From Chelativorans petroleitrophicus (GTDB lineage Bacteria; Pseudomonadota; Alphaproteobacteria; Rhizobiales; Rhizobiaceae), in contig NZ_JAODNV010000007.1 of assembly GCF_025398195.1 (NCBI RefSeq), positions 1-64,000 on the forward strand: a DNA stretch of 64,000 nucleotides, read 5' to 3'. The translations under genes were made by a program, and so were the position numbers. Under the pieces are notes generated by a model. It was not told the origin of the DNA. It saw nothing but the letters and a program-made list of their open reading frames with translations, and made no database searches. Of this stretch, positions 1-64,000 are shown piece after piece; the first letter of the stretch is position 1; the number at the start of each line of letters is the position of its first letter.

Positions 1-26
1 GCGCCATGGCGCAGGCCACTGCCACC

Positions 27-70
27 TGGCCTGGTTTTGCGCCGCCGCGTGGCCGGATTTTGCACCGCCG
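27..70. repeat. Two imperfect 21-bp direct repeats at the left edge
   Basis: The segments 27-47 and 50-70 are copies of one 21-base unit that starts TGGCC, has a TTTTGC core and ends CCGCCG; 18 of 21 positions agree. They are followed by GTTGACA. Adjacent terminal repeats of this kind with a terminal ACA are seen at the ends of IS21-family elements, so this may be the end of an insertion sequence whose body lies left of the window. The assignment is inference from layout only; no transposase is visible. Confidence 0.4.
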
Positions 71-77
71 TTGACAC

Positions 78-349
78 CCGCCGTTTACGCACGCTGATAC
101 GAATGAGGACGATGCAACGCAGCCTGGATCGGCAGCACGGATCGGCAGGAGAAGACGTGACGGGAAAACGCGGAAAGAGAACCTGACCTTCACACCCGTT
201 GCGCGATTTCCGGCTGCACAGGAGGCTCGGAATCCTGACGGAACGGACAGGAACAGAATCCTGACTATGGGTGCGCAAAGCGGCGCTTTAAGAACATTCG
301 CCGCAACCAACTGAGTCGGCCAACGCATACCAACATGGCCGTTTATGAT
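78..349. other. Intergenic stretch without recognisable gene
   Basis: Short open frames here show no recognisable protein. A 13-base palindrome AAAGCGGCGCTTT lies at 277-289. Nothing else stands out before the terminator of the T3SS operon. Confidence 0.5.
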
Positions 350-371
350 GAAAACACCGCCTTTGGGCGGT
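350..371 (-). terminator. Rho-independent terminator of the T3SS operon
   Basis: Read on the minus strand, a 6-bp stem ACCGCC/GGCGGT with a CAAA loop (371 down to 356) is followed by GTTTTC. It lies about 30 bases beyond the sctU stop codon, as expected for the end of this operon. Confidence 0.65.
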
Positions 372-401
372 CATCCACGCCGGCGCGCGCATCGAACCTA
401 A

Positions 402-1424
402 TCAATGCTGGCCGAGCGTGGCCCGCAGGACCTTCTCCATGGGGCGCGCCGACCGGGCGGGCATGTACTGGCCGACGGCGGCCATGCGGTAAAGCTCGAG
501 CGCCGCTCCCGGCAGATTGACCGTCGGAATCTTCAATGCCCTAAACTTTCTGCAAAGGCCGGGCACCGCCGCTCCCTTGGCCTTATAGACCACGTAGGGC
601 CGCTGCCCTGCTGCCGGGTAAAAGATGAGCGCCACGAGCACCTGATCGCTGTGCACCACATGTGTCGCCTCGGATGGCAGCGGCATCACGGCATCGTTCA
701 TGACGATCGACCGGCGGTTCGCCTTGATCTGCGGATCGCCTTCCTGACCCTTGAACTCCCTCTTGACCTCGTCCTTGGTCATCTTGTTCTGCGAGATGAA
801 CAGCCGCGTCTGGATCCGGTAATCCAGCGCCGCCATCAGAGCCATGACGATCAAAATCGCAATGATGACAGTGGTGAATTTCGACAGAAAAAAGGGGAAG
901 AGGCAGAGGATGCCGCAGTAGCTGGCGTTGATGGCATCCTCGATGCCGCCCCAGACGGCAAAATAGAGGATCAGGACGACTGCCGTAAAATAGACCATCA
1001 TCCGTGCAAAATTATAGAGTGTTGCCTTGGAGAAGATGTTTTTGATCTGACCGACCGGATTGAACTTCTGAAACTTGGGGGCAAGCGCCTTTGGCGCAAA
1101 GTTGAACCTGTTCACCAGCAGACCCACGACCAGCGTAAAGAGCGCGGCCGCGGCGCAAATTCCCAAGGTAAGCCAGACAGGCCCCATGGCCGCTGTGATG
1201 CTTGCGGCCCGAGCCGCATCGAAATCGCGATCAACGCTGGAAAAAACGATTGTTGACAGGTCCATAAGCCCGGAGGCCAAGGGGCCGAACATGCCTGCCA
1301 GAAGCAAGGCGGTGAATGTCAGGAGCGCCGCCTCCACGACATTCTTGCGCTGGGGAATCTGGCCTTCCTTCCGCCGGTCCTCCAGGCGGCGCTGTGTGGG
1401 CTGCTCAGTCTTTTCTCCGCTCAT
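402..1424 (-). CDS. sctU: Type III secretion export gate/switch protein SctU (RhcU/YscU), NPTH motif absent
   Basis: SctU is the inner-membrane switch protein of the T3SS export apparatus and is homologous to FlhB. The N-terminus (MSGEKTEQPTQRRLEDRRKEG) is typical, hydrophobic segments lie near residues 31-60, 80-103, 140-160 and 170-200, and a cytoplasmic domain follows. In the family this domain cleaves itself at an NPTH motif. Here the aligned residues 258-261 are HSDQ (bases 642-653, checked on the DNA), between SEATHVV and VLVALIFYP. The Asn and Pro needed for autocleavage are therefore missing, while the fold around them looks intact. The length, 340 aa, is normal. The start overlaps the sctT stop as ATGA. 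It is the last gene of the operon. Confidence 0.93.
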   Translation of the reverse strand: MSGEKTEQPTQRRLEDRRKEGQIPQRKNVVEAALLTFTALLLAGMFGPLASGLMDLSTIVFSSVDRDFDAARAASITAAMGPVWLTLGICAAAALFTLVVGLLVNRFNFAPKALAPKFQKFNPVGQIKNIFSKATLYNFARMMVYFTAVVLILYFAVWGGIEDAINASYCGILCLFPFFLSKFTTVIIAILIVMALMAALDYRIQTRLFISQNKMTKDEVKREFKGQEGDPQIKANRRSIVMNDAVMPLPSEATHVVHSDQVLVALIFYPAAGQRPYVVYKAKGAAVPGLCRKFRALKIPTVNLPGAALELYRMAAVGQYMPARSARPMEKVLRATLGQH

Positions 1425-2235
1425 GCGCCAAGCACCTGCTTCAGCAGCTCCAGGGCACCGGCGAGTGTTTCGCGGACCTTCGGAAACAGCACGCCGATAT
1501 AGAAGATCAGCATGACGATGAGGACGGCTGACTTGATCGGCATTCCCAGAGTGAGCGCGTTGAGTGAGGGAGCCGTGCGCGCCAGGAAGGCGATGCAGAT
1601 GTCGCTCAGCAGCATGAAGCCCGCGATCGGCAGAACCAGCGCCATGGCGGTGAAATAGACCGCGCCAGCAAAGCTGATGAACAGCATCATCGTATCGGCC
1701 GTGACCTCCGGAAACACGTCCAGCGGGGGCCAGATGGCGAGGCTTGATAGAACATGCCCAGCACCATCAGGAAGATGCCCGCAGCGAAGAAGTAGCCAGC
1801 GAAGAGCTGCGAGAGGAACACGGCCGTGGGCGTCGTCTGTGCGGAGAAAATCACGTCGTAATCCTCCGCCTGGGTGGCGCCGCGCTGGGTGTCGAGGATC
1901 ACGCCGGCCAGTTCGAGCCCGCGCACGGGCAGCCACGTCAAGGCGCCGAGGAAGAGCCCCAGTGCCAGTTCCTTCAGGATCACCACCGGATAGGCCGGAA
2001 AGGCTCCCTCCTGCTCGGCCACCCGCAGCGCGATCTCGTCGGCAAGGCCCGGAACGATGGGGAAGCTTGCGGCCGCCATCACGCCGAAACGCGCCGTCCT
2101 CGTCATGCTGCGGCGGGAAAAGAACGGCGAGACGGCCAGAAACCCGCTCATGCGCGACATGGACAGGAGGAAGGCCAACGTCCAGTCCATCAGTTCCCGG
2201 TTGCCGGACGACAGGAGCGAGGGCAGGCTATCCAT
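1421..2235 (-). pseudogene. sctT: sctT, T3SS export apparatus protein, split by a one-base frameshift
   Basis: SctT (FliR/YscT family) forms part of the export gate in the inner membrane. Bases 2235 down to about 1745 encode the N-terminal part (MDSLPSLLSS through LGMFYQ). The C-terminal part, SLAIWPPLDVFP to the end, is in another frame from about 1744 to 1424. Together they would give about 271 aa, the normal family length. The join fits loss of one base near 1744-1750, where family members have a conserved Ser followed by WP. Without correction the first frame stops at 1687 after 182 residues. It starts 3 bases after sctS and ends in an ATGA overlap with sctU. It is either a real mutation that would disable the system or a sequencing error. 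Confidence 0.85.
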
Positions 2236-2238
2236 TTT

Positions 2239-2502
2239 TCAAATACCGATAATCCTTCCCAGCGCTTGCTTTAAGAAGCTCAGCAGGTGGGACGACATCC
2301 AGCCAACAGTGAGGGAAAGCATCATGACGACGGCGGCAAGCTTGGCCGCAAAGGCAAGAGTCTGCTCCTGAAGCTGGATCAGCGTCTGGAGTACAGCCAC
2401 GATCAGCCCCACCACCGTGGCCACCACGATAAGCGGCATGGAGAGATAAAACACCATGATGATCGCGTTGCGCGCCATCATCATCACTTCATCGGGCGAC
2501 AA
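2239..2502 (-). CDS. sctS: T3SS export apparatus protein SctS (RhcS/YscS)
   Basis: The 87-aa protein belongs to the FliQ/SctS family and has two hydrophobic hairpin helices (about residues 12-38 and 50-75). These small subunits assemble with SctR and SctT into the helical export gate in the inner membrane. Length and sequence (MSPDEVMMMARNAI start) are typical. It lies between sctR (40-base gap) and sctT (3-base gap) on the same strand. Confidence 0.93.
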   Translation of the reverse strand: MSPDEVMMMARNAIIMVFYLSMPLIVVATVVGLIVAVLQTLIQLQEQTLAFAAKLAAVVMMLSLTVGWMSSHLLSFLKQALGRIIGI

Positions 2503-2542
2503 CGCACAGCCTCCTGATTTTCCAACCTTTCATGCGCCTGCC

Positions 2543-3199
2543 TCATCGCGCATAACTCAGCACCAAATTGTGCAGCAGCAGTGCCCAGCCGTCGGCGGCG
2601 ACGAACAGAAGGATCTTGATCGGCAGCGACACCAGCATGGGCGGCACCATCATCGCGCCCATCGCCAGAAGGATGTTCGAGACCACCATGTCGACGATCA
2701 CGAAGGGCAGAAAGATCAGGAACGCGATCTGGAACGCGCGCGTAAGCTCCGACGTGACATGCGCCGGCAGAAGGATGAACAGATTGTCCTCGGTGACCTG
2801 GCCGTGCAGCCTTTCAGGCCACATCTTCTCCGCCGCGTCCATGAAGAACCTGACCTCGCGTGGCGAGGCAAACTGCTTCAGATAGCCGGTGAAGGCGTCC
2901 GACACGACCGCGAACAGCCGCGAAACATTATCCCAGCCGGAAAAGCCGAGGTTCTGCCGCTGCACCTCGGTGATGATCATGTCGGCGATGGGAACCATCA
3001 CGAAGATCGTCAGCGTCAGGGCGATGGAATTGATGACCAGACCCGACGGAGCCTGCTGCACGCCGATGGCGTTGCGCACCAGCATCAGGACGATCGAGAT
3101 TTTCGTAAAAGCCGTACCCATCACCGCCAGGAAAGGGATCAGGCTGAACGCCATGATCGCGATGATGGTGGGTATGATGGCCGGGAAGTCCTCAACCAT
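2543..3199 (-). CDS. sctR: T3SS export apparatus protein SctR (RhcR/YscR)
   Basis: SctR is homologous to FliP and forms the core pentamer of the export gate. The 218-aa product starting MVEDFPAIIP matches the normal family length of about 217. Membrane segments lie near residues 8-30, 45-70, 155-180 and 185-210. A longer frame extends to 3292, but the start at 3199 gives an 8-base overlap with the end of sctQ and the expected N-terminus, so it is preferred. Confidence 0.93.
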   Translation of the reverse strand: MVEDFPAIIPTIIAIMAFSLIPFLAVMGTAFTKISIVLMLVRNAIGVQQAPSGLVINSIALTLTIFVMVPIADMIITEVQRQNLGFSGWDNVSRLFAVVSDAFTGYLKQFASPREVRFFMDAAEKMWPERLHGQVTEDNLFILLPAHVTSELTRAFQIAFLIFLPFVIVDMVVSNILLAMGAMMVPPMLVSLPIKILLFVAADGWALLLHNLVLSYAR

Positions 3200-4259
3200 C
3201 GCCGCCCTCGCCGATGCCCGGCCAATGGCTGATCTGCACGCCGACGCGGTCCCCAATCTGCACCAGATAGCCCTTTGCTGCCGGTGCACCATTGGCGAGA
3301 ATTGTGACCGGCCGGGTAAGATCGAGGTTCAGGTCGAGCGTGGCGCCCGGTCCGAGCGCGCGCAGTTCCGACAGGCTGATGCGCCGCGTGGACAGCAGGA
3401 AATCGAGGCGCACCGGAAGGTCTTCGAGCGGATCGGCGATGGGAGGGTGATCGTATAGCGCTCCGGCTTCGAGCTCCGGAGGCCCGTAATCATCATCAAT
3501 ATCATTCATGATATTCTGAAATCCGATTTTTTCTTCAATCCTTATGGTGCCTCCGGCGCGCTCCAGCTCCGCGCGGAACCGCGCGACTTGCGGCACTTCG
3601 ATAAAAACGGGAAGACGATCTTGGCTGATCGTGCCAGCAAGCAAGGTGTCGCCCCGCGCGATCGTGCGGTAGGAGGCGATCGGAAGCGGCTTGCCGGGCA
3701 GGCAAAGCCGGCAGCAAAAGCCGGAATCGAAGGCATTCAGCCGGCCGTGAGGCTGAAGGCTGGCAAAGGCAGCCGCCGCCTCCTCTCCGAGCCCGGAAAG
3801 CTGAAGCATAAAGCCGAAATCATCACCGGCGACCGTAACGACGCCGGATAGGGCGGAAAGCGGCGGGCCGTCCTTCCGGGCCGGGGCTGAAGTCAGGCGC
3901 AGCTCGACAGCGCCGAGGTTCTCGAACCTCGTACCCCTTACCAGATCCTCCAGAATCAGTACGGCGCGCCATTCCAGCGGCAGGGAGTCCGGCGCCTCCT
4001 CGCGCCAGCCCGGCAGCAAGAGATCGCTCAGAACATCTACGAGGCCGGTGTCAACGTACAGAAACACTGTTCCAAAGCTGGCGGAAATGGCAATTTCCGC
4101 GCACGTTCCCTGCTCCAGTCTGGCATGCCTAAATTGAACGACGAGATCGGCATCCGCCTCCTGCGGCAGCGGGAAAAACCATGCGGAGGCCGCGAACCGG
4201 TTGACGAGTTCGGCAATGGCGGGCTCCATGGTGGGCAGGATAGAAAGATCAGGCGCCAT
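3192..4259 (-). CDS. sctQ: T3SS cytoplasmic ring (C-ring) protein SctQ (RhcQ/YscQ)
   Basis: SctQ forms the cytoplasmic sorting platform together with SctK, SctL and SctN. The last 70 residues carry the SPOA (surface presentation of antigens) domain, with LDLNLDLTRPVTILANG and a C-terminal VGVQISHW. The rest is divergent, as usual for this family. I chose the start at 4259 (MAPDLSILP, 355 aa), which overlaps sctO by 11 bases; an upstream start at 4304 is possible. It is translationally coupled to sctR downstream. Confidence 0.85.
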   Translation of the reverse strand: MAPDLSILPTMEPAIAELVNRFAASAWFFPLPQEADADLVVQFRHARLEQGTCAEIAISASFGTVFLYVDTGLVDVLSDLLLPGWREEAPDSLPLEWRAVLILEDLVRGTRFENLGAVELRLTSAPARKDGPPLSALSGVVTVAGDDFGFMLQLSGLGEEAAAAFASLQPHGRLNAFDSGFCCRLCLPGKPLPIASYRTIARGDTLLAGTISQDRLPVFIEVPQVARFRAELERAGGTIRIEEKIGFQNIMNDIDDDYGPPELEAGALYDHPPIADPLEDLPVRLDFLLSTRRISLSELRALGPGATLDLNLDLTRPVTILANGAPAAKGYLVQIGDRVGVQISHWPGIGEGGDG

Positions 4260-4743
4260 TGCAGCCTCCGCCGGCCCGCGCGGCCATCTGCTCGCAGAAT
4301 TCATCGATGGAGGCTTCCTCGCGCGCCATTTCGGCCGCGATCTGCATCAGGCGAAGCCGTTCCTCAATGTGCTCGCTCTTGTTGAGCTTGCGCGCGCTCT
4401 CGGCGCGCTTGCGGCTGGCGATACGCGCGCGCTCCTCGGCTTCGGCAAGCCGGGTCTGACATTCGGCGCGCCGGGCGACCAGCTCCTCAGCCTTCTTCTG
4501 AACCTTTTTCAGCGTCTCCTCGACGGCGAGAAGGTCATTCACCGATACGGATTTGTGAAGGAGCTCCGTCAGGAGGTCGATTTCCATCCTTTTGGTCTCG
4601 GCAAGATAGTCATCAATAGCCTTCTGCGCGGCTTCGTGCGCCGCCTTCGCCTCGGCCACGGCAGCCTTCTCGGCGCTTTCGGCCTTCAATCTGCGGTCGA
4701 GCCGGCGCTGGCGCAGAGCGACAATTTTGGAAAAGTCATGCAT
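4249..4743 (-). CDS. sctO: T3SS stalk protein SctO (YscO/FliJ-like)
   Basis: The 164-aa protein is almost wholly charged coiled coil (Glu/Lys/Arg/Ala-rich heptads from about residue 10 to 150). SctO proteins are poorly conserved in sequence; they act as the stalk between the SctN ATPase and the SctV export gate. The call rests on size, coiled coil and position directly after sctN and before sctQ, the place of y4yJ in rhizobial clusters. Its start overlaps the sctN stop by 8 bases. Confidence 0.75.
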
Positions 4744-6085
4744 GGCCCACCGCCTGCTTCAATGCCTCGACCGTCTCTTCGAAGCTCGAGAACTCGTCGG
4801 TTCCCTGGCGCAGGAAGCGATCGAGCGCGGGCTTGCGGGCCACGGCCTCGTCCGCGAGCGGATCAGCGCCCTGTGCGTATTCCCCGATTTTCAGAAGAAG
4901 CTCGATCTCCTCATATTTGGCGAGCAACGCGCGCAGCTTGTTGATCGCCTGCAGGTGATCGGGAGTCACGATACGGCTGAGAACACGGCTCGCGCTGGCA
5001 TTGACGTCGATGGCAGGATAGTGGCCCGCGCCCGCCAGCTTGCGGGAAAGGATGATATGCCCGTCGAGCAGCGAACGAGCCTCGTCGGCCACCGGCTCGT
5101 TCATGTCGTCGCCCTCCACCAGTACCGTGTACAGCGCCGTGATCGAGCCGCTGCCGCTGCGTCCTGTCCGTTCCACGAGGCCGGGAAGCTGTTCGAAGAC
5201 GGAGGGAGGGAAGCCGCGCCTCGTGGGCGGCTCGCCCGCGGCAAGGCCGATCTGCCGCTGGGCCCGGGCAAAGCGCGTGAGGCTGTCCATGATCAGCGGC
5301 ACGCGCTCGCCGCGGTCGCGGTGGTATTCGGCAATGGCCGTCGCGGTATAGGCCGCCTTCACCTGCTCGATCGCGGGTCGGTCCGAGGTCGCCACCACGA
5401 TGGTGGACTTCGCGAGGCCCTCCGGCCCAAGTTGGTCGTCCACGAATTCGCGCACCTCGCGGCCACGTTCACCGATCAGGGCCACGATGCAGCGGTCGTA
5501 GTCGGCGAAGCGTACCATGAGGGACACCAGCGTGGACTTGCCACCGCCTGCGGCGGCGAAAATACCCAAGCGCTGGCCCTCGCCACAGGTCAGCACTCCG
5601 TCAAGTGCCTTTACGCCGAGGCTGAAAGGCTTTTCGATCGGCGGCCGCAGCATCGGATTGGGGGGCGACTGGTTGGCCGGATAGAAGCGGCGTGTCGTCA
5701 GCCTGGGGCCGGAGTCGAGCGGCCTGCCCATGGCATCGAGGACCCGGCCCGTAAGCTCATCGCCCACCGGTACCTCGAAGGTGTTCATGAGGGACTCGAT
5801 GGTGGAGTTGTACGAGATGCCGACCGTGCGGCCATAGGGCGTCAGGATCGCCTCGCCCTGATCGAAGCCTACGACTTCGGCCAGGATCGGCTCGTCGTTG
5901 ACGCGGGAAATGGAGCAGATTTCTCCGATGCAGAAATGACCTGCCGCGCGGACCACCGGGCCGGTCGTCTTGCTGACGCGGCCACGCCGCCTGAACGGCC
6001 GGGCGGTGTCGAAGCGCAGTTCCGCCATACAGCTTCCGACGGCATCAGCGGCCGAGATCGGCTTCAGCTTCGGCTTCTGTATCAT
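4736..6085 (-). CDS. sctN: T3SS ATPase SctN (RhcN/YscN)
   Basis: SctN is the hexameric ATPase that unfolds substrates and releases chaperones at the base of the injectisome. The P-loop [10 protein letters not shown] lies near residues 176-185. The Walker B region [19 protein letters not shown] and the motif [14 protein letters not shown] are intact. Its length of about 449 aa agrees with RhcN. Starts at 6100, 6085 and 6028 are possible; 6085 has an AGGA eight bases upstream and is preferred. It overlaps the end of sctL by about 40 bases. Confidence 0.94.
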
Positions 6086-6713
6086 GCGCGGATTCCTCAT
6101 CGTTGCTGCCGGATGGACGGACCACCTTCAGCGCAGCGATCATCTCCTCCACGACCACCGGGATGCTCACGTCGATCACTTCGAGTCCGGCGTAGACCAA
6201 GCATTCGTCCCTGCCCATTTGCGGGTTGGACTCCGGCCGGATAGGTAGAAGGTCAGGGTTGCGCTGCTTCAGACTCGCAATCGCCGCCGCAAGCGCTCGC
6301 ATGTTGACTGGATGGGTCATCACGACGATTTCCGGCTCCGCCTGCAGCTCGCCCGCAACGTCGTTGAGAATCGCCGTCAGCCATTCCTCCTTCGGAACGC
6401 GGCGAAGCACGCCCTGCAGCCCTTGACGCAGCAGCGCCTCGAGGCGCGTCTGAAGGTCGCCTTGCGCCGCATCGAGCCGTTCCACCGCCTGCGAGAAGCG
6501 CAGCAGCCCTTCCGCATAGCCCGTCTCGCGGGCTTTCTTCCGGATCTGGCGTGCGGTTTCGCGCGCGCGGCGCAGATAGCCCGCCGCCTTTTTCCGGGCA
6601 GCCACCTCGATCGCCTCTGCGGACCGCAGGCGCTGGAAGCTTTCCGCCTTCAGAAGGCCGTCCGGCGGGAAGACATCCGTGTCCAACATCGCGGCGGTGC
6701 TAATCTTCAGCAT
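6045..6713 (-). CDS. sctL: T3SS ATPase regulator SctL (NolV/YscL)
   Basis: SctL (FliH/HrpE/YscL family) is the peripheral stalk that links SctN to the SctQ ring and regulates the ATPase. The 222-aa protein has an Arg/Ala-rich helical N-terminal half (about residues 28-95) and a conserved C-terminal domain (about 105-200, including [11 protein letters not shown]). The acidic tail overlaps sctN. Its start overlaps the sctK stop by 14 bases. The order J-K-L-N is that of nolT-nolU-nolV-rhcN. Confidence 0.88.
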
Positions 6714-7317
6714 GGCGACACTCCCATGCCATCAGCGCATAGCGCAGGAAACACACCGCGTCGGGGTCGCCCGGCGCGAAAGACAGCGGTTCGGCGAAAT
6801 CTGCGGGCGCAAGCCGCAACTTCAGCCGCGCCCGATAGGCTGGCGGCAGAATGCCAATGAGATAGCCTTTCACTGTCTGCGCAAAAAGCTCCAGCTCTGC
6901 GCTCGAGACCGTTTTCAAAACACGGAAGTTCGCGAAGGCCGGGAAGCGGCGGTCCCGCAATCCCAAAATCAGCGCGCGCCCGCCGCACCAGTCGGCAATC
7001 TGCGTCAGCACTGCGCCGCTGGTGGTGGCCAGGATCGCCCGGTGGTTGATCAGAATGGTCATGACACGGCACAGCCGTTCGAGCGTATCCGCCGTCGTCG
7101 TCGACAGTTCCGCAAACAGTTCCGCGCTTTCTGAGGGCAGCGCATCAGGCAGCGGCGGAAGCGAAGAAAGGACCCGCGCCCGGATCTGCTTCTTCAAAAG
7201 CGGGCTCGATGCAAGCCTTGCCGCGAGGCTGGCGTCCTTCAGGCCCAGCGCGGCAGGCAGATTTTCCGGCGGGATGTGCTCGAAAAGGGCCTCGTCCAGG
7301 GCTGAATGCTTCTGCAT
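6700..7317 (-). CDS. sctK: T3SS sorting-platform protein SctK (NolU/YscK-like)
   Basis: The 205-aa soluble protein sits between sctJ and sctL, where SctK (NolU in rhizobia, HrpB4 in Xanthomonas) is found. SctK links the SctD cytoplasmic domain to SctQ. SctK sequences are very divergent; the C-terminal part with LPPAYRARLKLRL and the FLRYALMAWE tail fits the family. Its start shares one base with the sctJ stop (TGATG). The family call is mainly positional. Confidence 0.75.
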   Translation of the reverse strand: MQKHSALDEALFEHIPPENLPAALGLKDASLAARLASSPLLKKQIRARVLSSLPPLPDALPSESAELFAELSTTTADTLERLCRVMTILINHRAILATTSGAVLTQIADWCGGRALILGLRDRRFPAFANFRVLKTVSSAELELFAQTVKGYLIGILPPAYRARLKLRLAPADFAEPLSFAPGDPDAVCFLRYALMAWECRHAED

Positions 7318-8129
7318 CAGGCTGCCTTCTTTCCGCGTGTCTTGAGGTAGTTTTCGGCAACGAAACCGCCTGCCGCTCCCAACGCGACGCCGAGAAGGGC
7401 GATCGCACCGAGAAGGAAGAGAGCACGCGTAACGCTTCCTCGCTGCATGACCACGCCGCCGAAGGTGACGAGCTCCACGGCCGGCCGCGCCGGCGGATCA
7501 ACCGGAGAGACGACCACGCCCACCCGGTCATATTCGATGTTCTCGATGCCGTAGGCGACTAGCTGCTTTATCTGCGGGACAAGCTCCGCCGTTATGGCGT
7601 CCCGCTTTACCAGCGCCAGAACGGAAGCGCTGGGCGGCTGCGCCTCGTCGAACGGAGTTTCCTTTCGCGGATTGGCGACGCGCACCTCTGCCGAGATCAC
7701 TCCCGGTATGGAGGAGACCATGCTGGAGAGCTCCTGCGACAGGGCGAAATTGAACCGCGCCCATTCCTGCATCGGGCTCGTCACCAGCCCGTCGCCGGTG
7801 AAGACCTTGCCGATCGTTTCATAGTGCGGGCGCGGAAGGCCAAGCTTCTGAAGAAGGTCCACCGCCTGGCCGAATTGCGCCTCGTCCACGAGCAGAGTGA
7901 CCTGGTTGGCCTCGCCGGTTTGTTTCGTCGCGTCGATATTATATTCGAGGAGCTTGCCGAGCATCTCGTTGGCTTCCTGCTCCCCGAGCCCGGAATAAAG
8001 CGGCACCTTGCAGCCTGAGAGGAGCACGCAAAGCAGGCAGGACAGGAGGATGCCACGCAGCCGCACCGCGCGGCAGCGCATCCGACCAGCGCCCACCGGG
8101 AGAAGAGTGCAAAGAGTGCGGCGCATCAT
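7317..8129 (-). CDS. sctJ: T3SS inner-membrane ring lipoprotein SctJ (NolT/RhcJ/YscJ)
   Basis: SctJ forms the inner periplasmic ring of the injectisome. The signal peptide ends in a lipobox LLSGC with the lipidated Cys at residue 40. The YscJ/FliF ring-building domain follows (about 42-210, with LYSGLGEQEANEM and ARFNFALSQEL). A C-terminal membrane helix lies at about 235-260. At 270 aa it has a normal length. The ATG overlaps the sctI stop by four bases. Confidence 0.94.
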   Translation of the reverse strand: MMRRTLCTLLPVGAGRMRCRAVRLRGILLSCLLCVLLSGCKVPLYSGLGEQEANEMLGKLLEYNIDATKQTGEANQVTLLVDEAQFGQAVDLLQKLGLPRPHYETIGKVFTGDGLVTSPMQEWARFNFALSQELSSMVSSIPGVISAEVRVANPRKETPFDEAQPPSASVLALVKRDAITAELVPQIKQLVAYGIENIEYDRVGVVVSPVDPPARPAVELVTFGGVVMQRGSVTRALFLLGAIALLGVALGAAGGFVAENYLKTRGKKAA

Positions 8130-8524
8130 TGGCTCGAAAGCAGCTGCTGCACCCCGGTCATCACCTTGCCGATGGCCTTGATCGACAGTTCCAGGCGAAT
8201 CTTGTCGGCGGTGACCTCCACCTTGTTGCGGATGTAGTCGCGATTGTCGTTATGCAGCTCGATGATCTTGTTTTTCGCCACCTGAAGCAGCCTTGCCTGC
8301 TCCGGCGTCAGATTGGCCGCGTCAGCCGCCCAGCGGCGGAACTGCTCTTTCACCGGTTCCGGCAGGCTCATCAGGGGGCTGGAGAGATCGACGGCCGCTT
8401 CGATATCTCCGATGATATATTCTTCCTGCTCACGCAGCGCCTCGACAAGGCGCTCCTGCAGGCCATTGATGCCCGTCGCCCGGGTCTCGGCCTCGGGCGC
8501 CGTCAGCGTGAAGGACATACTCAT
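8126..8524 (-). CDS. sctI: T3SS inner rod protein SctI (NolB/HrpB2/YscI type)
   Basis: The 132-aa protein ends in LSIKAIGKVMTGVQQLLSSQ, which is characteristic of inner rod subunits (YscI/PrgJ family), whose C-terminal helix packs inside the basal body. Its place just before sctJ is that of nolB in rhizobia and hrpB2 in Xanthomonas. A GGAG lies ten bases before the ATG at 8524. It is coupled to sctJ by an ATGA overlap. Confidence 0.8.
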   Translation of the reverse strand: MSMSFTLTAPEAETRATGINGLQERLVEALREQEEYIIGDIEAAVDLSSPLMSLPEPVKEQFRRWAADAANLTPEQARLLQVAKNKIIELHNDNRDYIRNKVEVTADKIRLELSIKAIGKVMTGVQQLLSSQ

Positions 8525-8562
8525 TGAACATCAACTCCATTCCGCTCGGCCGTTGAGCTCGC

Positions 8563-8988
8563 TCATTCGTCGCTGTTGAGCCCCAACGCCTCAGAGCACT
8601 CATTCACAACGATCTGCACCGCTTCGATGGCGGCTTCCGATTGAAGAAGGTCCTCGTCGAGATAGATTCTGCCCAGATTGTGGGCATGCTCGAGCCGGCC
8701 ATCCTGCTGCAGCATGTAGAGATGGAAGGCGAGCGCCTCATCTCGATTGACGGCAGCCTCCAGCGCACCGCTATTTTCGAGCAGTTCGATGGCCGCCGCG
8801 GTTTGCCCCGTGGAGAACAGGTGCATCGCCTCGATCAGGAAACCGCCGGCATTGTCGGGCCGGACCTCCTGAACCAGTTTCCAGAGAGACTGCGCGCTCT
8901 CGCCCAGGCCAATTCGCTTGGCCAGCGAGGCTATGTTGCCCAGGATGAAGATGTCATCGCTGGTGTACTCGACTTCCGGCATTCTCAT
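8563..8988 (-). CDS. TPR-like T3SS protein, HrpB1/SctG-like
   Basis: A roughly 141-aa helical protein with TPR-like repeats (LGNIASLAKRIGLGESAQSLW, NAGGFLIEAMHLFSTGQTAAA, EALAFHLYMLQQDGRLEHAHN). The HrpB1/HrpK family of Hrp systems and YscG-like needle chaperones have this size and build. The order TPR-sctI-sctJ repeats hrpB1-hrpB2-hrcJ of Xanthomonas and Ralstonia. The start at 8988 (or 8982) overlaps the end of sctD by about 35 bases; a longer frame to 9045 is less likely. The family is inferred. Confidence 0.65.
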   Translation of the reverse strand: MRMPEVEYTSDDIFILGNIASLAKRIGLGESAQSLWKLVQEVRPDNAGGFLIEAMHLFSTGQTAAAIELLENSGALEAAVNRDEALAFHLYMLQQDGRLEHAHNLGRIYLDEDLLQSEAAIEAVQIVVNECSEALGLNSDE

Positions 8989-10060
8989 CCACAAGAACCT
9001 TCTTCTGCTCCCCCTTGACCTCGACCAGCAGATGCCCCTCCGCAATCGCCAGCAGTTTCACATCCCGTTCGAGCGTTTCGCCAAGGCGGACGATGGCGCC
9101 GTCATCGAGGACGACGTAAGGATAGGCGCCGTGCCACACGCCGGTGATCCGCTTGCCCAGTGCCGTAAGGTCCACCGGCGAAGGGTCCTGGAAGCGCACG
9201 TCGGCAAGGCCGGGCACATCAGACTTCAGCGTCTTGACGAGCTTTTCGCGTAGCGCCTCATCGTGGATCGCCGAGAGCGTAACCACGCCGTTCCTCAGAC
9301 CAAGCACCTGCGCCCCGGAATTAAGGTTGACCGCAATCAGCGTCACCGCCTCCGCAATTTCTCGGTCCGCATAAATGTCAGCGGAAACCGGAAGGCCAAG
9401 CTCCGCAAGCCTCGCCAGAACGTGCGCGCGGGCCGCCGCGTCACCCACCCTGAGGATGGTCTGCCATCTGCCGTCTTTGAAGGTCAGACTTTCGACCTTG
9501 ACGCCGAGGCCGGCCAGCGTCCGGCGGATCAGCGCCGCATCGGGTTCCGGCTGCGGCACAACCTCCTCAACACCCGGCTGGCCGCTGTCAGATGCGGAAA
9601 GACGAGGTACGGCGAGGGCCGCCGCCAGGCTTTCCGGTCCGCGGGAAAAAGACATGTTCAGACCGGTTACGGCGATGAGGAGGATGGCCGTAACCACCGC
9701 GCGCAAAACCGGTCTTTCGGACAAACCGTTCGGCGCTTCGCTCTCAGGCTCTATGCCCTCGATCTCGAGGGAAATGTCAGCGATGATCAGCCGGTCGCCG
9801 AGATGAAACGGCGCCCATTCTCCGGACTCGAGCGTCACGACCTGCTGGCTGGCCTGCCTGAAAACCATGACGGCGGCGCCGCGACTGGGCAGGATCGCGA
9901 CGTGACCCTCTTCCACCTTGAGGGTCAGATGCTCCGACGCGACGGCCGGATGGATTAGAACAATCTCGCAGCCGAAATCTGAGCCCAGCCGATGCTGGCC
10001 CGGCTCCAGATCGAAAACCTGGTCGTCGACTCCTGCTCTGGACAGTTTCGCGACAATCAT
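8954..10060 (-). CDS. sctD: T3SS inner-membrane ring protein SctD (YscD)
   Basis: SctD forms the outer of the two inner-membrane rings. The layout is classical: an FHA-like cytoplasmic domain (residues 1-100, with GQHRLGSDFGCEIVL and HPAVASEHLTL), one membrane helix (about 119-136), then a periplasmic part of BON-like ring-building repeats up to residue 368. A GGAGAGG precedes the ATG. Many rhizobial Rhc operons keep sctD elsewhere; here it is in the main operon. Confidence 0.87.
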   Translation of the reverse strand: MIVAKLSRAGVDDQVFDLEPGQHRLGSDFGCEIVLIHPAVASEHLTLKVEEGHVAILPSRGAAVMVFRQASQQVVTLESGEWAPFHLGDRLIIADISLEIEGIEPESEAPNGLSERPVLRAVVTAILLIAVTGLNMSFSRGPESLAAALAVPRLSASDSGQPGVEEVVPQPEPDAALIRRTLAGLGVKVESLTFKDGRWQTILRVGDAAARAHVLARLAELGLPVSADIYADREIAEAVTLIAVNLNSGAQVLGLRNGVVTLSAIHDEALREKLVKTLKSDVPGLADVRFQDPSPVDLTALGKRITGVWHGAYPYVVLDDGAIVRLGETLERDVKLLAIAEGHLLVEVKGEQKKVLVDENAGSRVHQR

Positions 10061-10144
10061 GTGCCTCTCCGGCAGGCTTGACCCGTTCTACAGAAAACCG
10101 CCCCTCTTTCCGTCCCGACCTCTCATCTTTCCTGCGTGGCGCCG

Positions 10145-10492
10145 TCACACGTGGGGCTGGGCCCGGCTGCCGGGTGCCTCCGGCAAGGTGCCGTTTTCCG
10201 CCATCTCTTCCATCTGGCTGGCGGCCCGTTCGAGCTCCGCCTGGACATCCATCTGCTTGATCCGCTCCAGCAGGCTCAGGGCATCGTCGAACACTTCGAT
10301 CGCACGCACGTAATGGGCCGGATCCTCGTTCCGCAGACTGATCTGGGAGCTGTCGCGCAAGAACATCTGGCGGCGTGACTGCAGGTAACGGATGAGGGAA
10401 TCGACACCTCCCGAGGCGCCTTCCAGAACGATTTCATCGAAACTTACCCCGGTCTGCGAGAAATAGCTGTAAGTCTCACCCGATCGGTCCAT
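10145..10492 (-). CDS. Unrecognised 115-aa protein heading the T3SS operon
   Basis: The frame extends to 10618, but an AAGGAGC Shine-Dalgarno eight bases before the ATG at 10492 fixes a 115-aa product beginning MDRSGETYSYFSQ. It is helical and acidic, without signal peptide or membrane segment, and ends in a Pro-rich tail. I do not recognise the family. As first gene of the operon it might be a chaperone or co-chaperone, or a divergent needle-related protein; it lacks clear needle features. The intergenic region upstream (10493-10679) is shared with a divergent gene. Confidence 0.6.
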   Translation of the reverse strand: MDRSGETYSYFSQTGVSFDEIVLEGASGGVDSLIRYLQSRRQMFLRDSSQISLRNEDPAHYVRAIEVFDDALSLLERIKQMDVQAELERAASQMEEMAENGTLPEAPGSRAQPHV

Positions 10493-10679
10493 GATCCGCT
10501 CCTTTATCGAAGCGCTAAAATCGCTCCGGGCGGCGTTATGGGAAAATCGCTTTTTCGGATATCTCCGCCCGCCGGATGCGGAACTGCAGGCGAATATAGA
10601 AAAATCTGATTTCGGCATGCCTTCGTGGAAAATTTAACTTGATTTCAGATAGCTGATCGTCCGAGGAGATTTATCGGGA

Positions 10680-12710
10680 ATGCCGATCCACCGCAGTTCC
10701 TCCCTTTCTCCGCGTCCGCGCATTTACGATATCGGCCTCCATGATCGGCATCCGCAATCAGTTCGAAGATCTGGAACAGGCGCGGGCGGCGCGGCTCAAA
10801 ACAGGGTATGGGAAGCGCGGCCGGTCATCGTGATCGATGAAACCGGCAGCGGCTTTTCGCTGCCGAGTGTACGGGCGCGGCCGGCAGAAATCGTTCTTGA
10901 TCCGCGGGGGCTCAGCAATCGCAACGGTCGCGGCGTGCATCAAACACGCGATTCCTCGGTCTGGATCGAAATGGGAGAGCTTGTGCCGCAGCCTGCCGCT
11001 CCGGCGCCTTCCGGCTCTGTCAATCCTGCCACCGTTTTCGAAGAGCCGGCCGCACCTTACGGTGCGGAAGCCTTCCCCATTCCGATCGGTGACGCGGATG
11101 CGCCGAAGAAGCCGGGCTTCTTCAACTACTGCCTGAATCAAGAGCAACGGGCGAAAACGGAGGACGTGCGGCGCAGGCTGCTGCATGAAGCATTGTCCAC
11201 GCTCAGGGAGGATGATGCGAACCGCCCGATCGGCAGCCTTGTTGAGCGCGTGGTTGCCCGGCTGCTTGAAAACGCCGGGGCGGAGAGGCTGTCCAAGGCC
11301 TATGACGGCCTTCAGAAGCAGCTGGAGACCCTGGCGCAAGACTACGAGGATTTCCTCGACCTGCGCATCAAGCAGAAGCAGAGCTCCTGCCCCGCGCTAT
11401 GCGATGCGCGAACGCTGTTTTTCGGCGACACATTGACGGCGCTCTTTCTGCGTTCGGCTCTGCTCGCGCTATCGGGCAGTGCGGTGCAGTACTTCACCTA
11501 TCTCATTCTGGACCGGATCGCCCGGAACAGTCCGGACGTCATTCCGCAAGAAATCATCGACCGCATCGCCGGCACTGGCGAGAAGCCGGAGAAAAGCGCA
11601 GGCCTTTCCCGTCGGCAGGTCGAGGAACTTCTCGCGCTCATGCCGAGGGACGAGCTCGCCGCGCTCGCCAATATGAGCGAGCATGACATCGAAGCCGTGG
11701 CCACCCAGATCGGAAACGCGGCGGCAAATGCCCATGCCACATTGTCGGACCTGACACCCGAACAGCTCGAGCAGGCGCGATTTGAATTTGCCAAGCCTGC
11801 TAGCTCCATCTTGGACGAGCGCAGCTCCTCCAAAGCGCTGATTTACGGTTCCGAGATCGCGCATGCCTTCGGAACGGGCAGCGCCATTGCTATCTCCTCA
11901 AACCTGCTGAGACAGAAATTCCAGACACGCGGGCTAGGCGAAAGCCTCGCCTTCAAGCGGGAGGCTCCGAGCACGCTCGAACGGGTCGGAACCGCTGTCA
12001 AGCAATCCGCCATCGGGCAGACCGCGACCGGTCTAGTGAGTTTCACCATCGGCTCCCTTGCCAACATCACCGGCAAGTCCATTTCGGGCGCGCCGATCAA
12101 GGATATCTTCAAGGATGCCGGAGCGATGGCCCTCTTCCAGCTGCTTAACTCAACCACGAATGTGTCGATGGACGCGCTGCTGACAGCTCTCCTGCCAAGC
12201 GAAAAATATGGCGAGTATTGCCGGCAAACCGTCAGCGTCTCGCTGCGCACGGTCTGCTCGGTGGCATCGCAATATCTGAAGACTGAAATCTTCCGGCGTT
12301 TCAACGACCGGAGTTCACTGGGAATCGGCGATCACGTACGCGCGCTGATGACGGGCGGTGTCGGCGGCCTCGGCCGGGAAACGATCAATGCCGGCTTGGC
12401 CCTCTTGGCCTCGAACCAGGCACCCGCCGACCTCAGATATTCGAGAAGCGCTGCTACCACCGTCGACTCTTTCGCGGAATTTCTACGCGCCCTTAATGAC
12501 CCCAAGCTTTCGGAAGCCCTGTCGGGGACATCTCTTGAAGAGGAACGCGGAGCCCTTTTCAACCGCCTAACCGGCCTCGTCCGTTCCCTGCAGGAAGCGG
12601 AGAGGTTGAAGCCCTATTCCCCCGGGATCAAGCAGCAGTGGGAGCAGTTCGATCAGTATCTCAACGACGTGATCTGGCGAAGAAGAGGCCCCGGCCCCCA
12701 CAATGTGTGA
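10680..12710 (+). CDS. Unknown 676-aa protein, candidate T3SS effector or translocator
   Basis: The gene is transcribed away from the T3SS operon and has an AGGAGA eleven bases before its ATG. The first 120 residues are Ser/Arg/Pro-rich and look disordered (MPIHRSSSLSPRPRIYDIG; PQPAAPAPSG near 104-113), as in many secreted effectors. The rest is helical. Two weakly hydrophobic stretches lie at about 253-280 and 445-490. No enzyme motif was recognised. Effector or translocator status is inferred from location and N-terminal composition. No tts box or hrp box was seen in the 187-base promoter region. Confidence 0.6.
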   Translation: MPIHRSSSLSPRPRIYDIGLHDRHPQSVRRSGTGAGGAAQNRVWEARPVIVIDETGSGFSLPSVRARPAEIVLDPRGLSNRNGRGVHQTRDSSVWIEMGELVPQPAAPAPSGSVNPATVFEEPAAPYGAEAFPIPIGDADAPKKPGFFNYCLNQEQRAKTEDVRRRLLHEALSTLREDDANRPIGSLVERVVARLLENAGAERLSKAYDGLQKQLETLAQDYEDFLDLRIKQKQSSCPALCDARTLFFGDTLTALFLRSALLALSGSAVQYFTYLILDRIARNSPDVIPQEIIDRIAGTGEKPEKSAGLSRRQVEELLALMPRDELAALANMSEHDIEAVATQIGNAAANAHATLSDLTPEQLEQARFEFAKPASSILDERSSSKALIYGSEIAHAFGTGSAIAISSNLLRQKFQTRGLGESLAFKREAPSTLERVGTAVKQSAIGQTATGLVSFTIGSLANITGKSISGAPIKDIFKDAGAMALFQLLNSTTNVSMDALLTALLPSEKYGEYCRQTVSVSLRTVCSVASQYLKTEIFRRFNDRSSLGIGDHVRALMTGGVGGLGRETINAGLALLASNQAPADLRYSRSAATTVDSFAEFLRALNDPKLSEALSGTSLEEERGALFNRLTGLVRSLQEAERLKPYSPGIKQQWEQFDQYLNDVIWRRRGPGPHNV

Positions 12711-12765
12711 CGGTACTCATAACATAGGCACGTGGGAACATGCCTGCACAATTGCGCGCAGCCGC

Positions 12766-13902
12766 CTAGGAGAAGGCGTACAGGGGTTGCCGCTCGATTG
12801 CCTCACCCAACGGCAGTTCATGCTCCTCCAGTGCCGCACGGTCGAAGGTGACACCGTGTCCCGGCGCTGAGCCGGGTACATATCGCCCATTCGAAATTAT
12901 CATCGGCGTTGATGTCGCAGCAAAGTCGAAAAGGTTGAGCCCGAAGATATTCTCCACGTGCATAGCGTTGGGGAGCGCGGCTGCCAGGTGGACCGACAGT
13001 TCCAGCGCGCCGTGCGGCGAAATGGGAATGCCGGCCGCAGCACCCAGGGCGGCGATCTTCAGGAACTCGGTGATGCCGCCGACTTTCCAGACATCCGGCT
13101 GGAGATAGTCGGCGGCTCTGCGGCTCACATAGTTCCAGAACTCGAAACGGTTGCAGAGCTGCTCGCCCATGGCAATCGGCATGCCCGTCACGTCGCGCAG
13201 CTTCGCGTGACCTTCGATGTCGTCGGACAAGAGCGGCTCCTCGATGAAGAGGGGGGCGGCCTCCAGCAGGATGCGGATGCGCTGAGTCGCCTCGCCCACC
13301 GACCATTTCTGGTTGGCATCGAGCATCAGCAAGCCATTGTCGCCGATGACCCTGCGGACCGCCAGGCAGCGCTGGAGATCCTCGTAGAGGCCGGGGCGGC
13401 CGATCTTGATCTTGAAGGAAGTGTAGCCCTCGCCCGCTTGGGCGCGGACCTGCTCCACCAACTCGTCCAAGGAAAGATGCAGGTTTATGGCGCTGGCATA
13501 GACCTCAACACTTTCCCTGGCGCCGCCCAGAAGCCGGTGCAGCGGCTCCCCGGCGCTCTTGGCCTTAAGATCCCACAGGGCGATGTCGATCGCCGAAATC
13601 GCAAGCGTGGTGATGCCGGCGGGGCCTGCCGCATGACACTCCATCCACAGCCGCTGCCAGATCCGTTCGGTGTTGCGGGGGTCCAGTCCCACGAGCATCG
13701 GAGCGAGATAGCCGGTAATCAAGGCATGCACCGCTGCAGCCCCCACACCCGCTGTCGTGCACCAGCCGACGCCTGTCTCACCCTCATCGGTCTCCACCTC
13801 GATCACGACCAGTTCGCGATGGGTCATCGTCACCCGGCTGGATGAGACCACTTGCTTGAGGGGCATCCGGAATGCCCTGCAGGTCGCCCGTCTTATTTTC
13901 AT
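12766..13902 (-). CDS. Enolase-superfamily protein of the mandelate racemase group
   Basis: The 378-aa protein has the N-terminal capping domain and a beta/alpha barrel of the mandelate racemase/muconate lactonizing enzyme family. With the start at 13902 (GGAG seven bases upstream) the catalytic set falls at K164-x-K166, D195, E221, E247, D270, H297 and E317. To my knowledge these are the same residue numbers as in Pseudomonas putida mandelate racemase. Racemases and acid-sugar dehydratases share this KxK plus His-Asp arrangement, so the substrate is an alpha-hydroxy acid, not further defined. The gene diverges from the tctBA operon across an IclR-type palindrome. Confidence 0.88.
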   Translation of the reverse strand: MKIRRATCRAFRMPLKQVVSSSRVTMTHRELVVIEVETDEGETGVGWCTTAGVGAAAVHALITGYLAPMLVGLDPRNTERIWQRLWMECHAAGPAGITTLAISAIDIALWDLKAKSAGEPLHRLLGGARESVEVYASAINLHLSLDELVEQVRAQAGEGYTSFKIKIGRPGLYEDLQRCLAVRRVIGDNGLLMLDANQKWSVGEATQRIRILLEAAPLFIEEPLLSDDIEGHAKLRDVTGMPIAMGEQLCNRFEFWNYVSRRAADYLQPDVWKVGGITEFLKIAALGAAAGIPISPHGALELSVHLAAALPNAMHVENIFGLNLFDFAATSTPMIISNGRYVPGSAPGHGVTFDRAALEEHELPLGEAIERQPLYAFS

Positions 13903-13986
13903 GATGTGGCTCCAGTCGCGCGCGAAAAGGTTGCGTTCGCGCATTATGGAAGGCCGTACGGACCACCGCGCCCCGTTGTGAGGCTT

Positions 13987-14003
13987 GTTCCGGCTGGCGG
14001 AAC
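13987..14003. promoter_or_regulatory. Putative IclR-type operator 1
   Basis: The sequence TGTTCCGGCTGGCGGAACA (13986-14004) is a palindrome with 7-base arms and a 5-base spacer. It matches RTTCCRN5CGGAAY, found at four other intergenic places in this cluster. It sits between the divergent mandelate-racemase-group gene and tctB. Binding by the IclR protein at 24108-24890 is inferred. Confidence 0.7.
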
Positions 14004-14089
14004 AGTCTCCGTTATAGGTTTTGGAGCCCGCGCTGAAAGCTATGGTCTGCCCCCAGCGATGACCCTGAACCGAAGACGAGCTTCAAAGC

Positions 14090-14554
14090 ATGCGTTATCT
14101 GAAATTCAACGTCGACATCGCCTCCGGACTACTGTTCGCGATTTTCGGCGGCTGGTTCAGTGCGAGTTCATTCCTCAATCTCAACCTTGGCAATGCGTTC
14201 CGCATGGGACCGGGTTTCTTTCCCGCAATCGTCGGCGGGCTACTTTTCGCGCTCGGTCTTGCGATCGCGATAAAGGGCTGGCGTGAGGAATGCGAGACGG
14301 TCGAACCGGCCACCGTACCGTGGAGAGGCGTGGTGCTCCTGCCTGTCGGGCTCATCCTGTTCGGTGCCGCGATGCGACCATTGGGCCTTGGTATTGCCCT
14401 TCTCACGCTCTGCTTCTGCTCGGCCATGTCGGTCAAGGGCATGACCCTAGCAAGGGCCGCCGTTCTGTCGGCCGCCATCACCGCGCTCTCCATCGCGATC
14501 TTCCACATCGGGCTCGGCCTCAACCTGCCGCTCGTCGGCGACTGGCTGCGATAG
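14090..14554 (+). CDS. tctB: Tripartite tricarboxylate transporter small membrane subunit TctB (system 1)
   Basis: The 154-aa protein has four predicted membrane helices and the TctB signature near the N-terminus (NAFRMGPGFFPAIVGGLLFALG). TctB is the small membrane subunit of tripartite tricarboxylate transporters (TTT), which use a periplasmic binding protein and an ion gradient. Its stop lies 10 bases before the tctA start. It is the first gene of a seven-gene plus-strand operon. Confidence 0.88.
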   Translation: MRYLKFNVDIASGLLFAIFGGWFSASSFLNLNLGNAFRMGPGFFPAIVGGLLFALGLAIAIKGWREECETVEPATVPWRGVVLLPVGLILFGAAMRPLGLGIALLTLCFCSAMSVKGMTLARAAVLSAAITALSIAIFHIGLGLNLPLVGDWLR

Positions 14555-14564
14555 GGAGGCGGCG

Positions 14565-16067
14565 TTGGAGTTCATCTCGAATCTTTCGCTCGGCTTTTCC
14601 GTAGCGTTTGCCCTGCAAAACATCTTCTTCTGCTTCATCGGCGTCCTTGGAGGCACGTTGGTGGGTGTCCTGCCGGGTGTGGGACCGCTCGCCACCATCG
14701 CGATCCTTTTGCCCGTGACGTTCTCGATGGCGCCGGATTCGGCGCTGATCATGCTGGCAGGAATCTATTACGGGGCCCAATATGGCGGATCGACAACGGC
14801 AATCCTGCTCAACCTTCCGGGCGAGGCGTCGTCGGCGATCACCACGCTCGACGGCTATCAGATGGCCAGACGGGGACGCGCGGGGGCGGCGCTTGCCACC
14901 GCAGCACTTGCCTCGTTTTTGGCAGGCACGATTGCCACCGTGATTGTGGCGCTTTTCGCCACGCCTTTGACGAAGGTTGCGATGGCCTTCCGGCCTCCGT
15001 CCTACTTCTCGATGATGGTGCTGGGGCTTATTGCCTCTGTGGTTCTCGCCCATGGTTCTGTGCTCAAGGCGATCGCCATGGTCATGCTTGGCCTCTTGCT
15101 CGGGATCATCGGCACCGACATGTACACCGGCACCACCCGCCTCGACATGGGCATGCTCGAGCTTGCCGAAGGCGTGAACTTCGTCGCTCTTGCGATCGGC
15201 CTGTTCGGCATCGCCGAAATCCTGCGCAATCTCGAGAGCCCGGAAAACCGCGACGTTCTGACGGACAAGGTCAATGGATTATGGCTTTCCCTGAAGGATC
15301 TGAAGCGGATCGTCATGCCCTCGCTGCGCGGTACGGCCATCGGCTCCGCACTGGGCATTCTCCCGGGCGGCGGAGCGATGCTGTCCTCCTATGCGGCCTA
15401 TATCATCGAAAAGAAGGTCTCACGAAACCGCGGCGAAATGGGCAATGGCGCGATTGAAGGCGTCGCAGCGCCCGAAGCCGCCAACAACGCCGGCTCGCAG
15501 ACCGCCTTCATTCCCATGCTGACGCTAGGGCTGCCGTCCAATGCCGTGATGGCGCTGATGATCGGCGCCATGATCATCCAGGGCATCCAGCCGGGGCCGG
15601 ACATCATCATCAAGCAGCCCAACATGTTCTGGGGACTGATCGTGTCCATGTGGATCGGCAATCTGATGCTGATCGTGCTCAACCTGCCGCTGATCGGCCT
15701 GTGGGTCCGGTTCCTGACGGTGCCCTATCCGGTGCTCGTGGTCGCCGTGATGGCCTTCAGCGCCGTCGGCATCTATTCGGCCTCGGGCACCCTGTTTTCC
15801 ATGTACGAGCTCGGCTTCTTCTCGCTGCTCGGCTACGTCTTCATGCGCCTGGGCTGCGAACCGGCGCCGCTGGTCCTGGGCTTCATCCTCGGGCCGATGA
15901 TGGAGGAGCAGCTGCGCCGCAGCATGCTGATGTCGCGCGGCGATCCGACCGTGTTCCTGACGGAGCCGATCAGCCTCTGTTTCCTGATTGCCGCAGCGGC
16001 CGCATTGCTGCTCATCACCGCTCCGGCCATTGCCCGCCGGCGCGAAGAAGCCTTCAGCGAGGAATAA
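14565..16067 (+). CDS. tctA: Tripartite tricarboxylate transporter large membrane subunit TctA (system 1)
   Basis: The 500-aa polytopic protein (about 11-12 helices) is a clear TctA, with PGVGPLATIAILLP, ITTLDGYQMARRGRAG and PEAANNAGSQTAFIP as landmarks. Translation appears to start at a TTG (14565) behind a GGGAGG. It forms the translocation channel together with TctB. The second TctA in this window (20004-21503) is similar throughout but not identical. Confidence 0.93.
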   Translation: MEFISNLSLGFSVAFALQNIFFCFIGVLGGTLVGVLPGVGPLATIAILLPVTFSMAPDSALIMLAGIYYGAQYGGSTTAILLNLPGEASSAITTLDGYQMARRGRAGAALATAALASFLAGTIATVIVALFATPLTKVAMAFRPPSYFSMMVLGLIASVVLAHGSVLKAIAMVMLGLLLGIIGTDMYTGTTRLDMGMLELAEGVNFVALAIGLFGIAEILRNLESPENRDVLTDKVNGLWLSLKDLKRIVMPSLRGTAIGSALGILPGGGAMLSSYAAYIIEKKVSRNRGEMGNGAIEGVAAPEAANNAGSQTAFIPMLTLGLPSNAVMALMIGAMIIQGIQPGPDIIIKQPNMFWGLIVSMWIGNLMLIVLNLPLIGLWVRFLTVPYPVLVVAVMAFSAVGIYSASGTLFSMYELGFFSLLGYVFMRLGCEPAPLVLGFILGPMMEEQLRRSMLMSRGDPTVFLTEPISLCFLIAAAAALLLITAPAIARRREEAFSEE

Positions 16068-16070
16068 GCC

Positions 16071-17273
16071 ATGAAGGATGAGCAGACCATGCGTCCCTTC
16101 GAGGGTATAAGGGTTCTCGACATCACCCATGTGCTTGCCGCGCCCTTCGCCACCTATCAGCTTGCGGTGTTCGGCGCCGACGTCATCAGGATCGAAAATC
16201 CGCACGAGCCCGACCAGACACGGACCGACGGCAGCGACCCGGCGCTTTCGGCCGAGAAGATCGGCACGCACTTCATCATCCAGAACGGCGGCAAGCGCTC
16301 GCTGACACTCGATCTCAAAACGCCCGCTGGGCGGGAGGTCCTGCGCCGCCTCGTGCCGACGGCCGACGTGCTGGTGGAAAATTTCCGCCCCGGCGCGATG
16401 AAGGCGCTCGGGCTCGGCTACGAGGACCTGCGCGAGCTCAATCCGCGTCTGATCTACACTTCCATGTCGGCCTTCGGACAGGACGGCCCCAGGGGAGGGC
16501 AGACCGGCTACGACCAGGTGATCCAGGCCGTCTCTGGGCTGATGATGGTCAATGGAACCGCGGACATTGTGCCGATGAAGGTCGGAACGCCGGCCGTCGA
16601 TTATGCGACCGGCACGATGGGAGCCTTCGCCATCGCCTCCGCGCTGCTACAGCGCGAAAGAACCGGGCGCGGGCAGTACATCGATCTGTCCATGCTCGAC
16701 ACGGCCCTAATGCTGCTCGGCGCACATCTGACCAATTACAGCCGTTCGGGGCGGGCGCCCAAGGCGGGCGGCAACCGCCACGAGTTTGCAACGGTCGGCC
16801 TTTACGATACCGCCGACGGCCAGGTTCAGATCGCGGCGATCAACCTGCGGCAGCAACGACGGTTCTGGCGGCTGCTTGGGCACCCGGAACTGGTGAAGAA
16901 CAACAATGAAGAGCGCAGGGCCGACGCCGAGCGCGAACGGGAGATCCTGCGGCCCATCCTGATGACGAAGACCGCCCAGGAATGGGAAGACTGGTTCCAG
17001 GCCAACCATATCCCCGCCGCACGCATCTGGACCCTGCCGGAGACGCTTGCGCATCCGCAGCTCGAAAGCCGGGACGTGTTGCACCAGTTCATCGACGCGC
17101 CGGGCATTCCAGGCTCAATCACGGTGCCCAAGGCGGCCTTCAAGCTTGCCCATGGCGGCGCGCAGATGGACCGCCCGCCGCCCAGGATGGGAGAGCACAG
17201 CGAAAGTCTGCTTAAAGAACTCGGATACTCGGCGGAAGAAATCGCTGAACTCAAAAATTCGCGCATGATCTGA
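16071..17273 (+). CDS. Class III CoA-transferase (CaiB/BaiF family)
   Basis: The 400-aa protein is a family III CoA-transferase, which moves CoA between carboxylic acids through aspartyl-anhydride intermediates. N-terminal RVLDITHVLAAPFATYQLAVFGADVI and the central GYDQVIQAVSGLM are typical. The likely catalytic Asp is D178 in GTPAVDYATG. Lying between transporter genes, it probably activates the imported acid with CoA taken from another thioester. The start could be 16071 or 16089. Confidence 0.9.
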   Translation: MKDEQTMRPFEGIRVLDITHVLAAPFATYQLAVFGADVIRIENPHEPDQTRTDGSDPALSAEKIGTHFIIQNGGKRSLTLDLKTPAGREVLRRLVPTADVLVENFRPGAMKALGLGYEDLRELNPRLIYTSMSAFGQDGPRGGQTGYDQVIQAVSGLMMVNGTADIVPMKVGTPAVDYATGTMGAFAIASALLQRERTGRGQYIDLSMLDTALMLLGAHLTNYSRSGRAPKAGGNRHEFATVGLYDTADGQVQIAAINLRQQRRFWRLLGHPELVKNNNEERRADAEREREILRPILMTKTAQEWEDWFQANHIPAARIWTLPETLAHPQLESRDVLHQFIDAPGIPGSITVPKAAFKLAHGGAQMDRPPPRMGEHSESLLKELGYSAEEIAELKNSRMI

Positions 17274-17294
17274 CATCCCATGGGAGGACCCCCA

Positions 17295-18266
17295 ATGAAA
17301 CTCTTGTCTTTGCTTGCAGCGTTCACGCTGGCCCTTGCAGGGCTTGGCACCAGCGCAACCGCACAGGAAGCGGCCTATCCCAACGATCTCGTCCGCATTG
17401 TCGTCGGCTCCTCGCCCGGCGGCACGGCCGACACCGTTTCGCGGCTGATCGCAGAGGCCCTGACGGAAAAGTTCGGCCAGACATTCGTCGTCGAAAACCT
17501 GCCGGGTGCCGGCGGCGCGCTGGCGGCGAAGACCGTCAAGACGGCCGCGCCGGACGGGTATACGATTCAGTTCATCTTTTCCTCGTTCTCGATCCTGCCG
17601 TCCCTCAATCCCGCGGTCGGGTACGACCCGGTGAAGGATTTCGAGCCGATCGCCATGGTCTCGTCCGCACCCAATCTGCTGCTGGTGCATCCCTCCTTCG
17701 AGGTGTCCACGCTAGCCGAATGGATCGAGAAGGTGAAGGCGAACCCCGGTAAATTCGATTATGGCAGCGGCGGGATCGGCTACAGCCAGCATCTGTCGAT
17801 GGAGATGCTCCTGCAGTCCATCGACGGCGAGGCGGTTCACATTCCCTATTCCGGCAGTGGCGATCTCCTGGGTGCCCTGATTTCCGGCCAGGTGCCCTTC
17901 GCCTTCGATACGCTGACCACCGCCATACCTCATATCGAATCCGGAGCGCTCATTCCGCTTGCGACCACGAGCGCCGAACGGTCCGAAATCCTGCCTGACG
18001 TTCCTGCGGTAGGCGAGGAGGTGCCGGGTTACGAGTTGACTGCCTGGAACGGCTTCGTCGCACCGGCCGGCACGCCGAAGGAAATCATCACAGCGCTCAA
18101 CGATGCCATCACCGAATATCTCCAGAGCGATGAGGCCAAGGCCTTCTTCGAAAAGCTCGGAACGAAGATCGACGCCAGCACCCCGGAAGAATTCAAGGAG
18201 ACGATCTCCGGGGATTACGAGAAATTCGCCAAGGTCATCGAAAAAGCCGGTATCACCGCACAATAG
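17295..18266 (+). CDS. Periplasmic tricarboxylate-type binding protein TctC (Bug family), system 1
   Basis: A Bug-type solute receptor of 323 aa with a cleavable signal peptide (MKLLSLLAAFTLALAGLGTSATA). The ligand-loop landmarks are SSPGGTADTVSRL and NLPGAGGALAAKTV. The start at 17295 is behind GGGAGGA; a start at 17280 would break the signal peptide. It delivers substrate to a TctAB pair in the same operon. Confidence 0.9.
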   Translation: MKLLSLLAAFTLALAGLGTSATAQEAAYPNDLVRIVVGSSPGGTADTVSRLIAEALTEKFGQTFVVENLPGAGGALAAKTVKTAAPDGYTIQFIFSSFSILPSLNPAVGYDPVKDFEPIAMVSSAPNLLLVHPSFEVSTLAEWIEKVKANPGKFDYGSGGIGYSQHLSMEMLLQSIDGEAVHIPYSGSGDLLGALISGQVPFAFDTLTTAIPHIESGALIPLATTSAERSEILPDVPAVGEEVPGYELTAWNGFVAPAGTPKEIITALNDAITEYLQSDEAKAFFEKLGTKIDASTPEEFKETISGDYEKFAKVIEKAGITAQ

Positions 18267-18339
18267 ACGGGGGCAGGGCGCGAGGTCTGACGTGTCGCTC
18301 GCGCCCGGGCAACGGCTGACACCGTTTGGAGCTACATTC

Positions 18340-19422
18340 ATGACGATCCAGCACACCGTTCCTGCAGAGGTGCTCGGCCAGTTCGTGGCAGACCTTTTTG
18401 AAGCGGCGGGTCTTTCCGCCCAAGCGGCTAGGCGGGTCACCGACGCGTTGATCGAGGCCGACTTGTCCGGCAGGGGTTCCCACGGCGTCTTGCAGGCCGA
18501 CCGTTATCTCGCCCGTCTCATGTCCGGGGCGATGTCGACGGCCGAAAAGCCGCATATCGTCAGCGAATCCGGTGGAGCGGTGGTGCTCGATGCGGCGTAT
18601 ATGGAGGGCCATCTGGCCGCCGAGGAAGCCATCGCCATAGGCATAGCCAAGGCACGCGAGAATGGTGTCGCCGCCGTGGCCGTGCGCAACGCCCAGCACA
18701 TGGGGGTGGCGGGACGCTATGTGCGGATTGCGGCGGAAGCCAGTTGTGCCGCCATAGCGATGGGCAATGCCAAGCCGGTCATGCCTGCACCTGGCGGTGC
18801 CGAGCGCCTGGTCGGGACCAATCCCCTTGCCATTGGCATTCCGGCTAGCGGAAACCCGATCGTCATGGACATGGCCACGACGGCGGGCACCTTCGGGCGC
18901 GTTCGCGAGGCACACGCGGCCGGCCAACCCCTTCCGGAGGGCTGGGCAGTCGACGCCGAGGGAAAGCCGACGATCGACCCAGCGGCCGCCATGGCGGGCA
19001 TGCTCCTTCCCATGGGAGGAGCGAAAGGTTTCGCGCTTTCCTTCGCCATCGACCTCATGGCCGGGCTCCTGTCCAGCGGTGCATGGGGCGACAAGCTCGG
19101 CGAGGCCGGTGACGATACCACCAAGCCGCAGCTGTCATCCTACCTTTTCATCGTTCTGGACATCGCGCATTTCCGTGCGCTCCCAGGCTTTGTGGAGGAG
19201 GCTGACGCGGCGGTAAGGCGGGTGCGCCAATCGAAGCGAGCGTCCGGTGTCAAGCGCCTTTACACGCCGGGAGAGCGCAGCGCCGAAGCGCTCGCCAAGA
19301 GCAACGGAATGGTGAAACTTGCGCCGGCGGTCGCAAAGGCCCTGAGCGAGAAGGCGCGGGCTCTTGGCGTGGCCATTCCGCCCGCGCTTGAGGGTGAGGC
19401 AAGCACAGCCGCTATGGGATAG
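18340..19422 (+). CDS. Ldh2/malate dehydrogenase-like NAD(P)-dependent 2-hydroxyacid oxidoreductase
   Basis: The 360-aa protein belongs to the Ldh2 family (type 2 malate/L-lactate, ureidoglycolate and sulfolactate dehydrogenases). Landmarks are SGRGSHGVLQADRY, the catalytic-His region RNAQHMGVAGRY, VGTNPLAIGIP and MGGAKGFALSFAIDLMAGLLSS. It would oxidise a 2-hydroxy acid to a 2-oxo acid. A GGAG nine bases upstream supports the start at 18340; the longer frame from 18103 covers the preceding gene and is not used. Confidence 0.88.
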   Translation: MTIQHTVPAEVLGQFVADLFEAAGLSAQAARRVTDALIEADLSGRGSHGVLQADRYLARLMSGAMSTAEKPHIVSESGGAVVLDAAYMEGHLAAEEAIAIGIAKARENGVAAVAVRNAQHMGVAGRYVRIAAEASCAAIAMGNAKPVMPAPGGAERLVGTNPLAIGIPASGNPIVMDMATTAGTFGRVREAHAAGQPLPEGWAVDAEGKPTIDPAAAMAGMLLPMGGAKGFALSFAIDLMAGLLSSGAWGDKLGEAGDDTTKPQLSSYLFIVLDIAHFRALPGFVEEADAAVRRVRQSKRASGVKRLYTPGERSAEALAKSNGMVKLAPAVAKALSEKARALGVAIPPALEGEASTAAMG

Positions 19423-19510
19423 TGTTGGTGAGGCGGGCGCGATAAGTCGGTCCGCGCGCAGGGCACGGCAATATCTTTGGGCGACGCGTCGATCGCTGGG
19501 AGGAGAAATC

Positions 19511-19999
19511 ATGCACGAACGGGATTCAGCCCGACCGGGGGCAACCTTCAGTTCAAACATGCTCGCCGGAAGCATTTTTCTGTTTTTCGGCGCAGCCGCC
19601 ATGGTCCTCGGCTGGGGCTATGGTCTCGGTACGATGAGGCAGCCAGGAAGCGGTGCCCTCCCCGTCGTCATAGGCAGCGCGCTGGTTGCATTGGGCATCG
19701 TCCAACTCCTCGGAGCGGTGCGGGAAGCCGCAATGACGGCCGGTGCGCCAGCATTCCGCCGCTCTGAGCTGCGCCCGCTGGTGCTGATCCTCGGCGCCGT
19801 GTTCGCCTTCGCGGTGCTGATACTGCCTGCCGGCCTCATTCCCGCGCTGGTCGCACTCATCGTCATTTCGTGGTTTGCCCAGAAGGGCGGCCCGAAATGG
19901 GAAATCGCCGGCGCAATGGCGCTCGTCATCGCTGTCATCATCGCGATCTTCAAATACGGCCTGGGGCTGCCCCTACGGCTCTTCGTCTGGGGGTTCTAG
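19511..19999 (+). CDS. tctB: Tripartite tricarboxylate transporter small subunit TctB (system 2)
   Basis: A 162-aa TctB-like protein with four membrane helices and the family region MRQPGSGALPVVIGSALVALG. The ATG follows AGGAGA. It is five bases upstream of the second tctA, so the operon encodes two complete TTT membrane pairs. Confidence 0.85.
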   Translation: MHERDSARPGATFSSNMLAGSIFLFFGAAAMVLGWGYGLGTMRQPGSGALPVVIGSALVALGIVQLLGAVREAAMTAGAPAFRRSELRPLVLILGAVFAFAVLILPAGLIPALVALIVISWFAQKGGPKWEIAGAMALVIAVIIAIFKYGLGLPLRLFVWGF

Positions 20000-20003
20000 A
20001 AGC

Positions 20004-21503
20004 ATGGACGTCGTATCCCTCCTCGCCACGGGACTGCAGGTCGCCCTCAATCCAGTCAACCTGCTTTATTGCCTGATCGGCGTAAGCCTCGGTACGGCGA
20101 TCGGCGTGCTGCCGGGCGTGGGTCCCGTAATTACCATCGCACTCCTGCTGCCGCTCAGCTTCGGCCTGCCGGTGGAATCCTCCATCATTCTGCTGGCCGG
20201 CATCTATTACGGGGCCTCCTATGGCGGTTCGACCACGTCCATCCTGGTCAACCTTCCGGGCGAAGCCTCTTCCGCAGTAACCTGCATCGACGGCCACCAG
20301 ATGGCCAAGAAGGGCAGAGCGGGCGCTGCCTTGGCGGTGGCCGCGCTTGGGTCCTTCTTCGCCGGCACGGTGGGGACCCTGCTGATCGCGCTTGCCGGCC
20401 CGCCGCTTGCAGCCATTGCCATGCGCTTCGGCGCGGCCGAATATGCGGCGCTGGTGTTCGCCGCGCTGCTCATGGTCGCGACCATGACCCGAGGCGGAGC
20501 GGTCAAGGGAATTGGAGCCGCGTTGCTCGGCATCATATTCGGCCTCGCCGGTGCGGACGTCATGACCGGCGTCTTCCGCTTCACTTTTGGCGCGCCGGAG
20601 CTGCGCGACGGCATAGACTTTGCAGCGCTGGCGGTGGGTCTGTTCGCTATCGCCGAGATCATCGACAACATCTCCTCGCCGTCGCGCGACAACAGCTCGA
20701 CGAGCGCCATCGGCAGGCTGTGGCCAACGAAAGATGATTTCCGCAAGGCCTGGCCCGCCGTCCTGCGCGGCACCGGCATAGGTGCGCTGCTTGGCGTGCT
20801 GCCCGGGGCCGGCGTTGCCATGAGTTCTTTCTCGGCCTACATGGTTGAAAAGAACGTTGCGAAAGAGCCGGAACGGTTTGGCGAAGGCGCAATTGAGGGT
20901 GTGGCGGCGCCTGAATCTGCCAACAACGCGGCCGCGCAGACCGGCTTCATCCCCACATTGCTGCTCGGCATCCCCGGCAGCCCGGTGATGGCGCTGCTGC
21001 TCGGCGCGTTCATGATCCACGGCGTGGCGCCCGGGCCCCGGATGATGAGCGAGCATGCACCACTCTTCTGGGGGCTGATCGCCTCCATGTGGATCGGCAA
21101 CCTGTTCCTCGTCCTGCTGAACCTGCCACTGATCGGCCTCTGGGTTCGCCTCCTCAAGGTTCCCTACCACTGGCTCTACGTATTCGTGCTCGCCTTTGCC
21201 TGTGTCGGCGTCTTCACCATGGGATCGTCGGCGTTCCAGGTTTACGTGCTCATCTTCTTCGGCCTGCTCGGCTATCTGCTCAAGGCGGCGGGACTGAGCC
21301 CAGCCCTCTTCATCCTCGGCTTCATTCTCGGGCCGATGTTTGAGGAGAATTTCCGGCGCGCCATGGCCGTATCCCACGGCGATCCGCTGGTTTTCTTCCA
21401 GCGCCCGATTAGCCTGATATTCATCCTGCTGGGCCTGGCGATCCTCGCCCTCGCCACGACGTCCTTCGTGCGCCGCGGCCGCGAGGAGGCGGCCGAGGGT
21501 TAG
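20004..21503 (+). CDS. tctA: Tripartite tricarboxylate transporter large subunit TctA (system 2)
   Basis: This 499-aa TctA has the same landmarks as the first copy (PGVGPVITIALLLP, VTCIDGHQMAKKGRAG, PESANNAAAQTGFIP) and about 11-12 helices. The copies differ throughout, so this is an old duplication or separate acquisition rather than a recent one. It ends the operon and faces the minus-strand MmgE/PrpD gene; no strong terminator was seen between them. Confidence 0.92.
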   Translation: MDVVSLLATGLQVALNPVNLLYCLIGVSLGTAIGVLPGVGPVITIALLLPLSFGLPVESSIILLAGIYYGASYGGSTTSILVNLPGEASSAVTCIDGHQMAKKGRAGAALAVAALGSFFAGTVGTLLIALAGPPLAAIAMRFGAAEYAALVFAALLMVATMTRGGAVKGIGAALLGIIFGLAGADVMTGVFRFTFGAPELRDGIDFAALAVGLFAIAEIIDNISSPSRDNSSTSAIGRLWPTKDDFRKAWPAVLRGTGIGALLGVLPGAGVAMSSFSAYMVEKNVAKEPERFGEGAIEGVAAPESANNAAAQTGFIPTLLLGIPGSPVMALLLGAFMIHGVAPGPRMMSEHAPLFWGLIASMWIGNLFLVLLNLPLIGLWVRLLKVPYHWLYVFVLAFACVGVFTMGSSAFQVYVLIFFGLLGYLLKAAGLSPALFILGFILGPMFEENFRRAMAVSHGDPLVFFQRPISLIFILLGLAILALATTSFVRRGREEAAEG

Positions 21504-21548
21504 TCGGGAAGAGTCCCAATCAGGCGGTGGCGTCAGGGCGGCTTCGGC

Positions 21549-22940
21549 TCAATGCCGCGCCGTTCTCAGAGGCGAAAAGAACTTGTCGAGATCGGAAACC
21601 TGGTCGAGGCCCATGATGGCCTCGATCAGCGTGTTCGCCAGCGAGGCGGAGATGACGCCGTCGACATTGGCGCGGAACTTCTCCAGATACACCGAAGCCG
21701 GCGCCGGGTTCCTGGCCGTGCCCAGCATATCCTCGATGGTGTGGCTGATCGTTCGCCCATCCTGAAAGATCACCGAAACCACGCCGCGCGAGCGCAAGGT
21801 GTCGGCGGCCGCGATCGGATCGGCGACATGGACGACCTTGTCCGCCAGAGCGTTGATCCGCGGATCCCTCAGGCTGCTTTCGGCATAGGCATTCTTGTCG
21901 AACCGGCCGAGAACCAGCGCCTCGGCCACCGTGTGCTGAAGGCTGATCCGTCCGTGCCAAGAGGTTAGTGGCCGCCGCTTTTCCTCTACCGGTTCGCAGA
22001 CAGTATGAAACGAGCGCGGCATGATCTCGCAGCGGACCTCCGCGATCTGATCAAGATCGATCGCATGGTCTGCCCTCAAGTTGAGGGCTGCCGCGATGAA
22101 GGGCATCAGCGTGTAGGCACAGGGATAGAGCTTGGTTGCAATTGCAAGGGATTCCCAATGCGTTCCCAGCCTATCCGTAAGCTGTGCGAACCTGAACTCG
22201 GGCTGGGATTGCACGTAGCTTCTGAACCAGCCAAACTTACCTTCGAATACCTTGCCCGGCCCCGAGATTCCATGCGCGGCTAGTGCCATGGAGCGGATAG
22301 CCGCGGCCGCGGCAAATCCCACGTGCAGCGTTTTGGTCGAGGTGCCTTCCTCGAACGATGCGATGGAGCCGGCTGACAGGCTTGCCGCCGTTCCCACGGC
22401 ATCGACGGTCTGGCGAAGGGAAAGCCCGCGCAGCCTTGCGGCGGAATAGGTGGCGCCGAACACGCCGTAGACGCTGGTGGGGTGAAGGCCGAGTTCGTGC
22501 ATCCGGATCGGCGAGACAAGCCCAAGGCGGCACAGGATTTCCGAGCCTATGATGACGGCCTCCAGCCACTGGCGGCCGGAAAGCCCGAGCGCCTGCGCAA
22601 GCGGCAGGCTTGCAGAGACGATGACGCCGGTGGGGTGGATGTTGCTGGCGATGTGGGTGTCGTCGAACTCGAGCACCGCCGAGGCTACGCCATTGACGAA
22701 AGCAGCCCCTGCAAGCGACGTTTGGGCCGGCGACATGAGGGCGTAAGCCCCGGTGCCGCCCGCATCGGCATCGGCATGAGCGCGTTCCGCAGCGGCCACC
22801 GTTGGATGGCTGTAGGTGGCGATCATGACACCGATGATGTCGAGGATGCGCAACTTGGCGTTTTCGATCACCTCGGCGGGAGCGTCTTCCAGGGAAAACG
22901 CCAGAGCCCATTCCGCAAGCTTCGTGCTCAACGTCGTCAT
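21549..22940 (-). CDS. MmgE/PrpD family protein
   Basis: The 463-aa protein belongs to the MmgE/PrpD superfamily (2-methylcitrate dehydratase, cis-aconitate decarboxylase, iminodisuccinate epimerase and others). Landmarks are VLEFDDTHIASNIHPTGVIVSA and HELGLHPTSVYGVFGA. The family catalyses dehydration, decarboxylation or epimerisation of polycarboxylic acids, so its presence supports a di- or tricarboxylate-like substrate. I chose the start at 22940 (MTTLSTKLAEWAL). It is downstream of a tctC gene on the same strand. Confidence 0.88.
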   Translation of the reverse strand: MTTLSTKLAEWALAFSLEDAPAEVIENAKLRILDIIGVMIATYSHPTVAAAERAHADADAGGTGAYALMSPAQTSLAGAAFVNGVASAVLEFDDTHIASNIHPTGVIVSASLPLAQALGLSGRQWLEAVIIGSEILCRLGLVSPIRMHELGLHPTSVYGVFGATYSAARLRGLSLRQTVDAVGTAASLSAGSIASFEEGTSTKTLHVGFAAAAAIRSMALAAHGISGPGKVFEGKFGWFRSYVQSQPEFRFAQLTDRLGTHWESLAIATKLYPCAYTLMPFIAAALNLRADHAIDLDQIAEVRCEIMPRSFHTVCEPVEEKRRPLTSWHGRISLQHTVAEALVLGRFDKNAYAESSLRDPRINALADKVVHVADPIAAADTLRSRGVVSVIFQDGRTISHTIEDMLGTARNPAPASVYLEKFRANVDGVISASLANTLIEAIMGLDQVSDLDKFFSPLRTARH

Positions 22941-23021
22941 TGATGGAGTATCCCGAATGGCGGCAGACGAACAAAGGTCCGGCGGCATACCGATACCGCC
23001 GGACCGAAAGGATGCCGGACG

Positions 23022-23990
23022 CTACTGCTTCAGCCCCATCTTGCGCAGCAGCTCATCGTAATTGTGATATTCGGCCTCGAGATCCGCCTGAAGATCGCTT
23101 CCGCCTAAGAAACGCGGCGTGACGCCGGAGCGAACCAGAAGCTCGGTGAACTCCGCGGTTTTGCTGGCGTCCTCCAGCGCGCTTTCGAGAAGTGCGATGA
23201 GTTCCTCAGGCATTCCCGCTGGCCCCATGATCATCTGCAGGCCGGTCCCACGGATGGAGGGATAGCCGGCCTCGGCCAGTGTCGGAACGTCGGGGAAGTC
23301 CTCAAAGCGCTTGTCGCCGGGCACGGCCAGCGGGGTCACCGCACCCTGGCGCGCCTGCGGGATGGCGGCAGCGTCGAGCATGAACTGCACGTCGCCTGAA
23401 AGGACGGCCTGGACCACCTGAGATGCGCCCGAATAGGGAATGTGGTTAGCCTCGATGCCGATATTGGCGAGCATGTCGACAGTGGCGATATGGCCCGTCG
23501 AACCGACGCCAACCGAACCGAAATTGAGCTCGCCCGGATGCTCCTTGGCATAGGCTACGAACTCCTCGAAGTTGCTCACGGGCAGAGACTTGGAGGCGAC
23601 CAGCATGCGCGGCGCTTCACTCACATTGGCAATCGCCACGAGGTCTTTAAGGGGATCAAATCCCACCGGCGCCAAATGCGGAGCGGTGGTGATGATCGCG
23701 TTGCCCGCAAGCAGCAGGGTCGACCCGTCGGGTGCCGCCCTCGCAACGCGCTCGGCGCCGATCGTTCCGCTGGCGCCCCCGACATTCTCCACGATGAAGT
23801 CAGCCGTGAATCGTTTGCTCAATTCGTCGGCGACGAGGCGACCGACCGTATCGCCGGTGCCCCCGGCCGAATAGGGAACAACGACGGTCACCGTATCGAC
23901 GGGGTAGGGCTGTTGCTCCTGTGCCGTTGCCACAGGTGCAGATAACGCCGAAGTGAAAAGCGCAGTCAGCGCGGCAACCAATCGTTTCAT
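23022..23990 (-). CDS. Periplasmic tricarboxylate-type binding protein TctC (Bug family), system 2
   Basis: A 322-aa Bug-type receptor with a signal peptide (MKRLVAALTALFTSALSAPVATA) and landmarks PYSAGGTGDTVGRLV and NVGGASGTIGAERVA. GGAGG precedes the ATG at 23990. It lies 81 bases upstream of the MmgE/PrpD gene and about 75 bases downstream of an IclR-type palindrome. It probably serves one of the two TctAB pairs encoded on the other strand. Confidence 0.9.
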   Translation of the reverse strand: MKRLVAALTALFTSALSAPVATAQEQQPYPVDTVTVVVPYSAGGTGDTVGRLVADELSKRFTADFIVENVGGASGTIGAERVARAAPDGSTLLLAGNAIITTAPHLAPVGFDPLKDLVAIANVSEAPRMLVASKSLPVSNFEEFVAYAKEHPGELNFGSVGVGSTGHIATVDMLANIGIEANHIPYSGASQVVQAVLSGDVQFMLDAAAIPQARQGAVTPLAVPGDKRFEDFPDVPTLAEAGYPSIRGTGLQMIMGPAGMPEELIALLESALEDASKTAEFTELLVRSGVTPRFLGGSDLQADLEAEYHNYDELLRKMGLKQ

Positions 23991-24065
23991 GTTGTTTCCT
24001 CCCAAAGGTGCAGATTGCCGGGCATTATGCGCTGACGGCTAGTCTGTCGACAGCGAGTGCCAGCC

Positions 24066-24082
24066 ATTCCACCTGCCGGAAT
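24066..24082. promoter_or_regulatory. Putative IclR-type operator 2
   Basis: ATTCCACCTGCCGGAAT matches RTTCCRN5CGGAAY. It lies about 75 bases upstream of the minus-strand tctC start, just beyond the iclR stop codon, in the promoter of the tctC-prpD unit. Confidence 0.65.
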
Positions 24083-24107
24083 CGTGCAGATGCCAGCGGC
24101 TATCGAT

Positions 24108-24890
24108 CTACGCCAGTGAACTCTTGTTGATCCTTGCAAGATCCTGCGAGATCTCCCGGGCCGTCGCCTGCAGCACGGGGACGTACCGTTCGCATGCCTC
24201 GCTCAGGGAGGAGAAGGCGGAAGTGAAATAGGTAAGCCCGAAGCTCGCGATCACGCGGCCCGACTCGTTCAGGATCGGCACCGCGATCGTATTGGAGTTC
24301 TTGGGCTCCACATGCGGCGATCGTACGGCATAACCCTGGCGCCTAACCTGGGCGACCAGCTTGTTGAGCCTCTCGGGTTGGTGGGCGAGACTGTCCTCCG
24401 GATCGTTGGACTTGCGCAGCATGTCGACAATGAGCTCGAATTCCTCACGCGGCGTGAAGGCAAGATAAGCGAGCCCCATGCCGCGAGTGATCAGCGGCAG
24501 CCGCATGTTTACGGTCTTGTGGAACGGCGACATAGTGCTGTCCGGCACGGTGCTGAAACGCACCACCACCGCATCCCTATCGAGCAGCGAAATCGAAACC
24601 GGCCACTGATGCTTGCGCGTGACCGCGATCGCCCAAGGCCGGCCCGCCTCGACCACCATCGGCTCCTTGTGGAACCCGGAACTCAATGAGCTGACCAGCG
24701 CGCTGACCTGATAGCCTCCCAGCCGCGGGTCGTTTTCCACATAGCCAAGTTCCTCGAACGTCCTGAGAATGCGCACAAGCGTCGCCTTCGGCAGGCCTGT
24801 TCGGGCGTGCAGATGGGCGATGGACGTGTAGGGCTGCATATTCATCTCCTGCAGCACGAGCATCGCCCGCTCAATCGCCCGTATACCCAT
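24108..24890 (-). CDS. IclR-family transcriptional regulator
   Basis: The 260-aa protein has an N-terminal winged helix-turn-helix (about residues 1-65, AIERAMLVLQEMN and TGLPKATLVRILRTFEELGYV) and a C-terminal effector domain (about 75-255). The family usually controls neighbouring catabolic genes in response to a small acid. It lies near the middle of the cluster, with palindromes on both sides and in three other promoters, so it is the obvious candidate regulator of the whole island, probably including itself. Confidence 0.92.
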   Translation of the reverse strand: MGIRAIERAMLVLQEMNMQPYTSIAHLHARTGLPKATLVRILRTFEELGYVENDPRLGGYQVSALVSSLSSGFHKEPMVVEAGRPWAIAVTRKHQWPVSISLLDRDAVVVRFSTVPDSTMSPFHKTVNMRLPLITRGMGLAYLAFTPREEFELIVDMLRKSNDPEDSLAHQPERLNKLVAQVRRQGYAVRSPHVEPKNSNTIAVPILNESGRVIASFGLTYFTSAFSSLSEACERYVPVLQATAREISQDLARINKSSLA

Positions 24891-24904
24891 CTCGAACGGC
24901 CCCT

Positions 24905-24921
24905 ATTCCACCAGACGGAAC
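24905..24921. promoter_or_regulatory. Putative IclR-type operator 3
   Basis: ATTCCACCAGACGGAAC matches RTTCCRN5CGGAAY. It lies 15 bases upstream of iclR and about 75 bases upstream of the divergent catabolic operon starting at 24996, so it could mediate both autoregulation and operon control. Confidence 0.7.
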
Positions 24922-24995
24922 ATTGAAATGGCATACGTTGTGATGTCGCTGAGTCAAGCTCTAAGCCCAAGTTGCGTAGTGCAACGGAGGTCCAG

Positions 24996-25934
24996 ATGGG
25001 TTCGGCGGAAAATCGTGAGGCGGCGCGCGCTTTGATGGCGCAGATTGACGACGCGCAGGCTGACAGGCTTCTGCGCGGTGCGGTGGACCTTCACGTTCAC
25101 TCCGGTCCATCGACCATGCCGCGGCAGGTCGATCACTTCCAGGCCGTGGAAGAAGCGGCCGCGGCCGGTATGCGCGGCATTCTTTTCAAGGACCATCATT
25201 ATTCCGTCGCTCCGTTCATCCCGCTCATGGAACGGGTGCTCGGGCACTTGAACGTGGCGATGTATGGTGGCCTTGTGCTCAACAACAGCACGGGCGGGTT
25301 CAACCCATTCGTTGTGGATGCCCAGCTCAAGCAGGGCGCCAAGCTGATCTGGATGCCGACGGCCCAAGCCGCCAATCACATCCGCAGCTCCCACCGCAAG
25401 CAGCGGCTTGCCTCCAATGTGCAGCTCAGGCCTTCTCCCGGCCTCACCGTCGTCGATCCCTATGGGGAGATTCTTGATGAGGTGAAGCAGATCCTGGATT
25501 CGATCGCCGAGTTCGATGCGATCCTCTCCTCGGGCCACCTTCATGTCTGGGAAATCTGGAAGCTGTTCACGGAGGCCAAGAAGCGCGGCGTCAAGCGGCT
25601 CCTGGTCAACCATCCCATGTATGGCCTGCACTTCACCTATGAAGACATCAAGGAGATGGCCGAATTCGGCGCGCTCATAGAGCAGTCGGCGTGCCTTTAC
25701 ATCGATTCCCGCTTCAATGTGTTCTCACCAGAGGAACTGAGGGAGCACATCCTGGCGGCAGGCGTCGCCCATTCCTCGATCGGGTCCGATCTCGGGCAGG
25801 TGGACAACCCCACCCCGGTGGAAGGGCTGCGGCAAGCGATCAAGCTTTGCCTCGCGCTCGGCTTTTCGGAGGACGACGTGCGCATGATGGTGCGCGACAA
25901 TCCCGCCAGGCTGGTGGGGCTGGACGTCGAATAG
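24996..25934 (+). CDS. DUF6282-like amidohydrolase-fold protein
   Basis: The 312-aa protein contains DLHVHSGPS near residue 31 and FKDHHYS near 66, a His-rich pattern like the metal site of amidohydrolase/PHP-type hydrolases, plus NHPMYG and SDLGQ later. I recall such proteins as DUF6282, with no established reaction. GGAGG five bases before the ATG at 24996 decides the start. It leads an operon with a TRAP permease, so a hydrolytic first step (amide, lactone or ester) on the imported compound is conceivable. Confidence 0.75.
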   Translation: MGSAENREAARALMAQIDDAQADRLLRGAVDLHVHSGPSTMPRQVDHFQAVEEAAAAGMRGILFKDHHYSVAPFIPLMERVLGHLNVAMYGGLVLNNSTGGFNPFVVDAQLKQGAKLIWMPTAQAANHIRSSHRKQRLASNVQLRPSPGLTVVDPYGEILDEVKQILDSIAEFDAILSSGHLHVWEIWKLFTEAKKRGVKRLLVNHPMYGLHFTYEDIKEMAEFGALIEQSACLYIDSRFNVFSPEELREHILAAGVAHSSIGSDLGQVDNPTPVEGLRQAIKLCLALGFSEDDVRMMVRDNPARLVGLDVE

Positions 25935-25943
25935 GGGAATGAA

Positions 25944-27965
25944 ATGACCGCGGGAGGAGTGAAAGTGGAACCGGATATGGCCGACGTCGAGCAAGAGGCG
26001 GCGCAGTTCGAATCCGGGCCGCGCAATCTCTCCGGTCTGCCACGGCTCATCGTCCGAATCATCGCGGCAATCATCCTGATCCTGGCGGTGAACCAGACTT
26101 TCAATCTGGGCTTCCTCGTCGGCTGGACGCTGATCGACCTGCGTTACTACTACGCGATGATCGCGCTGGGCCTGTTCGCCTGCTTTATGGTCTATCCCCT
26201 GCGCTCCGGCCGCCTCGATTCTCCGCCTGCATGGTACGACTGGGTGCTGGGAGTGGCCGCCCTTGTCGTGTGCGGATATTTCTTCGCCAACGCGTTCAAC
26301 ATCGCCCTGCGCGGCTGGGAGATGGCACCGCCGGAGTTGGCCGTCTACTTCTCCTTTGCATTGTGGCTCCTGGTACTGGAGGGTGGACGGCGTGCTGGCG
26401 GACTGCCGTTGGCTATCATTGTCGGGGTACTGTCGCTCTATCCCATCTACACCGACTATTTGCCAACTGCGATTGCCGGCTTCGGCTCTCCGCCGAGTTA
26501 CACGGCCGCCTATCACGCGATGGGTTCGGAAAGCATCCTCGGCATCCCGCTTCGCACCTTCGCACAGCTTATCATAGGCTTCCTGCTGTTCGGCGCCGCC
26601 TTGCAGCAGACGGGCGCCGGCTCGTTCTTCATGAACCTGTCCTTCGCGCTTTTGGGTAAGGTGCGTGGCGGCCCTGCCAAGGTGGCAATCTTTTCGAGTG
26701 GACTGCTTGGCTCGATGAGCGGCAGCGTCATCACCAACGTGCTGACGACCGGGGTGATGACGATTCCTGCCATGCGGCGGACAGGCATCCGCGGCACGGT
26801 AGCGGCCGGCGTCGAGACCTGTGCCTCGACCGGCGGCGTCCTGATGCCGCCCATCATGGGCGCGACGGCCTTCGTCATGGCTTCGTTCATGAACGTGCCT
26901 TATGCCGAAATAGCGCTTGCCGCGGTCATACCGTCAGTCCTCTACTTCTTCGGCCTCTTCGTGCAGATCGACGGGCTTGCCGCCAGGGAGAACCTGAAGG
27001 GTTTGCCGGCGGACGAACTGCCCTCGCTTCGCACGACCCTCAAGGAGGGCTGGTATTACATCTTCGCGTTCGGGCTGCTCATCTACATGCTTCTGGTCAT
27101 GCGGCGCGAGGCGCTGGCGCCCTTCTATGCCACGCCGCTGCTCATCCTGCTGAACCAGCTTTTCTCGAAACGCCATCGCTGGGGCTGGGCGGATGTCGGC
27201 CGCTTCTTCGACGCTCTCGGCGCGCTGTTCGCCAATATGGTCTGCATCCTCGCCGCCGTCGGCATGATCATCGGTGCGTTGTCGATGACGGGCGTGGCTG
27301 CCACGCTGGTCAACGACCTCCTACGCCTTGCGGGCGGCAGCCCGACGCTTCTGCTTCTGATGGGTGCCATCACCGGCCTGATCCTCGGCACGGGCATGAC
27401 TTCGACCGCGGCCTATATCTTTCTGGCGATCCTCCTCGCTCCCGCGCTCATACAAGTCGGCCTCGAACCGATGGCCGTCCACATGTTCATCTTCTACTGG
27501 GGTATGCTGTCCTTCATCACGCCGCCCGTGGCTCTCGGCGCATTTGCGGCAGCGTCCCTCGCAAAAACGCCGCCGATGCAGACGGGGTTTGAGGCCATGC
27601 GGCTCGGCAGCGTCATCTACTTCGTTCCCTTCCTCTTCGTTTACGAGCCCGCGCTGGTGTTACAGGGAAGCGCCGCGACGATCGCCCTCTACACCGCCCT
27701 CGCGCTGGCAGGCGTTGCGCTCTTTGCCTACGCCATGCAGGGATATCTGCCCCTGGTCGGGCCGCTTTTTCCGTCGCGATGGTATGGAATTCCGCTACGC
27801 ATTGTCCTGCTTGTCGCGGCCATACTGATCGCGATGCCGGCCGACATCATTCCCGGATGGACGGACCTGGACCTCGTCCTGCTTGCACTCGCGCTCGTCG
27901 TCCCGGTGGTCGTATTCGCACTTTTCGAGAACCAGAGCGCGGTGCGCCAATCCACTTCCGCGTAA
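25944..27965 (+). CDS. TRAP transporter fused permease (DctQ-DctM type)
   Basis: The 673-aa polytopic protein is a TRAP transporter with the small and large membrane subunits fused. Landmarks are the DctM region GLLGSMSGSVITNVLTTGVMTIPAM and ETCASTGGVLMPPIMGATAFVMA. Fused permeases of this type normally pair with TAXI-family receptors, and a TAXI receptor gene lies at 36509-37657 under the same type of operator. It imports an organic acid with a cation gradient. Confidence 0.92.
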   Translation: MTAGGVKVEPDMADVEQEAAQFESGPRNLSGLPRLIVRIIAAIILILAVNQTFNLGFLVGWTLIDLRYYYAMIALGLFACFMVYPLRSGRLDSPPAWYDWVLGVAALVVCGYFFANAFNIALRGWEMAPPELAVYFSFALWLLVLEGGRRAGGLPLAIIVGVLSLYPIYTDYLPTAIAGFGSPPSYTAAYHAMGSESILGIPLRTFAQLIIGFLLFGAALQQTGAGSFFMNLSFALLGKVRGGPAKVAIFSSGLLGSMSGSVITNVLTTGVMTIPAMRRTGIRGTVAAGVETCASTGGVLMPPIMGATAFVMASFMNVPYAEIALAAVIPSVLYFFGLFVQIDGLAARENLKGLPADELPSLRTTLKEGWYYIFAFGLLIYMLLVMRREALAPFYATPLLILLNQLFSKRHRWGWADVGRFFDALGALFANMVCILAAVGMIIGALSMTGVAATLVNDLLRLAGGSPTLLLLMGAITGLILGTGMTSTAAYIFLAILLAPALIQVGLEPMAVHMFIFYWGMLSFITPPVALGAFAAASLAKTPPMQTGFEAMRLGSVIYFVPFLFVYEPALVLQGSAATIALYTALALAGVALFAYAMQGYLPLVGPLFPSRWYGIPLRIVLLVAAILIAMPADIIPGWTDLDLVLLALALVVPVVVFALFENQSAVRQSTSA

Positions 27966-27989
27966 GCCCTATATTTCAAGGAGACGCAC

Positions 27990-28976
27990 GTGAAATTTGG
28001 CACCATCAATCACGACGGCCGACAAGCCCTGGTCATACGCCGGGGCAGTGCGGCCGTACTCTTGTCCGAACTCTATGAGTCGGCCGGGCTGGGGCCGGCA
28101 CCCGCGACAATGAATGAGCTCATCGAAGGCGGAGAAGCGGAACTCGCCCGCGCCCGCCAAGCGCTGGAGACGGGCAAGGCAACCGAGTTGGACGAAGCTA
28201 CGCTCGACTGGCTGGCGCCGCAAACGCGACCCTCGAAGATCATCGGGGTGGCCTTCAACAATATGGGGATCCGCAAATCGGCTCACCGCGATCCAGGCGT
28301 GCCAAACTTCTTCCTGAAAGCGCCCTCCTGCCTGACGGGGCACAACAAGCCGATCATCATCGAAGAGCATTTCGGCGATACAATTCCCGAATTGGAGCTT
28401 GCCGCTGTGATCGGCAGGCGTTGCCGAAAGATTTCTGTGGAGGAGGCACGTGACGCCATCTTCGGTTACACGATCACCAACGACGTGACCTCGCACGGGC
28501 TGAAATTCGGGCTCGACTCGATCGCCACCACACGCGAACCCGATCTGATCCGCCCCCATCATCTTGCCTGGCGCAAGCGGCACGGGGATGACGACCGGGA
28601 CGTATATTTCGTCTATCATGCGCGCTCCAAGGCCACCGACACGTTCGGTCCGATGGGTCCGTGGCTGACCACGGCTGACGAAGTGGCGGACCCGAACAAT
28701 CTGGAAGTGAAGGGCTGGTTCGACGGTGAGCCCTTTGCGGTCGACTCCACATCGAGCTACCGGTTCAGGATCGAGGAAGTGGTTGCCGAGGCTAGCCGCT
28801 ATTTCACCCTGCAACCTGGCGACGTGATCTGCTTCGGCACCTCGGCCAAGGGCGTGGGCAAGTTCCCAAACGGCCACCGCTCTGTCAACATGCACAAGCT
28901 TGCAGGCGTCATCGACATCGAGATTGAAGGCCTCGGCCGTCTCTCAAACCCCGTGGTGCATGATTGGGAGCGCTAA
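27990..28976 (+). CDS. Fumarylacetoacetate hydrolase (FAH) family protein
   Basis: A 328-aa FAH-family protein. The likely metal ligands are the two Glu in IPELELAAVIG and a downstream Asp in the KATDTFGPMGPW region. The fold also carries GYTITNDVT. The family hydrolyses acylpyruvates or acts as decarboxylase/hydratase in ring-cleavage and sugar-acid pathways. The start is GTG at 27990 behind AAGGAGA. Its stop codon directly abuts the next start. Confidence 0.88.
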   Translation: MKFGTINHDGRQALVIRRGSAAVLLSELYESAGLGPAPATMNELIEGGEAELARARQALETGKATELDEATLDWLAPQTRPSKIIGVAFNNMGIRKSAHRDPGVPNFFLKAPSCLTGHNKPIIIEEHFGDTIPELELAAVIGRRCRKISVEEARDAIFGYTITNDVTSHGLKFGLDSIATTREPDLIRPHHLAWRKRHGDDDRDVYFVYHARSKATDTFGPMGPWLTTADEVADPNNLEVKGWFDGEPFAVDSTSSYRFRIEEVVAEASRYFTLQPGDVICFGTSAKGVGKFPNGHRSVNMHKLAGVIDIEIEGLGRLSNPVVHDWER

Positions 28977-30005
28977 ATGCGTGTGGTTGAAGTCGAGCGG
29001 CCCGGAGGCCCGGAGGTGCTACGCTTTGCCGAGCAGCCCCGCCCGGCCGCCGGACCCGGAGAGGTGGTCATCCGTGTCGTCGCCGCAGGCGTCAACCGCC
29101 CCGACATCCAGCAGCGGCGCGGTCTCTATCCGCCGCCGCCCGACGCTTCTTCGATCCTCGGCCTGGACGTTGCCGGGATCATTGAGGAGGTTGGCCCCGA
29201 GGTTAAGGGCATCTCCCAAGGTGACACGGTATGCGCCCTAGTCAATGGCGGGGGCTATGCGGAATATTGCCGGGTTCCGGCGGTGCAGTGCATGCCGATA
29301 CCACGCGGCCTCACCTTCGTTGAGGCTGCCTCCCTGCCGGAAGTGTTCTTCACCGCGTGGAACAACATCATCTGGCTCGGACGGCTCGGAGCTGGCGAGT
29401 CGCTCCTCATTCAGGGCGGAACCAGCGGCGTGGGAATGGCCGGCATCCAGATCGCCCGGCGGCTGCGGAACGCCACCGTCTATGCTACGGCGGGTACGGC
29501 CGAGAAACGGCAGGTCTGTCTCGATATCGGCGCGCATGCCGCGATCGACTACAAGGGCAAGTGGGAAGAAGAAGTTCGCGCGCTGACAGGCGGCGAAGGC
29601 GTCAACGTCATTCTCGACGCACAGGCCGGACCCTACACGCAAAAGCAGCTCGACCTGTTGAGGCCCGACGGCCGGCTTGTCTTCATCGCCAGCCATCTTG
29701 GCGAGACGGCCGAGGTCAACATCCGGTCGGTCGTCCGGCGCCGGCTCACGCTTTGCGGTTCCACCCTGCGTCCCCGCCCTCCCGAATACAAGGGCAGACT
29801 CGCCGCCGAACTGGTGGAGCACGTCTGGCCGCTCATCGAGGACGGAAGCATCGTGACCCGGATCCACGCCGTTTTCCCGTTCGATGAGGTGCGGGAGGCG
29901 CATGCGCTGCTCGACCGCAACGAGCAGATCGGCAAGGTCGTGCTGGCGGTCGACACGGCCCTTGCGGAATCCGTGCCGCGTGCCAACGCCCTGACGGGAG
30001 TGTGA
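28977..30005 (+). CDS. NAD(P)H-quinone oxidoreductase, zinc-free MDR family (PIG3-like)
   Basis: The 342-aa medium-chain dehydrogenase/reductase has an N-terminal GroES-like domain (AAGVNRPDIQQRRGLYPPPP) and a Rossmann domain with IQGGTSGVGMAGIQIARRL. The zinc ligands of alcohol dehydrogenases are absent. Homologues reduce quinones or enoyl compounds with NADPH. It starts directly after the FAH-family stop and overlaps the next possible start. Confidence 0.87.
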   Translation: MRVVEVERPGGPEVLRFAEQPRPAAGPGEVVIRVVAAGVNRPDIQQRRGLYPPPPDASSILGLDVAGIIEEVGPEVKGISQGDTVCALVNGGGYAEYCRVPAVQCMPIPRGLTFVEAASLPEVFFTAWNNIIWLGRLGAGESLLIQGGTSGVGMAGIQIARRLRNATVYATAGTAEKRQVCLDIGAHAAIDYKGKWEEEVRALTGGEGVNVILDAQAGPYTQKQLDLLRPDGRLVFIASHLGETAEVNIRSVVRRRLTLCGSTLRPRPPEYKGRLAAELVEHVWPLIEDGSIVTRIHAVFPFDEVREAHALLDRNEQIGKVVLAVDTALAESVPRANALTGV

Positions 30006-30007
30006 TC

Positions 30008-30466
30008 ATGTTGACGGTCGAGCGCGCCATCGATCTCAAGGCGCATGCGGGCAAGGTGCTGGGCTCTTCCGACTGGGTCACGGTGGAACAGGAGGCCATC
30101 GACACCTTTGCGCGCCTTACGGGAGACGATCACTGGATCCATGTGGACCGCGAGCGCGCCAGGCGGGAAATGCCAGGCGGCCGGACCATCGCCCACGGCC
30201 TTTACCTGCTTTCGCTCATCCCTTTTCTCCAACGCTCGATCTATGCGGTGCGCCGCCGCGGACGGGGCCTGAACTACGGCTATGACCGCGTACGCTTCGT
30301 GTCCCCCGTACAGGAAGGCAGCCGCGTCAGGCTGACCCTGAAACTGATCGATGCGGCACCGCACCCGCGCGGCACCCGCGTGGAGACGGAAACCACCATA
30401 GAGCTGGAGGGGTCCGACAGGCCGGCGCTTGTGGCATCGAACATCCTGCTGATCGAGGACGAATGA
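30008..30466 (+). CDS. MaoC-family hydratase (copy 1)
   Basis: A 152-aa hot-dog-fold protein with the hydratase motif region FARLTGDDHWIHVDRERARR followed by GGRTIAHGLYLLSL, typical of MaoC/R-specific enoyl-CoA hydratases. It would hydrate an enoyl-CoA. A GTG at 30002 is an alternative start, but GGGAG is better spaced for the ATG at 30008. Its stop overlaps the next start. Confidence 0.87.
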   Translation: MLTVERAIDLKAHAGKVLGSSDWVTVEQEAIDTFARLTGDDHWIHVDRERARREMPGGRTIAHGLYLLSLIPFLQRSIYAVRRRGRGLNYGYDRVRFVSPVQEGSRVRLTLKLIDAAPHPRGTRVETETTIELEGSDRPALVASNILLIEDE

Positions 30467-31992
30467 TGGAAATGGCATCTTCGGGGGCCGAGGAGGGTCG
30501 CCTCCTCGCCACGATCCTGGACCACGGGCTCGAGCGCCAGAGGGACGAGGCGCTGAGATGCGGCGAGACGAGCCTGAGCTGGGGCGAGCTGCGCCGGGCG
30601 GTGCTCGGTGCGGCGGGCGCAATCGCAGCGCGGACGGAAGGCGGCACGGGCCGCGTAGCACTCCTGGGTTCCGCCAGCGCCGAGTTGGTCGTCGCTTATC
30701 TTGCCACCATCGCCGCCGGCGCCTGTGCGGTGCCGCTGCCCGTTTCGGCGCATCCCGACGCGCTGGCCGGCATGTTCGCCGACTGCGAGCCTGACCTGCT
30801 CATTGCGCATGCAGGAGACCTCGACCGGATTGCGACGGCGCAATCCGTGCCCACCTTCGCCGTGGAACCCGGGCGCGGGCTGGCATTGGGTGATGTGGTC
30901 CGTCCCCTCGAGGCGGCGCGGGTCCCCTCGCCGGAAACGGACTTTAACATCATCTACAGCTCCGGCACGACCGGGCGGGCAAAGGGCATCGTCCATTCCC
31001 ATGCCATGCGCTACCGGCAGGCCGCGCGCAGCCTCTTCGACCTCGGGCCGGCAAGCACGATGCTGCTTGCAACCCCACTTTATTCGAACACGACGCTGAT
31101 GCCGCTTCTGGCCACGCTCTTCCATGGCGGCAGGGTGATCCTGATGCCGAAATTCGACGCGGAAGGCTATCTCGAACTGGCGGAGACGGAGCGGGCGACG
31201 CACACGATGCTCGTGCCGGTGCAGTACCAGCGCATCCTGGCAGCCGACCGCTTCAATTCCCATGACCTTTCCAGCTTTCAGGTGAAGCAGTGCACGGGCG
31301 CGCCACTGCCGGCAGCCACCAAGCGCGAAATCCTTAACCGCTGGCCCGGCCGCTTCCTGGAGGTCTATGGACTGACCGAAGGCGGCTGCACCTGCATTCT
31401 CGATCTGACGGCCCATCCCGACAAGGCGCATACGGTCGGTCGGCCGGCAACTGGCAATGAAATCCGGGTCATCGACGAGCAGGGCAGAACGCAGCCTCCG
31501 GGTGTGCGCGGCGAGATCGTCGGCCGTTCCGCCACGATGATGTCCGGCTATTTCCGGAACGAGGAGGCGAATGCCGCCTTCTACTGGCGCGATGCCGATG
31601 GTGTGCTCTTCCATCGCACGGGCGACATCGGCATGTTCGATGAGGACGGTTTCCTGGTTCTGCTCGATCGCAAGAAGGACCTGATCATTTCCGGTGGCTT
31701 CAACATCTACGCATCGGACCTCGAGGAGAAGCTTCTTGCGCATCCGGACGTGGCCGACGCCGCCGTGATCGCTATACCGAGCGAAAAATGGGGCGAGACG
31801 CCACTCGGCCTGGTGGTGCCCAAGCCCGGCAGGACAGTCGATACGGAAGAGCTGCTTTCCTGGGCGAATGCACAGCTTGGCAGAACGCAAAGACTCTCGG
31901 CCCTCGAATTGCGTGATGAACTGCCGCGCTCCAATGTCGGCAAGGTGCTGAAGCAGGAGCTTCGCAAACCCTATTGGGAGGGACACCGATGA
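30463..31992 (+). CDS. Acyl-CoA synthetase (AMP-forming)
   Basis: The 509-aa ANL-family enzyme has the P-loop SSGTTGRAKGIVHSH, the VYGLTEGG motif, and GDIGMFDEDGFLVLLDRKKDLIISGG with a C-terminal catalytic lysine region (PRSNVGKVLKQ). It activates a carboxylic acid with ATP to an acyl-CoA. The operon context (MaoC, SDR, FAH) suggests CoA-dependent breakdown of the imported acid. It overlaps both neighbours. Confidence 0.9.
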   Translation: MMEMASSGAEEGRLLATILDHGLERQRDEALRCGETSLSWGELRRAVLGAAGAIAARTEGGTGRVALLGSASAELVVAYLATIAAGACAVPLPVSAHPDALAGMFADCEPDLLIAHAGDLDRIATAQSVPTFAVEPGRGLALGDVVRPLEAARVPSPETDFNIIYSSGTTGRAKGIVHSHAMRYRQAARSLFDLGPASTMLLATPLYSNTTLMPLLATLFHGGRVILMPKFDAEGYLELAETERATHTMLVPVQYQRILAADRFNSHDLSSFQVKQCTGAPLPAATKREILNRWPGRFLEVYGLTEGGCTCILDLTAHPDKAHTVGRPATGNEIRVIDEQGRTQPPGVRGEIVGRSATMMSGYFRNEEANAAFYWRDADGVLFHRTGDIGMFDEDGFLVLLDRKKDLIISGGFNIYASDLEEKLLAHPDVADAAVIAIPSEKWGETPLGLVVPKPGRTVDTEELLSWANAQLGRTQRLSALELRDELPRSNVGKVLKQELRKPYWEGHR

Positions 31993-32750
31993 GCAGTGCG
32001 GAGATCCCGTCGCTTCCCACGCCCGAAGTGGCGCTGGTGACCGGCGCAAGTAGCGGCATCGGCAGGGCAGCCGCCTTGAGGCTGGCCGCGCTGGGCGCGA
32101 AGGTCATCGTCGGCTATCACAGCCGCGGGGATGCCGCCGAGGAGGTGGTGCGTTCGCTCAAGGGCGAAGGTCACACCGCCATGCGGATCGCCATCGACGA
32201 CACCGCTTCGGTGGAGGAAGCAGCCCACAGTGTCGAAGAGCGCTATGGAAAGCTCGACGTGCTGGTCAACTGCGGCGGAGCGACCACACCGGTTCCCGCT
32301 AACGACCTCGACGGGCTGACCGACGAGATCTTCGACCGCACGGTTACGGTCAATCTTCGCGGCCCCTTCGCCATGATCCGTGTCTTCCGGCCGCTGCTTG
32401 AGCGCGGAAGCAGCCCGGTAATCGTCAATATTTCCTCAATCGCCGCCCGCACCGGCGTCGGCAGCAGCCTCGCCTATTGCGCCGCCAAGAGCGGCCTGGA
32501 TGCGCTGACCATCGGCCTTGCCAAGGTTCTCGCGCCGAAAATCCGGGTCTTTTCCGTTTCGCCGGCCGGCGTCGATACGGATTTCGTGCCCGGCAGAACG
32601 CGCGAGCAGCTCGAAAAGACCGCCGAAAGATTGCCCTTACGCCGGATCACGACGCCGGATGACGTGGCGCGGGCCGTGATCGCCTGCGTGGTGCATCTGA
32701 CGAGTTCGACGGGCATCGTCGTGCCGGTAGACGAAGGCAGGCACCTATAG
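31989..32750 (+). CDS. Short-chain dehydrogenase/reductase (SDR)
   Basis: A 253-aa classical SDR: the cofactor motif TGASSGIG near residues 19-26, NCGG in place of the usual NNAG, a Ser in NISSIAA, and the catalytic YCAAK. It probably oxidises a hydroxyacyl-CoA or reduces a ketone. GGGAGG precedes the ATG at 31989, which overlaps the previous stop as ATGA. It ends this operon, three bases from the convergent MaoC gene. Confidence 0.88.
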   Translation: MSSAEIPSLPTPEVALVTGASSGIGRAAALRLAALGAKVIVGYHSRGDAAEEVVRSLKGEGHTAMRIAIDDTASVEEAAHSVEERYGKLDVLVNCGGATTPVPANDLDGLTDEIFDRTVTVNLRGPFAMIRVFRPLLERGSSPVIVNISSIAARTGVGSSLAYCAAKSGLDALTIGLAKVLAPKIRVFSVSPAGVDTDFVPGRTREQLEKTAERLPLRRITTPDDVARAVIACVVHLTSSTGIVVPVDEGRHL

Positions 32751-32753
32751 CTT

Positions 32754-33212
32754 CTACGAAGAGGACTGATGCTCGCGGGCAGGCACCTGCCCGATCGAGA
32801 TCATAGTCATGACCTCCTCGCCATGCTGGTTCCTGACCGCCACCTTTGTACGGATGATACCGTATTTCGGGTTGCTGCGGGAACGCTGGGTGTCGACAAT
32901 CTCCCGGATGACGTGCAGGCTGTCCCCCGGCCGCACCGGCTTGCGCCAGCGCAACTCGTCAATGCCCATGCCAACCACGGGCGTATCGCCGTATCCACCG
33001 CTCTGAATGAAAAGACGCATGGAGAGCGCGGCGATCTGCCAGCCGCTCGCAATGATCGAGCCGAAGCGGCTCTGAGCAGCTTTCTCCGGATCGGTATGGA
33101 TCGGCTGCGGATCATTCTCACGTGCATAGCGGATGATCTCTTCCTCCGAGAGCACGACAGGCTCGCTGATCCATGTTTCGCCGATCTCGATATCCTCAAA
33201 ATAGCGGGGCAT
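32754..33212 (-). CDS. MaoC-family dehydratase/hydratase (copy 2)
   Basis: A 152-aa hot-dog protein with RYARENDPQPIHTDPEKA and FGSIIASGWQIAALSMRL, the hydratase-2 signature. It is only loosely similar to copy 1 and resembles the mesaconyl/beta-methylmalyl-CoA type MaoC group in size. It lies downstream of the fumarase-like pair on the same strand, 40 bases after the beta subunit. Confidence 0.85.
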   Translation of the reverse strand: MPRYFEDIEIGETWISEPVVLSEEEIIRYARENDPQPIHTDPEKAAQSRFGSIIASGWQIAALSMRLFIQSGGYGDTPVVGMGIDELRWRKPVRPGDSLHVIREIVDTQRSRSNPKYGIIRTKVAVRNQHGEEVMTMISIGQVPAREHQSSS

Positions 33213-33252
33213 TCCAGTCTCTCCGTGAATGCGCGTTTGAAAGGCTAGAGCC

Positions 33253-33915
33253 TCAACCGGCAGCGGGGCCGGAGGCGTTCGACGCCTGCTGCCGTCGCTC
33301 GTCGAGTTCCTTCAATATGTCGGGCAGTCTCTCCCGTGCCCGCCGCTGCAGGTTCGCATACATGCTGTTGCCGTGGGCGTCGATGGCGACGGTTGCCGGG
33401 CCGAGGCCCGAGAGACGAAAACGCGAAAGGCGGAACTGCTCGATCAGATCGTCCCAGCCGGTTTCCAACCGTTCGGCAGCGCCCTCGCTTAACAGGGGCG
33501 AAGCGCCGCCCGGCAGGGAAAAGTAGACGCAGCCCACCTCCCGCATGGCCTCCACACAGGCCGCACCCATGCCGCCCTTGCCCCCGACCGATGTGAGCCT
33601 AAGGCCTCGGATCAGCGCAGGCATATAGGCATCAAAGCGCGAGGAGGTGGTGGGATTGACGTAGTTCGGAATCCATCTGCCACCGTCCTGCCGGCAGGAG
33701 CTGCCCATGTGGAAGAAGGCGCTTTCCTCCAACGGAAGGGGCAGCTCCCCGCCATGCGCCAGGGCTTCTGCGATGCGTTGATGCACGGGAAGACCGGCGG
33801 TCATGCTCACCACGCCGTCAAGCAGCACCGTGTCGCCGAGCTTGAGGCTGCGCGCCTGCTCGGGCGTCAACGGCAGGGTGAGGCGCGGAAGGTCCGGCAG
33901 ATGAGGCTCACTCAA
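33253..33915 (-). CDS. Class I fumarase/L-tartrate dehydratase-like, beta subunit
   Basis: The 220-aa protein matches the C-terminal domain of class I fumarases and the beta subunit of tartrate dehydratase (LGDTVLLDGVVSMTAGLPVHQRI, SVGGKGGMG, and FFHMGSSCRQDGG with GRWIPNYVNPTTSSR). With the alpha subunit it forms an iron-sulfur hydro-lyase acting on malate, tartrate, citramalate/mesaconate or similar. Its start overlaps the alpha-subunit stop by 8 bases. Confidence 0.88.
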   Translation of the reverse strand: MSEPHLPDLPRLTLPLTPEQARSLKLGDTVLLDGVVSMTAGLPVHQRIAEALAHGGELPLPLEESAFFHMGSSCRQDGGRWIPNYVNPTTSSRFDAYMPALIRGLRLTSVGGKGGMGAACVEAMREVGCVYFSLPGGASPLLSEGAAERLETGWDDLIEQFRLSRFRLSGLGPATVAIDAHGNSMYANLQRRARERLPDILKELDERRQQASNASGPAAG

Positions 33916-34777
33916 GGCGTTCGACCCTGTTGTCGTGATGGATGCGCGCCGCAGTGCGCCGATTAATCCAGCAGTTGAAGCATACGGCCACCGGCACGAA
34001 GCCGTGCCCGTGCGAATAGTCGATATGCACCGCCAGCGCGGTCGTGTCGCCGCCGGTGCCCATTGGGCCGAAGCCCGTCTTGTTCACGGCATCGAGCAGC
34101 CGCTTCTCCATGTCCGCCACCATCGGCTCCGGGTGATGCGTGCCGATCTTCCTCAGCGTTGACAGCTTGGCAAGCTTGGCAGCATTGTCGAAAGAGCCGC
34201 CGATGCCCACGCCGATCACCACCGGAGGGCAATGCTGCGAGCCTGCCTCCAGCACGCATTCCATGATGTAGGCTTCAATCTCGGCGATGGTCGGATAGCT
34301 GAACACCTTGAGATCGGCCCAGCGTCCCGATCCCAGCGCTTTGGGCGAGCAGACGATGTCCATGTAGTCGGCGCCGTCGGCCACATCGAAAGAGACGATG
34401 GGCATGTCCTTGCCCATATAGCTGCGCTCGAGAGTCAGCGGGTGGGTGATGAATTTCAAGATCGGCGGCTCGATGGTTTCGACCAGATCGGCAAAGCCGT
34501 CCACGAAGGCCCGGCGGATGTCGCCCTCGAGCGTAAGCCGCGTTCCGATCTTCACGAAATAGGTCGGGAATCCTGCATCCGAACAGGCATGGCGGCCCTC
34601 CTGCTCGGCCTTACGTGCCGCCGCCTGCATAAAGTCCAGCGTGCGCTGCGAAGCCGGATGAGTCTCCCGCCGCCGCGCCTCGGCCAGTGCGGCCAGCGTA
34701 TCGTCCGGCACCTTTTTCAGCGACCAGCCATAAAGGTCCCGCGCCACTTGCCTCACGATCTCATAGGAAATCGGCAC
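33908..34777 (-). CDS. Class I fumarase/L-tartrate dehydratase-like, alpha subunit (4Fe-4S)
   Basis: The 289-aa product from a GTG start at 34777 (GGGAGG nine bases upstream) is the iron-sulfur subunit. Candidate cluster cysteines are in GRHACSDAGF (about C65), SQHCPPVVIGVGIGGSFD (about C183) and VAVCFNCW (about C266/C269). An ATG at 34879 gives a longer but atypical N-terminus. Two IclR-like palindromes, one degenerate, lie upstream. Confidence 0.88.
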   Translation of the reverse strand: MPISYEIVRQVARDLYGWSLKKVPDDTLAALAEARRRETHPASQRTLDFMQAAARKAEQEGRHACSDAGFPTYFVKIGTRLTLEGDIRRAFVDGFADLVETIEPPILKFITHPLTLERSYMGKDMPIVSFDVADGADYMDIVCSPKALGSGRWADLKVFSYPTIAEIEAYIMECVLEAGSQHCPPVVIGVGIGGSFDNAAKLAKLSTLRKIGTHHPEPMVADMEKRLLDAVNKTGFGPMGTGGDTTALAVHIDYSHGHGFVPVAVCFNCWINRRTAARIHHDNRVERLE

Positions 34778-34858
34778 GTGCGAGCACCTCCCTTGCCGTC
34801 GCATGAGCACGGAGGTGATACGCGCCTTCACGCAGCGGGAAAACCGTTCGCTATGGGC

Positions 34859-34875
34859 GTTCCGCTTCGCGGAAT
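34859..34875. promoter_or_regulatory. Putative IclR-type operator 4
   Basis: GTTCCGCTTCGCGGAAT matches RTTCCRN5CGGAAY. It lies in the 199-base region between the fumarase-like alpha gene and the divergent aldehyde dehydrogenase. A degenerate copy with a spacer one base shorter follows at 34887-34902. Confidence 0.7.
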
Positions 34876-34976
34876 GCACCTACCTCGTTCATCTGGCGGA
34901 ACGCCGCGTCGGCGCATTTGCATTCGATGACGCTGTCCGTAACTGATCCGATGAAAGTCGGATTGGAGGAGGGAGC

Positions 34977-36404
34977 ATGCCGAACAATCTGAAATTCTAT
35001 ATAGACGGCGCCTGGGTCGAACCCGCCACGCCGAAAACGCTGGGCGTCATCAATCCTGCGACCGAGGAGGAATTTGCCACCATTAGCCTCGGCTCCGCTG
35101 CGGATGTGGATCGTGCGGTCACCGCCGCGCGCCGCGCCTTCGCCACCTATTCGGAAACGCCGGTTGCCGACCGCCTCGCGATCCTGGAGCGGATCATAAA
35201 GGGATTCCGCGCGCGCCTTCCAGAGCTTGCGCGTACGATGACGCTGGAGATGGGCGCGCCCATCACCTTCGCTACGGAGCGGCAGGCGACCGTCGCGCTC
35301 TTTCATTTCGAGGAGGCCGCGCGGGTTCTCGCAAACTACGCGTTCGAGCATCGGGATGGCGCCGGCATCATCCGCCACGAACCCATCGGCGTATGCGGTC
35401 TCATCACGCCCTGGAACTGGCCCTTGAACCAGGTCGCATCCAAGGTGGCGCCGGCGCTTGCGACCGGCTGTACCGTGGTGCTGAAGCCCAGCGAAATTGC
35501 ACCGCTGAGCTCCATGATCCTGGCCGAGATCATCCACGAAGCCGGCGTGCCGCGCGGGGTCTTCAACCTCGTGAATGGAGACGGGCCCACCGTCGGCGAG
35601 GCGATCGCGGCCCATCCGGACATCGACATGGTTTCCTTCACAGGCTCCACCGCCGCCGGCATCCGCGTGGCCAAGCTCGCCGCCGACACCGTGAAGCGGG
35701 TCGCTCAGGAGCTTGGCGGAAAGTCGGCCAACATCATCCTGCCGGATGCCGATCTTCAGCGCTCCGTCATAGCGGGCGTTCATGCCTGCTACACCAATGG
35801 CGGGCAAAACTGCCAGTCGCCGACGCGGATGCTCATCCATGTCTCCCAGCGGGATGCTGCGATCGAGGCCGCGCGAGCGGCTGTCGAGACGATCCGGCTC
35901 GGCGATCCTCTCGATCCTGCAACTACGATGGGACCGCTGGTCAGCAAGGCGCAGTTCGACAAGGTGCAGGACCTGATCCAGTCCGGCATCGACGAAGGCG
36001 CAATGCTGGTCACGGGCGGCACGGGCCGCCCCGCCGAGGTGAACCGGGGGTATTACGTGCGGCCGACCGTCTTCGCCGACGTCAAGCCGGAGATGCGAAT
36101 CGCACGCGAGGAGATCTTCGGGCCGGTCCTGTCGATCATGAACTACGAGACGGAGGAGGAAGCGATCGAGATCGCAAACGACACGCCCTTCGGTCTCGCC
36201 GGCTTCGTTCAGTCGAAAGACGCCGAACGCGCCCGCCGCGTGGCCAACCGGATCCGCGCCGGGCGCGTCTATCTCAACGGCGCGCCCTTCGACCGCAGGC
36301 TGCCCTTCGGCGGCTACAAGCAGTCTGGCAACGGGCGTGAGTTCGGTGTCTTCGGGTTCGAGGAGTATCTCGAGGTCAAGGCGATCCTCGGCTACCCCGC
36401 CTAA
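34977..36404 (+). CDS. NAD(P)-dependent aldehyde dehydrogenase (cluster copy)
   Basis: A 475-aa ALDH with the catalytic Cys at C279 (NGGQNCQSP), the general-base Glu at E245 (QELGGK), and the oxyanion Asn N147 (PWNWPL). It would oxidise an aldehyde intermediate to the acid. GGAGG precedes the ATG. It lies between two IclR-type palindromes and upstream of the TAXI receptor gene. Confidence 0.9.
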   Translation: MPNNLKFYIDGAWVEPATPKTLGVINPATEEEFATISLGSAADVDRAVTAARRAFATYSETPVADRLAILERIIKGFRARLPELARTMTLEMGAPITFATERQATVALFHFEEAARVLANYAFEHRDGAGIIRHEPIGVCGLITPWNWPLNQVASKVAPALATGCTVVLKPSEIAPLSSMILAEIIHEAGVPRGVFNLVNGDGPTVGEAIAAHPDIDMVSFTGSTAAGIRVAKLAADTVKRVAQELGGKSANIILPDADLQRSVIAGVHACYTNGGQNCQSPTRMLIHVSQRDAAIEAARAAVETIRLGDPLDPATTMGPLVSKAQFDKVQDLIQSGIDEGAMLVTGGTGRPAEVNRGYYVRPTVFADVKPEMRIAREEIFGPVLSIMNYETEEEAIEIANDTPFGLAGFVQSKDAERARRVANRIRAGRVYLNGAPFDRRLPFGGYKQSGNGREFGVFGFEEYLEVKAILGYPA

Positions 36405-36409
36405 TGAAT

Positions 36410-36426
36410 ATTCCGCGCAGCGGAAC
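36410..36426. promoter_or_regulatory. Putative IclR-type operator 5
   Basis: ATTCCGCGCAGCGGAAC matches RTTCCRN5CGGAAY. It begins six bases after the aldehyde dehydrogenase stop and lies about 83 bases upstream of the TAXI receptor start, so that gene probably has its own promoter. Confidence 0.7.
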
Positions 36427-36508
36427 ATTTGGACATCGTGGTTTGTCGGCACCGCCCCCCGGTAGTCCAATAGAAGCATAACGTAATGACATCAGGTGGA
36501 GGAGAATC

Positions 36509-37657
36509 ATGTTGGAGAAAACCCGGCTCGGCGGCGTTGCGGCCGTTCTCATGGCAGGGCTTGTATCGGCTGGCGTTGCTGACGCGCAAGAGGTCAAGCT
36601 GCCGTCCACGCTGGCCATGACGTCCTACGACGTAGGCGCGGCCTCCTACAACCAGGCGGTGGCATTGGGCACGGCGCTCGGAAACGCCTATTCCATCTCG
36701 CTTCGGGTGCTGCCCGCGACATCGGACGTCGCGCGTCTGCTGCCCGTTCGGCAGGGCCGCGTCGATTTCGGCGTGGTGGGCTCCGAATCGTTCAACGCGG
36801 TCGAGGGAACCGAAGCCTTTGCAGCACCCGAAATCGGACCTCAGCCGTTGCGCATGCTGGTCGGCTCCAATTCGGACAATTGCTTCACGCTCGCCCTACG
36901 CGGGGACTCGGGCATCGAAACCATCGAAGACGTCAAAGGCAAGCGCGTCGGCTGGGTTGTCGGTGCGCCGGCGCTGCAGAGCAATGTTGCCGGTTTCCTC
37001 GCCTTCGGTGGCATGACCTGGGATGATGTCCAGAAGGTGGAAGTGGCAAGCTACGGTGCTTCGTGGGAGGCGTTCATCAACGGCCAGGTGGATGCGATCA
37101 CCACCCTGACCACCGGCGCGCTGGCGGAACAGGCCGCGGCCTCGCCCGGGGGGCTGAAGTGGCTGCCTCTGCCCAAATCCAACACAGAAGGATGGAAGCG
37201 TCTCCAGGAAATTAAGCCGCAGTTCTCGCCGCGCGTCGGTACGCTGGGCCCAAACATGAGCAAGGAAAATCCGCTCGAATGCGCGGGCTTTCCCTTCCCG
37301 GTCCTTCTCACCTATCCCGACCGCGACGCGGACCTCGTTTACAACCTGACGAAGGCTGTGGCGGAGCAGTTCGACGCCTATGTGAAGATTGAGCCGGCGA
37401 TGGTGGGCTGGAGCGTCGACCGGCAGGACTTCCAGTGGGTCGTGCCGTACCACGAAGGCGCAATCCGCTACTGGAAAGAACTGGGTCTGTGGACCGATGA
37501 GGCGCAGGCGCACAATGACGCGCTTGTCAAGCGACAGGAACTGCTGCAGGAGGTGTGGGAAAGCCTCGCCGACGCCCCCGAAGCCGAAAAGACGGAGCGC
37601 TGGCTGGAGGCCCGCCGCGCCGCGCTAGAGAAAGCAGGGCTGCCCGTCTACGAATGA
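36509..37657 (+). CDS. TAXI-family TRAP transporter solute receptor
   Basis: A 382-aa periplasmic receptor with a signal peptide (about residues 1-26, ending GVADAQ) and TAXI-type landmarks (NAYSISLRVLPATSDVARLLPVRQG, VDFGVVGSESFNAV, DVKGKRVGWVVGAPALQ). It most likely feeds the fused TRAP permease at 25944-27965. GGAGGAGAATC precedes the ATG. A clear terminator follows. Confidence 0.9.
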   Translation: MLEKTRLGGVAAVLMAGLVSAGVADAQEVKLPSTLAMTSYDVGAASYNQAVALGTALGNAYSISLRVLPATSDVARLLPVRQGRVDFGVVGSESFNAVEGTEAFAAPEIGPQPLRMLVGSNSDNCFTLALRGDSGIETIEDVKGKRVGWVVGAPALQSNVAGFLAFGGMTWDDVQKVEVASYGASWEAFINGQVDAITTLTTGALAEQAAASPGGLKWLPLPKSNTEGWKRLQEIKPQFSPRVGTLGPNMSKENPLECAGFPFPVLLTYPDRDADLVYNLTKAVAEQFDAYVKIEPAMVGWSVDRQDFQWVVPYHEGAIRYWKELGLWTDEAQAHNDALVKRQELLQEVWESLADAPEAEKTERWLEARRAALEKAGLPVYE

Positions 37658-37665
37658 TCAGCCAA

Positions 37666-37689
37666 GGGCGGACCGACATGCGTCCGCCC
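37666..37689 (+). other. Hairpin after the TAXI receptor gene
   Basis: An 8-bp perfect stem GGGCGGAC/GTCCGCCC with an 8-base loop, 8 bases after the stop codon. No T tract follows, so it may protect the mRNA end or assist the terminator downstream. Confidence 0.5.
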
Positions 37690-37705
37690 CATCATTGACC
37701 GCGCT

Positions 37706-37747
37706 GCCTGAGGTATCCCGTTGCGGGCTGCCTCAGGCTCTTTTTAT
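37706..37747 (+). terminator. Rho-independent terminator closing the catabolic cluster
   Basis: The stem GCCTGAGG/CCTCAGGC (37706-37713 and 37731-37738) holds an inner CCCG-TTG-CGGG hairpin and is followed by TCTTTTTATT. This is the strongest terminator in the window and marks the right boundary of the catabolic island. Confidence 0.85.
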
Positions 37748-37944
37748 TGCCCGACGCGATACACTTTTTGCGACAGGTTTCGCCTACGGCCGCGGAATGC
37801 CGGCATTTAGCTCGCCTTATCCCTCAACCATTGATCTCGCTTCCCGATCAGGAGAAAGTGGTCGAATCCGCTCGCCCCGGAGAGCTTCATCCATCTCTCG
37901 GGAATGAAGTAAACTAGGTGTTCGGAATGGACCGGGAAAAAACC

Positions 37945-38021
37945 TGGTACGGTTGGGTGGATTCGAACCACCGACCTCAGGAGCCACAATCCTGCGCTCT
38001 AACCAACTGAGCTACAACCGC
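37945..38021 (-). tRNA. tRNA-His (GTG anticodon)
   Basis: The 77-nt cloverleaf folds fully: acceptor GCGGTTG/CAACCGT (G1-U72 wobble), D arm, anticodon stem CAGGA/TCCTG with loop TTGTGGC (anticodon GTG), T arm GGTGG-TTCGAAT-CCACC, and encoded CCA. The discriminator is A73 rather than C73, the alphaproteobacterial form of tRNA-His that does not rely on a G-1:C73 pair. Confidence 0.97.
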
Positions 38022-38136
38022 CCGTTCCGCCCGCGTCCTTACGAGCAAATGCCATCCTTTTCAAGTGCCATGAGCGGCTGGGCCGGAATTCGCCGCATCG
38101 GCGCGCTGATGGCGTGCGAACTGTCCTCCAGAAAAG

Positions 38137-38166
38137 GAAAAGACCGGGGGAGGACCCGGTCTTTTC
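38137..38166 (-). terminator. Terminator of the phasin gene
   Basis: A 12-bp perfect stem GAAAAGACCGGG/CCCGGTCTTTTC with a 6-base loop. Read on the minus strand, the stem ends in TTTTC. It follows the phasin gene and separates it from tRNA-His. Confidence 0.8.
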
Positions 38167-38170
38167 TGTT

Positions 38171-38205
38171 GGGATCGGCGGGAGGAGGAGGGAGGAGCCG
38201 ATCCC
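38171..38205 (-). other. Second hairpin behind the phasin gene, purine-rich loop
   Basis: A 9-bp stem GGGATCGGC/GCCGATCCC with a 17-base loop that is pure G/A on the plus strand (pyrimidine-only in a phasin transcript). It lies between the phasin stop and the terminator. It may stabilise the abundant phasin mRNA; the role is inference. Confidence 0.5.
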
Positions 38206-38267
38206 CGTTCTGACGAACGCGGCGCATATAGCCGTGTTCGCTGCGAATTGCAGCGCGACCGTTCGCC

Positions 38268-38702
38268 TCAGGCAGCAGCCTGCGTCGCCCCCTTGTCGAA
38301 GGCCTCGCGAACGGGCCTTGCCAGTTCCGCGATGACCTTCTGCGAAATCGCCTGGAACTCACGCGCCTGGTCCAGCGCCAGCTCGGTCTGCTTGCGCATA
38401 TACGCGCCCTGGATTTCGATCACTTCAGAGAAGGTCCTGGCGTTCGCCAGCGCCTCGAATTGCGATATGTTCGCCTCGGCACCCGCGCGCATTGCAGCGA
38501 TCGATTTGAGGATGAGTTCGTCGCCCGCCTCCTTGGCCACCTCAAGGGAGGCTTCGAAGGCCTCCGCGCCAGCCTTCATCCGCTCATAGGCTTCCTCGGT
38601 TTGCCTGGCGGTCCTTTCCGCGAAGAAACGAAGCTGTTCGGTCGTTTTCGAATGATCGAAGCCGGGAAACGCCTCCGAGGTCTTATTGCTCGTCTTGCTC
38701 AT
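38268..38702 (-). CDS. phaP: Phasin (polyhydroxyalkanoate granule protein)
   Basis: A 144-aa helical protein of the alphaproteobacterial phasin family (EQLRFFAERTARQTEEAYERMKAG, YMRKQTELALDQAREFQ), which coats polyhydroxybutyrate granules. It is soluble and amphipathic. A perfect 28-base inverted repeat upstream is probably the binding site of the PHB-responsive repressor PhaR. An acetoacetyl-CoA synthetase gene, linked to PHB turnover, lies 7 kb away. Confidence 0.88.
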   Translation of the reverse strand: MSKTSNKTSEAFPGFDHSKTTEQLRFFAERTARQTEEAYERMKAGAEAFEASLEVAKEAGDELILKSIAAMRAGAEANISQFEALANARTFSEVIEIQGAYMRKQTELALDQAREFQAISQKVIAELARPVREAFDKGATQAAA

Positions 38703-38770
38703 TGAGCTGTCCTTTCCTGCGCAATACCGCAGTGCTTCTAGTCTCAGCTCCCATATAGCAAGTCATTTTG

Positions 38771-38798
38771 TGCACTGCAATATAAATTTTGCAGTGCA
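38771..38798. promoter_or_regulatory. Palindromic operator in the phasin promoter (PhaR-like)
   Basis: TGCACTGCA (38771-38779) and TGCAGTGCA (38790-38798) are perfect inverted copies with a 10-base A/T-rich spacer, 69 bases upstream of the phasin start. PhaR repressors of PHB metabolism bind TGC-rich CTGC/GCAG sites, so this is a likely PhaR operator. Confidence 0.65.
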
Positions 38799-38927
38799 AT
38801 ATAGGCTGGGCTTGTGAAGATTAACCACGTGCGAAAAATCCGCGCTCTGGGACTGCCGGAGTTTGTGGACGGCGCGCGAACGTGCTCTTATTAACAACCG
38901 GTTAATGGAACTTAGCATAGGTCGGGC

Positions 38928-41900
38928 ATGGCGTCGGCATCCTATCCGTTCCTGGACATCGTTGTTCTCGACGAGGTGCGCGAACGTTTCGCCTCCGGCG
39001 AGGCGCTGGCGGTGCTTTCCTGCGGGCTGGATGAAATTCTCTGGGCGAACGGCGCCGGCGCCGCCTGGTTCGGCTATCCGGACGTAGAGGCGGCGATCGG
39101 GGCGAAACCCCGCCTGCCGGCCGCGGCCCTGAGGCAGATCGCCGCCGCACCCGGCTTTCCGGATATAGGGCGCGACCGGCCGATGGCGATGCGCATCACC
39201 AGCGGTGTGAAGAGCCGTATCGTATCGCTTACCGCAAGCGCCATCACGCTGCCGAGCGGAGAGCGGGCACTGCTCCTGGCCCTGCCCGCCCCGGAGAACG
39301 AAGCGGCGGAGCAGGCCCACCACATCGTATCGGGTTTCGACGGGCCGGGACATTTCGCGGCCCTCGTCGAGGCGGATGGCACGGTTGCTGCGGCGTCGGA
39401 CGGTTTCGAAACGCTCGGCATCGCGGCAGGGACGCTGGAAGGGCTCGTGCGTGACGTGCGCGAGGAGGATGACCGGCTAGTAAAGAAGCTTATCGAAACG
39501 GCGGGCGGCCGCAAGCTCCCGGCCGGCATCGCGCGTCTCACCGACGCTCCGGCGCGCCATCTTCTGGTGGTGGTTGACGATAGCGGCGCCACCGCGTCGG
39601 TTGAGACAGAGCCCGGAAGGCCAACGCAGCAGGCTGTGACAGCTCCCGCAGCACAGCCGATGCAAGCCGTCACGCCGCCCGCGGCCGCCATGCCTCCTGC
39701 GAGGACAGGCGCTCCCGAAGGAGCAACGAAAGAGGCCACGCAAAGCGATGCAGCCTTACAGGAGAAGGCGCCGCCCTTCCCGCCTACCGTGCGCTTTTCC
39801 TGGCGCACGGATGCAGAGGGCCGGTTCTCCGCGCTCTCCGAAGAGTTTGCCGAGGCCATGGGCAAGCCTGCCGCCGACATCATCGGCCGCAGCTTCCGCG
39901 AGGTCTCCAACGCCTTCGGACTCGACCCCGACGGCGACATCGCGCGGCTTCTCGAACGGCGCGACACCTGGTCCGGCCGGACGGTCCTGTGGCCGCTTTC
40001 GGGCACGAATCTCAAGGTACCGGTCGACCTCGCCGCCCTACCCGTCTACGGCCGCGACCGCACCTTTGAAGGTTTTCGCGGCTTCGGCATTGCCCGGCTG
40101 GGCGAGGCGGAAGTGGACCCGGAAGCGGTCGGCAAGGTGCTGGTGACGCCGGAGCCGGAACCGGCCGAGGCACTCGGTCATCAGGAAGAGGCGGAACAGC
40201 AGGAACAGGAAGAAGCAGCGCCACAAAGTGATTCGGGCGAACAAGTCCCCACGCCGGAGAGTGATCCCTTCCAGGGTGAAAAACCCGCGATTCTGCTCTC
40301 CGAAACGGAGGAGCATCAGCGCAGCGTCAAGATCATCCGTCTCGACGAGCACCGCGAAAACGGCAGAAGCGGCCTGTCGTCGAGCGAGCGGTCCGCCTTT
40401 CGCGAGATTGGCGAACGGCTTCGTCAGGCGAACGAAGCCTTGGCGCGCGCCGAAAAGGAGGGCAAACGGCCAGCGCATGATGTTCCGGCAGCCGGCAATA
40501 CCAACGAGCCGGTGACAACGCAGCCGCAGGAAGCTACTTCGGCAGCTGCGCCGGCCGGGGGCGAGCCTGAGCAAACAGCCCACGGCGCTGAGAAGAAAAG
40601 AGCAGAGGCGCGGGAGCCGCTGGCCCTTGAGTCCGGAAAGCAGGAGGCGCCTTCGGCGCCAGCGGGCGACCCTACTGAAACTGGCAGCGCCTCACCGAGT
40701 ATTCCGCCACAAGCAAAAGGAGCCGCTGAGGAACAGCTGGCGGAAGACCTGGCCTCGGAGGCGAGCGTAGCCGATACCGCAGAGCCTGAGGCTGCTTCAC
40801 CGGAAGGCGGAGAGCTTAGGAAGGAAATCCTCGCTCCTCGGATGGCACAGTCGGACGAAGCGGAGAAGCTAGCCTTCTCCCGACACCCCAATATCGTGCC
40901 TTCCGCCTTCTTCCTGCCGAAGCAGGATACCGGCGTGGAAACCGCTAGGGCTCTGCTGGCCTCCCTGCCGCTGCCTGTCCTCGTCCATTCGGGCGATCGG
41001 CTGCACTATGCCAACCGGGAGTTTCTCCGGCTCGTCGGCTATAAAGACCTGGCCGCTCTGGAAGCGGCGGGTGGCATCGGCGCGCTCTTCGAGGAGCCGT
41101 CGCAGCCCGGCGAGGCGCCGCATGGAAATGTCAGCCTCCGCACGGCCGAGGGCGAGCGCCTGCCGGTCGAGGCGTATCTGCAGTCGATCGCCTGGGAGGG
41201 CGGAAAGGCCTTGATGCTGGCGCTGCGCCCCGCTTCCGCGCCTGCCGAGCGGATCAGCGAGCTCGAGGCCCGTCTGACGGAAATGAACGCCATCCTCGAC
41301 ACGGCGACGGACGGCATCGTGGTGATCGCCCAAGATGGCACCATCCGCTCGATCAACCGGCCGGCCGAGGCGCTGTTCGGCTTCGATGCCGAGCACGTGA
41401 CCGGAAGGCCCTTCACCTCGCTGTTTGCCATCGAGAGCCAGCGCACGGTGGAGGAATATCTTGCGGCGCTCTCCGATAATGGCGTGGCAAGCGTGCTGAA
41501 CGACGGAAGGCAGGTGATCGGCCGTGAGGCACAGGGCCGCTTCATACCGCTTTTCATCACCATCGGCCGCCTGCCCGGCGGCAAGGGCCACTGCGCGGTG
41601 CTGCGCGACATCACCCACTGGAAACGCGCCGAGGAGGAACTCACCCAGGCCCGCGCGCAGGCCGAACGGGCCTCCTCGCAGAAAAGCGAGTTCCTCGCCC
41701 GGGTCAGCCATGAGATCCGCACACCGCTGAATGCTATCATCGGCTTCTCCGAACTCATGGTAGACGAGAAGTTCGGCCCCATCGGCAACGACCGCTATCG
41801 CGACTATCTGCGCGACATCAACCGTTCGGGCAATCACGTGCTCGAACTGGTGAACGACCTCCTGGACATTTCCAAGATCGAGGCCGGTCAACAGGAAATG

Positions 41901-42380
41901 TCCTACGAGGCCGTCTCGCTCAACGATACGCTGAGCCAGGTAGTCGCCATGATGCAACCGCAAGCCAACAGCGAGCGCGTCATCATCCGCTCCAGCCTCG
42001 CCTCGCGCCTGCCCGAGGTAGTGGCCGATTCCCGCAGCGTGCGCCAGATCGCCATCAACCTTCTGTCCAACGCGGTGCGCTATACGCCGGCCGGCGGGCA
42101 GGTGATCGTCTCCACGGCCTATGAGAAGGACGGCTCCGTCGCGCTTAGGGTGCGGGATACCGGCGTGGGGATGAGCTCGGCCGAAATCGACGAGGCGCTG
42201 AAGCCCTTCAGGCAGATCAACACCTTGCGCCGCAAGCGCGGCGACGGCACCGGGCTGGGCCTGCCGCTCACCCGCGCCATGGTGGAGGCCAACCGGGCGC
42301 AATTCTCGATTTCCTCCACGCCTGGCGAGGGCACTCTGGTGGAGGTCATCTTTCCGCCCACGCGCGTTCTGGCCGATTAG
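38928..42380 (+). CDS. pdhS: Sensor histidine kinase PdhS (PleC/DivJ homologue)
   Basis: The 1150-aa protein has no visible membrane helix. PAS-like segments lie at about 288-390, 670-780 and 785-900, separated by a Glu/Ala/Pro-rich linker at about 410-650. The kinase core follows, with the phospho-acceptor H928 in SHEIRTPLNAIIGFSELM, an N box INLLSNAVRYTP, and G boxes DTGVGM and GDGTGLGLPL. The DEKFGPIGNDRYRDYLRDI segment is typical of PleC/DivJ/PdhS kinases that control DivK and the asymmetric cell cycle. PdhS of Brucella is similarly long and soluble. Confidence 0.82.
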   Translation: MASASYPFLDIVVLDEVRERFASGEALAVLSCGLDEILWANGAGAAWFGYPDVEAAIGAKPRLPAAALRQIAAAPGFPDIGRDRPMAMRITSGVKSRIVSLTASAITLPSGERALLLALPAPENEAAEQAHHIVSGFDGPGHFAALVEADGTVAAASDGFETLGIAAGTLEGLVRDVREEDDRLVKKLIETAGGRKLPAGIARLTDAPARHLLVVVDDSGATASVETEPGRPTQQAVTAPAAQPMQAVTPPAAAMPPARTGAPEGATKEATQSDAALQEKAPPFPPTVRFSWRTDAEGRFSALSEEFAEAMGKPAADIIGRSFREVSNAFGLDPDGDIARLLERRDTWSGRTVLWPLSGTNLKVPVDLAALPVYGRDRTFEGFRGFGIARLGEAEVDPEAVGKVLVTPEPEPAEALGHQEEAEQQEQEEAAPQSDSGEQVPTPESDPFQGEKPAILLSETEEHQRSVKIIRLDEHRENGRSGLSSSERSAFREIGERLRQANEALARAEKEGKRPAHDVPAAGNTNEPVTTQPQEATSAAAPAGGEPEQTAHGAEKKRAEAREPLALESGKQEAPSAPAGDPTETGSASPSIPPQAKGAAEEQLAEDLASEASVADTAEPEAASPEGGELRKEILAPRMAQSDEAEKLAFSRHPNIVPSAFFLPKQDTGVETARALLASLPLPVLVHSGDRLHYANREFLRLVGYKDLAALEAAGGIGALFEEPSQPGEAPHGNVSLRTAEGERLPVEAYLQSIAWEGGKALMLALRPASAPAERISELEARLTEMNAILDTATDGIVVIAQDGTIRSINRPAEALFGFDAEHVTGRPFTSLFAIESQRTVEEYLAALSDNGVASVLNDGRQVIGREAQGRFIPLFITIGRLPGGKGHCAVLRDITHWKRAEEELTQARAQAERASSQKSEFLARVSHEIRTPLNAIIGFSELMVDEKFGPIGNDRYRDYLRDINRSGNHVLELVNDLLDISKIEAGQQEMSYEAVSLNDTLSQVVAMMQPQANSERVIIRSSLASRLPEVVADSRSVRQIAINLLSNAVRYTPAGGQVIVSTAYEKDGSVALRVRDTGVGMSSAEIDEALKPFRQINTLRRKRGDGTGLGLPLTRAMVEANRAQFSISSTPGEGTLVEVIFPPTRVLAD

Positions 42381-42446
42381 GGACGCATCTTACGGACCAC
42401 CCCCTCCCTGCTGTATGGCTTGCAGACAAAAACTTGATAATCCTAG

Positions 42447-42463
42447 TTTAGAATTGTTCTAAA
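42447..42463. promoter_or_regulatory. Irr box / iron control element
   Basis: TTTAGAATTGTTCTAAA is a perfect 7-3-7 palindrome matching the iron control element TTTAGAAN3TTCTAAA bound by the haem-responsive regulator Irr in Rhizobiales. It lies about 130 bases upstream of the iron-binding protein gene. Confidence 0.85.
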
Positions 42464-42590
42464 GTACTGATTTTTCTTGCAAATCCCTTGACCGGCCGAT
42501 TCATTTCGCACAATAGGGGCTGTGGCGGACAGCCTCCGCCTGACTTCAACCTCCCCGGGACCTTGTCTCCCGACGGCCAGGAGAATGATA

Positions 42591-43646
42591 ATGTTTGCAG
42601 GTAACTTTAGGCTCAAGGCAGGCCTGGCGGCCCTTTCCCTCACCGCCGCTGCTCTCGCGTTGCCTTCGGCGGCGCAGGCGGATGGCGTGGTAAACATCTA
42701 TTCGCAGCGTCAGCCGTTCCTGATCGAGCCCCTTCTCGAAGCCTTCACTGAGAAGACCGGAATTCAGACCGAGGTGCTCCACCTGAACGAGGGGCTGCCG
42801 GAACGCATCGCCGCCGAGGGCCAGAACTCGCCCGCCGACGTCATCTTGACCGTTGATATCGGCCGTCTGGCGGCCGTGGTCGATGCCGGTGTCACCCAGC
42901 CGGTCGAAGACGAAGTCATCAACAACGCCATTCCCGCGCAGTATCGTGACCCCGAGGGCCACTGGTTCGGCCTGACGACGCGCGCTCGCGTGGTCTACGC
43001 CTCCAAGGACCGCGTGGAGCAGGACACCATCACCTATGAGGAACTGGCCGATCCCAAGTGGAAGGGCAAGATCTGCGTACGCAGCGGCCAGCATCAGTAC
43101 AACATCGCGCTCTTCGCCTCGCTGATCGCCCATCACGGCGAAGAGGCGACGGAAGAGTGGATGAAGGGGCTGAAGGCCAATCTCGCGCGCAAGCCCGCCG
43201 GCGGAGACCGCGATCAGGCGCAGGCGATCGCTGCCGGCGAGTGCGACATCGCGCTCGGTAATACCTACTATGTCGGCCTTATGATGAACAATGAGGAGGA
43301 GCCGGAGCAGAAGGAGTGGGCCGCCGCCATCAAGGTGCTCTTCCCCAATTCCGAAGACCGCGGCACGCACGTCAACATCTCCGGCATGGCGTTGGCCAAA
43401 CACGCTCCGAACAAGGAGAATGCGCTCAAGCTGATGCAATTCCTTGTGAGCCCTGAGGCGCAGGAAATCTATGCCGAGCGCAACTATGAATATCCCGTGC
43501 TGCCCGGCGCCGAGATCTCCGAGACCGTCAAGTCCTTCGGCGAACTCAAGCCGGACACGCTGCCGCTCTCCGAGATCGCCAAGAACAGCGACGCGGCTTC
43601 GGAGATGGTAGACCGGGTCGGCCTTGACGATGGCCCGGCAAGCTGA
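42591..43646 (+). CDS. fbpA: Ferric iron ABC transporter, periplasmic binding protein (FbpA/AfuA type)
   Basis: A 351-aa binding protein with a signal peptide (FRLKAGLAALSLTAAALALPSAAQA). After VNIYSQRQ at the mature N-terminus come DVILTVDIGRL and the ligand region GNTYYVGLMMNN, whose paired Tyr bind Fe3+ in FbpA proteins. AGGAG is well spaced for the ATG at 42591; 42585 is less likely. The Irr box upstream agrees with iron regulation. Confidence 0.9.
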   Translation: MFAGNFRLKAGLAALSLTAAALALPSAAQADGVVNIYSQRQPFLIEPLLEAFTEKTGIQTEVLHLNEGLPERIAAEGQNSPADVILTVDIGRLAAVVDAGVTQPVEDEVINNAIPAQYRDPEGHWFGLTTRARVVYASKDRVEQDTITYEELADPKWKGKICVRSGQHQYNIALFASLIAHHGEEATEEWMKGLKANLARKPAGGDRDQAQAIAAGECDIALGNTYYVGLMMNNEEEPEQKEWAAAIKVLFPNSEDRGTHVNISGMALAKHAPNKENALKLMQFLVSPEAQEIYAERNYEYPVLPGAEISETVKSFGELKPDTLPLSEIAKNSDAASEMVDRVGLDDGPAS

Positions 43647-43675
43647 CCGTTACGCAAGCTTGCTCATCACGCAAA

Positions 43676-43700
43676 ACCGGGCCGGCACAGCCGGTCCGGT
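43676..43700 (+). other. Intercistronic hairpin between fbpA and fbpB
   Basis: An 11-bp stem with one G-U pair (ACCGGGCCGGC/GCCGGTCCGGT, 3-base loop) without T tract. Such hairpins often stabilise the upstream mRNA so that more binding protein than permease is made. Confidence 0.5.
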
Positions 43701-43727
43701 CTTCGCTTTCATGGGGGTGGGCAGGGC

Positions 43728-45428
43728 ATGACGATCTTCGCCCTTCGGGAAACCGTCCCTTCACCGGCTGCCCCGGCCCTACGGACGCGCGCGCAGCGGC
43801 ATCCGCTTGCAATGGCGGTGGCCGTACTTGTGGCGGGGCTTGTCCTGCTTCCCATCGCCGCCACCCTCGTTCTTGCCCTGTCGGGCACGGGTGCGGACTG
43901 GCCGCATCTGGCGCGCTACGTGCTGCCGCAGGCGGCAACGACGACCCTGGTTCTTCTGCTTCTGGTAGGCTGCGGCACCGCCTTTGTGGGTGTCGGCACC
44001 GCCTGGCTCGTCATCGCCTATGAATTTCCCCTACGGCGGGTGCTTGCCTGGGCGCTGGTTATGCCGCTTGCCGTGCCGCCCTATCTCGCCGCCTATGCAC
44101 ACGATGAGTTTTTCCATTATGTGGGGCCGGTGCAGACGCTGCTGCGGAGCATCTTCGGCTTTGAGCGGCCGAGCGACTACTGGTTCCCCGACATCAGGTC
44201 CACCACGGGCGCGGCGCTTGTCCTCACATCCGTCACGTTTCCTTACGTCTATCTCACGGCGCGTTTCATCTTCCTCATGCAGGGGCGCAACATCGCCGAT
44301 GTCGCGCGCACGCTGGGGGCGGCCCCCGCGCGCGTCTTCTGGCGCGTGCTCCTGCCGGTCGCCCGCCCAGCCATCGTCGCCGGCGTAGCGCTGGTAATGA
44401 TGGAGACGATCAACGATTTCGGCGCCGTGGAGCATCTGGGCGTGCGCACCATGACGCTGGCGATCTACTCCACCTGGCTCAACCGCGGCAGCCTGGAGGG
44501 CGCGGCACAGATCGCCGTGGTTATGCTGGTCCTCGTCCTGCTGCTCATAGCGGCCGAGCGGATCGCCCGCCGCAGGCAGCGTTTTCATGCCTCGCGCGGC
44601 ACGCAGATGAACGCGCGGCCGCCCCGCATACATCTTTCGGGTTGGCGCGGGCTGCTCGCCACCGCCCTCGGGCTGACACCCATCCTGTTCGGCTTCGGCA
44701 TTCCGCTCTTCATCTTCGGCCGCTATGCGCTCAATCGCCTTCACCAGGCGACGGAACCCGCGCTCTCCAAAGCGTTCCTCACGAGCCTCGGCACGGGGTT
44801 TGCGACAGCCGTGCTCACCGTGGGGATAGCCCTTCTCCTGATATACGCAGCGAGGCTTTCCCGCCGGCGCTCAATGGCGATCCTCGTGCGCTTTGCGGCC
44901 ATCGGCTACGCGATGCCGGGCACCATCCTCGCGCTCGGGCTCCTGATCTCACTTGCCCGCTTCGACAACTTCATCGATGCGCTGGCGCGCGAATATGTCG
45001 GCTTCTCGACAGGTCTCATCTTGACGGGCTCGGCCACTGCCGTCGTTCTTGCCTGCACCATACGCTTTCTGGCGCTTGCCGAAGGCGCCATTCAGGCGGG
45101 GCTCGACAAGCTGCCGCCGCATCTCGATGAAGCCGCACGCAGCTTGGGGCGCTCGGCGCCGGTCAGCGCGGCCACCGTGCTCCTGCCTCTGTTGAAGCCC
45201 GCTGTCCTGACCGCCGGCATACTCGTCTTCGTGGACACGGTGAAGGAACTTTCCGCCACCATTCTTCTACGTCCCTTCGGCTTCAGAACGCTTGCCACCT
45301 ATGTGCACGAGAACGCCGCCCGCGGCGCCGTGGAGGATGGCGCCATGGCCGCCCTCTTGATCATCGCCACGGCCACGGTGCCGGTCATTCTGTTGTCCGG
45401 ATCACTGACGCGGGATCGCGACGCATAA
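43728..45428 (+). CDS. fbpB: Ferric iron ABC transporter, fused permease (FbpB type)
   Basis: The 566-aa protein has about 12 membrane helices in two homologous halves, each with an EAA-type loop (VARTLGAAPARVFWRVLLPVARPA and AARSLGRSAPVSAATVLLPLLKPA). This two-domain permease is typical of FbpB/SfuB iron transporters. No ATP-binding subunit (fbpC) follows; the next gene is on the other strand, so the ATPase must be encoded elsewhere. Confidence 0.9.
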   Translation: MTIFALRETVPSPAAPALRTRAQRHPLAMAVAVLVAGLVLLPIAATLVLALSGTGADWPHLARYVLPQAATTTLVLLLLVGCGTAFVGVGTAWLVIAYEFPLRRVLAWALVMPLAVPPYLAAYAHDEFFHYVGPVQTLLRSIFGFERPSDYWFPDIRSTTGAALVLTSVTFPYVYLTARFIFLMQGRNIADVARTLGAAPARVFWRVLLPVARPAIVAGVALVMMETINDFGAVEHLGVRTMTLAIYSTWLNRGSLEGAAQIAVVMLVLVLLLIAAERIARRRQRFHASRGTQMNARPPRIHLSGWRGLLATALGLTPILFGFGIPLFIFGRYALNRLHQATEPALSKAFLTSLGTGFATAVLTVGIALLLIYAARLSRRRSMAILVRFAAIGYAMPGTILALGLLISLARFDNFIDALAREYVGFSTGLILTGSATAVVLACTIRFLALAEGAIQAGLDKLPPHLDEAARSLGRSAPVSAATVLLPLLKPAVLTAGILVFVDTVKELSATILLRPFGFRTLATYVHENAARGAVEDGAMAALLIIATATVPVILLSGSLTRDRDA

Positions 45429-45448
45429 GTTCAAAGCGGATAGAAGAA

Positions 45449-45466
45449 CGGCGCCCTGAGGCGCCG
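45449..45466 (+). terminator. Hairpin after fbpB
   Basis: A 7-bp perfect stem CGGCGCC/GGCGCCG with a CTGA loop, 21 bases after the fbpB stop. No strong T run follows on the plus strand, so intrinsic termination is only possible. Confidence 0.45.
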
Positions 45467-45651
45467 CAAATCAGAATGGATGCTGTCAAAAAGGGGCTTG
45501 GCGAACGCGCCACGTTCAGTCTGCGAGGAATGTCCGTCAAGTTGCCCCCGACTATTCGTTCCAGTCCTTAATGCAATCTTACCATCGTCAATGGCTCCAA
45601 AACCGCTCGGCCCGGCCCTGACATCTCGGTAAATTTCCAGGCAAGGCTTTG

Positions 45652-47610
<1,959 letters not shown>

Positions 47611-47776
47611 GGGGCTCCTCCTTCAATGGGCCGGCGCGGCCTCGTGTGGCCGGTATAGGGCAAAATGGCCCGAGATCACAACTTAACAGTGCCACAAAGG
47701 TTTGAAATTAAAGACATGTCGTTTAAACCCGCTGGGGCATGTCGGACCAATTTGCCGGTCCGAGGGGCGAGGATTG

Positions 47777-49606
47777 ATGCCGGACTGGTTGGCGAGGAGA
47801 AGCGTCTGGATCGTCGGCGCAGCGGTAGTTCTGGTCATCCTTGTGATGGCCGGATTGCCTTTGATCGCCTCCACGCAGATCGTGCGCGACCGGATCGCCT
47901 TTCAGATGAGCGCCTGGTCCGGCTATCGGGTGAAGCTCAACAATTCGCCGGAAATCCATGTCTGGCCGACATTCCGCGCTGTGCTCAGCGACGTGACGCT
48001 GCTTGACTGGAACGAGGCCGAGCCCAAGACGGTGCTCGCCGCAGAGCGCGTGGAGATGGACCTGTCGGCGCTTGCCGCGCTGCGTGGTGACGTGGTTTTC
48101 ACCAGGATGCGGCTTGTCCGCCCCGTGCTTCGCCTCACCGAGCGGAATGAGAAGCTCCGCCTTCCCGCCCCGCAGGACTGGGGCCGGCTCAACCGTTCGG
48201 TGGAAACGGCGCGGGATGCCGTTTCCAAGGCGCCCACCGATCCCGACACGAGCGGGCTGCCGGGCGACACCTTCGGCACGATCGAATTCGAACAGGGCCG
48301 CGTGATTGCCGATGACGGAAACCAGCAGACGAATATCGTTACGAGTCTGTCCGGCTCCCTCGAATGGCCTGCGCTCAATCGCCAGGTCGCTCTCCTGGCA
48401 AGCGGCATCTGGCATGGCGAGAGCGTATCGCTGACTGCGTCCAGTACACAGCCGCTCATTCTGCTAGGCGGCGGAAGAGCGCCGCTCACCTTCTCGCTTC
48501 AGGCAGCACCCGCGAACGTCTCCTTCACCGGCAGCGCCAGCCTTGCGGGAGACAATTTCATCGACGGTCAATTGAAAATCGCGGCCCCCTCGCTCGCCGG
48601 GCTGATCGATTGGACGCATGCCCTCTCGCTGCCCACTAACAGTGTCGGCCCGGTCGAACTGAGCGCGCGTATCGTCGGCGACGTACGGCGCCTCAAATTC
48701 GAGGACACCGTGCTCAACATCGCGGGCAGTTCCGGAAACGGCCTCATCGATGTGAGCTTCAGCGCCGGCGATCCGCTGGTGGCCGGCACGCTCGCCTTCG
48801 ACACGCTCAACCTTCCCGCGCTGATCCAAGCGTTCAGTCCCATCTCCACCGGCCCAACAAATGCCGAGGGACTCTCCCAGTCCATCGGGGGCGGCGACTT
48901 TGATTTCGACCTTCGCTTCTCCGCCGCAAATGCCACCTTCGGCAATGCTACGTTGACCAATGTCGCGGCCGCCGCCAAGGTGAACGACGAGCTTGCCACC
49001 TTCGACATTTCGGATGCCACGGCTTTCGGAGGCACCATCCAGTTCGGCGTGCGCGCGGACCGCACGGAGGGACGGGAGACCGTCGAGCTGCGGATGGTCG
49101 GCGAGCGGATCGATCTGAGCCGGCTTGCCGCCGCTCTAGGCCGCGAGCGGCTCGTGCCGCAAGCGCCTTGCACATTTTCGCTCGCCCTGAAGGGCCCGGG
49201 CGCTGACCTCCAGTCGGTGCTCAGAAGCGGAAGCGGAACCGTTTCGGCAAGTCTCGGGCCCGGCACCATATCCGGATTGAACCTGGACGCATTTTTCGAA
49301 CACAGTGCCGCTGGCGAATTCTTCCCTCTTTCGGCCATCGAGGAAGGTTCGCTGCCCATCGATGGGGCCGAGTTCAAGGCCAGCATAACCAAGGGTGTCG
49401 CGGGGCTCGAAACGGCCGTGGCGCGTTCCGGCGCTTATACCATTTCGCTCGATGGGCTTGTGCCCCTAGCCGGACGGGCGCTTGCGCTCTACGGCAGGAT
49501 TTCCGAATCTGCCGAAGACGAGGCTTCCGAGGAAGCTCCGCTTTCCTTCTTCGTCGGCGGCTCTTGGAGCGCGCCCTTCATCGCGCCGCTGACCAATTAC
49601 CGGTAA
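47777..49606 (+). CDS. AsmA family protein
   Basis: The 609-aa protein has one N-terminal membrane helix (about residues 11-32) followed by a long beta-rich periplasmic part, the AsmA/YhdP-like build (TVLAAERVEMDLSALAALRGDVVFTRMRLVRP). The C-terminal AsmA repeat region includes GPGADLQSVLRSGSGTVSASLGPGTISGLNLD. AsmA-like proteins act in phospholipid transfer and outer-membrane upkeep. The ATG at 47777 follows GAGG and begins MPDWLARRS. Confidence 0.85.
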   Translation: MPDWLARRSVWIVGAAVVLVILVMAGLPLIASTQIVRDRIAFQMSAWSGYRVKLNNSPEIHVWPTFRAVLSDVTLLDWNEAEPKTVLAAERVEMDLSALAALRGDVVFTRMRLVRPVLRLTERNEKLRLPAPQDWGRLNRSVETARDAVSKAPTDPDTSGLPGDTFGTIEFEQGRVIADDGNQQTNIVTSLSGSLEWPALNRQVALLASGIWHGESVSLTASSTQPLILLGGGRAPLTFSLQAAPANVSFTGSASLAGDNFIDGQLKIAAPSLAGLIDWTHALSLPTNSVGPVELSARIVGDVRRLKFEDTVLNIAGSSGNGLIDVSFSAGDPLVAGTLAFDTLNLPALIQAFSPISTGPTNAEGLSQSIGGGDFDFDLRFSAANATFGNATLTNVAAAAKVNDELATFDISDATAFGGTIQFGVRADRTEGRETVELRMVGERIDLSRLAAALGRERLVPQAPCTFSLALKGPGADLQSVLRSGSGTVSASLGPGTISGLNLDAFFEHSAAGEFFPLSAIEEGSLPIDGAEFKASITKGVAGLETAVARSGAYTISLDGLVPLAGRALALYGRISESAEDEASEEAPLSFFVGGSWSAPFIAPLTNYR

Positions 49607-49641
49607 CAAGCAGCATCTAAAGGATCGAATGCCGGAAAGCG

Positions 49642-50439
49642 TTATCTCCCGGCCGCTATCCGCATCCTGCGCTTGTTGACCAGTGAGGCCACGATCACGC
49701 CCACCGTCACCATGCCAATGAGCACGGTGCAGACGGCATTGATCTCTGGCGTAACGCCGAGGCGCACGGAACTGTAGATTTTCATGGGCAGTGTTGTAGC
49801 GCCCGGCCCCGAGGTGAAGCTCGCGATCACGAGGTCGTCGAGCGACAGGGTGAAGGCGAGCATCCAACCGGCAATTACCGCGGGCAGGATGACCGGCAAG
49901 GTCACTTGGAAGAAGGCTTTCACCGGCGTGGCGCCCAGATCGAGCGCCGCCTCCTCCAGCGATCGGTCGAAAGAGAGCAGCCTGGACTGAACGACCACCG
50001 CGACGAAGCACATGGAGAAAGTGATGTGCGCGATGGTAATCGTCGCAAAACCGCGCTCGAAATCCACCGCCACGAAAAGAAGCAGGAGCGAAAGGCCCGT
50101 GATCACCTCAGGCATGACAATGGGCGCATAGACCATGCCGGAAAACAGAAGCCGCCCACGAAAGCGAGTATAGCGCGTCAGCACGACCGCTGCGAGCGTG
50201 CCAAGCACGGTGGCCACGGTGGCGGAAATAAGGGCCACCCGCGCCGTGACCCAGGCCGCCTCCATCAGCCCCTGATTGGACAGCATGGCAACATACCACC
50301 GGGTGGAGAAACCGGCCCACACGGTCACGAGCCGCGATTCGTTGAAGGAAAAGATGACAAGCAGGACAATAGGCAGATAGAGGAACGCAAACCCGAGCAC
50401 CAGGCTCACCATATTGAAGCGTCCCCAGGTGCCGGCCAC
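49642..50439 (-). CDS. potI: Putrescine ABC transporter permease PotI
   Basis: A 265-aa permease with six helices and the EAA loop (LEEAALDLGATPVKAFFQVTLPVILPA). It pairs with PotH. The start is probably GTG at 50439, just after the potH stop (2-base gap) and behind AGGGGG; an ATG at 50412 is an alternative. It ends the operon, tail to tail with the AsmA gene. Confidence 0.88.
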   Translation of the reverse strand: MAGTWGRFNMVSLVLGFAFLYLPIVLLVIFSFNESRLVTVWAGFSTRWYVAMLSNQGLMEAAWVTARVALISATVATVLGTLAAVVLTRYTRFRGRLLFSGMVYAPIVMPEVITGLSLLLLFVAVDFERGFATITIAHITFSMCFVAVVVQSRLLSFDRSLEEAALDLGATPVKAFFQVTLPVILPAVIAGWMLAFTLSLDDLVIASFTSGPGATTLPMKIYSSVRLGVTPEINAVCTVLIGMVTVGVIVASLVNKRRMRIAAGR

Positions 50440-50441
50440 GA

Positions 50442-51362
50442 CTACAACCCCCTCTCTCTCGCGCGCGCCTGCGCCCGCTGGAAATAGGCGATCGGCACGA
50501 CGAGAACGACAAGCAGGACAATCGCGACGGCCGATGAGACCGGCCAGTCGTGGTTAGAGAAGAACTCGTTCCACAAGGTCTTGCCGATCATTAGCGTGCG
50601 GGAGCCGCCCAGCAGGTCGGGTATGACGAACTCGCCCACGGCGGGAATGAAAACGAGCATCGAGCCGGCGATTACACCCGGCATGGACAACGGCAGGGTG
50701 ATCTTCCAGAAGGCCGCAAGCGGCGTGCAGCCAAGGTCCTCCGCCGCCTCGACCAGGGCATAGTCCATTTTTTCCAGCGTCGCGTAGAGCGGCAGCACCA
50801 TGAATGGCAGATAGGAATAGACGATGCCGATGATGATCGCGGCCGTCGTGTTCAGGATGACAAGAGGCTGGTCAATCACACCCAAAAAGAGAAGGAACTG
50901 GTTGAGCAGGCCCTCGGGCTTCAGGATTCCGATCCAGGCATAGACGCGGATGAGGAAGCTCGTCCAGAAGGGCAGGATCACCATCATCAGCAGCACGGGT
51001 CGGATCGCCGTGGGCGCCCGCGCCATGCCATAGGCGACCGGATAGCCCACCAGAAGCGTGAAAACGGTTGAGACCGCCGCGATCAGAAGGCTGGACAGAT
51101 AGGCATTCACATAAAGCGGGTCGTCCAGCAGGAAGAGATAGTTGTCGAGAGACAGTTCCTTAAGCGCCTGAACGAAGCTGGACAGACCCGCGTCAAGCTC
51201 GAAAATGGGCGTGTAGGGCGGCATGGCGATCGCCGGCTGCGACAGCGAAATCCGGAAGACGATGAAGAACGGAACGAGGAAGAAGACGAACAGCCAGAGA
51301 TAGGGCACGGCGATCAGAAACCGGCGGCCCCAACTTCCCTTTGGCTGGCGCGACTTTCGCAT
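50442..51362 (-). CDS. potH: Putrescine ABC transporter permease PotH
   Basis: A 306-aa permease with about six helices and EAA loop (LVEAAEDLGCTPLAAFWKITLPLSMPG). The N-terminal cytoplasmic segment is basic. It follows potG with a 6-base gap. Together with PotI it forms the membrane channel of the PotFGHI putrescine importer. Confidence 0.88.
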   Translation of the reverse strand: MRKSRQPKGSWGRRFLIAVPYLWLFVFFLVPFFIVFRISLSQPAIAMPPYTPIFELDAGLSSFVQALKELSLDNYLFLLDDPLYVNAYLSSLLIAAVSTVFTLLVGYPVAYGMARAPTAIRPVLLMMVILPFWTSFLIRVYAWIGILKPEGLLNQFLLFLGVIDQPLVILNTTAAIIIGIVYSYLPFMVLPLYATLEKMDYALVEAAEDLGCTPLAAFWKITLPLSMPGVIAGSMLVFIPAVGEFVIPDLLGGSRTLMIGKTLWNEFFSNHDWPVSSAVAIVLLVVLVVPIAYFQRAQARARERGL

Positions 51363-51368
51363 CTTCGG

Positions 51369-52508
51369 CTACCGTACGAGGACCACGCCGGCGTCTTCGG
51401 CAAAAGAAACCCAGGCGCGGTCATGCCAGGTCAGCGCGTCCTCCACTGCACGCACGCTGTTGATGGAGCTCGCCTTGATCAACCTTCCATCGTCAAGCTT
51501 CACGTTATAGACTGTCATGTCGCCAAGATAGGCGATGTCCCAGACTTCACCTTCAAGCGCATTGCGGACATCTGCCGGCCGCTGGCGCGTCACCCGCACT
51601 TTCTCGGGCCGCACGGCAAGCCAGACGGTCTGTCCAACCTGCCCCTCGCCCGCGTCCGTTACCCCGAATTCCGCACCGCTTACGTCACGGATGCGCGCGC
51701 CGCTGCGGCCTGCTTCGAGCAGCGTGCCCTCCAGCAGGTTGATGGAGCCCACAAAGTCGGCGACGAAGCGGGAGACAGGAGCCTCATAGATCTCGGCAGG
51801 AGTCGCCACCTGCATCACCCTGCCCTGATCCATGATGGCAATGCGGTCGGCCATGGTCATGGCCTCCTCCTGGTCATGGGTGACCACGATGAAGGTGAGG
51901 CCAAGGTCCTGCTGCAGGTCCATGAGCTCGAACTGCGTCTCCTCCCGCAGCTTCTTGTCGAGCGCGCCGAGCGGCTCGTCGAGCAGCAGGACCTTCGGCC
52001 GCTTGGCGAGCGAGCGGGCAAGCGCCACGCGCTGGCGCTGTCCGCCCGAAAGCTGATGCGGCTTGCGGTCCGCATAGGCCTCCAGCTTGACGAGCTTCAG
52101 CATCTGCCGCACGCGCTCGGCAATCTCGGCCTTGGGCATGCCCTCCTGCTTCAGGCCGAAAGCGATGTTCTTCTCCACAGTCATGTGGGGAAAGAGCGCG
52201 TAGGACTGGAACATCATGTTGACAGGGCGCCGATAGGGCGGAACCCCGGCAAGGTCCTGCCCGTCGAGCAGAATGCGCCCCGAGGTCGGCGTCTCGAAGC
52301 CGCCCAGCATGCGCAGGAGAGTCGTCTTGCCGCAGCCCGAGGCGCCCAAAAGGGCGAAGAATTCGCGCTCGTAGATCGTCAACGACAGATTATCCACGAC
52401 GACGGAATCGCCGAAGCGCTTCGTTACGTTATCGAACCGGATATAGGCTTTGGCGTTCGGATCGGTCCAAGGCGCAAAGGACCGTCGCGTGCTGCCCAGC
52501 GATGCCAT
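51369..52508 (-). CDS. potG: Putrescine ABC transporter ATPase PotG
   Basis: A 379-aa ABC ATPase: Walker A GASGCGKTT, signature LSGGQRQRVALARSL, Walker B VLLLDEPLGALDKK and H-loop VTHDQEEAM. A C-terminal TOBE domain (about 290-375) is present, as in PotA/PotG. It energises import by PotHI. Confidence 0.92.
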   Translation of the reverse strand: MASLGSTRRSFAPWTDPNAKAYIRFDNVTKRFGDSVVVDNLSLTIYEREFFALLGASGCGKTTLLRMLGGFETPTSGRILLDGQDLAGVPPYRRPVNMMFQSYALFPHMTVEKNIAFGLKQEGMPKAEIAERVRQMLKLVKLEAYADRKPHQLSGGQRQRVALARSLAKRPKVLLLDEPLGALDKKLREETQFELMDLQQDLGLTFIVVTHDQEEAMTMADRIAIMDQGRVMQVATPAEIYEAPVSRFVADFVGSINLLEGTLLEAGRSGARIRDVSGAEFGVTDAGEGQVGQTVWLAVRPEKVRVTRQRPADVRNALEGEVWDIAYLGDMTVYNVKLDDGRLIKASSINSVRAVEDALTWHDRAWVSFAEDAGVVLVR

Positions 52509-52583
52509 TGCTCGCCCTCTCGCCCCGATGAACCGGCGGCCAGCCCGAGAGTCCCGGCAGAAGCCGCCGCAGTCATCCTGCTG

Positions 52584-53681
52584 CTACTGTCCCGTCACCA
52601 CTCTCGTCCACAGCCTCGTCACGAGGCGCTGCGTGCGCGGGTCGTAAGGCAAGGTCGTGAAGAGGTTCTCCATCGTTGCAGCATCGGGATAGACGGCCGG
52701 GTCGCCAATCACGTCCTCATCGAGGAGTTCCTGAGAGGCCAGATTGCCGTTGGCATAGAACACATAGTTCGAGGCCTTGGCGATCACCTCGGGCCGCATG
52801 ATGTAGTTGATGAACTCGTGCGCCTCCTCCACATGGGGCGCATCGGCGGGAATTGCCATCTGGTCGAACCACATCTGTGCTCCCTCCTTGGGGATCACAT
52901 AGGCGATCTCCACGCCCTGATCCGCCTCGGCCGCCCGGTCGCGGGCCTGGAAAACGTCGCCCGACCATCCCACGGCGAGGCAGATATCGCCATTCGCGAG
53001 CGCGTTGATGTATTCGGAGGAGTGGAACTTGCGCACATAGGGCCGCACGGAAAGCAGCAGTTCCTCGGCCTTGCCGAGTTCATCCGGATCGCGGCTGTCG
53101 GGATCGAAGCCCAGGTGATGCAGCGCCGAGCGCACCATCTCTGTCGGCGTATCCAAAAAATGCACGCCGCACTCGGCAAGCTTGGCCATGGTTTCCGGAT
53201 TGAAGATCACGTCCCAGGAGTCGATCTGGTCAGTGCCGAGAACCTCCTGCACCTTTGCGACATTGTAGCCGATGCCGGTCGTGCCCCACATATAGTTTAT
53301 GGAGTAGGCGTTGTCCGGGTCGTACTTTTCCGTGCGCTCCTCGATCACATCCCACATATTGCCGATATTGGTGAGCTTCGACTTGTCGAGCTTCTGGAAC
53401 ACGCCCGCCTGGATCTGTCGGCCGAGAAACTCACCCGTCGGCACGACCACATCATAGCCCGTTCCGCCCGCAAGCAGCTTTGTCTCCAGAATCTCGTTGG
53501 AATCGAAGACGTCGTAGACCACCTTGATCCCCGTCTCGGCGGTAAACTCCTGCAGGATTTCCTCGTCGATGTAATCCGACCAGTTGTAGACGTGGACGAC
53601 ACGCTCCTGCGCCGCGGCAGCACAGGCGAACACCGCTGCGGCAAGCGAGACGGAGGAGAGCAGAACGGCTTTGCCTTTCAT
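52584..53681 (-). CDS. potF: Putrescine-binding periplasmic protein PotF
   Basis: The 365-aa receptor has a signal peptide (MKGKAVLLSSVSLAAAVFACAAAA) and mature start VVHVYNWSDYIDEEILQEF, typical of PotF/PotD. AVGWSGDVFQARDRA is the polyamine site region conserved in PotF. A longer frame to 53828 lacks a signal peptide and is not used. The likely catabolic genes puuA and puuB lie 3-5 kb away. Confidence 0.9.
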   Translation of the reverse strand: MKGKAVLLSSVSLAAAVFACAAAAQERVVHVYNWSDYIDEEILQEFTAETGIKVVYDVFDSNEILETKLLAGGTGYDVVVPTGEFLGRQIQAGVFQKLDKSKLTNIGNMWDVIEERTEKYDPDNAYSINYMWGTTGIGYNVAKVQEVLGTDQIDSWDVIFNPETMAKLAECGVHFLDTPTEMVRSALHHLGFDPDSRDPDELGKAEELLLSVRPYVRKFHSSEYINALANGDICLAVGWSGDVFQARDRAAEADQGVEIAYVIPKEGAQMWFDQMAIPADAPHVEEAHEFINYIMRPEVIAKASNYVFYANGNLASQELLDEDVIGDPAVYPDAATMENLFTTLPYDPRTQRLVTRLWTRVVTGQ

Positions 53682-53946
53682 GCGAACAATTCCCTTGACG
53701 ACCCCAATTGCGGCCCGCCGCCCGCCCGGAGGGCAGTCGGTTGTAGCGGGAGAGCCTATTGTCGTTTTTACGGTGCGACAAGCGCGAAATTTAGCGAAAC
53801 CGCAGATACCCGCCCGCCGCGCCGGCACCGCCGGTCCGGCTGTTTCTTGACAATGGTTTAACCAACTTCAGAAACGCTCTTGGACGCGCCGTTCGCGCTT
53901 CGGTATTTCTACGAGGGTGCATCACAAACGGACGGAGGGGGAAAGT

Positions 53947-54660
53947 ATGACATCCGGCGAAGTCCGTGCCCTGGCAGACAGGCCGGTCCGCGACCCCTAT
54001 CGCGACCGCACGAGCTTGGAATTCCGCTTTCGAGCGCGCCGCTTTGCGAAGGTTCAAGCCCTCATCGAGGACGCGTTGGCCGAACGCGGAAAGGCACACA
54101 TCCTCGATCTGGGGGGAACCGAGACATATTGGCTGATCGGCGAAGATTTCCTCCGCCGCAACAGGGATCGGCTGGAAATCACGTTCGTTAATCTTCAACA
54201 GGAAACCGTTCAGGATCCGGCCCTTTTCAAGTCTGTAGCGGGAGACGCTACCGACCCGGATCTGTTTGCGGGCGACACCTTCGACCTCGTGCATTCCAAC
54301 TCAGTGATCGAGCATGTCGGCGATTGGGCGCAGATGGTCCGCTTCGCGTCGAATGTGAAGCGGCTTTCAAAGCGCTACTACGTACAGACTCCGAATTACT
54401 GGTTTCCCTACGAGCCGCATTTTCGCTTTCCCGGCTTCCAGTATTTGCCTGAGAAGCTTCGCATCGCGCTGATCCGCCGTTTCCCGCTGGGCTTCTTCGA
54501 GCGCGTGGAGGACCTTCAGGAGGCGCGCGAGATCATCGCCCATCACAGCCTGGTCTCGACCCGGCAGATGCGCCGGCTGTTCGATGACGCCGAGATCAGT
54601 CACGAAAGGATTTTCGGTCTCAACAAGTCGATCATCGCCATGCCGCGCGGTACGGCGTAG
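53947..54660 (+). CDS. Class I SAM-dependent methyltransferase
   Basis: A 237-aa methyltransferase with a modified SAM site HILDLGGTETYW and the motif DLVHSNSVIEHVGDW, as in methyltransferase-11-like proteins. The substrate is unknown; distant relatives act on sugars in cell-surface biosynthesis. GGAGGGGG is 4 bases before the ATG at 53947. It diverges from potF. Confidence 0.8.
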   Translation: MTSGEVRALADRPVRDPYRDRTSLEFRFRARRFAKVQALIEDALAERGKAHILDLGGTETYWLIGEDFLRRNRDRLEITFVNLQQETVQDPALFKSVAGDATDPDLFAGDTFDLVHSNSVIEHVGDWAQMVRFASNVKRLSKRYYVQTPNYWFPYEPHFRFPGFQYLPEKLRIALIRRFPLGFFERVEDLQEAREIIAHHSLVSTRQMRRLFDDAEISHERIFGLNKSIIAMPRGTA

Positions 54661-54898
54661 GCGATCGGGCGAAACAGCCGCGACCACGAGACAGAGCGCG
54701 TATTCCATGACGAACGACGCTCGATACAGGCATCCGACGTCTCCTTAAGGTGATTATCCTTCTTCTGCAGCAGATGAAGGTAGAGGCCGATCCCGCTCAC
54801 ATAATCCATTGCCGTGTCTCCATCGATTTTTCGTGAGCGGAATTTAAGAGCCCCAACCGGCTTTAATAGCCGTCAAAATCGCAGTAACTTTTTCAATT

Positions 54899-55774
54899 AT
54901 GAAAAATATCGATTGGGACGATCTGCGGATTTTCATTCTCGTGGCGCGCCATGGCGGGCTGTCGGGGGCCTCGACCGCCAGCGGCCTCAGCCCGGCTACG
55001 ATAGGCCGCAGGATGGTGTCACTTGAAGCGACGGTGGCCCGGCCGCTTTTCGTTCGACGCCAGACGGGCTACGGCCTGACGGATGACGGGCGCTCGCTTT
55101 TTGAGCGGGCACTGGCCATGGAAGCAAGCGCACGCCCCATCGAGGATTGGCTGTCGGACGAAAGCAGCCGGCCCCTCGTGCGGATTTCGGCCGGCACATG
55201 GACGGCCAACTTCTTCGCCGCCAATTTCTCGCGCTTGTGGACGCCGGAGGATCGCTTCCGCATCGCCTTCAAGACGACGGAAGCGCGACTTGACATCGCC
55301 CATCGCGAAGTCGAGATCGGGATCAGGAACCGGCCACCGGAAAACCCCAATCTCGCCGCCCGCAAGACCTGCGAGGTGGCTCAGGCCCCTTTCCGCGCGC
55401 GCAATCGCCCCCTGCCGGGGCGGGAGGATTGGGTTGCGATCGCACCCGAGGATGCGATCACGCCCTCGGCCCGCTGGGTCGCCTCCCGCAAGGACATCAC
55501 CGTTGCTGCCTGGGCCAATACGCCTCACACGCTTTACGACCTCATCCGTTCAGGCGTCGGCAAAGGCGTGCTGCCATGCTTTGCGGGAGACCGCGATCCG
55601 CTGCTGGAGCGTGCTGGCGAGGAAATTGCCGAACTGCGTGAGGGGCAATGGGTCGTCATGCACAACGACGACCGCCACCGGCCTGAGGTTCGCACAGTGA
55701 TCGACCGCATTGTCGATCTTCTGACCAGCCATGCTCTGTTGTTTGCCGGACAACGCCCGTTGGGAAGCGAATAG
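54899..55774 (+). CDS. LysR-family transcriptional regulator
   Basis: The 291-aa protein begins with the LysR winged helix (DDLRIFILVARHGGLSGASTASGLSPATIGRRMVSLE, about residues 7-45) and has a LysR substrate-binding domain, here somewhat short. No clear Shine-Dalgarno precedes the ATG. Its target is not evident; the neighbouring polyamine genes are possible. Confidence 0.85.
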   Translation: MKNIDWDDLRIFILVARHGGLSGASTASGLSPATIGRRMVSLEATVARPLFVRRQTGYGLTDDGRSLFERALAMEASARPIEDWLSDESSRPLVRISAGTWTANFFAANFSRLWTPEDRFRIAFKTTEARLDIAHREVEIGIRNRPPENPNLAARKTCEVAQAPFRARNRPLPGREDWVAIAPEDAITPSARWVASRKDITVAAWANTPHTLYDLIRSGVGKGVLPCFAGDRDPLLERAGEEIAELREGQWVVMHNDDRHRPEVRTVIDRIVDLLTSHALLFAGQRPLGSE

Positions 55775-56086
55775 GCGGAAATAATCGGCTTAAAATAATC
55801 GGATATATACTTTAGTCGCATATCCCTGTGCATGATATGCGGCCGTCCCGGCTGTTCCAGCCGCAAAACCCGCCTTTACAACACATCGCTGCCTTCAAGC
55901 GCGCTCCTCCCGAACGGATATGCGGGTTGACAAAGACTGCCGGAGAGCGACCATGCGCGCGCTCGATGCGACCCGGGTCCAACGAACATCGGATATGCTC
56001 CGTTTACCATCGTAAACCAGCAAAATCCCGTTCGAACGCGATTGTCCCCCAGACAAAGTGCGTGGGACAGCATAGATGGATTGTTC
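55775..56086. other. Intergenic region with short repeats and a hairpin
   Basis: AATAATCGG occurs twice near 55788-55813. GCATAT and ATATGC flank 55817-55841, and CGGCTG-TTC-CAGCCG forms a 6-bp hairpin near 55850-55866. No gene was recognised. It probably holds the end of the LysR transcript and the promoter of the receiver gene. Confidence 0.4.
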
Positions 56087-56455
56087 ATGAATCAGGTACT
56101 CGTCGTTGCGGACTCTCCCATACTGCGCATCGTCGTGGCGCGCACTTTGGAACGTATCTATCTGAAGCCAATACCGGTGCGCCCTGACGTAGCGGTGACC
56201 ACGCTCGCAAGCCGCCGCCCCTCCACGGTCATTTTCGATGCGGCGACGGACGACGAATTTCTCGATCCGCTGCTTGCCGAATTGTCCCGCCTGCGGAGGG
56301 GTTCGCAGGAGGTGCTGCCGCGTGTGCTCATGATCGAGGAACCCGATCAGGAAGACCTAAAGCCCGGCTTTGCCGGGCTGGTGGATGCCAGAATCGCCAA
56401 GCCAATCACACCGGACACGTTGCAGCCCGTCATCGAACGCCTGATAGGCCGGTAG
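56087..56455 (+). CDS. Degenerate stand-alone response-regulator receiver protein
   Basis: The 122-aa protein has the receiver layout: D9 at the end of strand 1 (LVVADSP), a candidate phospho-acceptor D51 (VIFDA), and K105 (RIAKPI). The usual second N-terminal acidic residue and the Thr/Ser switch near residue 80 are missing. It has no output domain and no adjacent kinase. The start at 56087 (MNQVLVVADS) follows the fold; a frame to 56042 is less likely. Confidence 0.65.
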   Translation: MNQVLVVADSPILRIVVARTLERIYLKPIPVRPDVAVTTLASRRPSTVIFDAATDDEFLDPLLAELSRLRRGSQEVLPRVLMIEEPDQEDLKPGFAGLVDARIAKPITPDTLQPVIERLIGR

Positions 56456-56548
56456 CAGCCACGAGCAGGGCTCGCCGCGTGGGCACTTCCTTCCCTTCCA
56501 GCCCGCCGCCGTCTATACTTCCCGCATCTGGAACCAACCTGGTGACTG

Positions 56549-57979
56549 ATGCTCAACGATAAAAGAACCAGCCGCACGGTGGGCAGAAGCGCGCACCGTA
56601 CGCCGGCATTTCTGAAAAATCTGCGGGGGGTCAAGGGGTGGAAGGAAGCTGTAGCCTGGCTTGAATGGCGCGGCATCGAGGACATCGAGTGCATCACGCC
56701 GGATCAGGCCGGCGTGGCGCGCGGCAAAATGATGCCGTCGAAGAAGTTTACCTCGAACACATCCCTTGCGCTTCCCTCCGCCGTCTTCCTGACGACCATC
56801 TCGGGCGAATATCCCGAAGACGGCAATGGCTTCACCTACCCGGAAGACGACGGTGACCTGAAGCTTGTGCCGGACCTTTCCACGCTCTCCGTTGTGCCGT
56901 GGGAGAGCGATCCCACCGCGCAAGTGATCTGCGATCTGGTGCATCAGGACGGGCGCGCCGTCGAGTTCAGCCCCCGCAACGTTCTCAAGCGCGTGGTGGC
57001 GAAATATGCCGAGCACGGACTGAAGCCCATCGTGGCGCCTGAGATCGAGTTCTATCTGGTACACAAGAACCCGGACCCCGACTACCCGCTCACGCCGCCC
57101 GTCGGCCGCTCCGGCCGCCCCATCGGTGGCGGTCAGGGCTACTCCATCGCCGGCGTCAACGAGTTCGACGAGCTGATCGACGACATCTATCACTTCTCCG
57201 AGTCGCAGGGGCTGGAGATCGATACGCTCATTCACGAGGAAGGCGCGGGCCAGCTTGAAATCAATCTGCGTCATGGCGATCCGATCGAGCTCGCCGATCA
57301 GGTCTTCCTGTTCAAGCGCACCATCCGCGAGGCGGCGCTGAAGCATGACATCTATGCCACCTTCATGGCAAAGCCGATTCAGGATCAGCCCGGCTCAGCC
57401 ATGCATATCCACCAATCGGTCATCTCGCTGGAAAACGGCAGCAATGTTTTCTCCAATGAGGACGGCTCCGAATCGAGGACCTTCCATCATTTCATCGGGG
57501 GGCTGCAGCGCCATATCCCTAACGCGCTGATCATGCTCGCTCCTTATGTGAACTCATATCGGCGGCTTACCCAAGCCAGTTCGGCACCGGTCAACACACG
57601 CTGGGGATACGACAACCGCACCACCGCCTTCCGCGTACCGCGATCCGATCCTTCCTCGCGGCGCGTGGAAAACCGCATTCCCTCCTCCGATGCCAATCCC
57701 TATCTGGCGCTCGCCGCCTCCCTTGCCTGCGGACTGATCGGCATTCTGGAGGAAGTGGAGCCGGATGCACCCGCGCAGAGCGCCGTCAACAAGGATCTGA
57801 TCGAACTGCCGCGTGGCCTGCTCGAGGCTGTGGCCCTTTTCGAGGAGGATTCCGCATTGAGGGACATTCTTGGCACCACCTTCACAACCACCTACGCGGC
57901 GATCAAGCGGATGGAGTTCGAGACCTTCATGCAGGTGATCAGCCCGTGGGAGCGGGAGTATCTGCTGTTGAACGTGTAA
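56549..57979 (+). CDS. puuA: Glutamine synthetase family, probable gamma-glutamylputrescine synthetase (PuuA)
   Basis: The 476-aa GS-like ligase has the metal/substrate motifs APEIEFYLV, EGAGQLEINL, AMHIHQS and RVENRIPSSDANPYLALAASLA. It is longer than and different from GlnA at the N-terminus and resembles PuuA, which joins glutamate to putrescine. A puuB-like oxidase gene immediately downstream and potFGHI nearby support this. Related enzymes act on other amines, so the substrate is inferred. Confidence 0.8.
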   Translation: MLNDKRTSRTVGRSAHRTPAFLKNLRGVKGWKEAVAWLEWRGIEDIECITPDQAGVARGKMMPSKKFTSNTSLALPSAVFLTTISGEYPEDGNGFTYPEDDGDLKLVPDLSTLSVVPWESDPTAQVICDLVHQDGRAVEFSPRNVLKRVVAKYAEHGLKPIVAPEIEFYLVHKNPDPDYPLTPPVGRSGRPIGGGQGYSIAGVNEFDELIDDIYHFSESQGLEIDTLIHEEGAGQLEINLRHGDPIELADQVFLFKRTIREAALKHDIYATFMAKPIQDQPGSAMHIHQSVISLENGSNVFSNEDGSESRTFHHFIGGLQRHIPNALIMLAPYVNSYRRLTQASSAPVNTRWGYDNRTTAFRVPRSDPSSRRVENRIPSSDANPYLALAASLACGLIGILEEVEPDAPAQSAVNKDLIELPRGLLEAVALFEEDSALRDILGTTFTTTYAAIKRMEFETFMQVISPWEREYLLLNV

Positions 57980-58083
57980 TTTAGGGAATGACGAATGACC
58001 GGCAGCGAGTGCCGTATACTAGTCCGCCCTTCCGGCGGCAAACACAAGTTCCCACATGTTTACTAGCTGCTATTCATTCGCTC

Positions 58084-59370
58084 ATGCCCTATCAGTCTCC
58101 CATCTCTCCCGGCCGCTCCTGGTATGAGGAAACGGCCGGTGAACGGCCGGAATATCCGTCTCTTGCGGGCGACACCCGGGCAGATGTGGCCATTGTCGGC
58201 GGCGGCTTCACCGGATTGTCGGCGGCGCTTCATCTGGCCAGGGCCGGCGTGGATGTGGTTCTCGTGGATGCTCATCGCTTCGGCGACGGCGCCTCGGGCC
58301 GCAACGGCGGCCAGCTTGGCACAGGCCAGCGCGCCTGGCCGGAGGAAATGGAGCGTGATCTCGGCTTCACCCGCGCAAAGGCGCTTTTCGATCTGGCAGA
58401 GGAAGCCAAAGCGCATCTTCTCGAATTCTGCGCAACCCATAGCATCGAGATCGACTATCGCCCCGGGCAGCTGTCCGTGGCACACAAGCAGCGTTACGTA
58501 GAGGCTTACCGGGCGCATGCGGATATTCTGGCCGAGCGTTACCGCTATCCACATATCTCCTTCATGGATGCCCGCGAGACAGCGGAACGGCTCGGCTCCA
58601 AACGCTATTTCGGCGGCGTGCGCGACATGGGCACCGGCCACATCCATCCGCTGAAGCTGCTTATCGGTACGGTGCGCGTGGCCGCTGCAAGCGGAGCGCG
58701 GCTCTTCGAGCATACGAAGGCCGGCGAAATCCGCAGCACCGGCGGGAAGGTGCACATTGCCACTTCACGCGGGACGATCACCGCCGAAAAATGCCTGATC
58801 GCCACCAACGCTCATGGCGGCGGCCTGGAACCCGCCACCGCCGCGCATCTAATGCCCATCGGATCGTTCATCGGGGCGACTGTTCCGCTTCCTGCCGACA
58901 CGCCCGTTCTGCCGGGCGGCGAGAGCGTGGACGATTCCCGTTTCGTCGTGCGCTACTTCCGCAAGTCGCCCGACGGCAGGCTGCTCTTTGGCGGCCGGGA
59001 GGTGTATTCAAAATCCGATCCCAAGGATATCCGCTTGCAGATCCGGCGGCAGATTTCCGAAGTCTATCCGGAACTCCGCGAGATCGAAATCACGCATGCC
59101 TGGGGCGGCTATGTCGCGATCACCCTCCCACGCCAGCCCTTCGTGCGCGAAGTGATGCCCAAAGTCATTTCCATCGGGGGGTATTCCGGCCACGGCGTTA
59201 TGCTGGCCAACTTCATGGGCAGGCTCTACGCCGAAGCCGTGACCGGCAACCGCGACCGGCTGAAACTGTTCGAGGAGCTGAAAATCCCGCCTTTCCCGGG
59301 CGGGCGGCTATTCCGCCACGCCCTCCTGTTCCTCGCGCTCAACTGGTACGCTCTGCGCGACCGGTTCTGA
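58084..59370 (+). CDS. puuB: FAD-dependent oxidoreductase, probable gamma-glutamylputrescine oxidase (PuuB)
   Basis: A 428-aa DAO-family flavoprotein: dinucleotide motif VAIVGGGFTGLSAALHLARAG (about residues 36-56), GASGRNGGQLGTGQR, and C-terminal YSGHGVMLANFMGRLYAEA. PuuB oxidises gamma-glutamylputrescine to the aldehyde and hydrogen peroxide. It follows the puuA-like gene by 104 bases on the same strand. ATG at 58084 (MPYQSPISPGRSWYE) is chosen. Confidence 0.82.
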   Translation: MPYQSPISPGRSWYEETAGERPEYPSLAGDTRADVAIVGGGFTGLSAALHLARAGVDVVLVDAHRFGDGASGRNGGQLGTGQRAWPEEMERDLGFTRAKALFDLAEEAKAHLLEFCATHSIEIDYRPGQLSVAHKQRYVEAYRAHADILAERYRYPHISFMDARETAERLGSKRYFGGVRDMGTGHIHPLKLLIGTVRVAAASGARLFEHTKAGEIRSTGGKVHIATSRGTITAEKCLIATNAHGGGLEPATAAHLMPIGSFIGATVPLPADTPVLPGGESVDDSRFVVRYFRKSPDGRLLFGGREVYSKSDPKDIRLQIRRQISEVYPELREIEITHAWGGYVAITLPRQPFVREVMPKVISIGGYSGHGVMLANFMGRLYAEAVTGNRDRLKLFEELKIPPFPGGRLFRHALLFLALNWYALRDRF

Positions 59371-59380
59371 CACCTTCTTT

Positions 59381-59566
59381 CGTCATCCTGGAAGCCGCCG
59401 CGCTTACCTGCCGTCATCGCGGAAACCACGATACCCCTTCCCGTCATCCCGGAGGAAGTCACGTAGCGGCTATCCGGGATCCAGTATGCCATCTCCACCG
59501 TCTCCCTGAATCCCAGCTCTCGCTTCGCTCGGCCGGGATGACGGTGGAGAAAAGGTCAGGATGACA
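59381..59566. repeat. Cluster of GTCATCC-type intergenic repeats
   Basis: Several copies of a CGTCATCCNGG core occur in both orientations: near 59381, 59411 and 59441-59452 (CCGTCATCCCGG), its exact inverse at 59533-59544 (CCGGGATGACGG), and AGGATGACA near 59557. They can pair into a long stem. This resembles dispersed palindromic intergenic elements of alphaproteobacteria and fills the gap between convergent puuB and the SDR gene. Confidence 0.6.
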
Positions 59567-59610
59567 GTAGGAGAGAGCCCAGCGCCACATCATCGCAAGG
59601 CCGCCATGCT

Positions 59611-60357
59611 CTAGATACAGCGCCCGCCGTCCACCTCCAGCGCAACGCCGGTGATGAACTGGGCCTCGTCGGAGACGAGCCACAGTGCGGCGTTGGCGAT
59701 GTCGAGCGGGGTCGAAAGGCGGCCAAGAGGGATGGATGACCTGAATTGCTCCCGCTTTTCCGGCGTATCCTCTCCCATGAAAAGGGCGAGCATGCCGGTC
59801 TCGCCGGCGACGGGGCAAAGACAGTTCACGCGGATGTTTTTCGGCGCGAGCTCCACAGCCATGGATTTCGTCGCCGTGATGGCCCAGCCCTTGGACGCAT
59901 TGTACCATGTAAGGCCGGGCCGTGGCCTCAAGCCGGCGGTCGAGGCCGTATTGAGGATCACGCCGCCGCCCTGCTTCGCCATGATGGGCACGACGGCGCG
60001 GGCGGCAAAATAGATCGACTTCATGTTGACGGCAGTGATCAGATCGAACGTCTCTTCGTCGACCGCCAGCATGTCGCCATTGCGGTGGGTGAATCCTGCA
60101 TTGTTGACCATGATGTCCACTCGGCCGTGGACATTCATGGCGATCCCCACCATGGTGTTGATATCCTCCTTCCGGGAAACATCCACTGCCACGGCGACAG
60201 CCCCTGTCCCGATCTCGCGGGCGACGCTTTCAGCGCCCTTGCCGTTGATATCGGCGACCACGACTTTAGCCCCCTCCTGGGCGAATCGAAGCGCCATTCC
60301 TCTGCCGAAACCCGATGCCCCGCCGGTAATGATCGCAACCTTATCTTGCAGCCGCAT
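59611..60357 (-). CDS. Short-chain dehydrogenase/reductase (SDR), near the puu genes
   Basis: A 248-aa classical SDR with TGGASGFG (about residues 12-19), VNNAG, the catalytic Ser region NTASTAG and YNASK. The C-terminal ITGVALEVDGG is typical. The substrate is unknown. AGGGAAGG precedes the ATG at 60357. It lies 69 bases downstream of the aldehyde dehydrogenase gene on the same strand. Confidence 0.87.
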   Translation of the reverse strand: MRLQDKVAIITGGASGFGRGMALRFAQEGAKVVVADINGKGAESVAREIGTGAVAVAVDVSRKEDINTMVGIAMNVHGRVDIMVNNAGFTHRNGDMLAVDEETFDLITAVNMKSIYFAARAVVPIMAKQGGGVILNTASTAGLRPRPGLTWYNASKGWAITATKSMAVELAPKNIRVNCLCPVAGETGMLALFMGEDTPEKREQFRSSIPLGRLSTPLDIANAALWLVSDEAQFITGVALEVDGGRCI

Positions 60358-60426
60358 GTAAAATCCTTCCCTCATTTGAAATGGCTGTGGCGCCTCGACG
60401 CCCGAATAAATCCCGTGCAAGCCGCA

Positions 60427-61902
60427 TCAGCCATGCCTGAAAACGACGGTCTTGGTGGCGGACATGTGGAACAGCGCCTCGAAGCCTTTCTCCCGCCCAT
60501 GCCCGGATTTCTTGAAGCCGCCGAATGGCAGCTCCACGCCGCCGCCCGCCCCATACGCATTGACGAACACCTGACCGGCCCGAACCCGCTTGGCCATACG
60601 GTGCTGCCGCGCCCCGTCGCGCGTCCAGATCCCGGCCACCAGCCCATATTCAGTGCCGTTGGCAAGGCGCACGGCCTCGGCTTCATCCTCGAAGGCAAAG
60701 AGCGCCAGCACCGGGCCGAACACCTCTTCGCGCGCCAGTGGCTCCGCCGGGTCCACGTCGGCAAAAAGCACAGGCGGGAAATAGAAGCCCGTTTTGGGCG
60801 CCTGCTCGTGGATGCGGCCGCGCGCCAAAACCTTCGCCCCCGCTTCCTCCGCCGCGCGCACATAGTTCTCCACCCGCGCCTTCTGTCGGAGATTGATCAG
60901 CGCGCCCAGATCCAGATCGAGATCGTGCGGACCGGCAACCAAAGCCGCGAAGCGCTCCGCCAGCGCGGCGGCCACCTTGTCGTAGATCGGCTTTTCGATA
61001 AGCACCCGGCTGCCCGCAGAGCAGGTCTGCCCACCATTCTGGATGATGGCGTTCACCAGAACCGGCAGCGCCTCGTCCAGATCGGCGTCGGCGAAAACGA
61101 TCTGCGGAGACTTGCCTCCAAGCTCCATCGTCACGCCACGATTGTTGCGGGCAGCCGCCTGCTGAATTGCCGTTCCCGTGGGCGGAGAGCCCGTGAAGGT
61201 GATGTAATCCACCATGGGATGCGCGGAAAGCGCCGCCCCCGCCTCGTGGCCATAGCCCGTTACGACATTGACGACCCCTTCGGGAATACCCGCCTCGAGT
61301 GCGAGCTCCGCCATCCTTATGGCGGTGAGCGAGGCGTCCTCCGCGGGCTTGATGACCAGCGTGTTGCCCATGGCGAGTGCCGCGCCCACGACCCGCGCCA
61401 GGATCTGCAACGGATAGTTCCAGGGGATGATGCCCGCCACCACGCCATGCGGCTCACGCAGCGTGAGCGCCGTATACCCCTCAAGGAAGGGGATCGTGTC
61501 GCCATGAATCTTGTCGGCCGCGCCACTGTAGAACTCGTAGTAGCGGTGCGCGGCGGCCGCGTCGGCCCTGCCCTGCCGGATTGGCTTTCCAGTATCGCGC
61601 GATTCCAGCGCGGCAAGCGCCTCCGCCTCCCGCTCCACCAGGCTTGCCAACCTTGCCAGGCATCGGCCGCGCTCAAAGGCAGGTGTGCGGCTCCACGGCC
61701 CCTCATCGAACGCTCGCCGCGCCGCCTTCACGGCTGCATCGACATCGGCGGCATCCGATGCGGGAATGGAGGCGAAGATCTTGCCGTCGGACGGGCAGAC
61801 CACGTCGATGCGCCTGCCCGAAAGCGCATCGGCAGGCCGCCCTGCGATCACTTGCATGAAGGCGCGTCCTTCCGCGACGGTCCGCGCCAGATGGCTGCCC
61901 AT
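60427..61902 (-). CDS. Aldehyde dehydrogenase, possible PuuC
   Basis: A 491-aa ALDH with catalytic C294 (NGGQTCSAG), E260 (TMELGGKSP) and Asn in PWNYPLQ. PuuC oxidises gamma-glutamyl-gamma-aminobutyraldehyde, the product of PuuB, and this gene's place next to puuA and puuB makes that a fair guess. Betaine-aldehyde and similar activities are possible. GGGAGG with nine bases of spacing favours ATG 61902 over 61911. Confidence 0.85.
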   Translation of the reverse strand: MGSHLARTVAEGRAFMQVIAGRPADALSGRRIDVVCPSDGKIFASIPASDAADVDAAVKAARRAFDEGPWSRTPAFERGRCLARLASLVEREAEALAALESRDTGKPIRQGRADAAAAHRYYEFYSGAADKIHGDTIPFLEGYTALTLREPHGVVAGIIPWNYPLQILARVVGAALAMGNTLVIKPAEDASLTAIRMAELALEAGIPEGVVNVVTGYGHEAGAALSAHPMVDYITFTGSPPTGTAIQQAAARNNRGVTMELGGKSPQIVFADADLDEALPVLVNAIIQNGGQTCSAGSRVLIEKPIYDKVAAALAERFAALVAGPHDLDLDLGALINLRQKARVENYVRAAEEAGAKVLARGRIHEQAPKTGFYFPPVLFADVDPAEPLAREEVFGPVLALFAFEDEAEAVRLANGTEYGLVAGIWTRDGARQHRMAKRVRAGQVFVNAYGAGGGVELPFGGFKKSGHGREKGFEALFHMSATKTVVFRHG

Positions 61903-62078
61903 AATCGTCATCCTCCCGAGGCGGGTTGTAATGTGATGCTGCAAGCCTATCCTGCAGGTCCGGCGGCGCAAGTCCGCATGTTATCGGCTGCGGCGAAAAG
62001 CCGACCGTAAAGCCTCTGGCATGATTAAATCGATTAGACTATGTACGGCAGGGCACGACAAGCGGATCCGGAGCCAAC

Positions 62079-63551
62079 ATGACGAGCCAGACCATACCGG
62101 TGGAGCCTTTCGATCTCGTGGTGTTCGGTGCCACGGGCGATCTTGCCGAGCGAAAGCTGCTCCCTGCCCTTTACCAGCGGCAGCGGGCCGGCCAGTTCTC
62201 CGAGCCGACGCGCATCATCGGCACCTCCCGCTCGGAGCTCACCGACGAGCAGTATCGTAGCTTTGCCCGTGAAGCGATCAACGCGCACGTGGCGAATGGT
62301 GAGATCGACGCCAAGGAGCTGGAGCGCTTTCTCGCCCGAATCTCCTATGTTTCTGCCGACGCCACCAAGGGCCGTGGCATGGAGGAGCTCAAGGCCGCCA
62401 TCGGCACGAGCCAGAGCGTGCGCGCCTTCTATCTGGCTGTCGCCCCCAGCCTTTTCGGCGCGATCGTCAAGGCTATCGATGAATACGGTCTTGCGACCCC
62501 CACCTCGCGGGTCATCGTCGAGAAGCCCATCGGCCGCAGCCTGGAGACGGCACAGGAGGTGAATCGCGCGGTCGGCAGCTCCTTCGATGAAGCGCGCATC
62601 TTCCGCATAGACCACTATCTTGGAAAGGAGACGGTGCAGAACCTGATGGTGCTGCGCTTTGCCAATGCCCTTTACGAGCCCCTATGGAATTCCGCGCATA
62701 TTGACCACGTGCAGATCACTGTGGCCGAGACGGTCGGGCTTGAAGGCCGCGCGAGCTATTACGACAAGGCCGGTGCCCTGCGCGACATGGTGCAGAATCA
62801 TATCCTCCAACTTCTCTGCCTTGTCGCCATGGAGGTGCCCGCCTCGCTCGACGCCGATGCCGTGCGGGACGAAAAGCTGAAGGTGCTGCGGGCATTGAAG
62901 CCGATCAACGCCAGCAATGCCGAGCGGCTAACTGTGCGTGGGCAGTACCGCGCCGGCGCCTCTGCGGGGGGCGCGGTCAAGGGCTATCTGGAAGAGCTGG
63001 ACGGTGGCGTCAGCGACACAGAGACCTTCGTGGCCATCAAGGCGGAGATCGCCAACTGGCGCTGGGCCGGTGTGCCATTCTACATCCGCACCGGCAAGCG
63101 GATGGCCGCGCGCGTTTCCGAGATCGTCATCCAGTTCAAGCCGATCCCGCACTCCATCTTTGACGACCAGGCCGGCCGTATCGTTGCCAACCAGCTCGTC
63201 ATCCGCCTGCAGCCGGATGAGGGTGTGAAGCAGTGGATCATGATCAAGGATCCGGGCCCTGGTGGCATGCGGCTGCGTCACGTGCCGCTCGACATGAGCT
63301 TTGCGGAATCGTTCGGCGTGCGCAATCCGGACGCCTATGAGCGCCTGATCATGGATGTGATCCGCGGCAACCAGACGCTTTTCATGCGCCGCGACGAGGT
63401 GGAAGCGGCCTGGCGCTGGATCGACCCGATCCTGGCCGCATGGGAGGAACGCGGACAGACGGTGCAGGCCTACACCGCCGGAACCTGGGGGCCCTCCGCG
63501 GCCATCGCGCTCATCGAGCGGGACGGCCGCACATGGCACGAGAGCGTGTGA
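62079..63551 (+). CDS. zwf: Glucose-6-phosphate 1-dehydrogenase
   Basis: The 490-aa enzyme oxidises glucose 6-phosphate to 6-phosphogluconolactone with NADP+, the entry to the Entner-Doudoroff and pentose phosphate routes. The cofactor motif [11 protein letters not shown] (residues 17-27) and the active-site motif RIDHYLGKE are intact. Its stop overlaps the pgl start (TGATG). Confidence 0.96.
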
Positions 63552-64000
63552 TGGCAAACAAGGTTTGGCATCGGTTCAGCTCCGGACCGCATCTTGCCGA
63601 GGCGCTGGCAGATGCCGTGGCTGGTCGCCTTGACGCCGCGATCAAGACACGCGGCGCAGCGCTGCTTGCCGTCTCCGGCGGCAGCACACCCCCGCCATTC
63701 TTCCGCTCCCTGTCGCGCAGGAAGCTGGACTGGCGGCGCGTGACCGTCACGCTGGTGGACGAGCGCTTCGTGCCGCCTTCCTCCGAACGCTCCAATGCGC
63801 GCCTCGCGGCCCGGCACCTCTTGCAGAACGAGGCGGCGCGGGCTGAGTTCGTGCCTCTCTACCATGAAGCCGACAATGTGGAGGAGGCTGCGAAAAAGGC
63901 AGACCGGATGATCGCGGCGCTGCCGCTGCCGCTCGACGTTGCCGTGCTCGGCATGGGCACGGACGGGCACACGGCCTCCTTCTTCCCGGATGCGAGGGGG
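63551..64000 (+). CDS. pgl: 6-phosphogluconolactonase, 3' end outside the window
   Basis: The first 150 residues ([12 protein letters not shown] start) contain SGGSTPPPFF, LVDERFVPPSSERSN and LGMGTDGHTASFFPDA, the signature set of 6-phosphogluconolactonase (SOL/NagB fold). It hydrolyses the product of Zwf and is translationally coupled to it. In rhizobia edd often follows; that lies beyond the edge. Confidence 0.94.
   Translation, partial: MANKVWHRFSSGPHLAEALADAVAGRLDAAIKTRGAALLAVSGGSTPPPFFRSLSRRKLDWRRVTVTLVDERFVPPSSERSNARLAARHLLQNEAARAEFVPLYHEADNVEEAAKKADRMIAALPLPLDVAVLGMGTDGHTASFFPDARG

Follow-up and report, generated by a model that had tools for sequence, protein, structure and literature searches.

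An IclR-type gene in a catabolic island

The window, meaning the whole 64,000-nucleotide stretch of Chelativorans petroleitrophicus DNA analyzed here, carries a 25-kb island of catabolic and transport genes around an iclR gene (Table 1). The encoded protein belongs to the IclR family, passing the Pfam cut-offs for both HTH_IclR (39.2 versus 22 bits) and IclR_C (47.7 versus 24 bits). With the nearest NCBIfam model, NF007342, it scores 241.1 bits, under the cut-off of 251, and it does not qualify as an MhpR equivalog. The structure model of the DUF6282 protein is an amidohydrolase-like barrel that does not reveal a substrate, and the name DUF6282 did not turn up in the literature searched. Gene starts were picked from in-frame start codons and Shine-Dalgarno-like sequence (tctC2, ATG 23990; DUF6282, ATG 24996; fumA, GTG 34777). 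The TTT, TRAP, fumarase, and enolase units of the island vary between species.

Table 1. Genes, putative operators, and predicted promoters of the island (window coordinates).
Feature	Position	Strand	Remarks
Enolase-superfamily (mandelate racemase/muconate lactonizing) enzyme	12766..13902	-	
Enolase promoter	13943..13971	-	GCGCGG-17-CATAAT, poor -35
Operator 1	13987..14003	.	between enolase-superfamily gene (-) and tctB1 (+); matrix 20.8
tctB1 promoter	14019..14046	+	TTTTGG-16-TATGGT
tctB1-tctA1-caiB-tctC1-ldh2-tctB2-tctA2	14090..21503	+	putative unit, from layout
tctC2-mmgE/prpD	21549..23990	-	putative unit, from layout
tctC2 promoter	24024..24053	-	CTGTCG-18-CATAAT
Operator 2	24066..24082	.	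upstream of tctC2 (-), downstream of iclR; matrix 18.8
IclR-family regulator, 260 aa	24108..24890	-	HTH_IclR and IclR_C domains
Operator 3	24905..24921	.	between iclR (-) and DUF6282 (+), upstream of both; matrix 20.7
iclR promoter	24930..24957	-	TTGACT-16-TATGCC, ends 8 nt before operator 3; coordinates derived from gap
DUF6282 promoter	24938..24965	+	TTGTGA-16-TCTAAG
DUF6282-TRAP permease-FAH hydrolase-quinone oxidoreductase-MaoC-CoA ligase-SDR	24996..32750	+	putative unit, from layout
fumA-fumB-maoC2, fumarase-type hydro-lyase	32754..34777	-	putative unit, from layout
fumA promoter	34815..34843	-	TTTTCC-17-TATCAC
Operator 4	34859..34875	.	between fumA (-) and aldh (+); matrix 18.9
Weak operator	34886..34902	+	matrix 9.6, tenth in window; center 83 nt before aldh start
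Aldehyde dehydrogenase (aldh)	34977..36404	+	
Operator 5	36410..36426	.	upstream of TAXI solute-binding gene (+); matrix 16.9
TAXI promoter	36443..36471	+	TTGTCG-17-TCCAAT
TAXI-family TRAP solute-binding protein	36509..37657	+	

Palindromic sites in the window, the genome, and relatives

A sequence-only reading had proposed that five copies of the palindrome RTTCCRN5CGGAAY, all intergenic and flanking iclR on both sides, define an IclR regulon. All five 17-base sites are present, and the motif occurs at these five places of the window only (8 strand-matches, versus a mean of 0.09 in 100 dinucleotide shuffles). Given the chosen gene starts, each site is indeed intergenic, and operators 2 and 3 do lie on either side of iclR; note that the longest possible fumA reading frame would overlap operator 4. 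Genome-wide, the strict motif RTTCCRN5YGGAAY was found at seven places in 3.96 Mb, namely, the five window sites and two inside long open reading frames (ORFs), judged by translation to encode DNA polymerase I and a response regulator. The scan, which the earlier reading had called for with a shuffle comparison, thus gave no further match outside long ORFs, and a reversed control pattern occurred at three places.

The proposed consensus fits the five window sites but is slightly too narrow, as position 4 is C or T in relatives. The widened code is RTTYCRN5YGRAAY, with outer bases Y and R. Genome-wide, this broad consensus matches at 28 places, and 22 of these lie beyond the window; by itself it is therefore not specific to the island. 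All 22 were inspected. An ORF of 100 amino acids or more overlaps 19 of them (weak evidence in GC-rich DNA) and none of the other three (two on contig C34, plus C3:21942). Another iclR has its longest ORF starting about 190 nt downstream of the match at C1:15329, whose promoter spacing fits. With a matrix built only from the iclR-upstream sites of relatives, leaving the window out, the five sites are the top five of the window (scores of 16.9 to 20.8), followed by a score of 14.4 inside ldh2. In 60 Markov shuffles, an average of 0.15 hits (maximum of 2) reached the lowest of these five scores. High chance scores do occur, the best single shuffle score being 19.6, and a match inside a 658–amino acid ORF elsewhere (L065) scores 21.0.

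The sites at iclR and at cluster genes are conserved in relatives of several families. Among 21 non-duplicate rows, 20 carry a full match to the broad consensus (12/12) in the 120 nt before iclR (25 of 26 once duplicates are counted); the rows are mutually dependent, as they come from related species. Of 3008 other 120-nt pieces, 28 hold such a site. It is also present at iclR copies from other families and on plasmids, and is missing upstream of the copy in G034 (49% identity). Elsewhere in relatives, the motif recurs before transporter, fumarase, aldehyde dehydrogenase, and DUF6282 genes, and the operator between tctB1 and the enolase gene is found again in G012 and at L046:4823. Across 485 kb of relatives' DNA, a spacer of 5 gave 67 hits, every other spacer from 0 to 12 gave 0 to 8, and 179 permuted half-sites averaged 1.7 (maximum of 20). 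Broad-motif counts in congeners were 28, 28, 39, and 28 with the iclR versus 9 to 24 in 12 without it; these counts were set aside as evidence, since each of the four carriers has a second paralogue as well and the counts per megabase overlap.

Operator-promoter geometry

What is new here is a fixed geometry between operator and promoter. Past the operator of a structural gene, a −35-like box begins after about 15 bases and a −10-like box after about 38, and the operator center lies at about −59; promoter weights are general consensus values, and start points are placed from the predicted boxes. With start points so placed, the operators keep a constant distance from the −35 box on its upstream side, as in upstream-binding activators. 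Using an offset band of 13 to 17 that was chosen once the profiles of mostly these sequences had been viewed, we found this geometry in 48 of 61 structural flanks of relatives (absent in 13), in none of 10 gene-end flanks, in 10 of 30 unassigned flanks, and in none of 21 iclR flanks, where a promoter has little space (start codon 11 to 32 nt from the operator). Across all flanks, window included, 64 of 132 fit, whereas 200 shuffles gave 16.5 on average and 29 at most. Within the window, the best promoter of structural flanks is at offset 12 to 17 in seven of seven and at 13 to 17 in six of seven; it falls in the band in none of three non-structural flanks and in 15.7% of random window 75-mers. 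On the iclR side, 16 of 21 sequences have a TTGAC promoter that ends 6 to 8 nt before the operator and five lack one, a count given without a shuffle control.

A weaker sixth copy had been described at 34887 to 34902 with a 4-base spacer. That spacer is unneeded, as the normal 5-base register, beginning one base earlier, matches at 10/12. The aldh flank of operator 4 fits only with a promoter score of −0.6, whereas the promoter read from the weak copy has offsets of 14/37 and a score of 3.8; the weak copy probably serves aldh. Tandem operators at the published center spacing of 18 to 22 nt were not found, the closest pair in the window being 27 nt apart (34867/34894); among relatives, L037 has a pair with centers 39 nt apart. 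No conserved block that could be a third half-site was seen in the operator flanks.

An origin of the five matches by chance or as a dispersed repeat is next to impossible, even if single broad-motif matches turn up in coding DNA: The probability that at least five of the seven strict places fall within the 22.4 kb spanned by the sites is 1.2 × 10−10, the five sites resemble one another in their half-sites but not in their flanks, and the spacer and permutation controls and the conservation in relatives point the same way. The palindromes could instead be used by another regulator, such as a different IclR paralogue. The IclR family is represented at 12 places of the genome, 11 of which pass the Pfam cut-off. 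Copies of the related broad motif occur close to the paralogue islands of C34 and C68 and to an iclR of C1, so another IclR could share the sites. This is quite improbable, however, given that the site accompanies this very iclR in all but one of the non-duplicate rows, across families and plasmids, and that each of the seven C34/C68 sites has at least one TTTCA half, which none of the five island sites has.

It is rather unlikely that the same IclR, at the same sites, acts on all units only as a repressor, to be released by an inducer. In 48 of the 61 structural flanks, the operator is upstream of −35 and clear of the predicted core promoter, and some of the −35 boxes are poor (enolase, GCGCGG; fumA, TTTTCC; tctB1, TTTTGG), as expected of activated promoters, although repressors are common among IclR proteins (PMC8222616; PMC13273656). 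Geometry by itself is not able to prove activation.

Proposed dual control and related IclR systems

The reading as an IclR regulon is supported by the genome-wide rarity of the strict motif, its conservation, and the window-free matrix, with binding putative. Of the outcomes named beforehand as speaking against it, the two open to computation (unrelated hits across the genome, missing conservation at orthologous promoters) turned out in its favor. We consider it likely that the five palindromes and the weak sixth are operators of the island IclR, which, once bound, would activate the catabolic units and repress itself. About eight transcription units would form one regulon under this protein. 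At structural units, the operator would be centered about 57 to 60 bp before the predicted start point, just upstream of −35, where a bound dimer could touch RNA polymerase and so activate. In front of iclR, the −10 box precedes the operator, which would lie over the start region and lead to repression of the gene by its own product; operator 3 would thus serve activation and self-repression in opposite directions. The inducer may be supplied by the pathway. This difference in placement between structural genes and iclR, seen in sequence, suggests a dual regulator, a hint that the first reading had not noticed. Activation and self-repression by one regulator is a known kind of control.

The nearest curated model, NF007342, corresponds to the PRK09834 group, which we take to be MhpR, and Escherichia coli genes annotated mhpR match the island IclR at about 35%. 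MhpR activates from about −58. No source for this position was found in the accessible passages of PMC8222616, PMC13273656, PMC6792243, and PMC12285266. The E. coli MhpR operator given in PMC8222616, GGTGCACCTGGTGCACA, is unlike the island operator.

Group 1 of IclR operators, as the accessible part of Suvorova and Gelfand 2021 (PMC8222616) gives it, is GKTYCRYW3-4RYGRAMC, with subgroups GTT-11-AAC and WTT-11-AAW. The island operators share with it the RTTYC...GRAAY half-sites, the odd spacing, and the 11 bases between outer triplets. The group 1 half-site pattern KTYCR...YGRAM, with 11 to 12 bases between outer triplets, is found in the window and in relatives; A/T makes up about a third to half of the outer bases, as in subgroup WTT-11-AAW, and the iclR operator in the window is centered at −23, near the published peak of −22 nt. 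Unlike in group 1, the W3 middle is not conserved, as only the central base leans A/T (44 of 64) and its neighbors carry <0.25 bit; we therefore place the operator near group 1 rather than strictly within it. The proposed island regulon is also larger than the own gene plus one or two operons that are usual, and the operator-promoter distance is a measurement of ours, not taken from that source. The operator given there for GenR of Corynebacterium glutamicum, ATTCC-N7(5)-GGAAT, is identical in half-site and spacing (a comparison by operator, not by protein), but the GenR targets are gentisate/3-hydroxybenzoate genes of an actinobacterium.

The literature searched yielded no study of the circuit or its pathway, a paper on alginate use by a Vibrio being the one listed for the latter, and this regulator may already be recorded in RegPrecise or the supplements of PMC8222616. 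On balanced odds, the island may represent a mobile regulatory module. Its IclR-type dual regulator would stand for a new orthologous group and use a 19-bp operator, placed about 59 bp ahead of catabolic promoters and over the start region at the regulator's own gene. One operator-promoter cassette would then wire captured operons into the control of an undescribed pathway centered on the hydrolase-like DUF6282. The analysis turns a 25-kb island with an undescribed pathway into a testable circuit, with operators, predicted promoters, and a proposed direction of control for each unit. The operator set delimits the genes that probably belong to one pathway and gives a handle on the unstudied DUF6282, and a single operator-promoter spacing can be traced across many acquired operons.

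Palindromes and borders of the catabolic island

The five 17-mers RTTCCRN5CGGAAY proposed in the sequence-only reading are present in the window, with 8 strand-matches at 5 places compared with a mean of 0.09 across 100 dinucleotide shuffles. All five are intergenic given the gene starts chosen in our analysis. When the whole assembly (3,959,353 bases, 69 contigs) was scanned with RTTCCRN5YGGAAY, we found seven places: five in the island and two within long ORFs, one interpreted as DNA polymerase I and the other as a response regulator. The probability of at least five of seven places falling within 22.4 kb by chance is 1.2e-10.

Locations of putative operators, islands and neighboring genes
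Feature	Location	Description
Operator 1	13987–14003	
Operator 2	24066–24082	
Operator 3	24905–24921	
Operator 4	34859–34875	strong site before aldh
Weak copy	34886–34902	before aldh
Operator 5	36410–36426	
iclR	24108–24890 (−)	IclR regulator
Island	12766–37657	enolase-superfamily gene to TAXI solute-binding gene
YscJ gene and YscD-like gene	within 7317–12710	type III secretion kind; left of island
Second island (L084)	C34:1–20000	IclR paralogue (39%), own DUF6282 gene, tct genes, TTTCA-type palindromes
Third island (L085)	C68:125000–144999	IclR paralogue (34%), three ATTTCA-type palindromes

For transport, the island encodes a tripartite tricarboxylate transporter (two tctBA pairs and two tctC), a TRAP permease and a TAXI solute-binding protein. 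Its enzymes comprise an enolase-superfamily protein, a CaiB-type CoA transferase, an Ldh2 dehydrogenase, MmgE/PrpD, an FAH hydrolase, a quinone oxidoreductase, two MaoC proteins, a CoA ligase, an SDR, a two-subunit fumarase-type hydro-lyase and an aldehyde dehydrogenase; IclR and DUF6282 are also encoded. In line with the suggestion that the sites set the island's borders, the outermost ones agree with the limits of the catabolic genes: YscJ and YscD-like genes (the latter below the Pfam cut-off) lie to the left and a sensor kinase to the right. Following the YscJ and YscD-like genes is a 676-aa protein (10680–12710) with no Pfam match.

Conservation of the putative operator among relatives

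A match at E ≤ 1e-40 was found in 13 of 151 genomes, the organism's own included. Scanning species genomes gave 13 loci, from Chelatococcus, Nitratireductor, Martelella (three), Neorhizobium, Pelagibacterium, Stappia, Rhizobium terrae, Salipiger and three uncultured lineages. Identity of 60% or more was seen for eight plasmid records, three of which were taken into the analysis. One, the Mameliella alba plasmid pKUB257 (L055), is typed as conjugative; it bears the cluster, including a site upstream of iclR. The annotation of Neorhizobium galegae VafX2 splits the DUF6282 gene into two pieces (L056:16944–17857).

The sites are conserved in these relatives. A full 12/12 match to RTTYCRN5YGRAAY occurs within 120 nt before iclR in 25 of 26 rows (20 of 21 after removing rows flagged as duplicates), the sole exception being G034 (49% identity). 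The site lies at −100 in G081 (47% identity) and is centered 19 to 40 nt upstream of the iclR start in the remaining rows. Other 120-nt pieces of the same loci had a full match in 28 of 3008 cases, true sites counted in. Across 485,041 bases of relatives' DNA (23 loci), a spacer of 5 gives 67 occurrences of the motif, and each of the remaining spacers between 0 and 12 gives 0 to 8; when the half-sites were permuted, the 179 versions had a mean of 1.7 and a maximum of 20 (near neighbor RTTCYR). Sites recur upstream of tctC, tctA/B, taxi, fumA, aldh, ldh2, maoC2, sdr and DUF6282, and the tctB1/enolase site is unchanged in position in genome G012.

A matrix built from 19 non-duplicate rows (at least 64% identity), to which the window contributed nothing, scored the five window sites at 20.8, 20.7, 18.9, 18.8 and 16.9; the next-best window score was 14.4, inside ldh2. 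Sixty Markov shuffles averaged 0.15 matches at or above 16.9 (maximum 2), with a best single score of 19.6. Certain chance matches in coding DNA score level with real sites, and therefore score alone cannot define the regulon. Four relatives share the match GTTCCAGGCGGTGAAAT within their quinone oxidoreductase gene (L031:7411, L032:7442, L039:6870 and L055:14533), where it is probably conserved coding sequence.

Code of the putative operator and geometry of predicted promoters

Among 64 oriented flanks with promoter geometry, window included, the bases bordering the 17-mer were C/T in 63 and G/A in 62, and we thus describe a 19-bp operator, YRTTYCRN5YGRAAYR. On inspection, both outer bases agree with this code at four of the five sites in the window, and one of them does at 24066.

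When the 132 flanks belonging to 66 intergenic sites were pooled, those of the window among them, the mean −35 score peaked at offset 15 and the mean −10 score at offset 38, counted from the site edge; both exceeded the maximum from 200 shuffles. Among 122 flanks from relatives, the best promoter falls at offsets 13 to 17 for 48 of 61 structural starts, 0 of 21 iclR starts, 0 of 10 gene 3′ ends and 10 of 30 unassigned flanks; note that this band was picked after the profile was visible and that related species are non-independent rows. The iclR flanks leave scant space for a promoter. Better controls are the flanks at gene ends and the occurrence of the geometry across transporter, fumarase, dehydrogenase and DUF6282 genes. 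In the window, the best promoter lies at 12 to 17 in all seven structural flanks (six at 13 to 17) and in none of three others, compared with 15.7% of random window 75-mers.

Operator centers lie 83 to 95 nt upstream of structural starts, except for aldh, whose start is 110 nt from the strong site and 83 nt from the weak copy; its promoter scores 3.8 from the weak copy versus −0.6 from the strong site. The iclR side has the opposite arrangement: TTGACN, 16 to 18 bases, a −10-like hexamer, 6 to 8 bases and the operator (16 of 21 sequences, raw count).

Regulator, paralogues and proposed control

The organism's own genome has 12 IclR-family places, 11 above the cut-off. Two paralogue islands (on C34 and C68) have related sites, each of the seven carrying TTTCA in one or both halves, and promoter spacing matches in three of the four C34 sites. 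As read in our analysis, the C68 island has two enolase-superfamily genes. Assignment of the five operators to the island's own IclR rests on neighborhood and co-conservation, and cross-talk with paralogues may occur. Elsewhere, the site GTTCCGCTGCGCGAAAT (L086:7330, C1:15329) lies about 190 nt upstream of another iclR gene, with the distance measured to that gene's longest ORF; the promoter spacing of the site fits, yet the site is inside a 169-aa ORF on the opposite strand. Cross-control there is possible. A broad-motif site, ATTTCAACCCTTGGAAT (L061:1501, C3:21942), is outside ORFs of at least 100 aa and distant from the island.

Relative to the predicted start points, the operator center is at about −57 to −60, counting the first −10-box base as −12. 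On our best reading, an IclR dimer at about −59 would activate the structural promoters, and a dimer occupying the start region of its own gene would repress it. The positions are observed, while binding, activation and the effector are inferred; the regulator would presumably respond to a compound of the pathway. Its nearest curated model belongs to the PRK09834 group, which we take to be MhpR; in E. coli, MhpR acts as an activator from a position near −58.

A literature search by cluster content yielded no description of the pathway, and the name DUF6282 did not occur in the literature searched. DUF6282 had no PDB match by sequence at E ≤ 1. Its predicted model (mean pLDDT 82.7) loosely resembles amidohydrolase-superfamily barrels (best 2i5g, E 3e-8, TM 0.58, rmsd 6.8). 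Histidines 33, 35, 181 and 206 and aspartate 265 are invariant among 13 sequences.

In PMC8222616, IclR group 1 has the same half-sites and spacing as the window operator, and GenR also shares half-site and spacing; the group's A/T middle is not conserved here. The same paper describes IclR proteins as generally regulating their own gene together with one or two neighboring operons, a size that the present regulon exceeds. The proposed regulon is well supported as a new case of known IclR-type control with an unusually regular promoter architecture.
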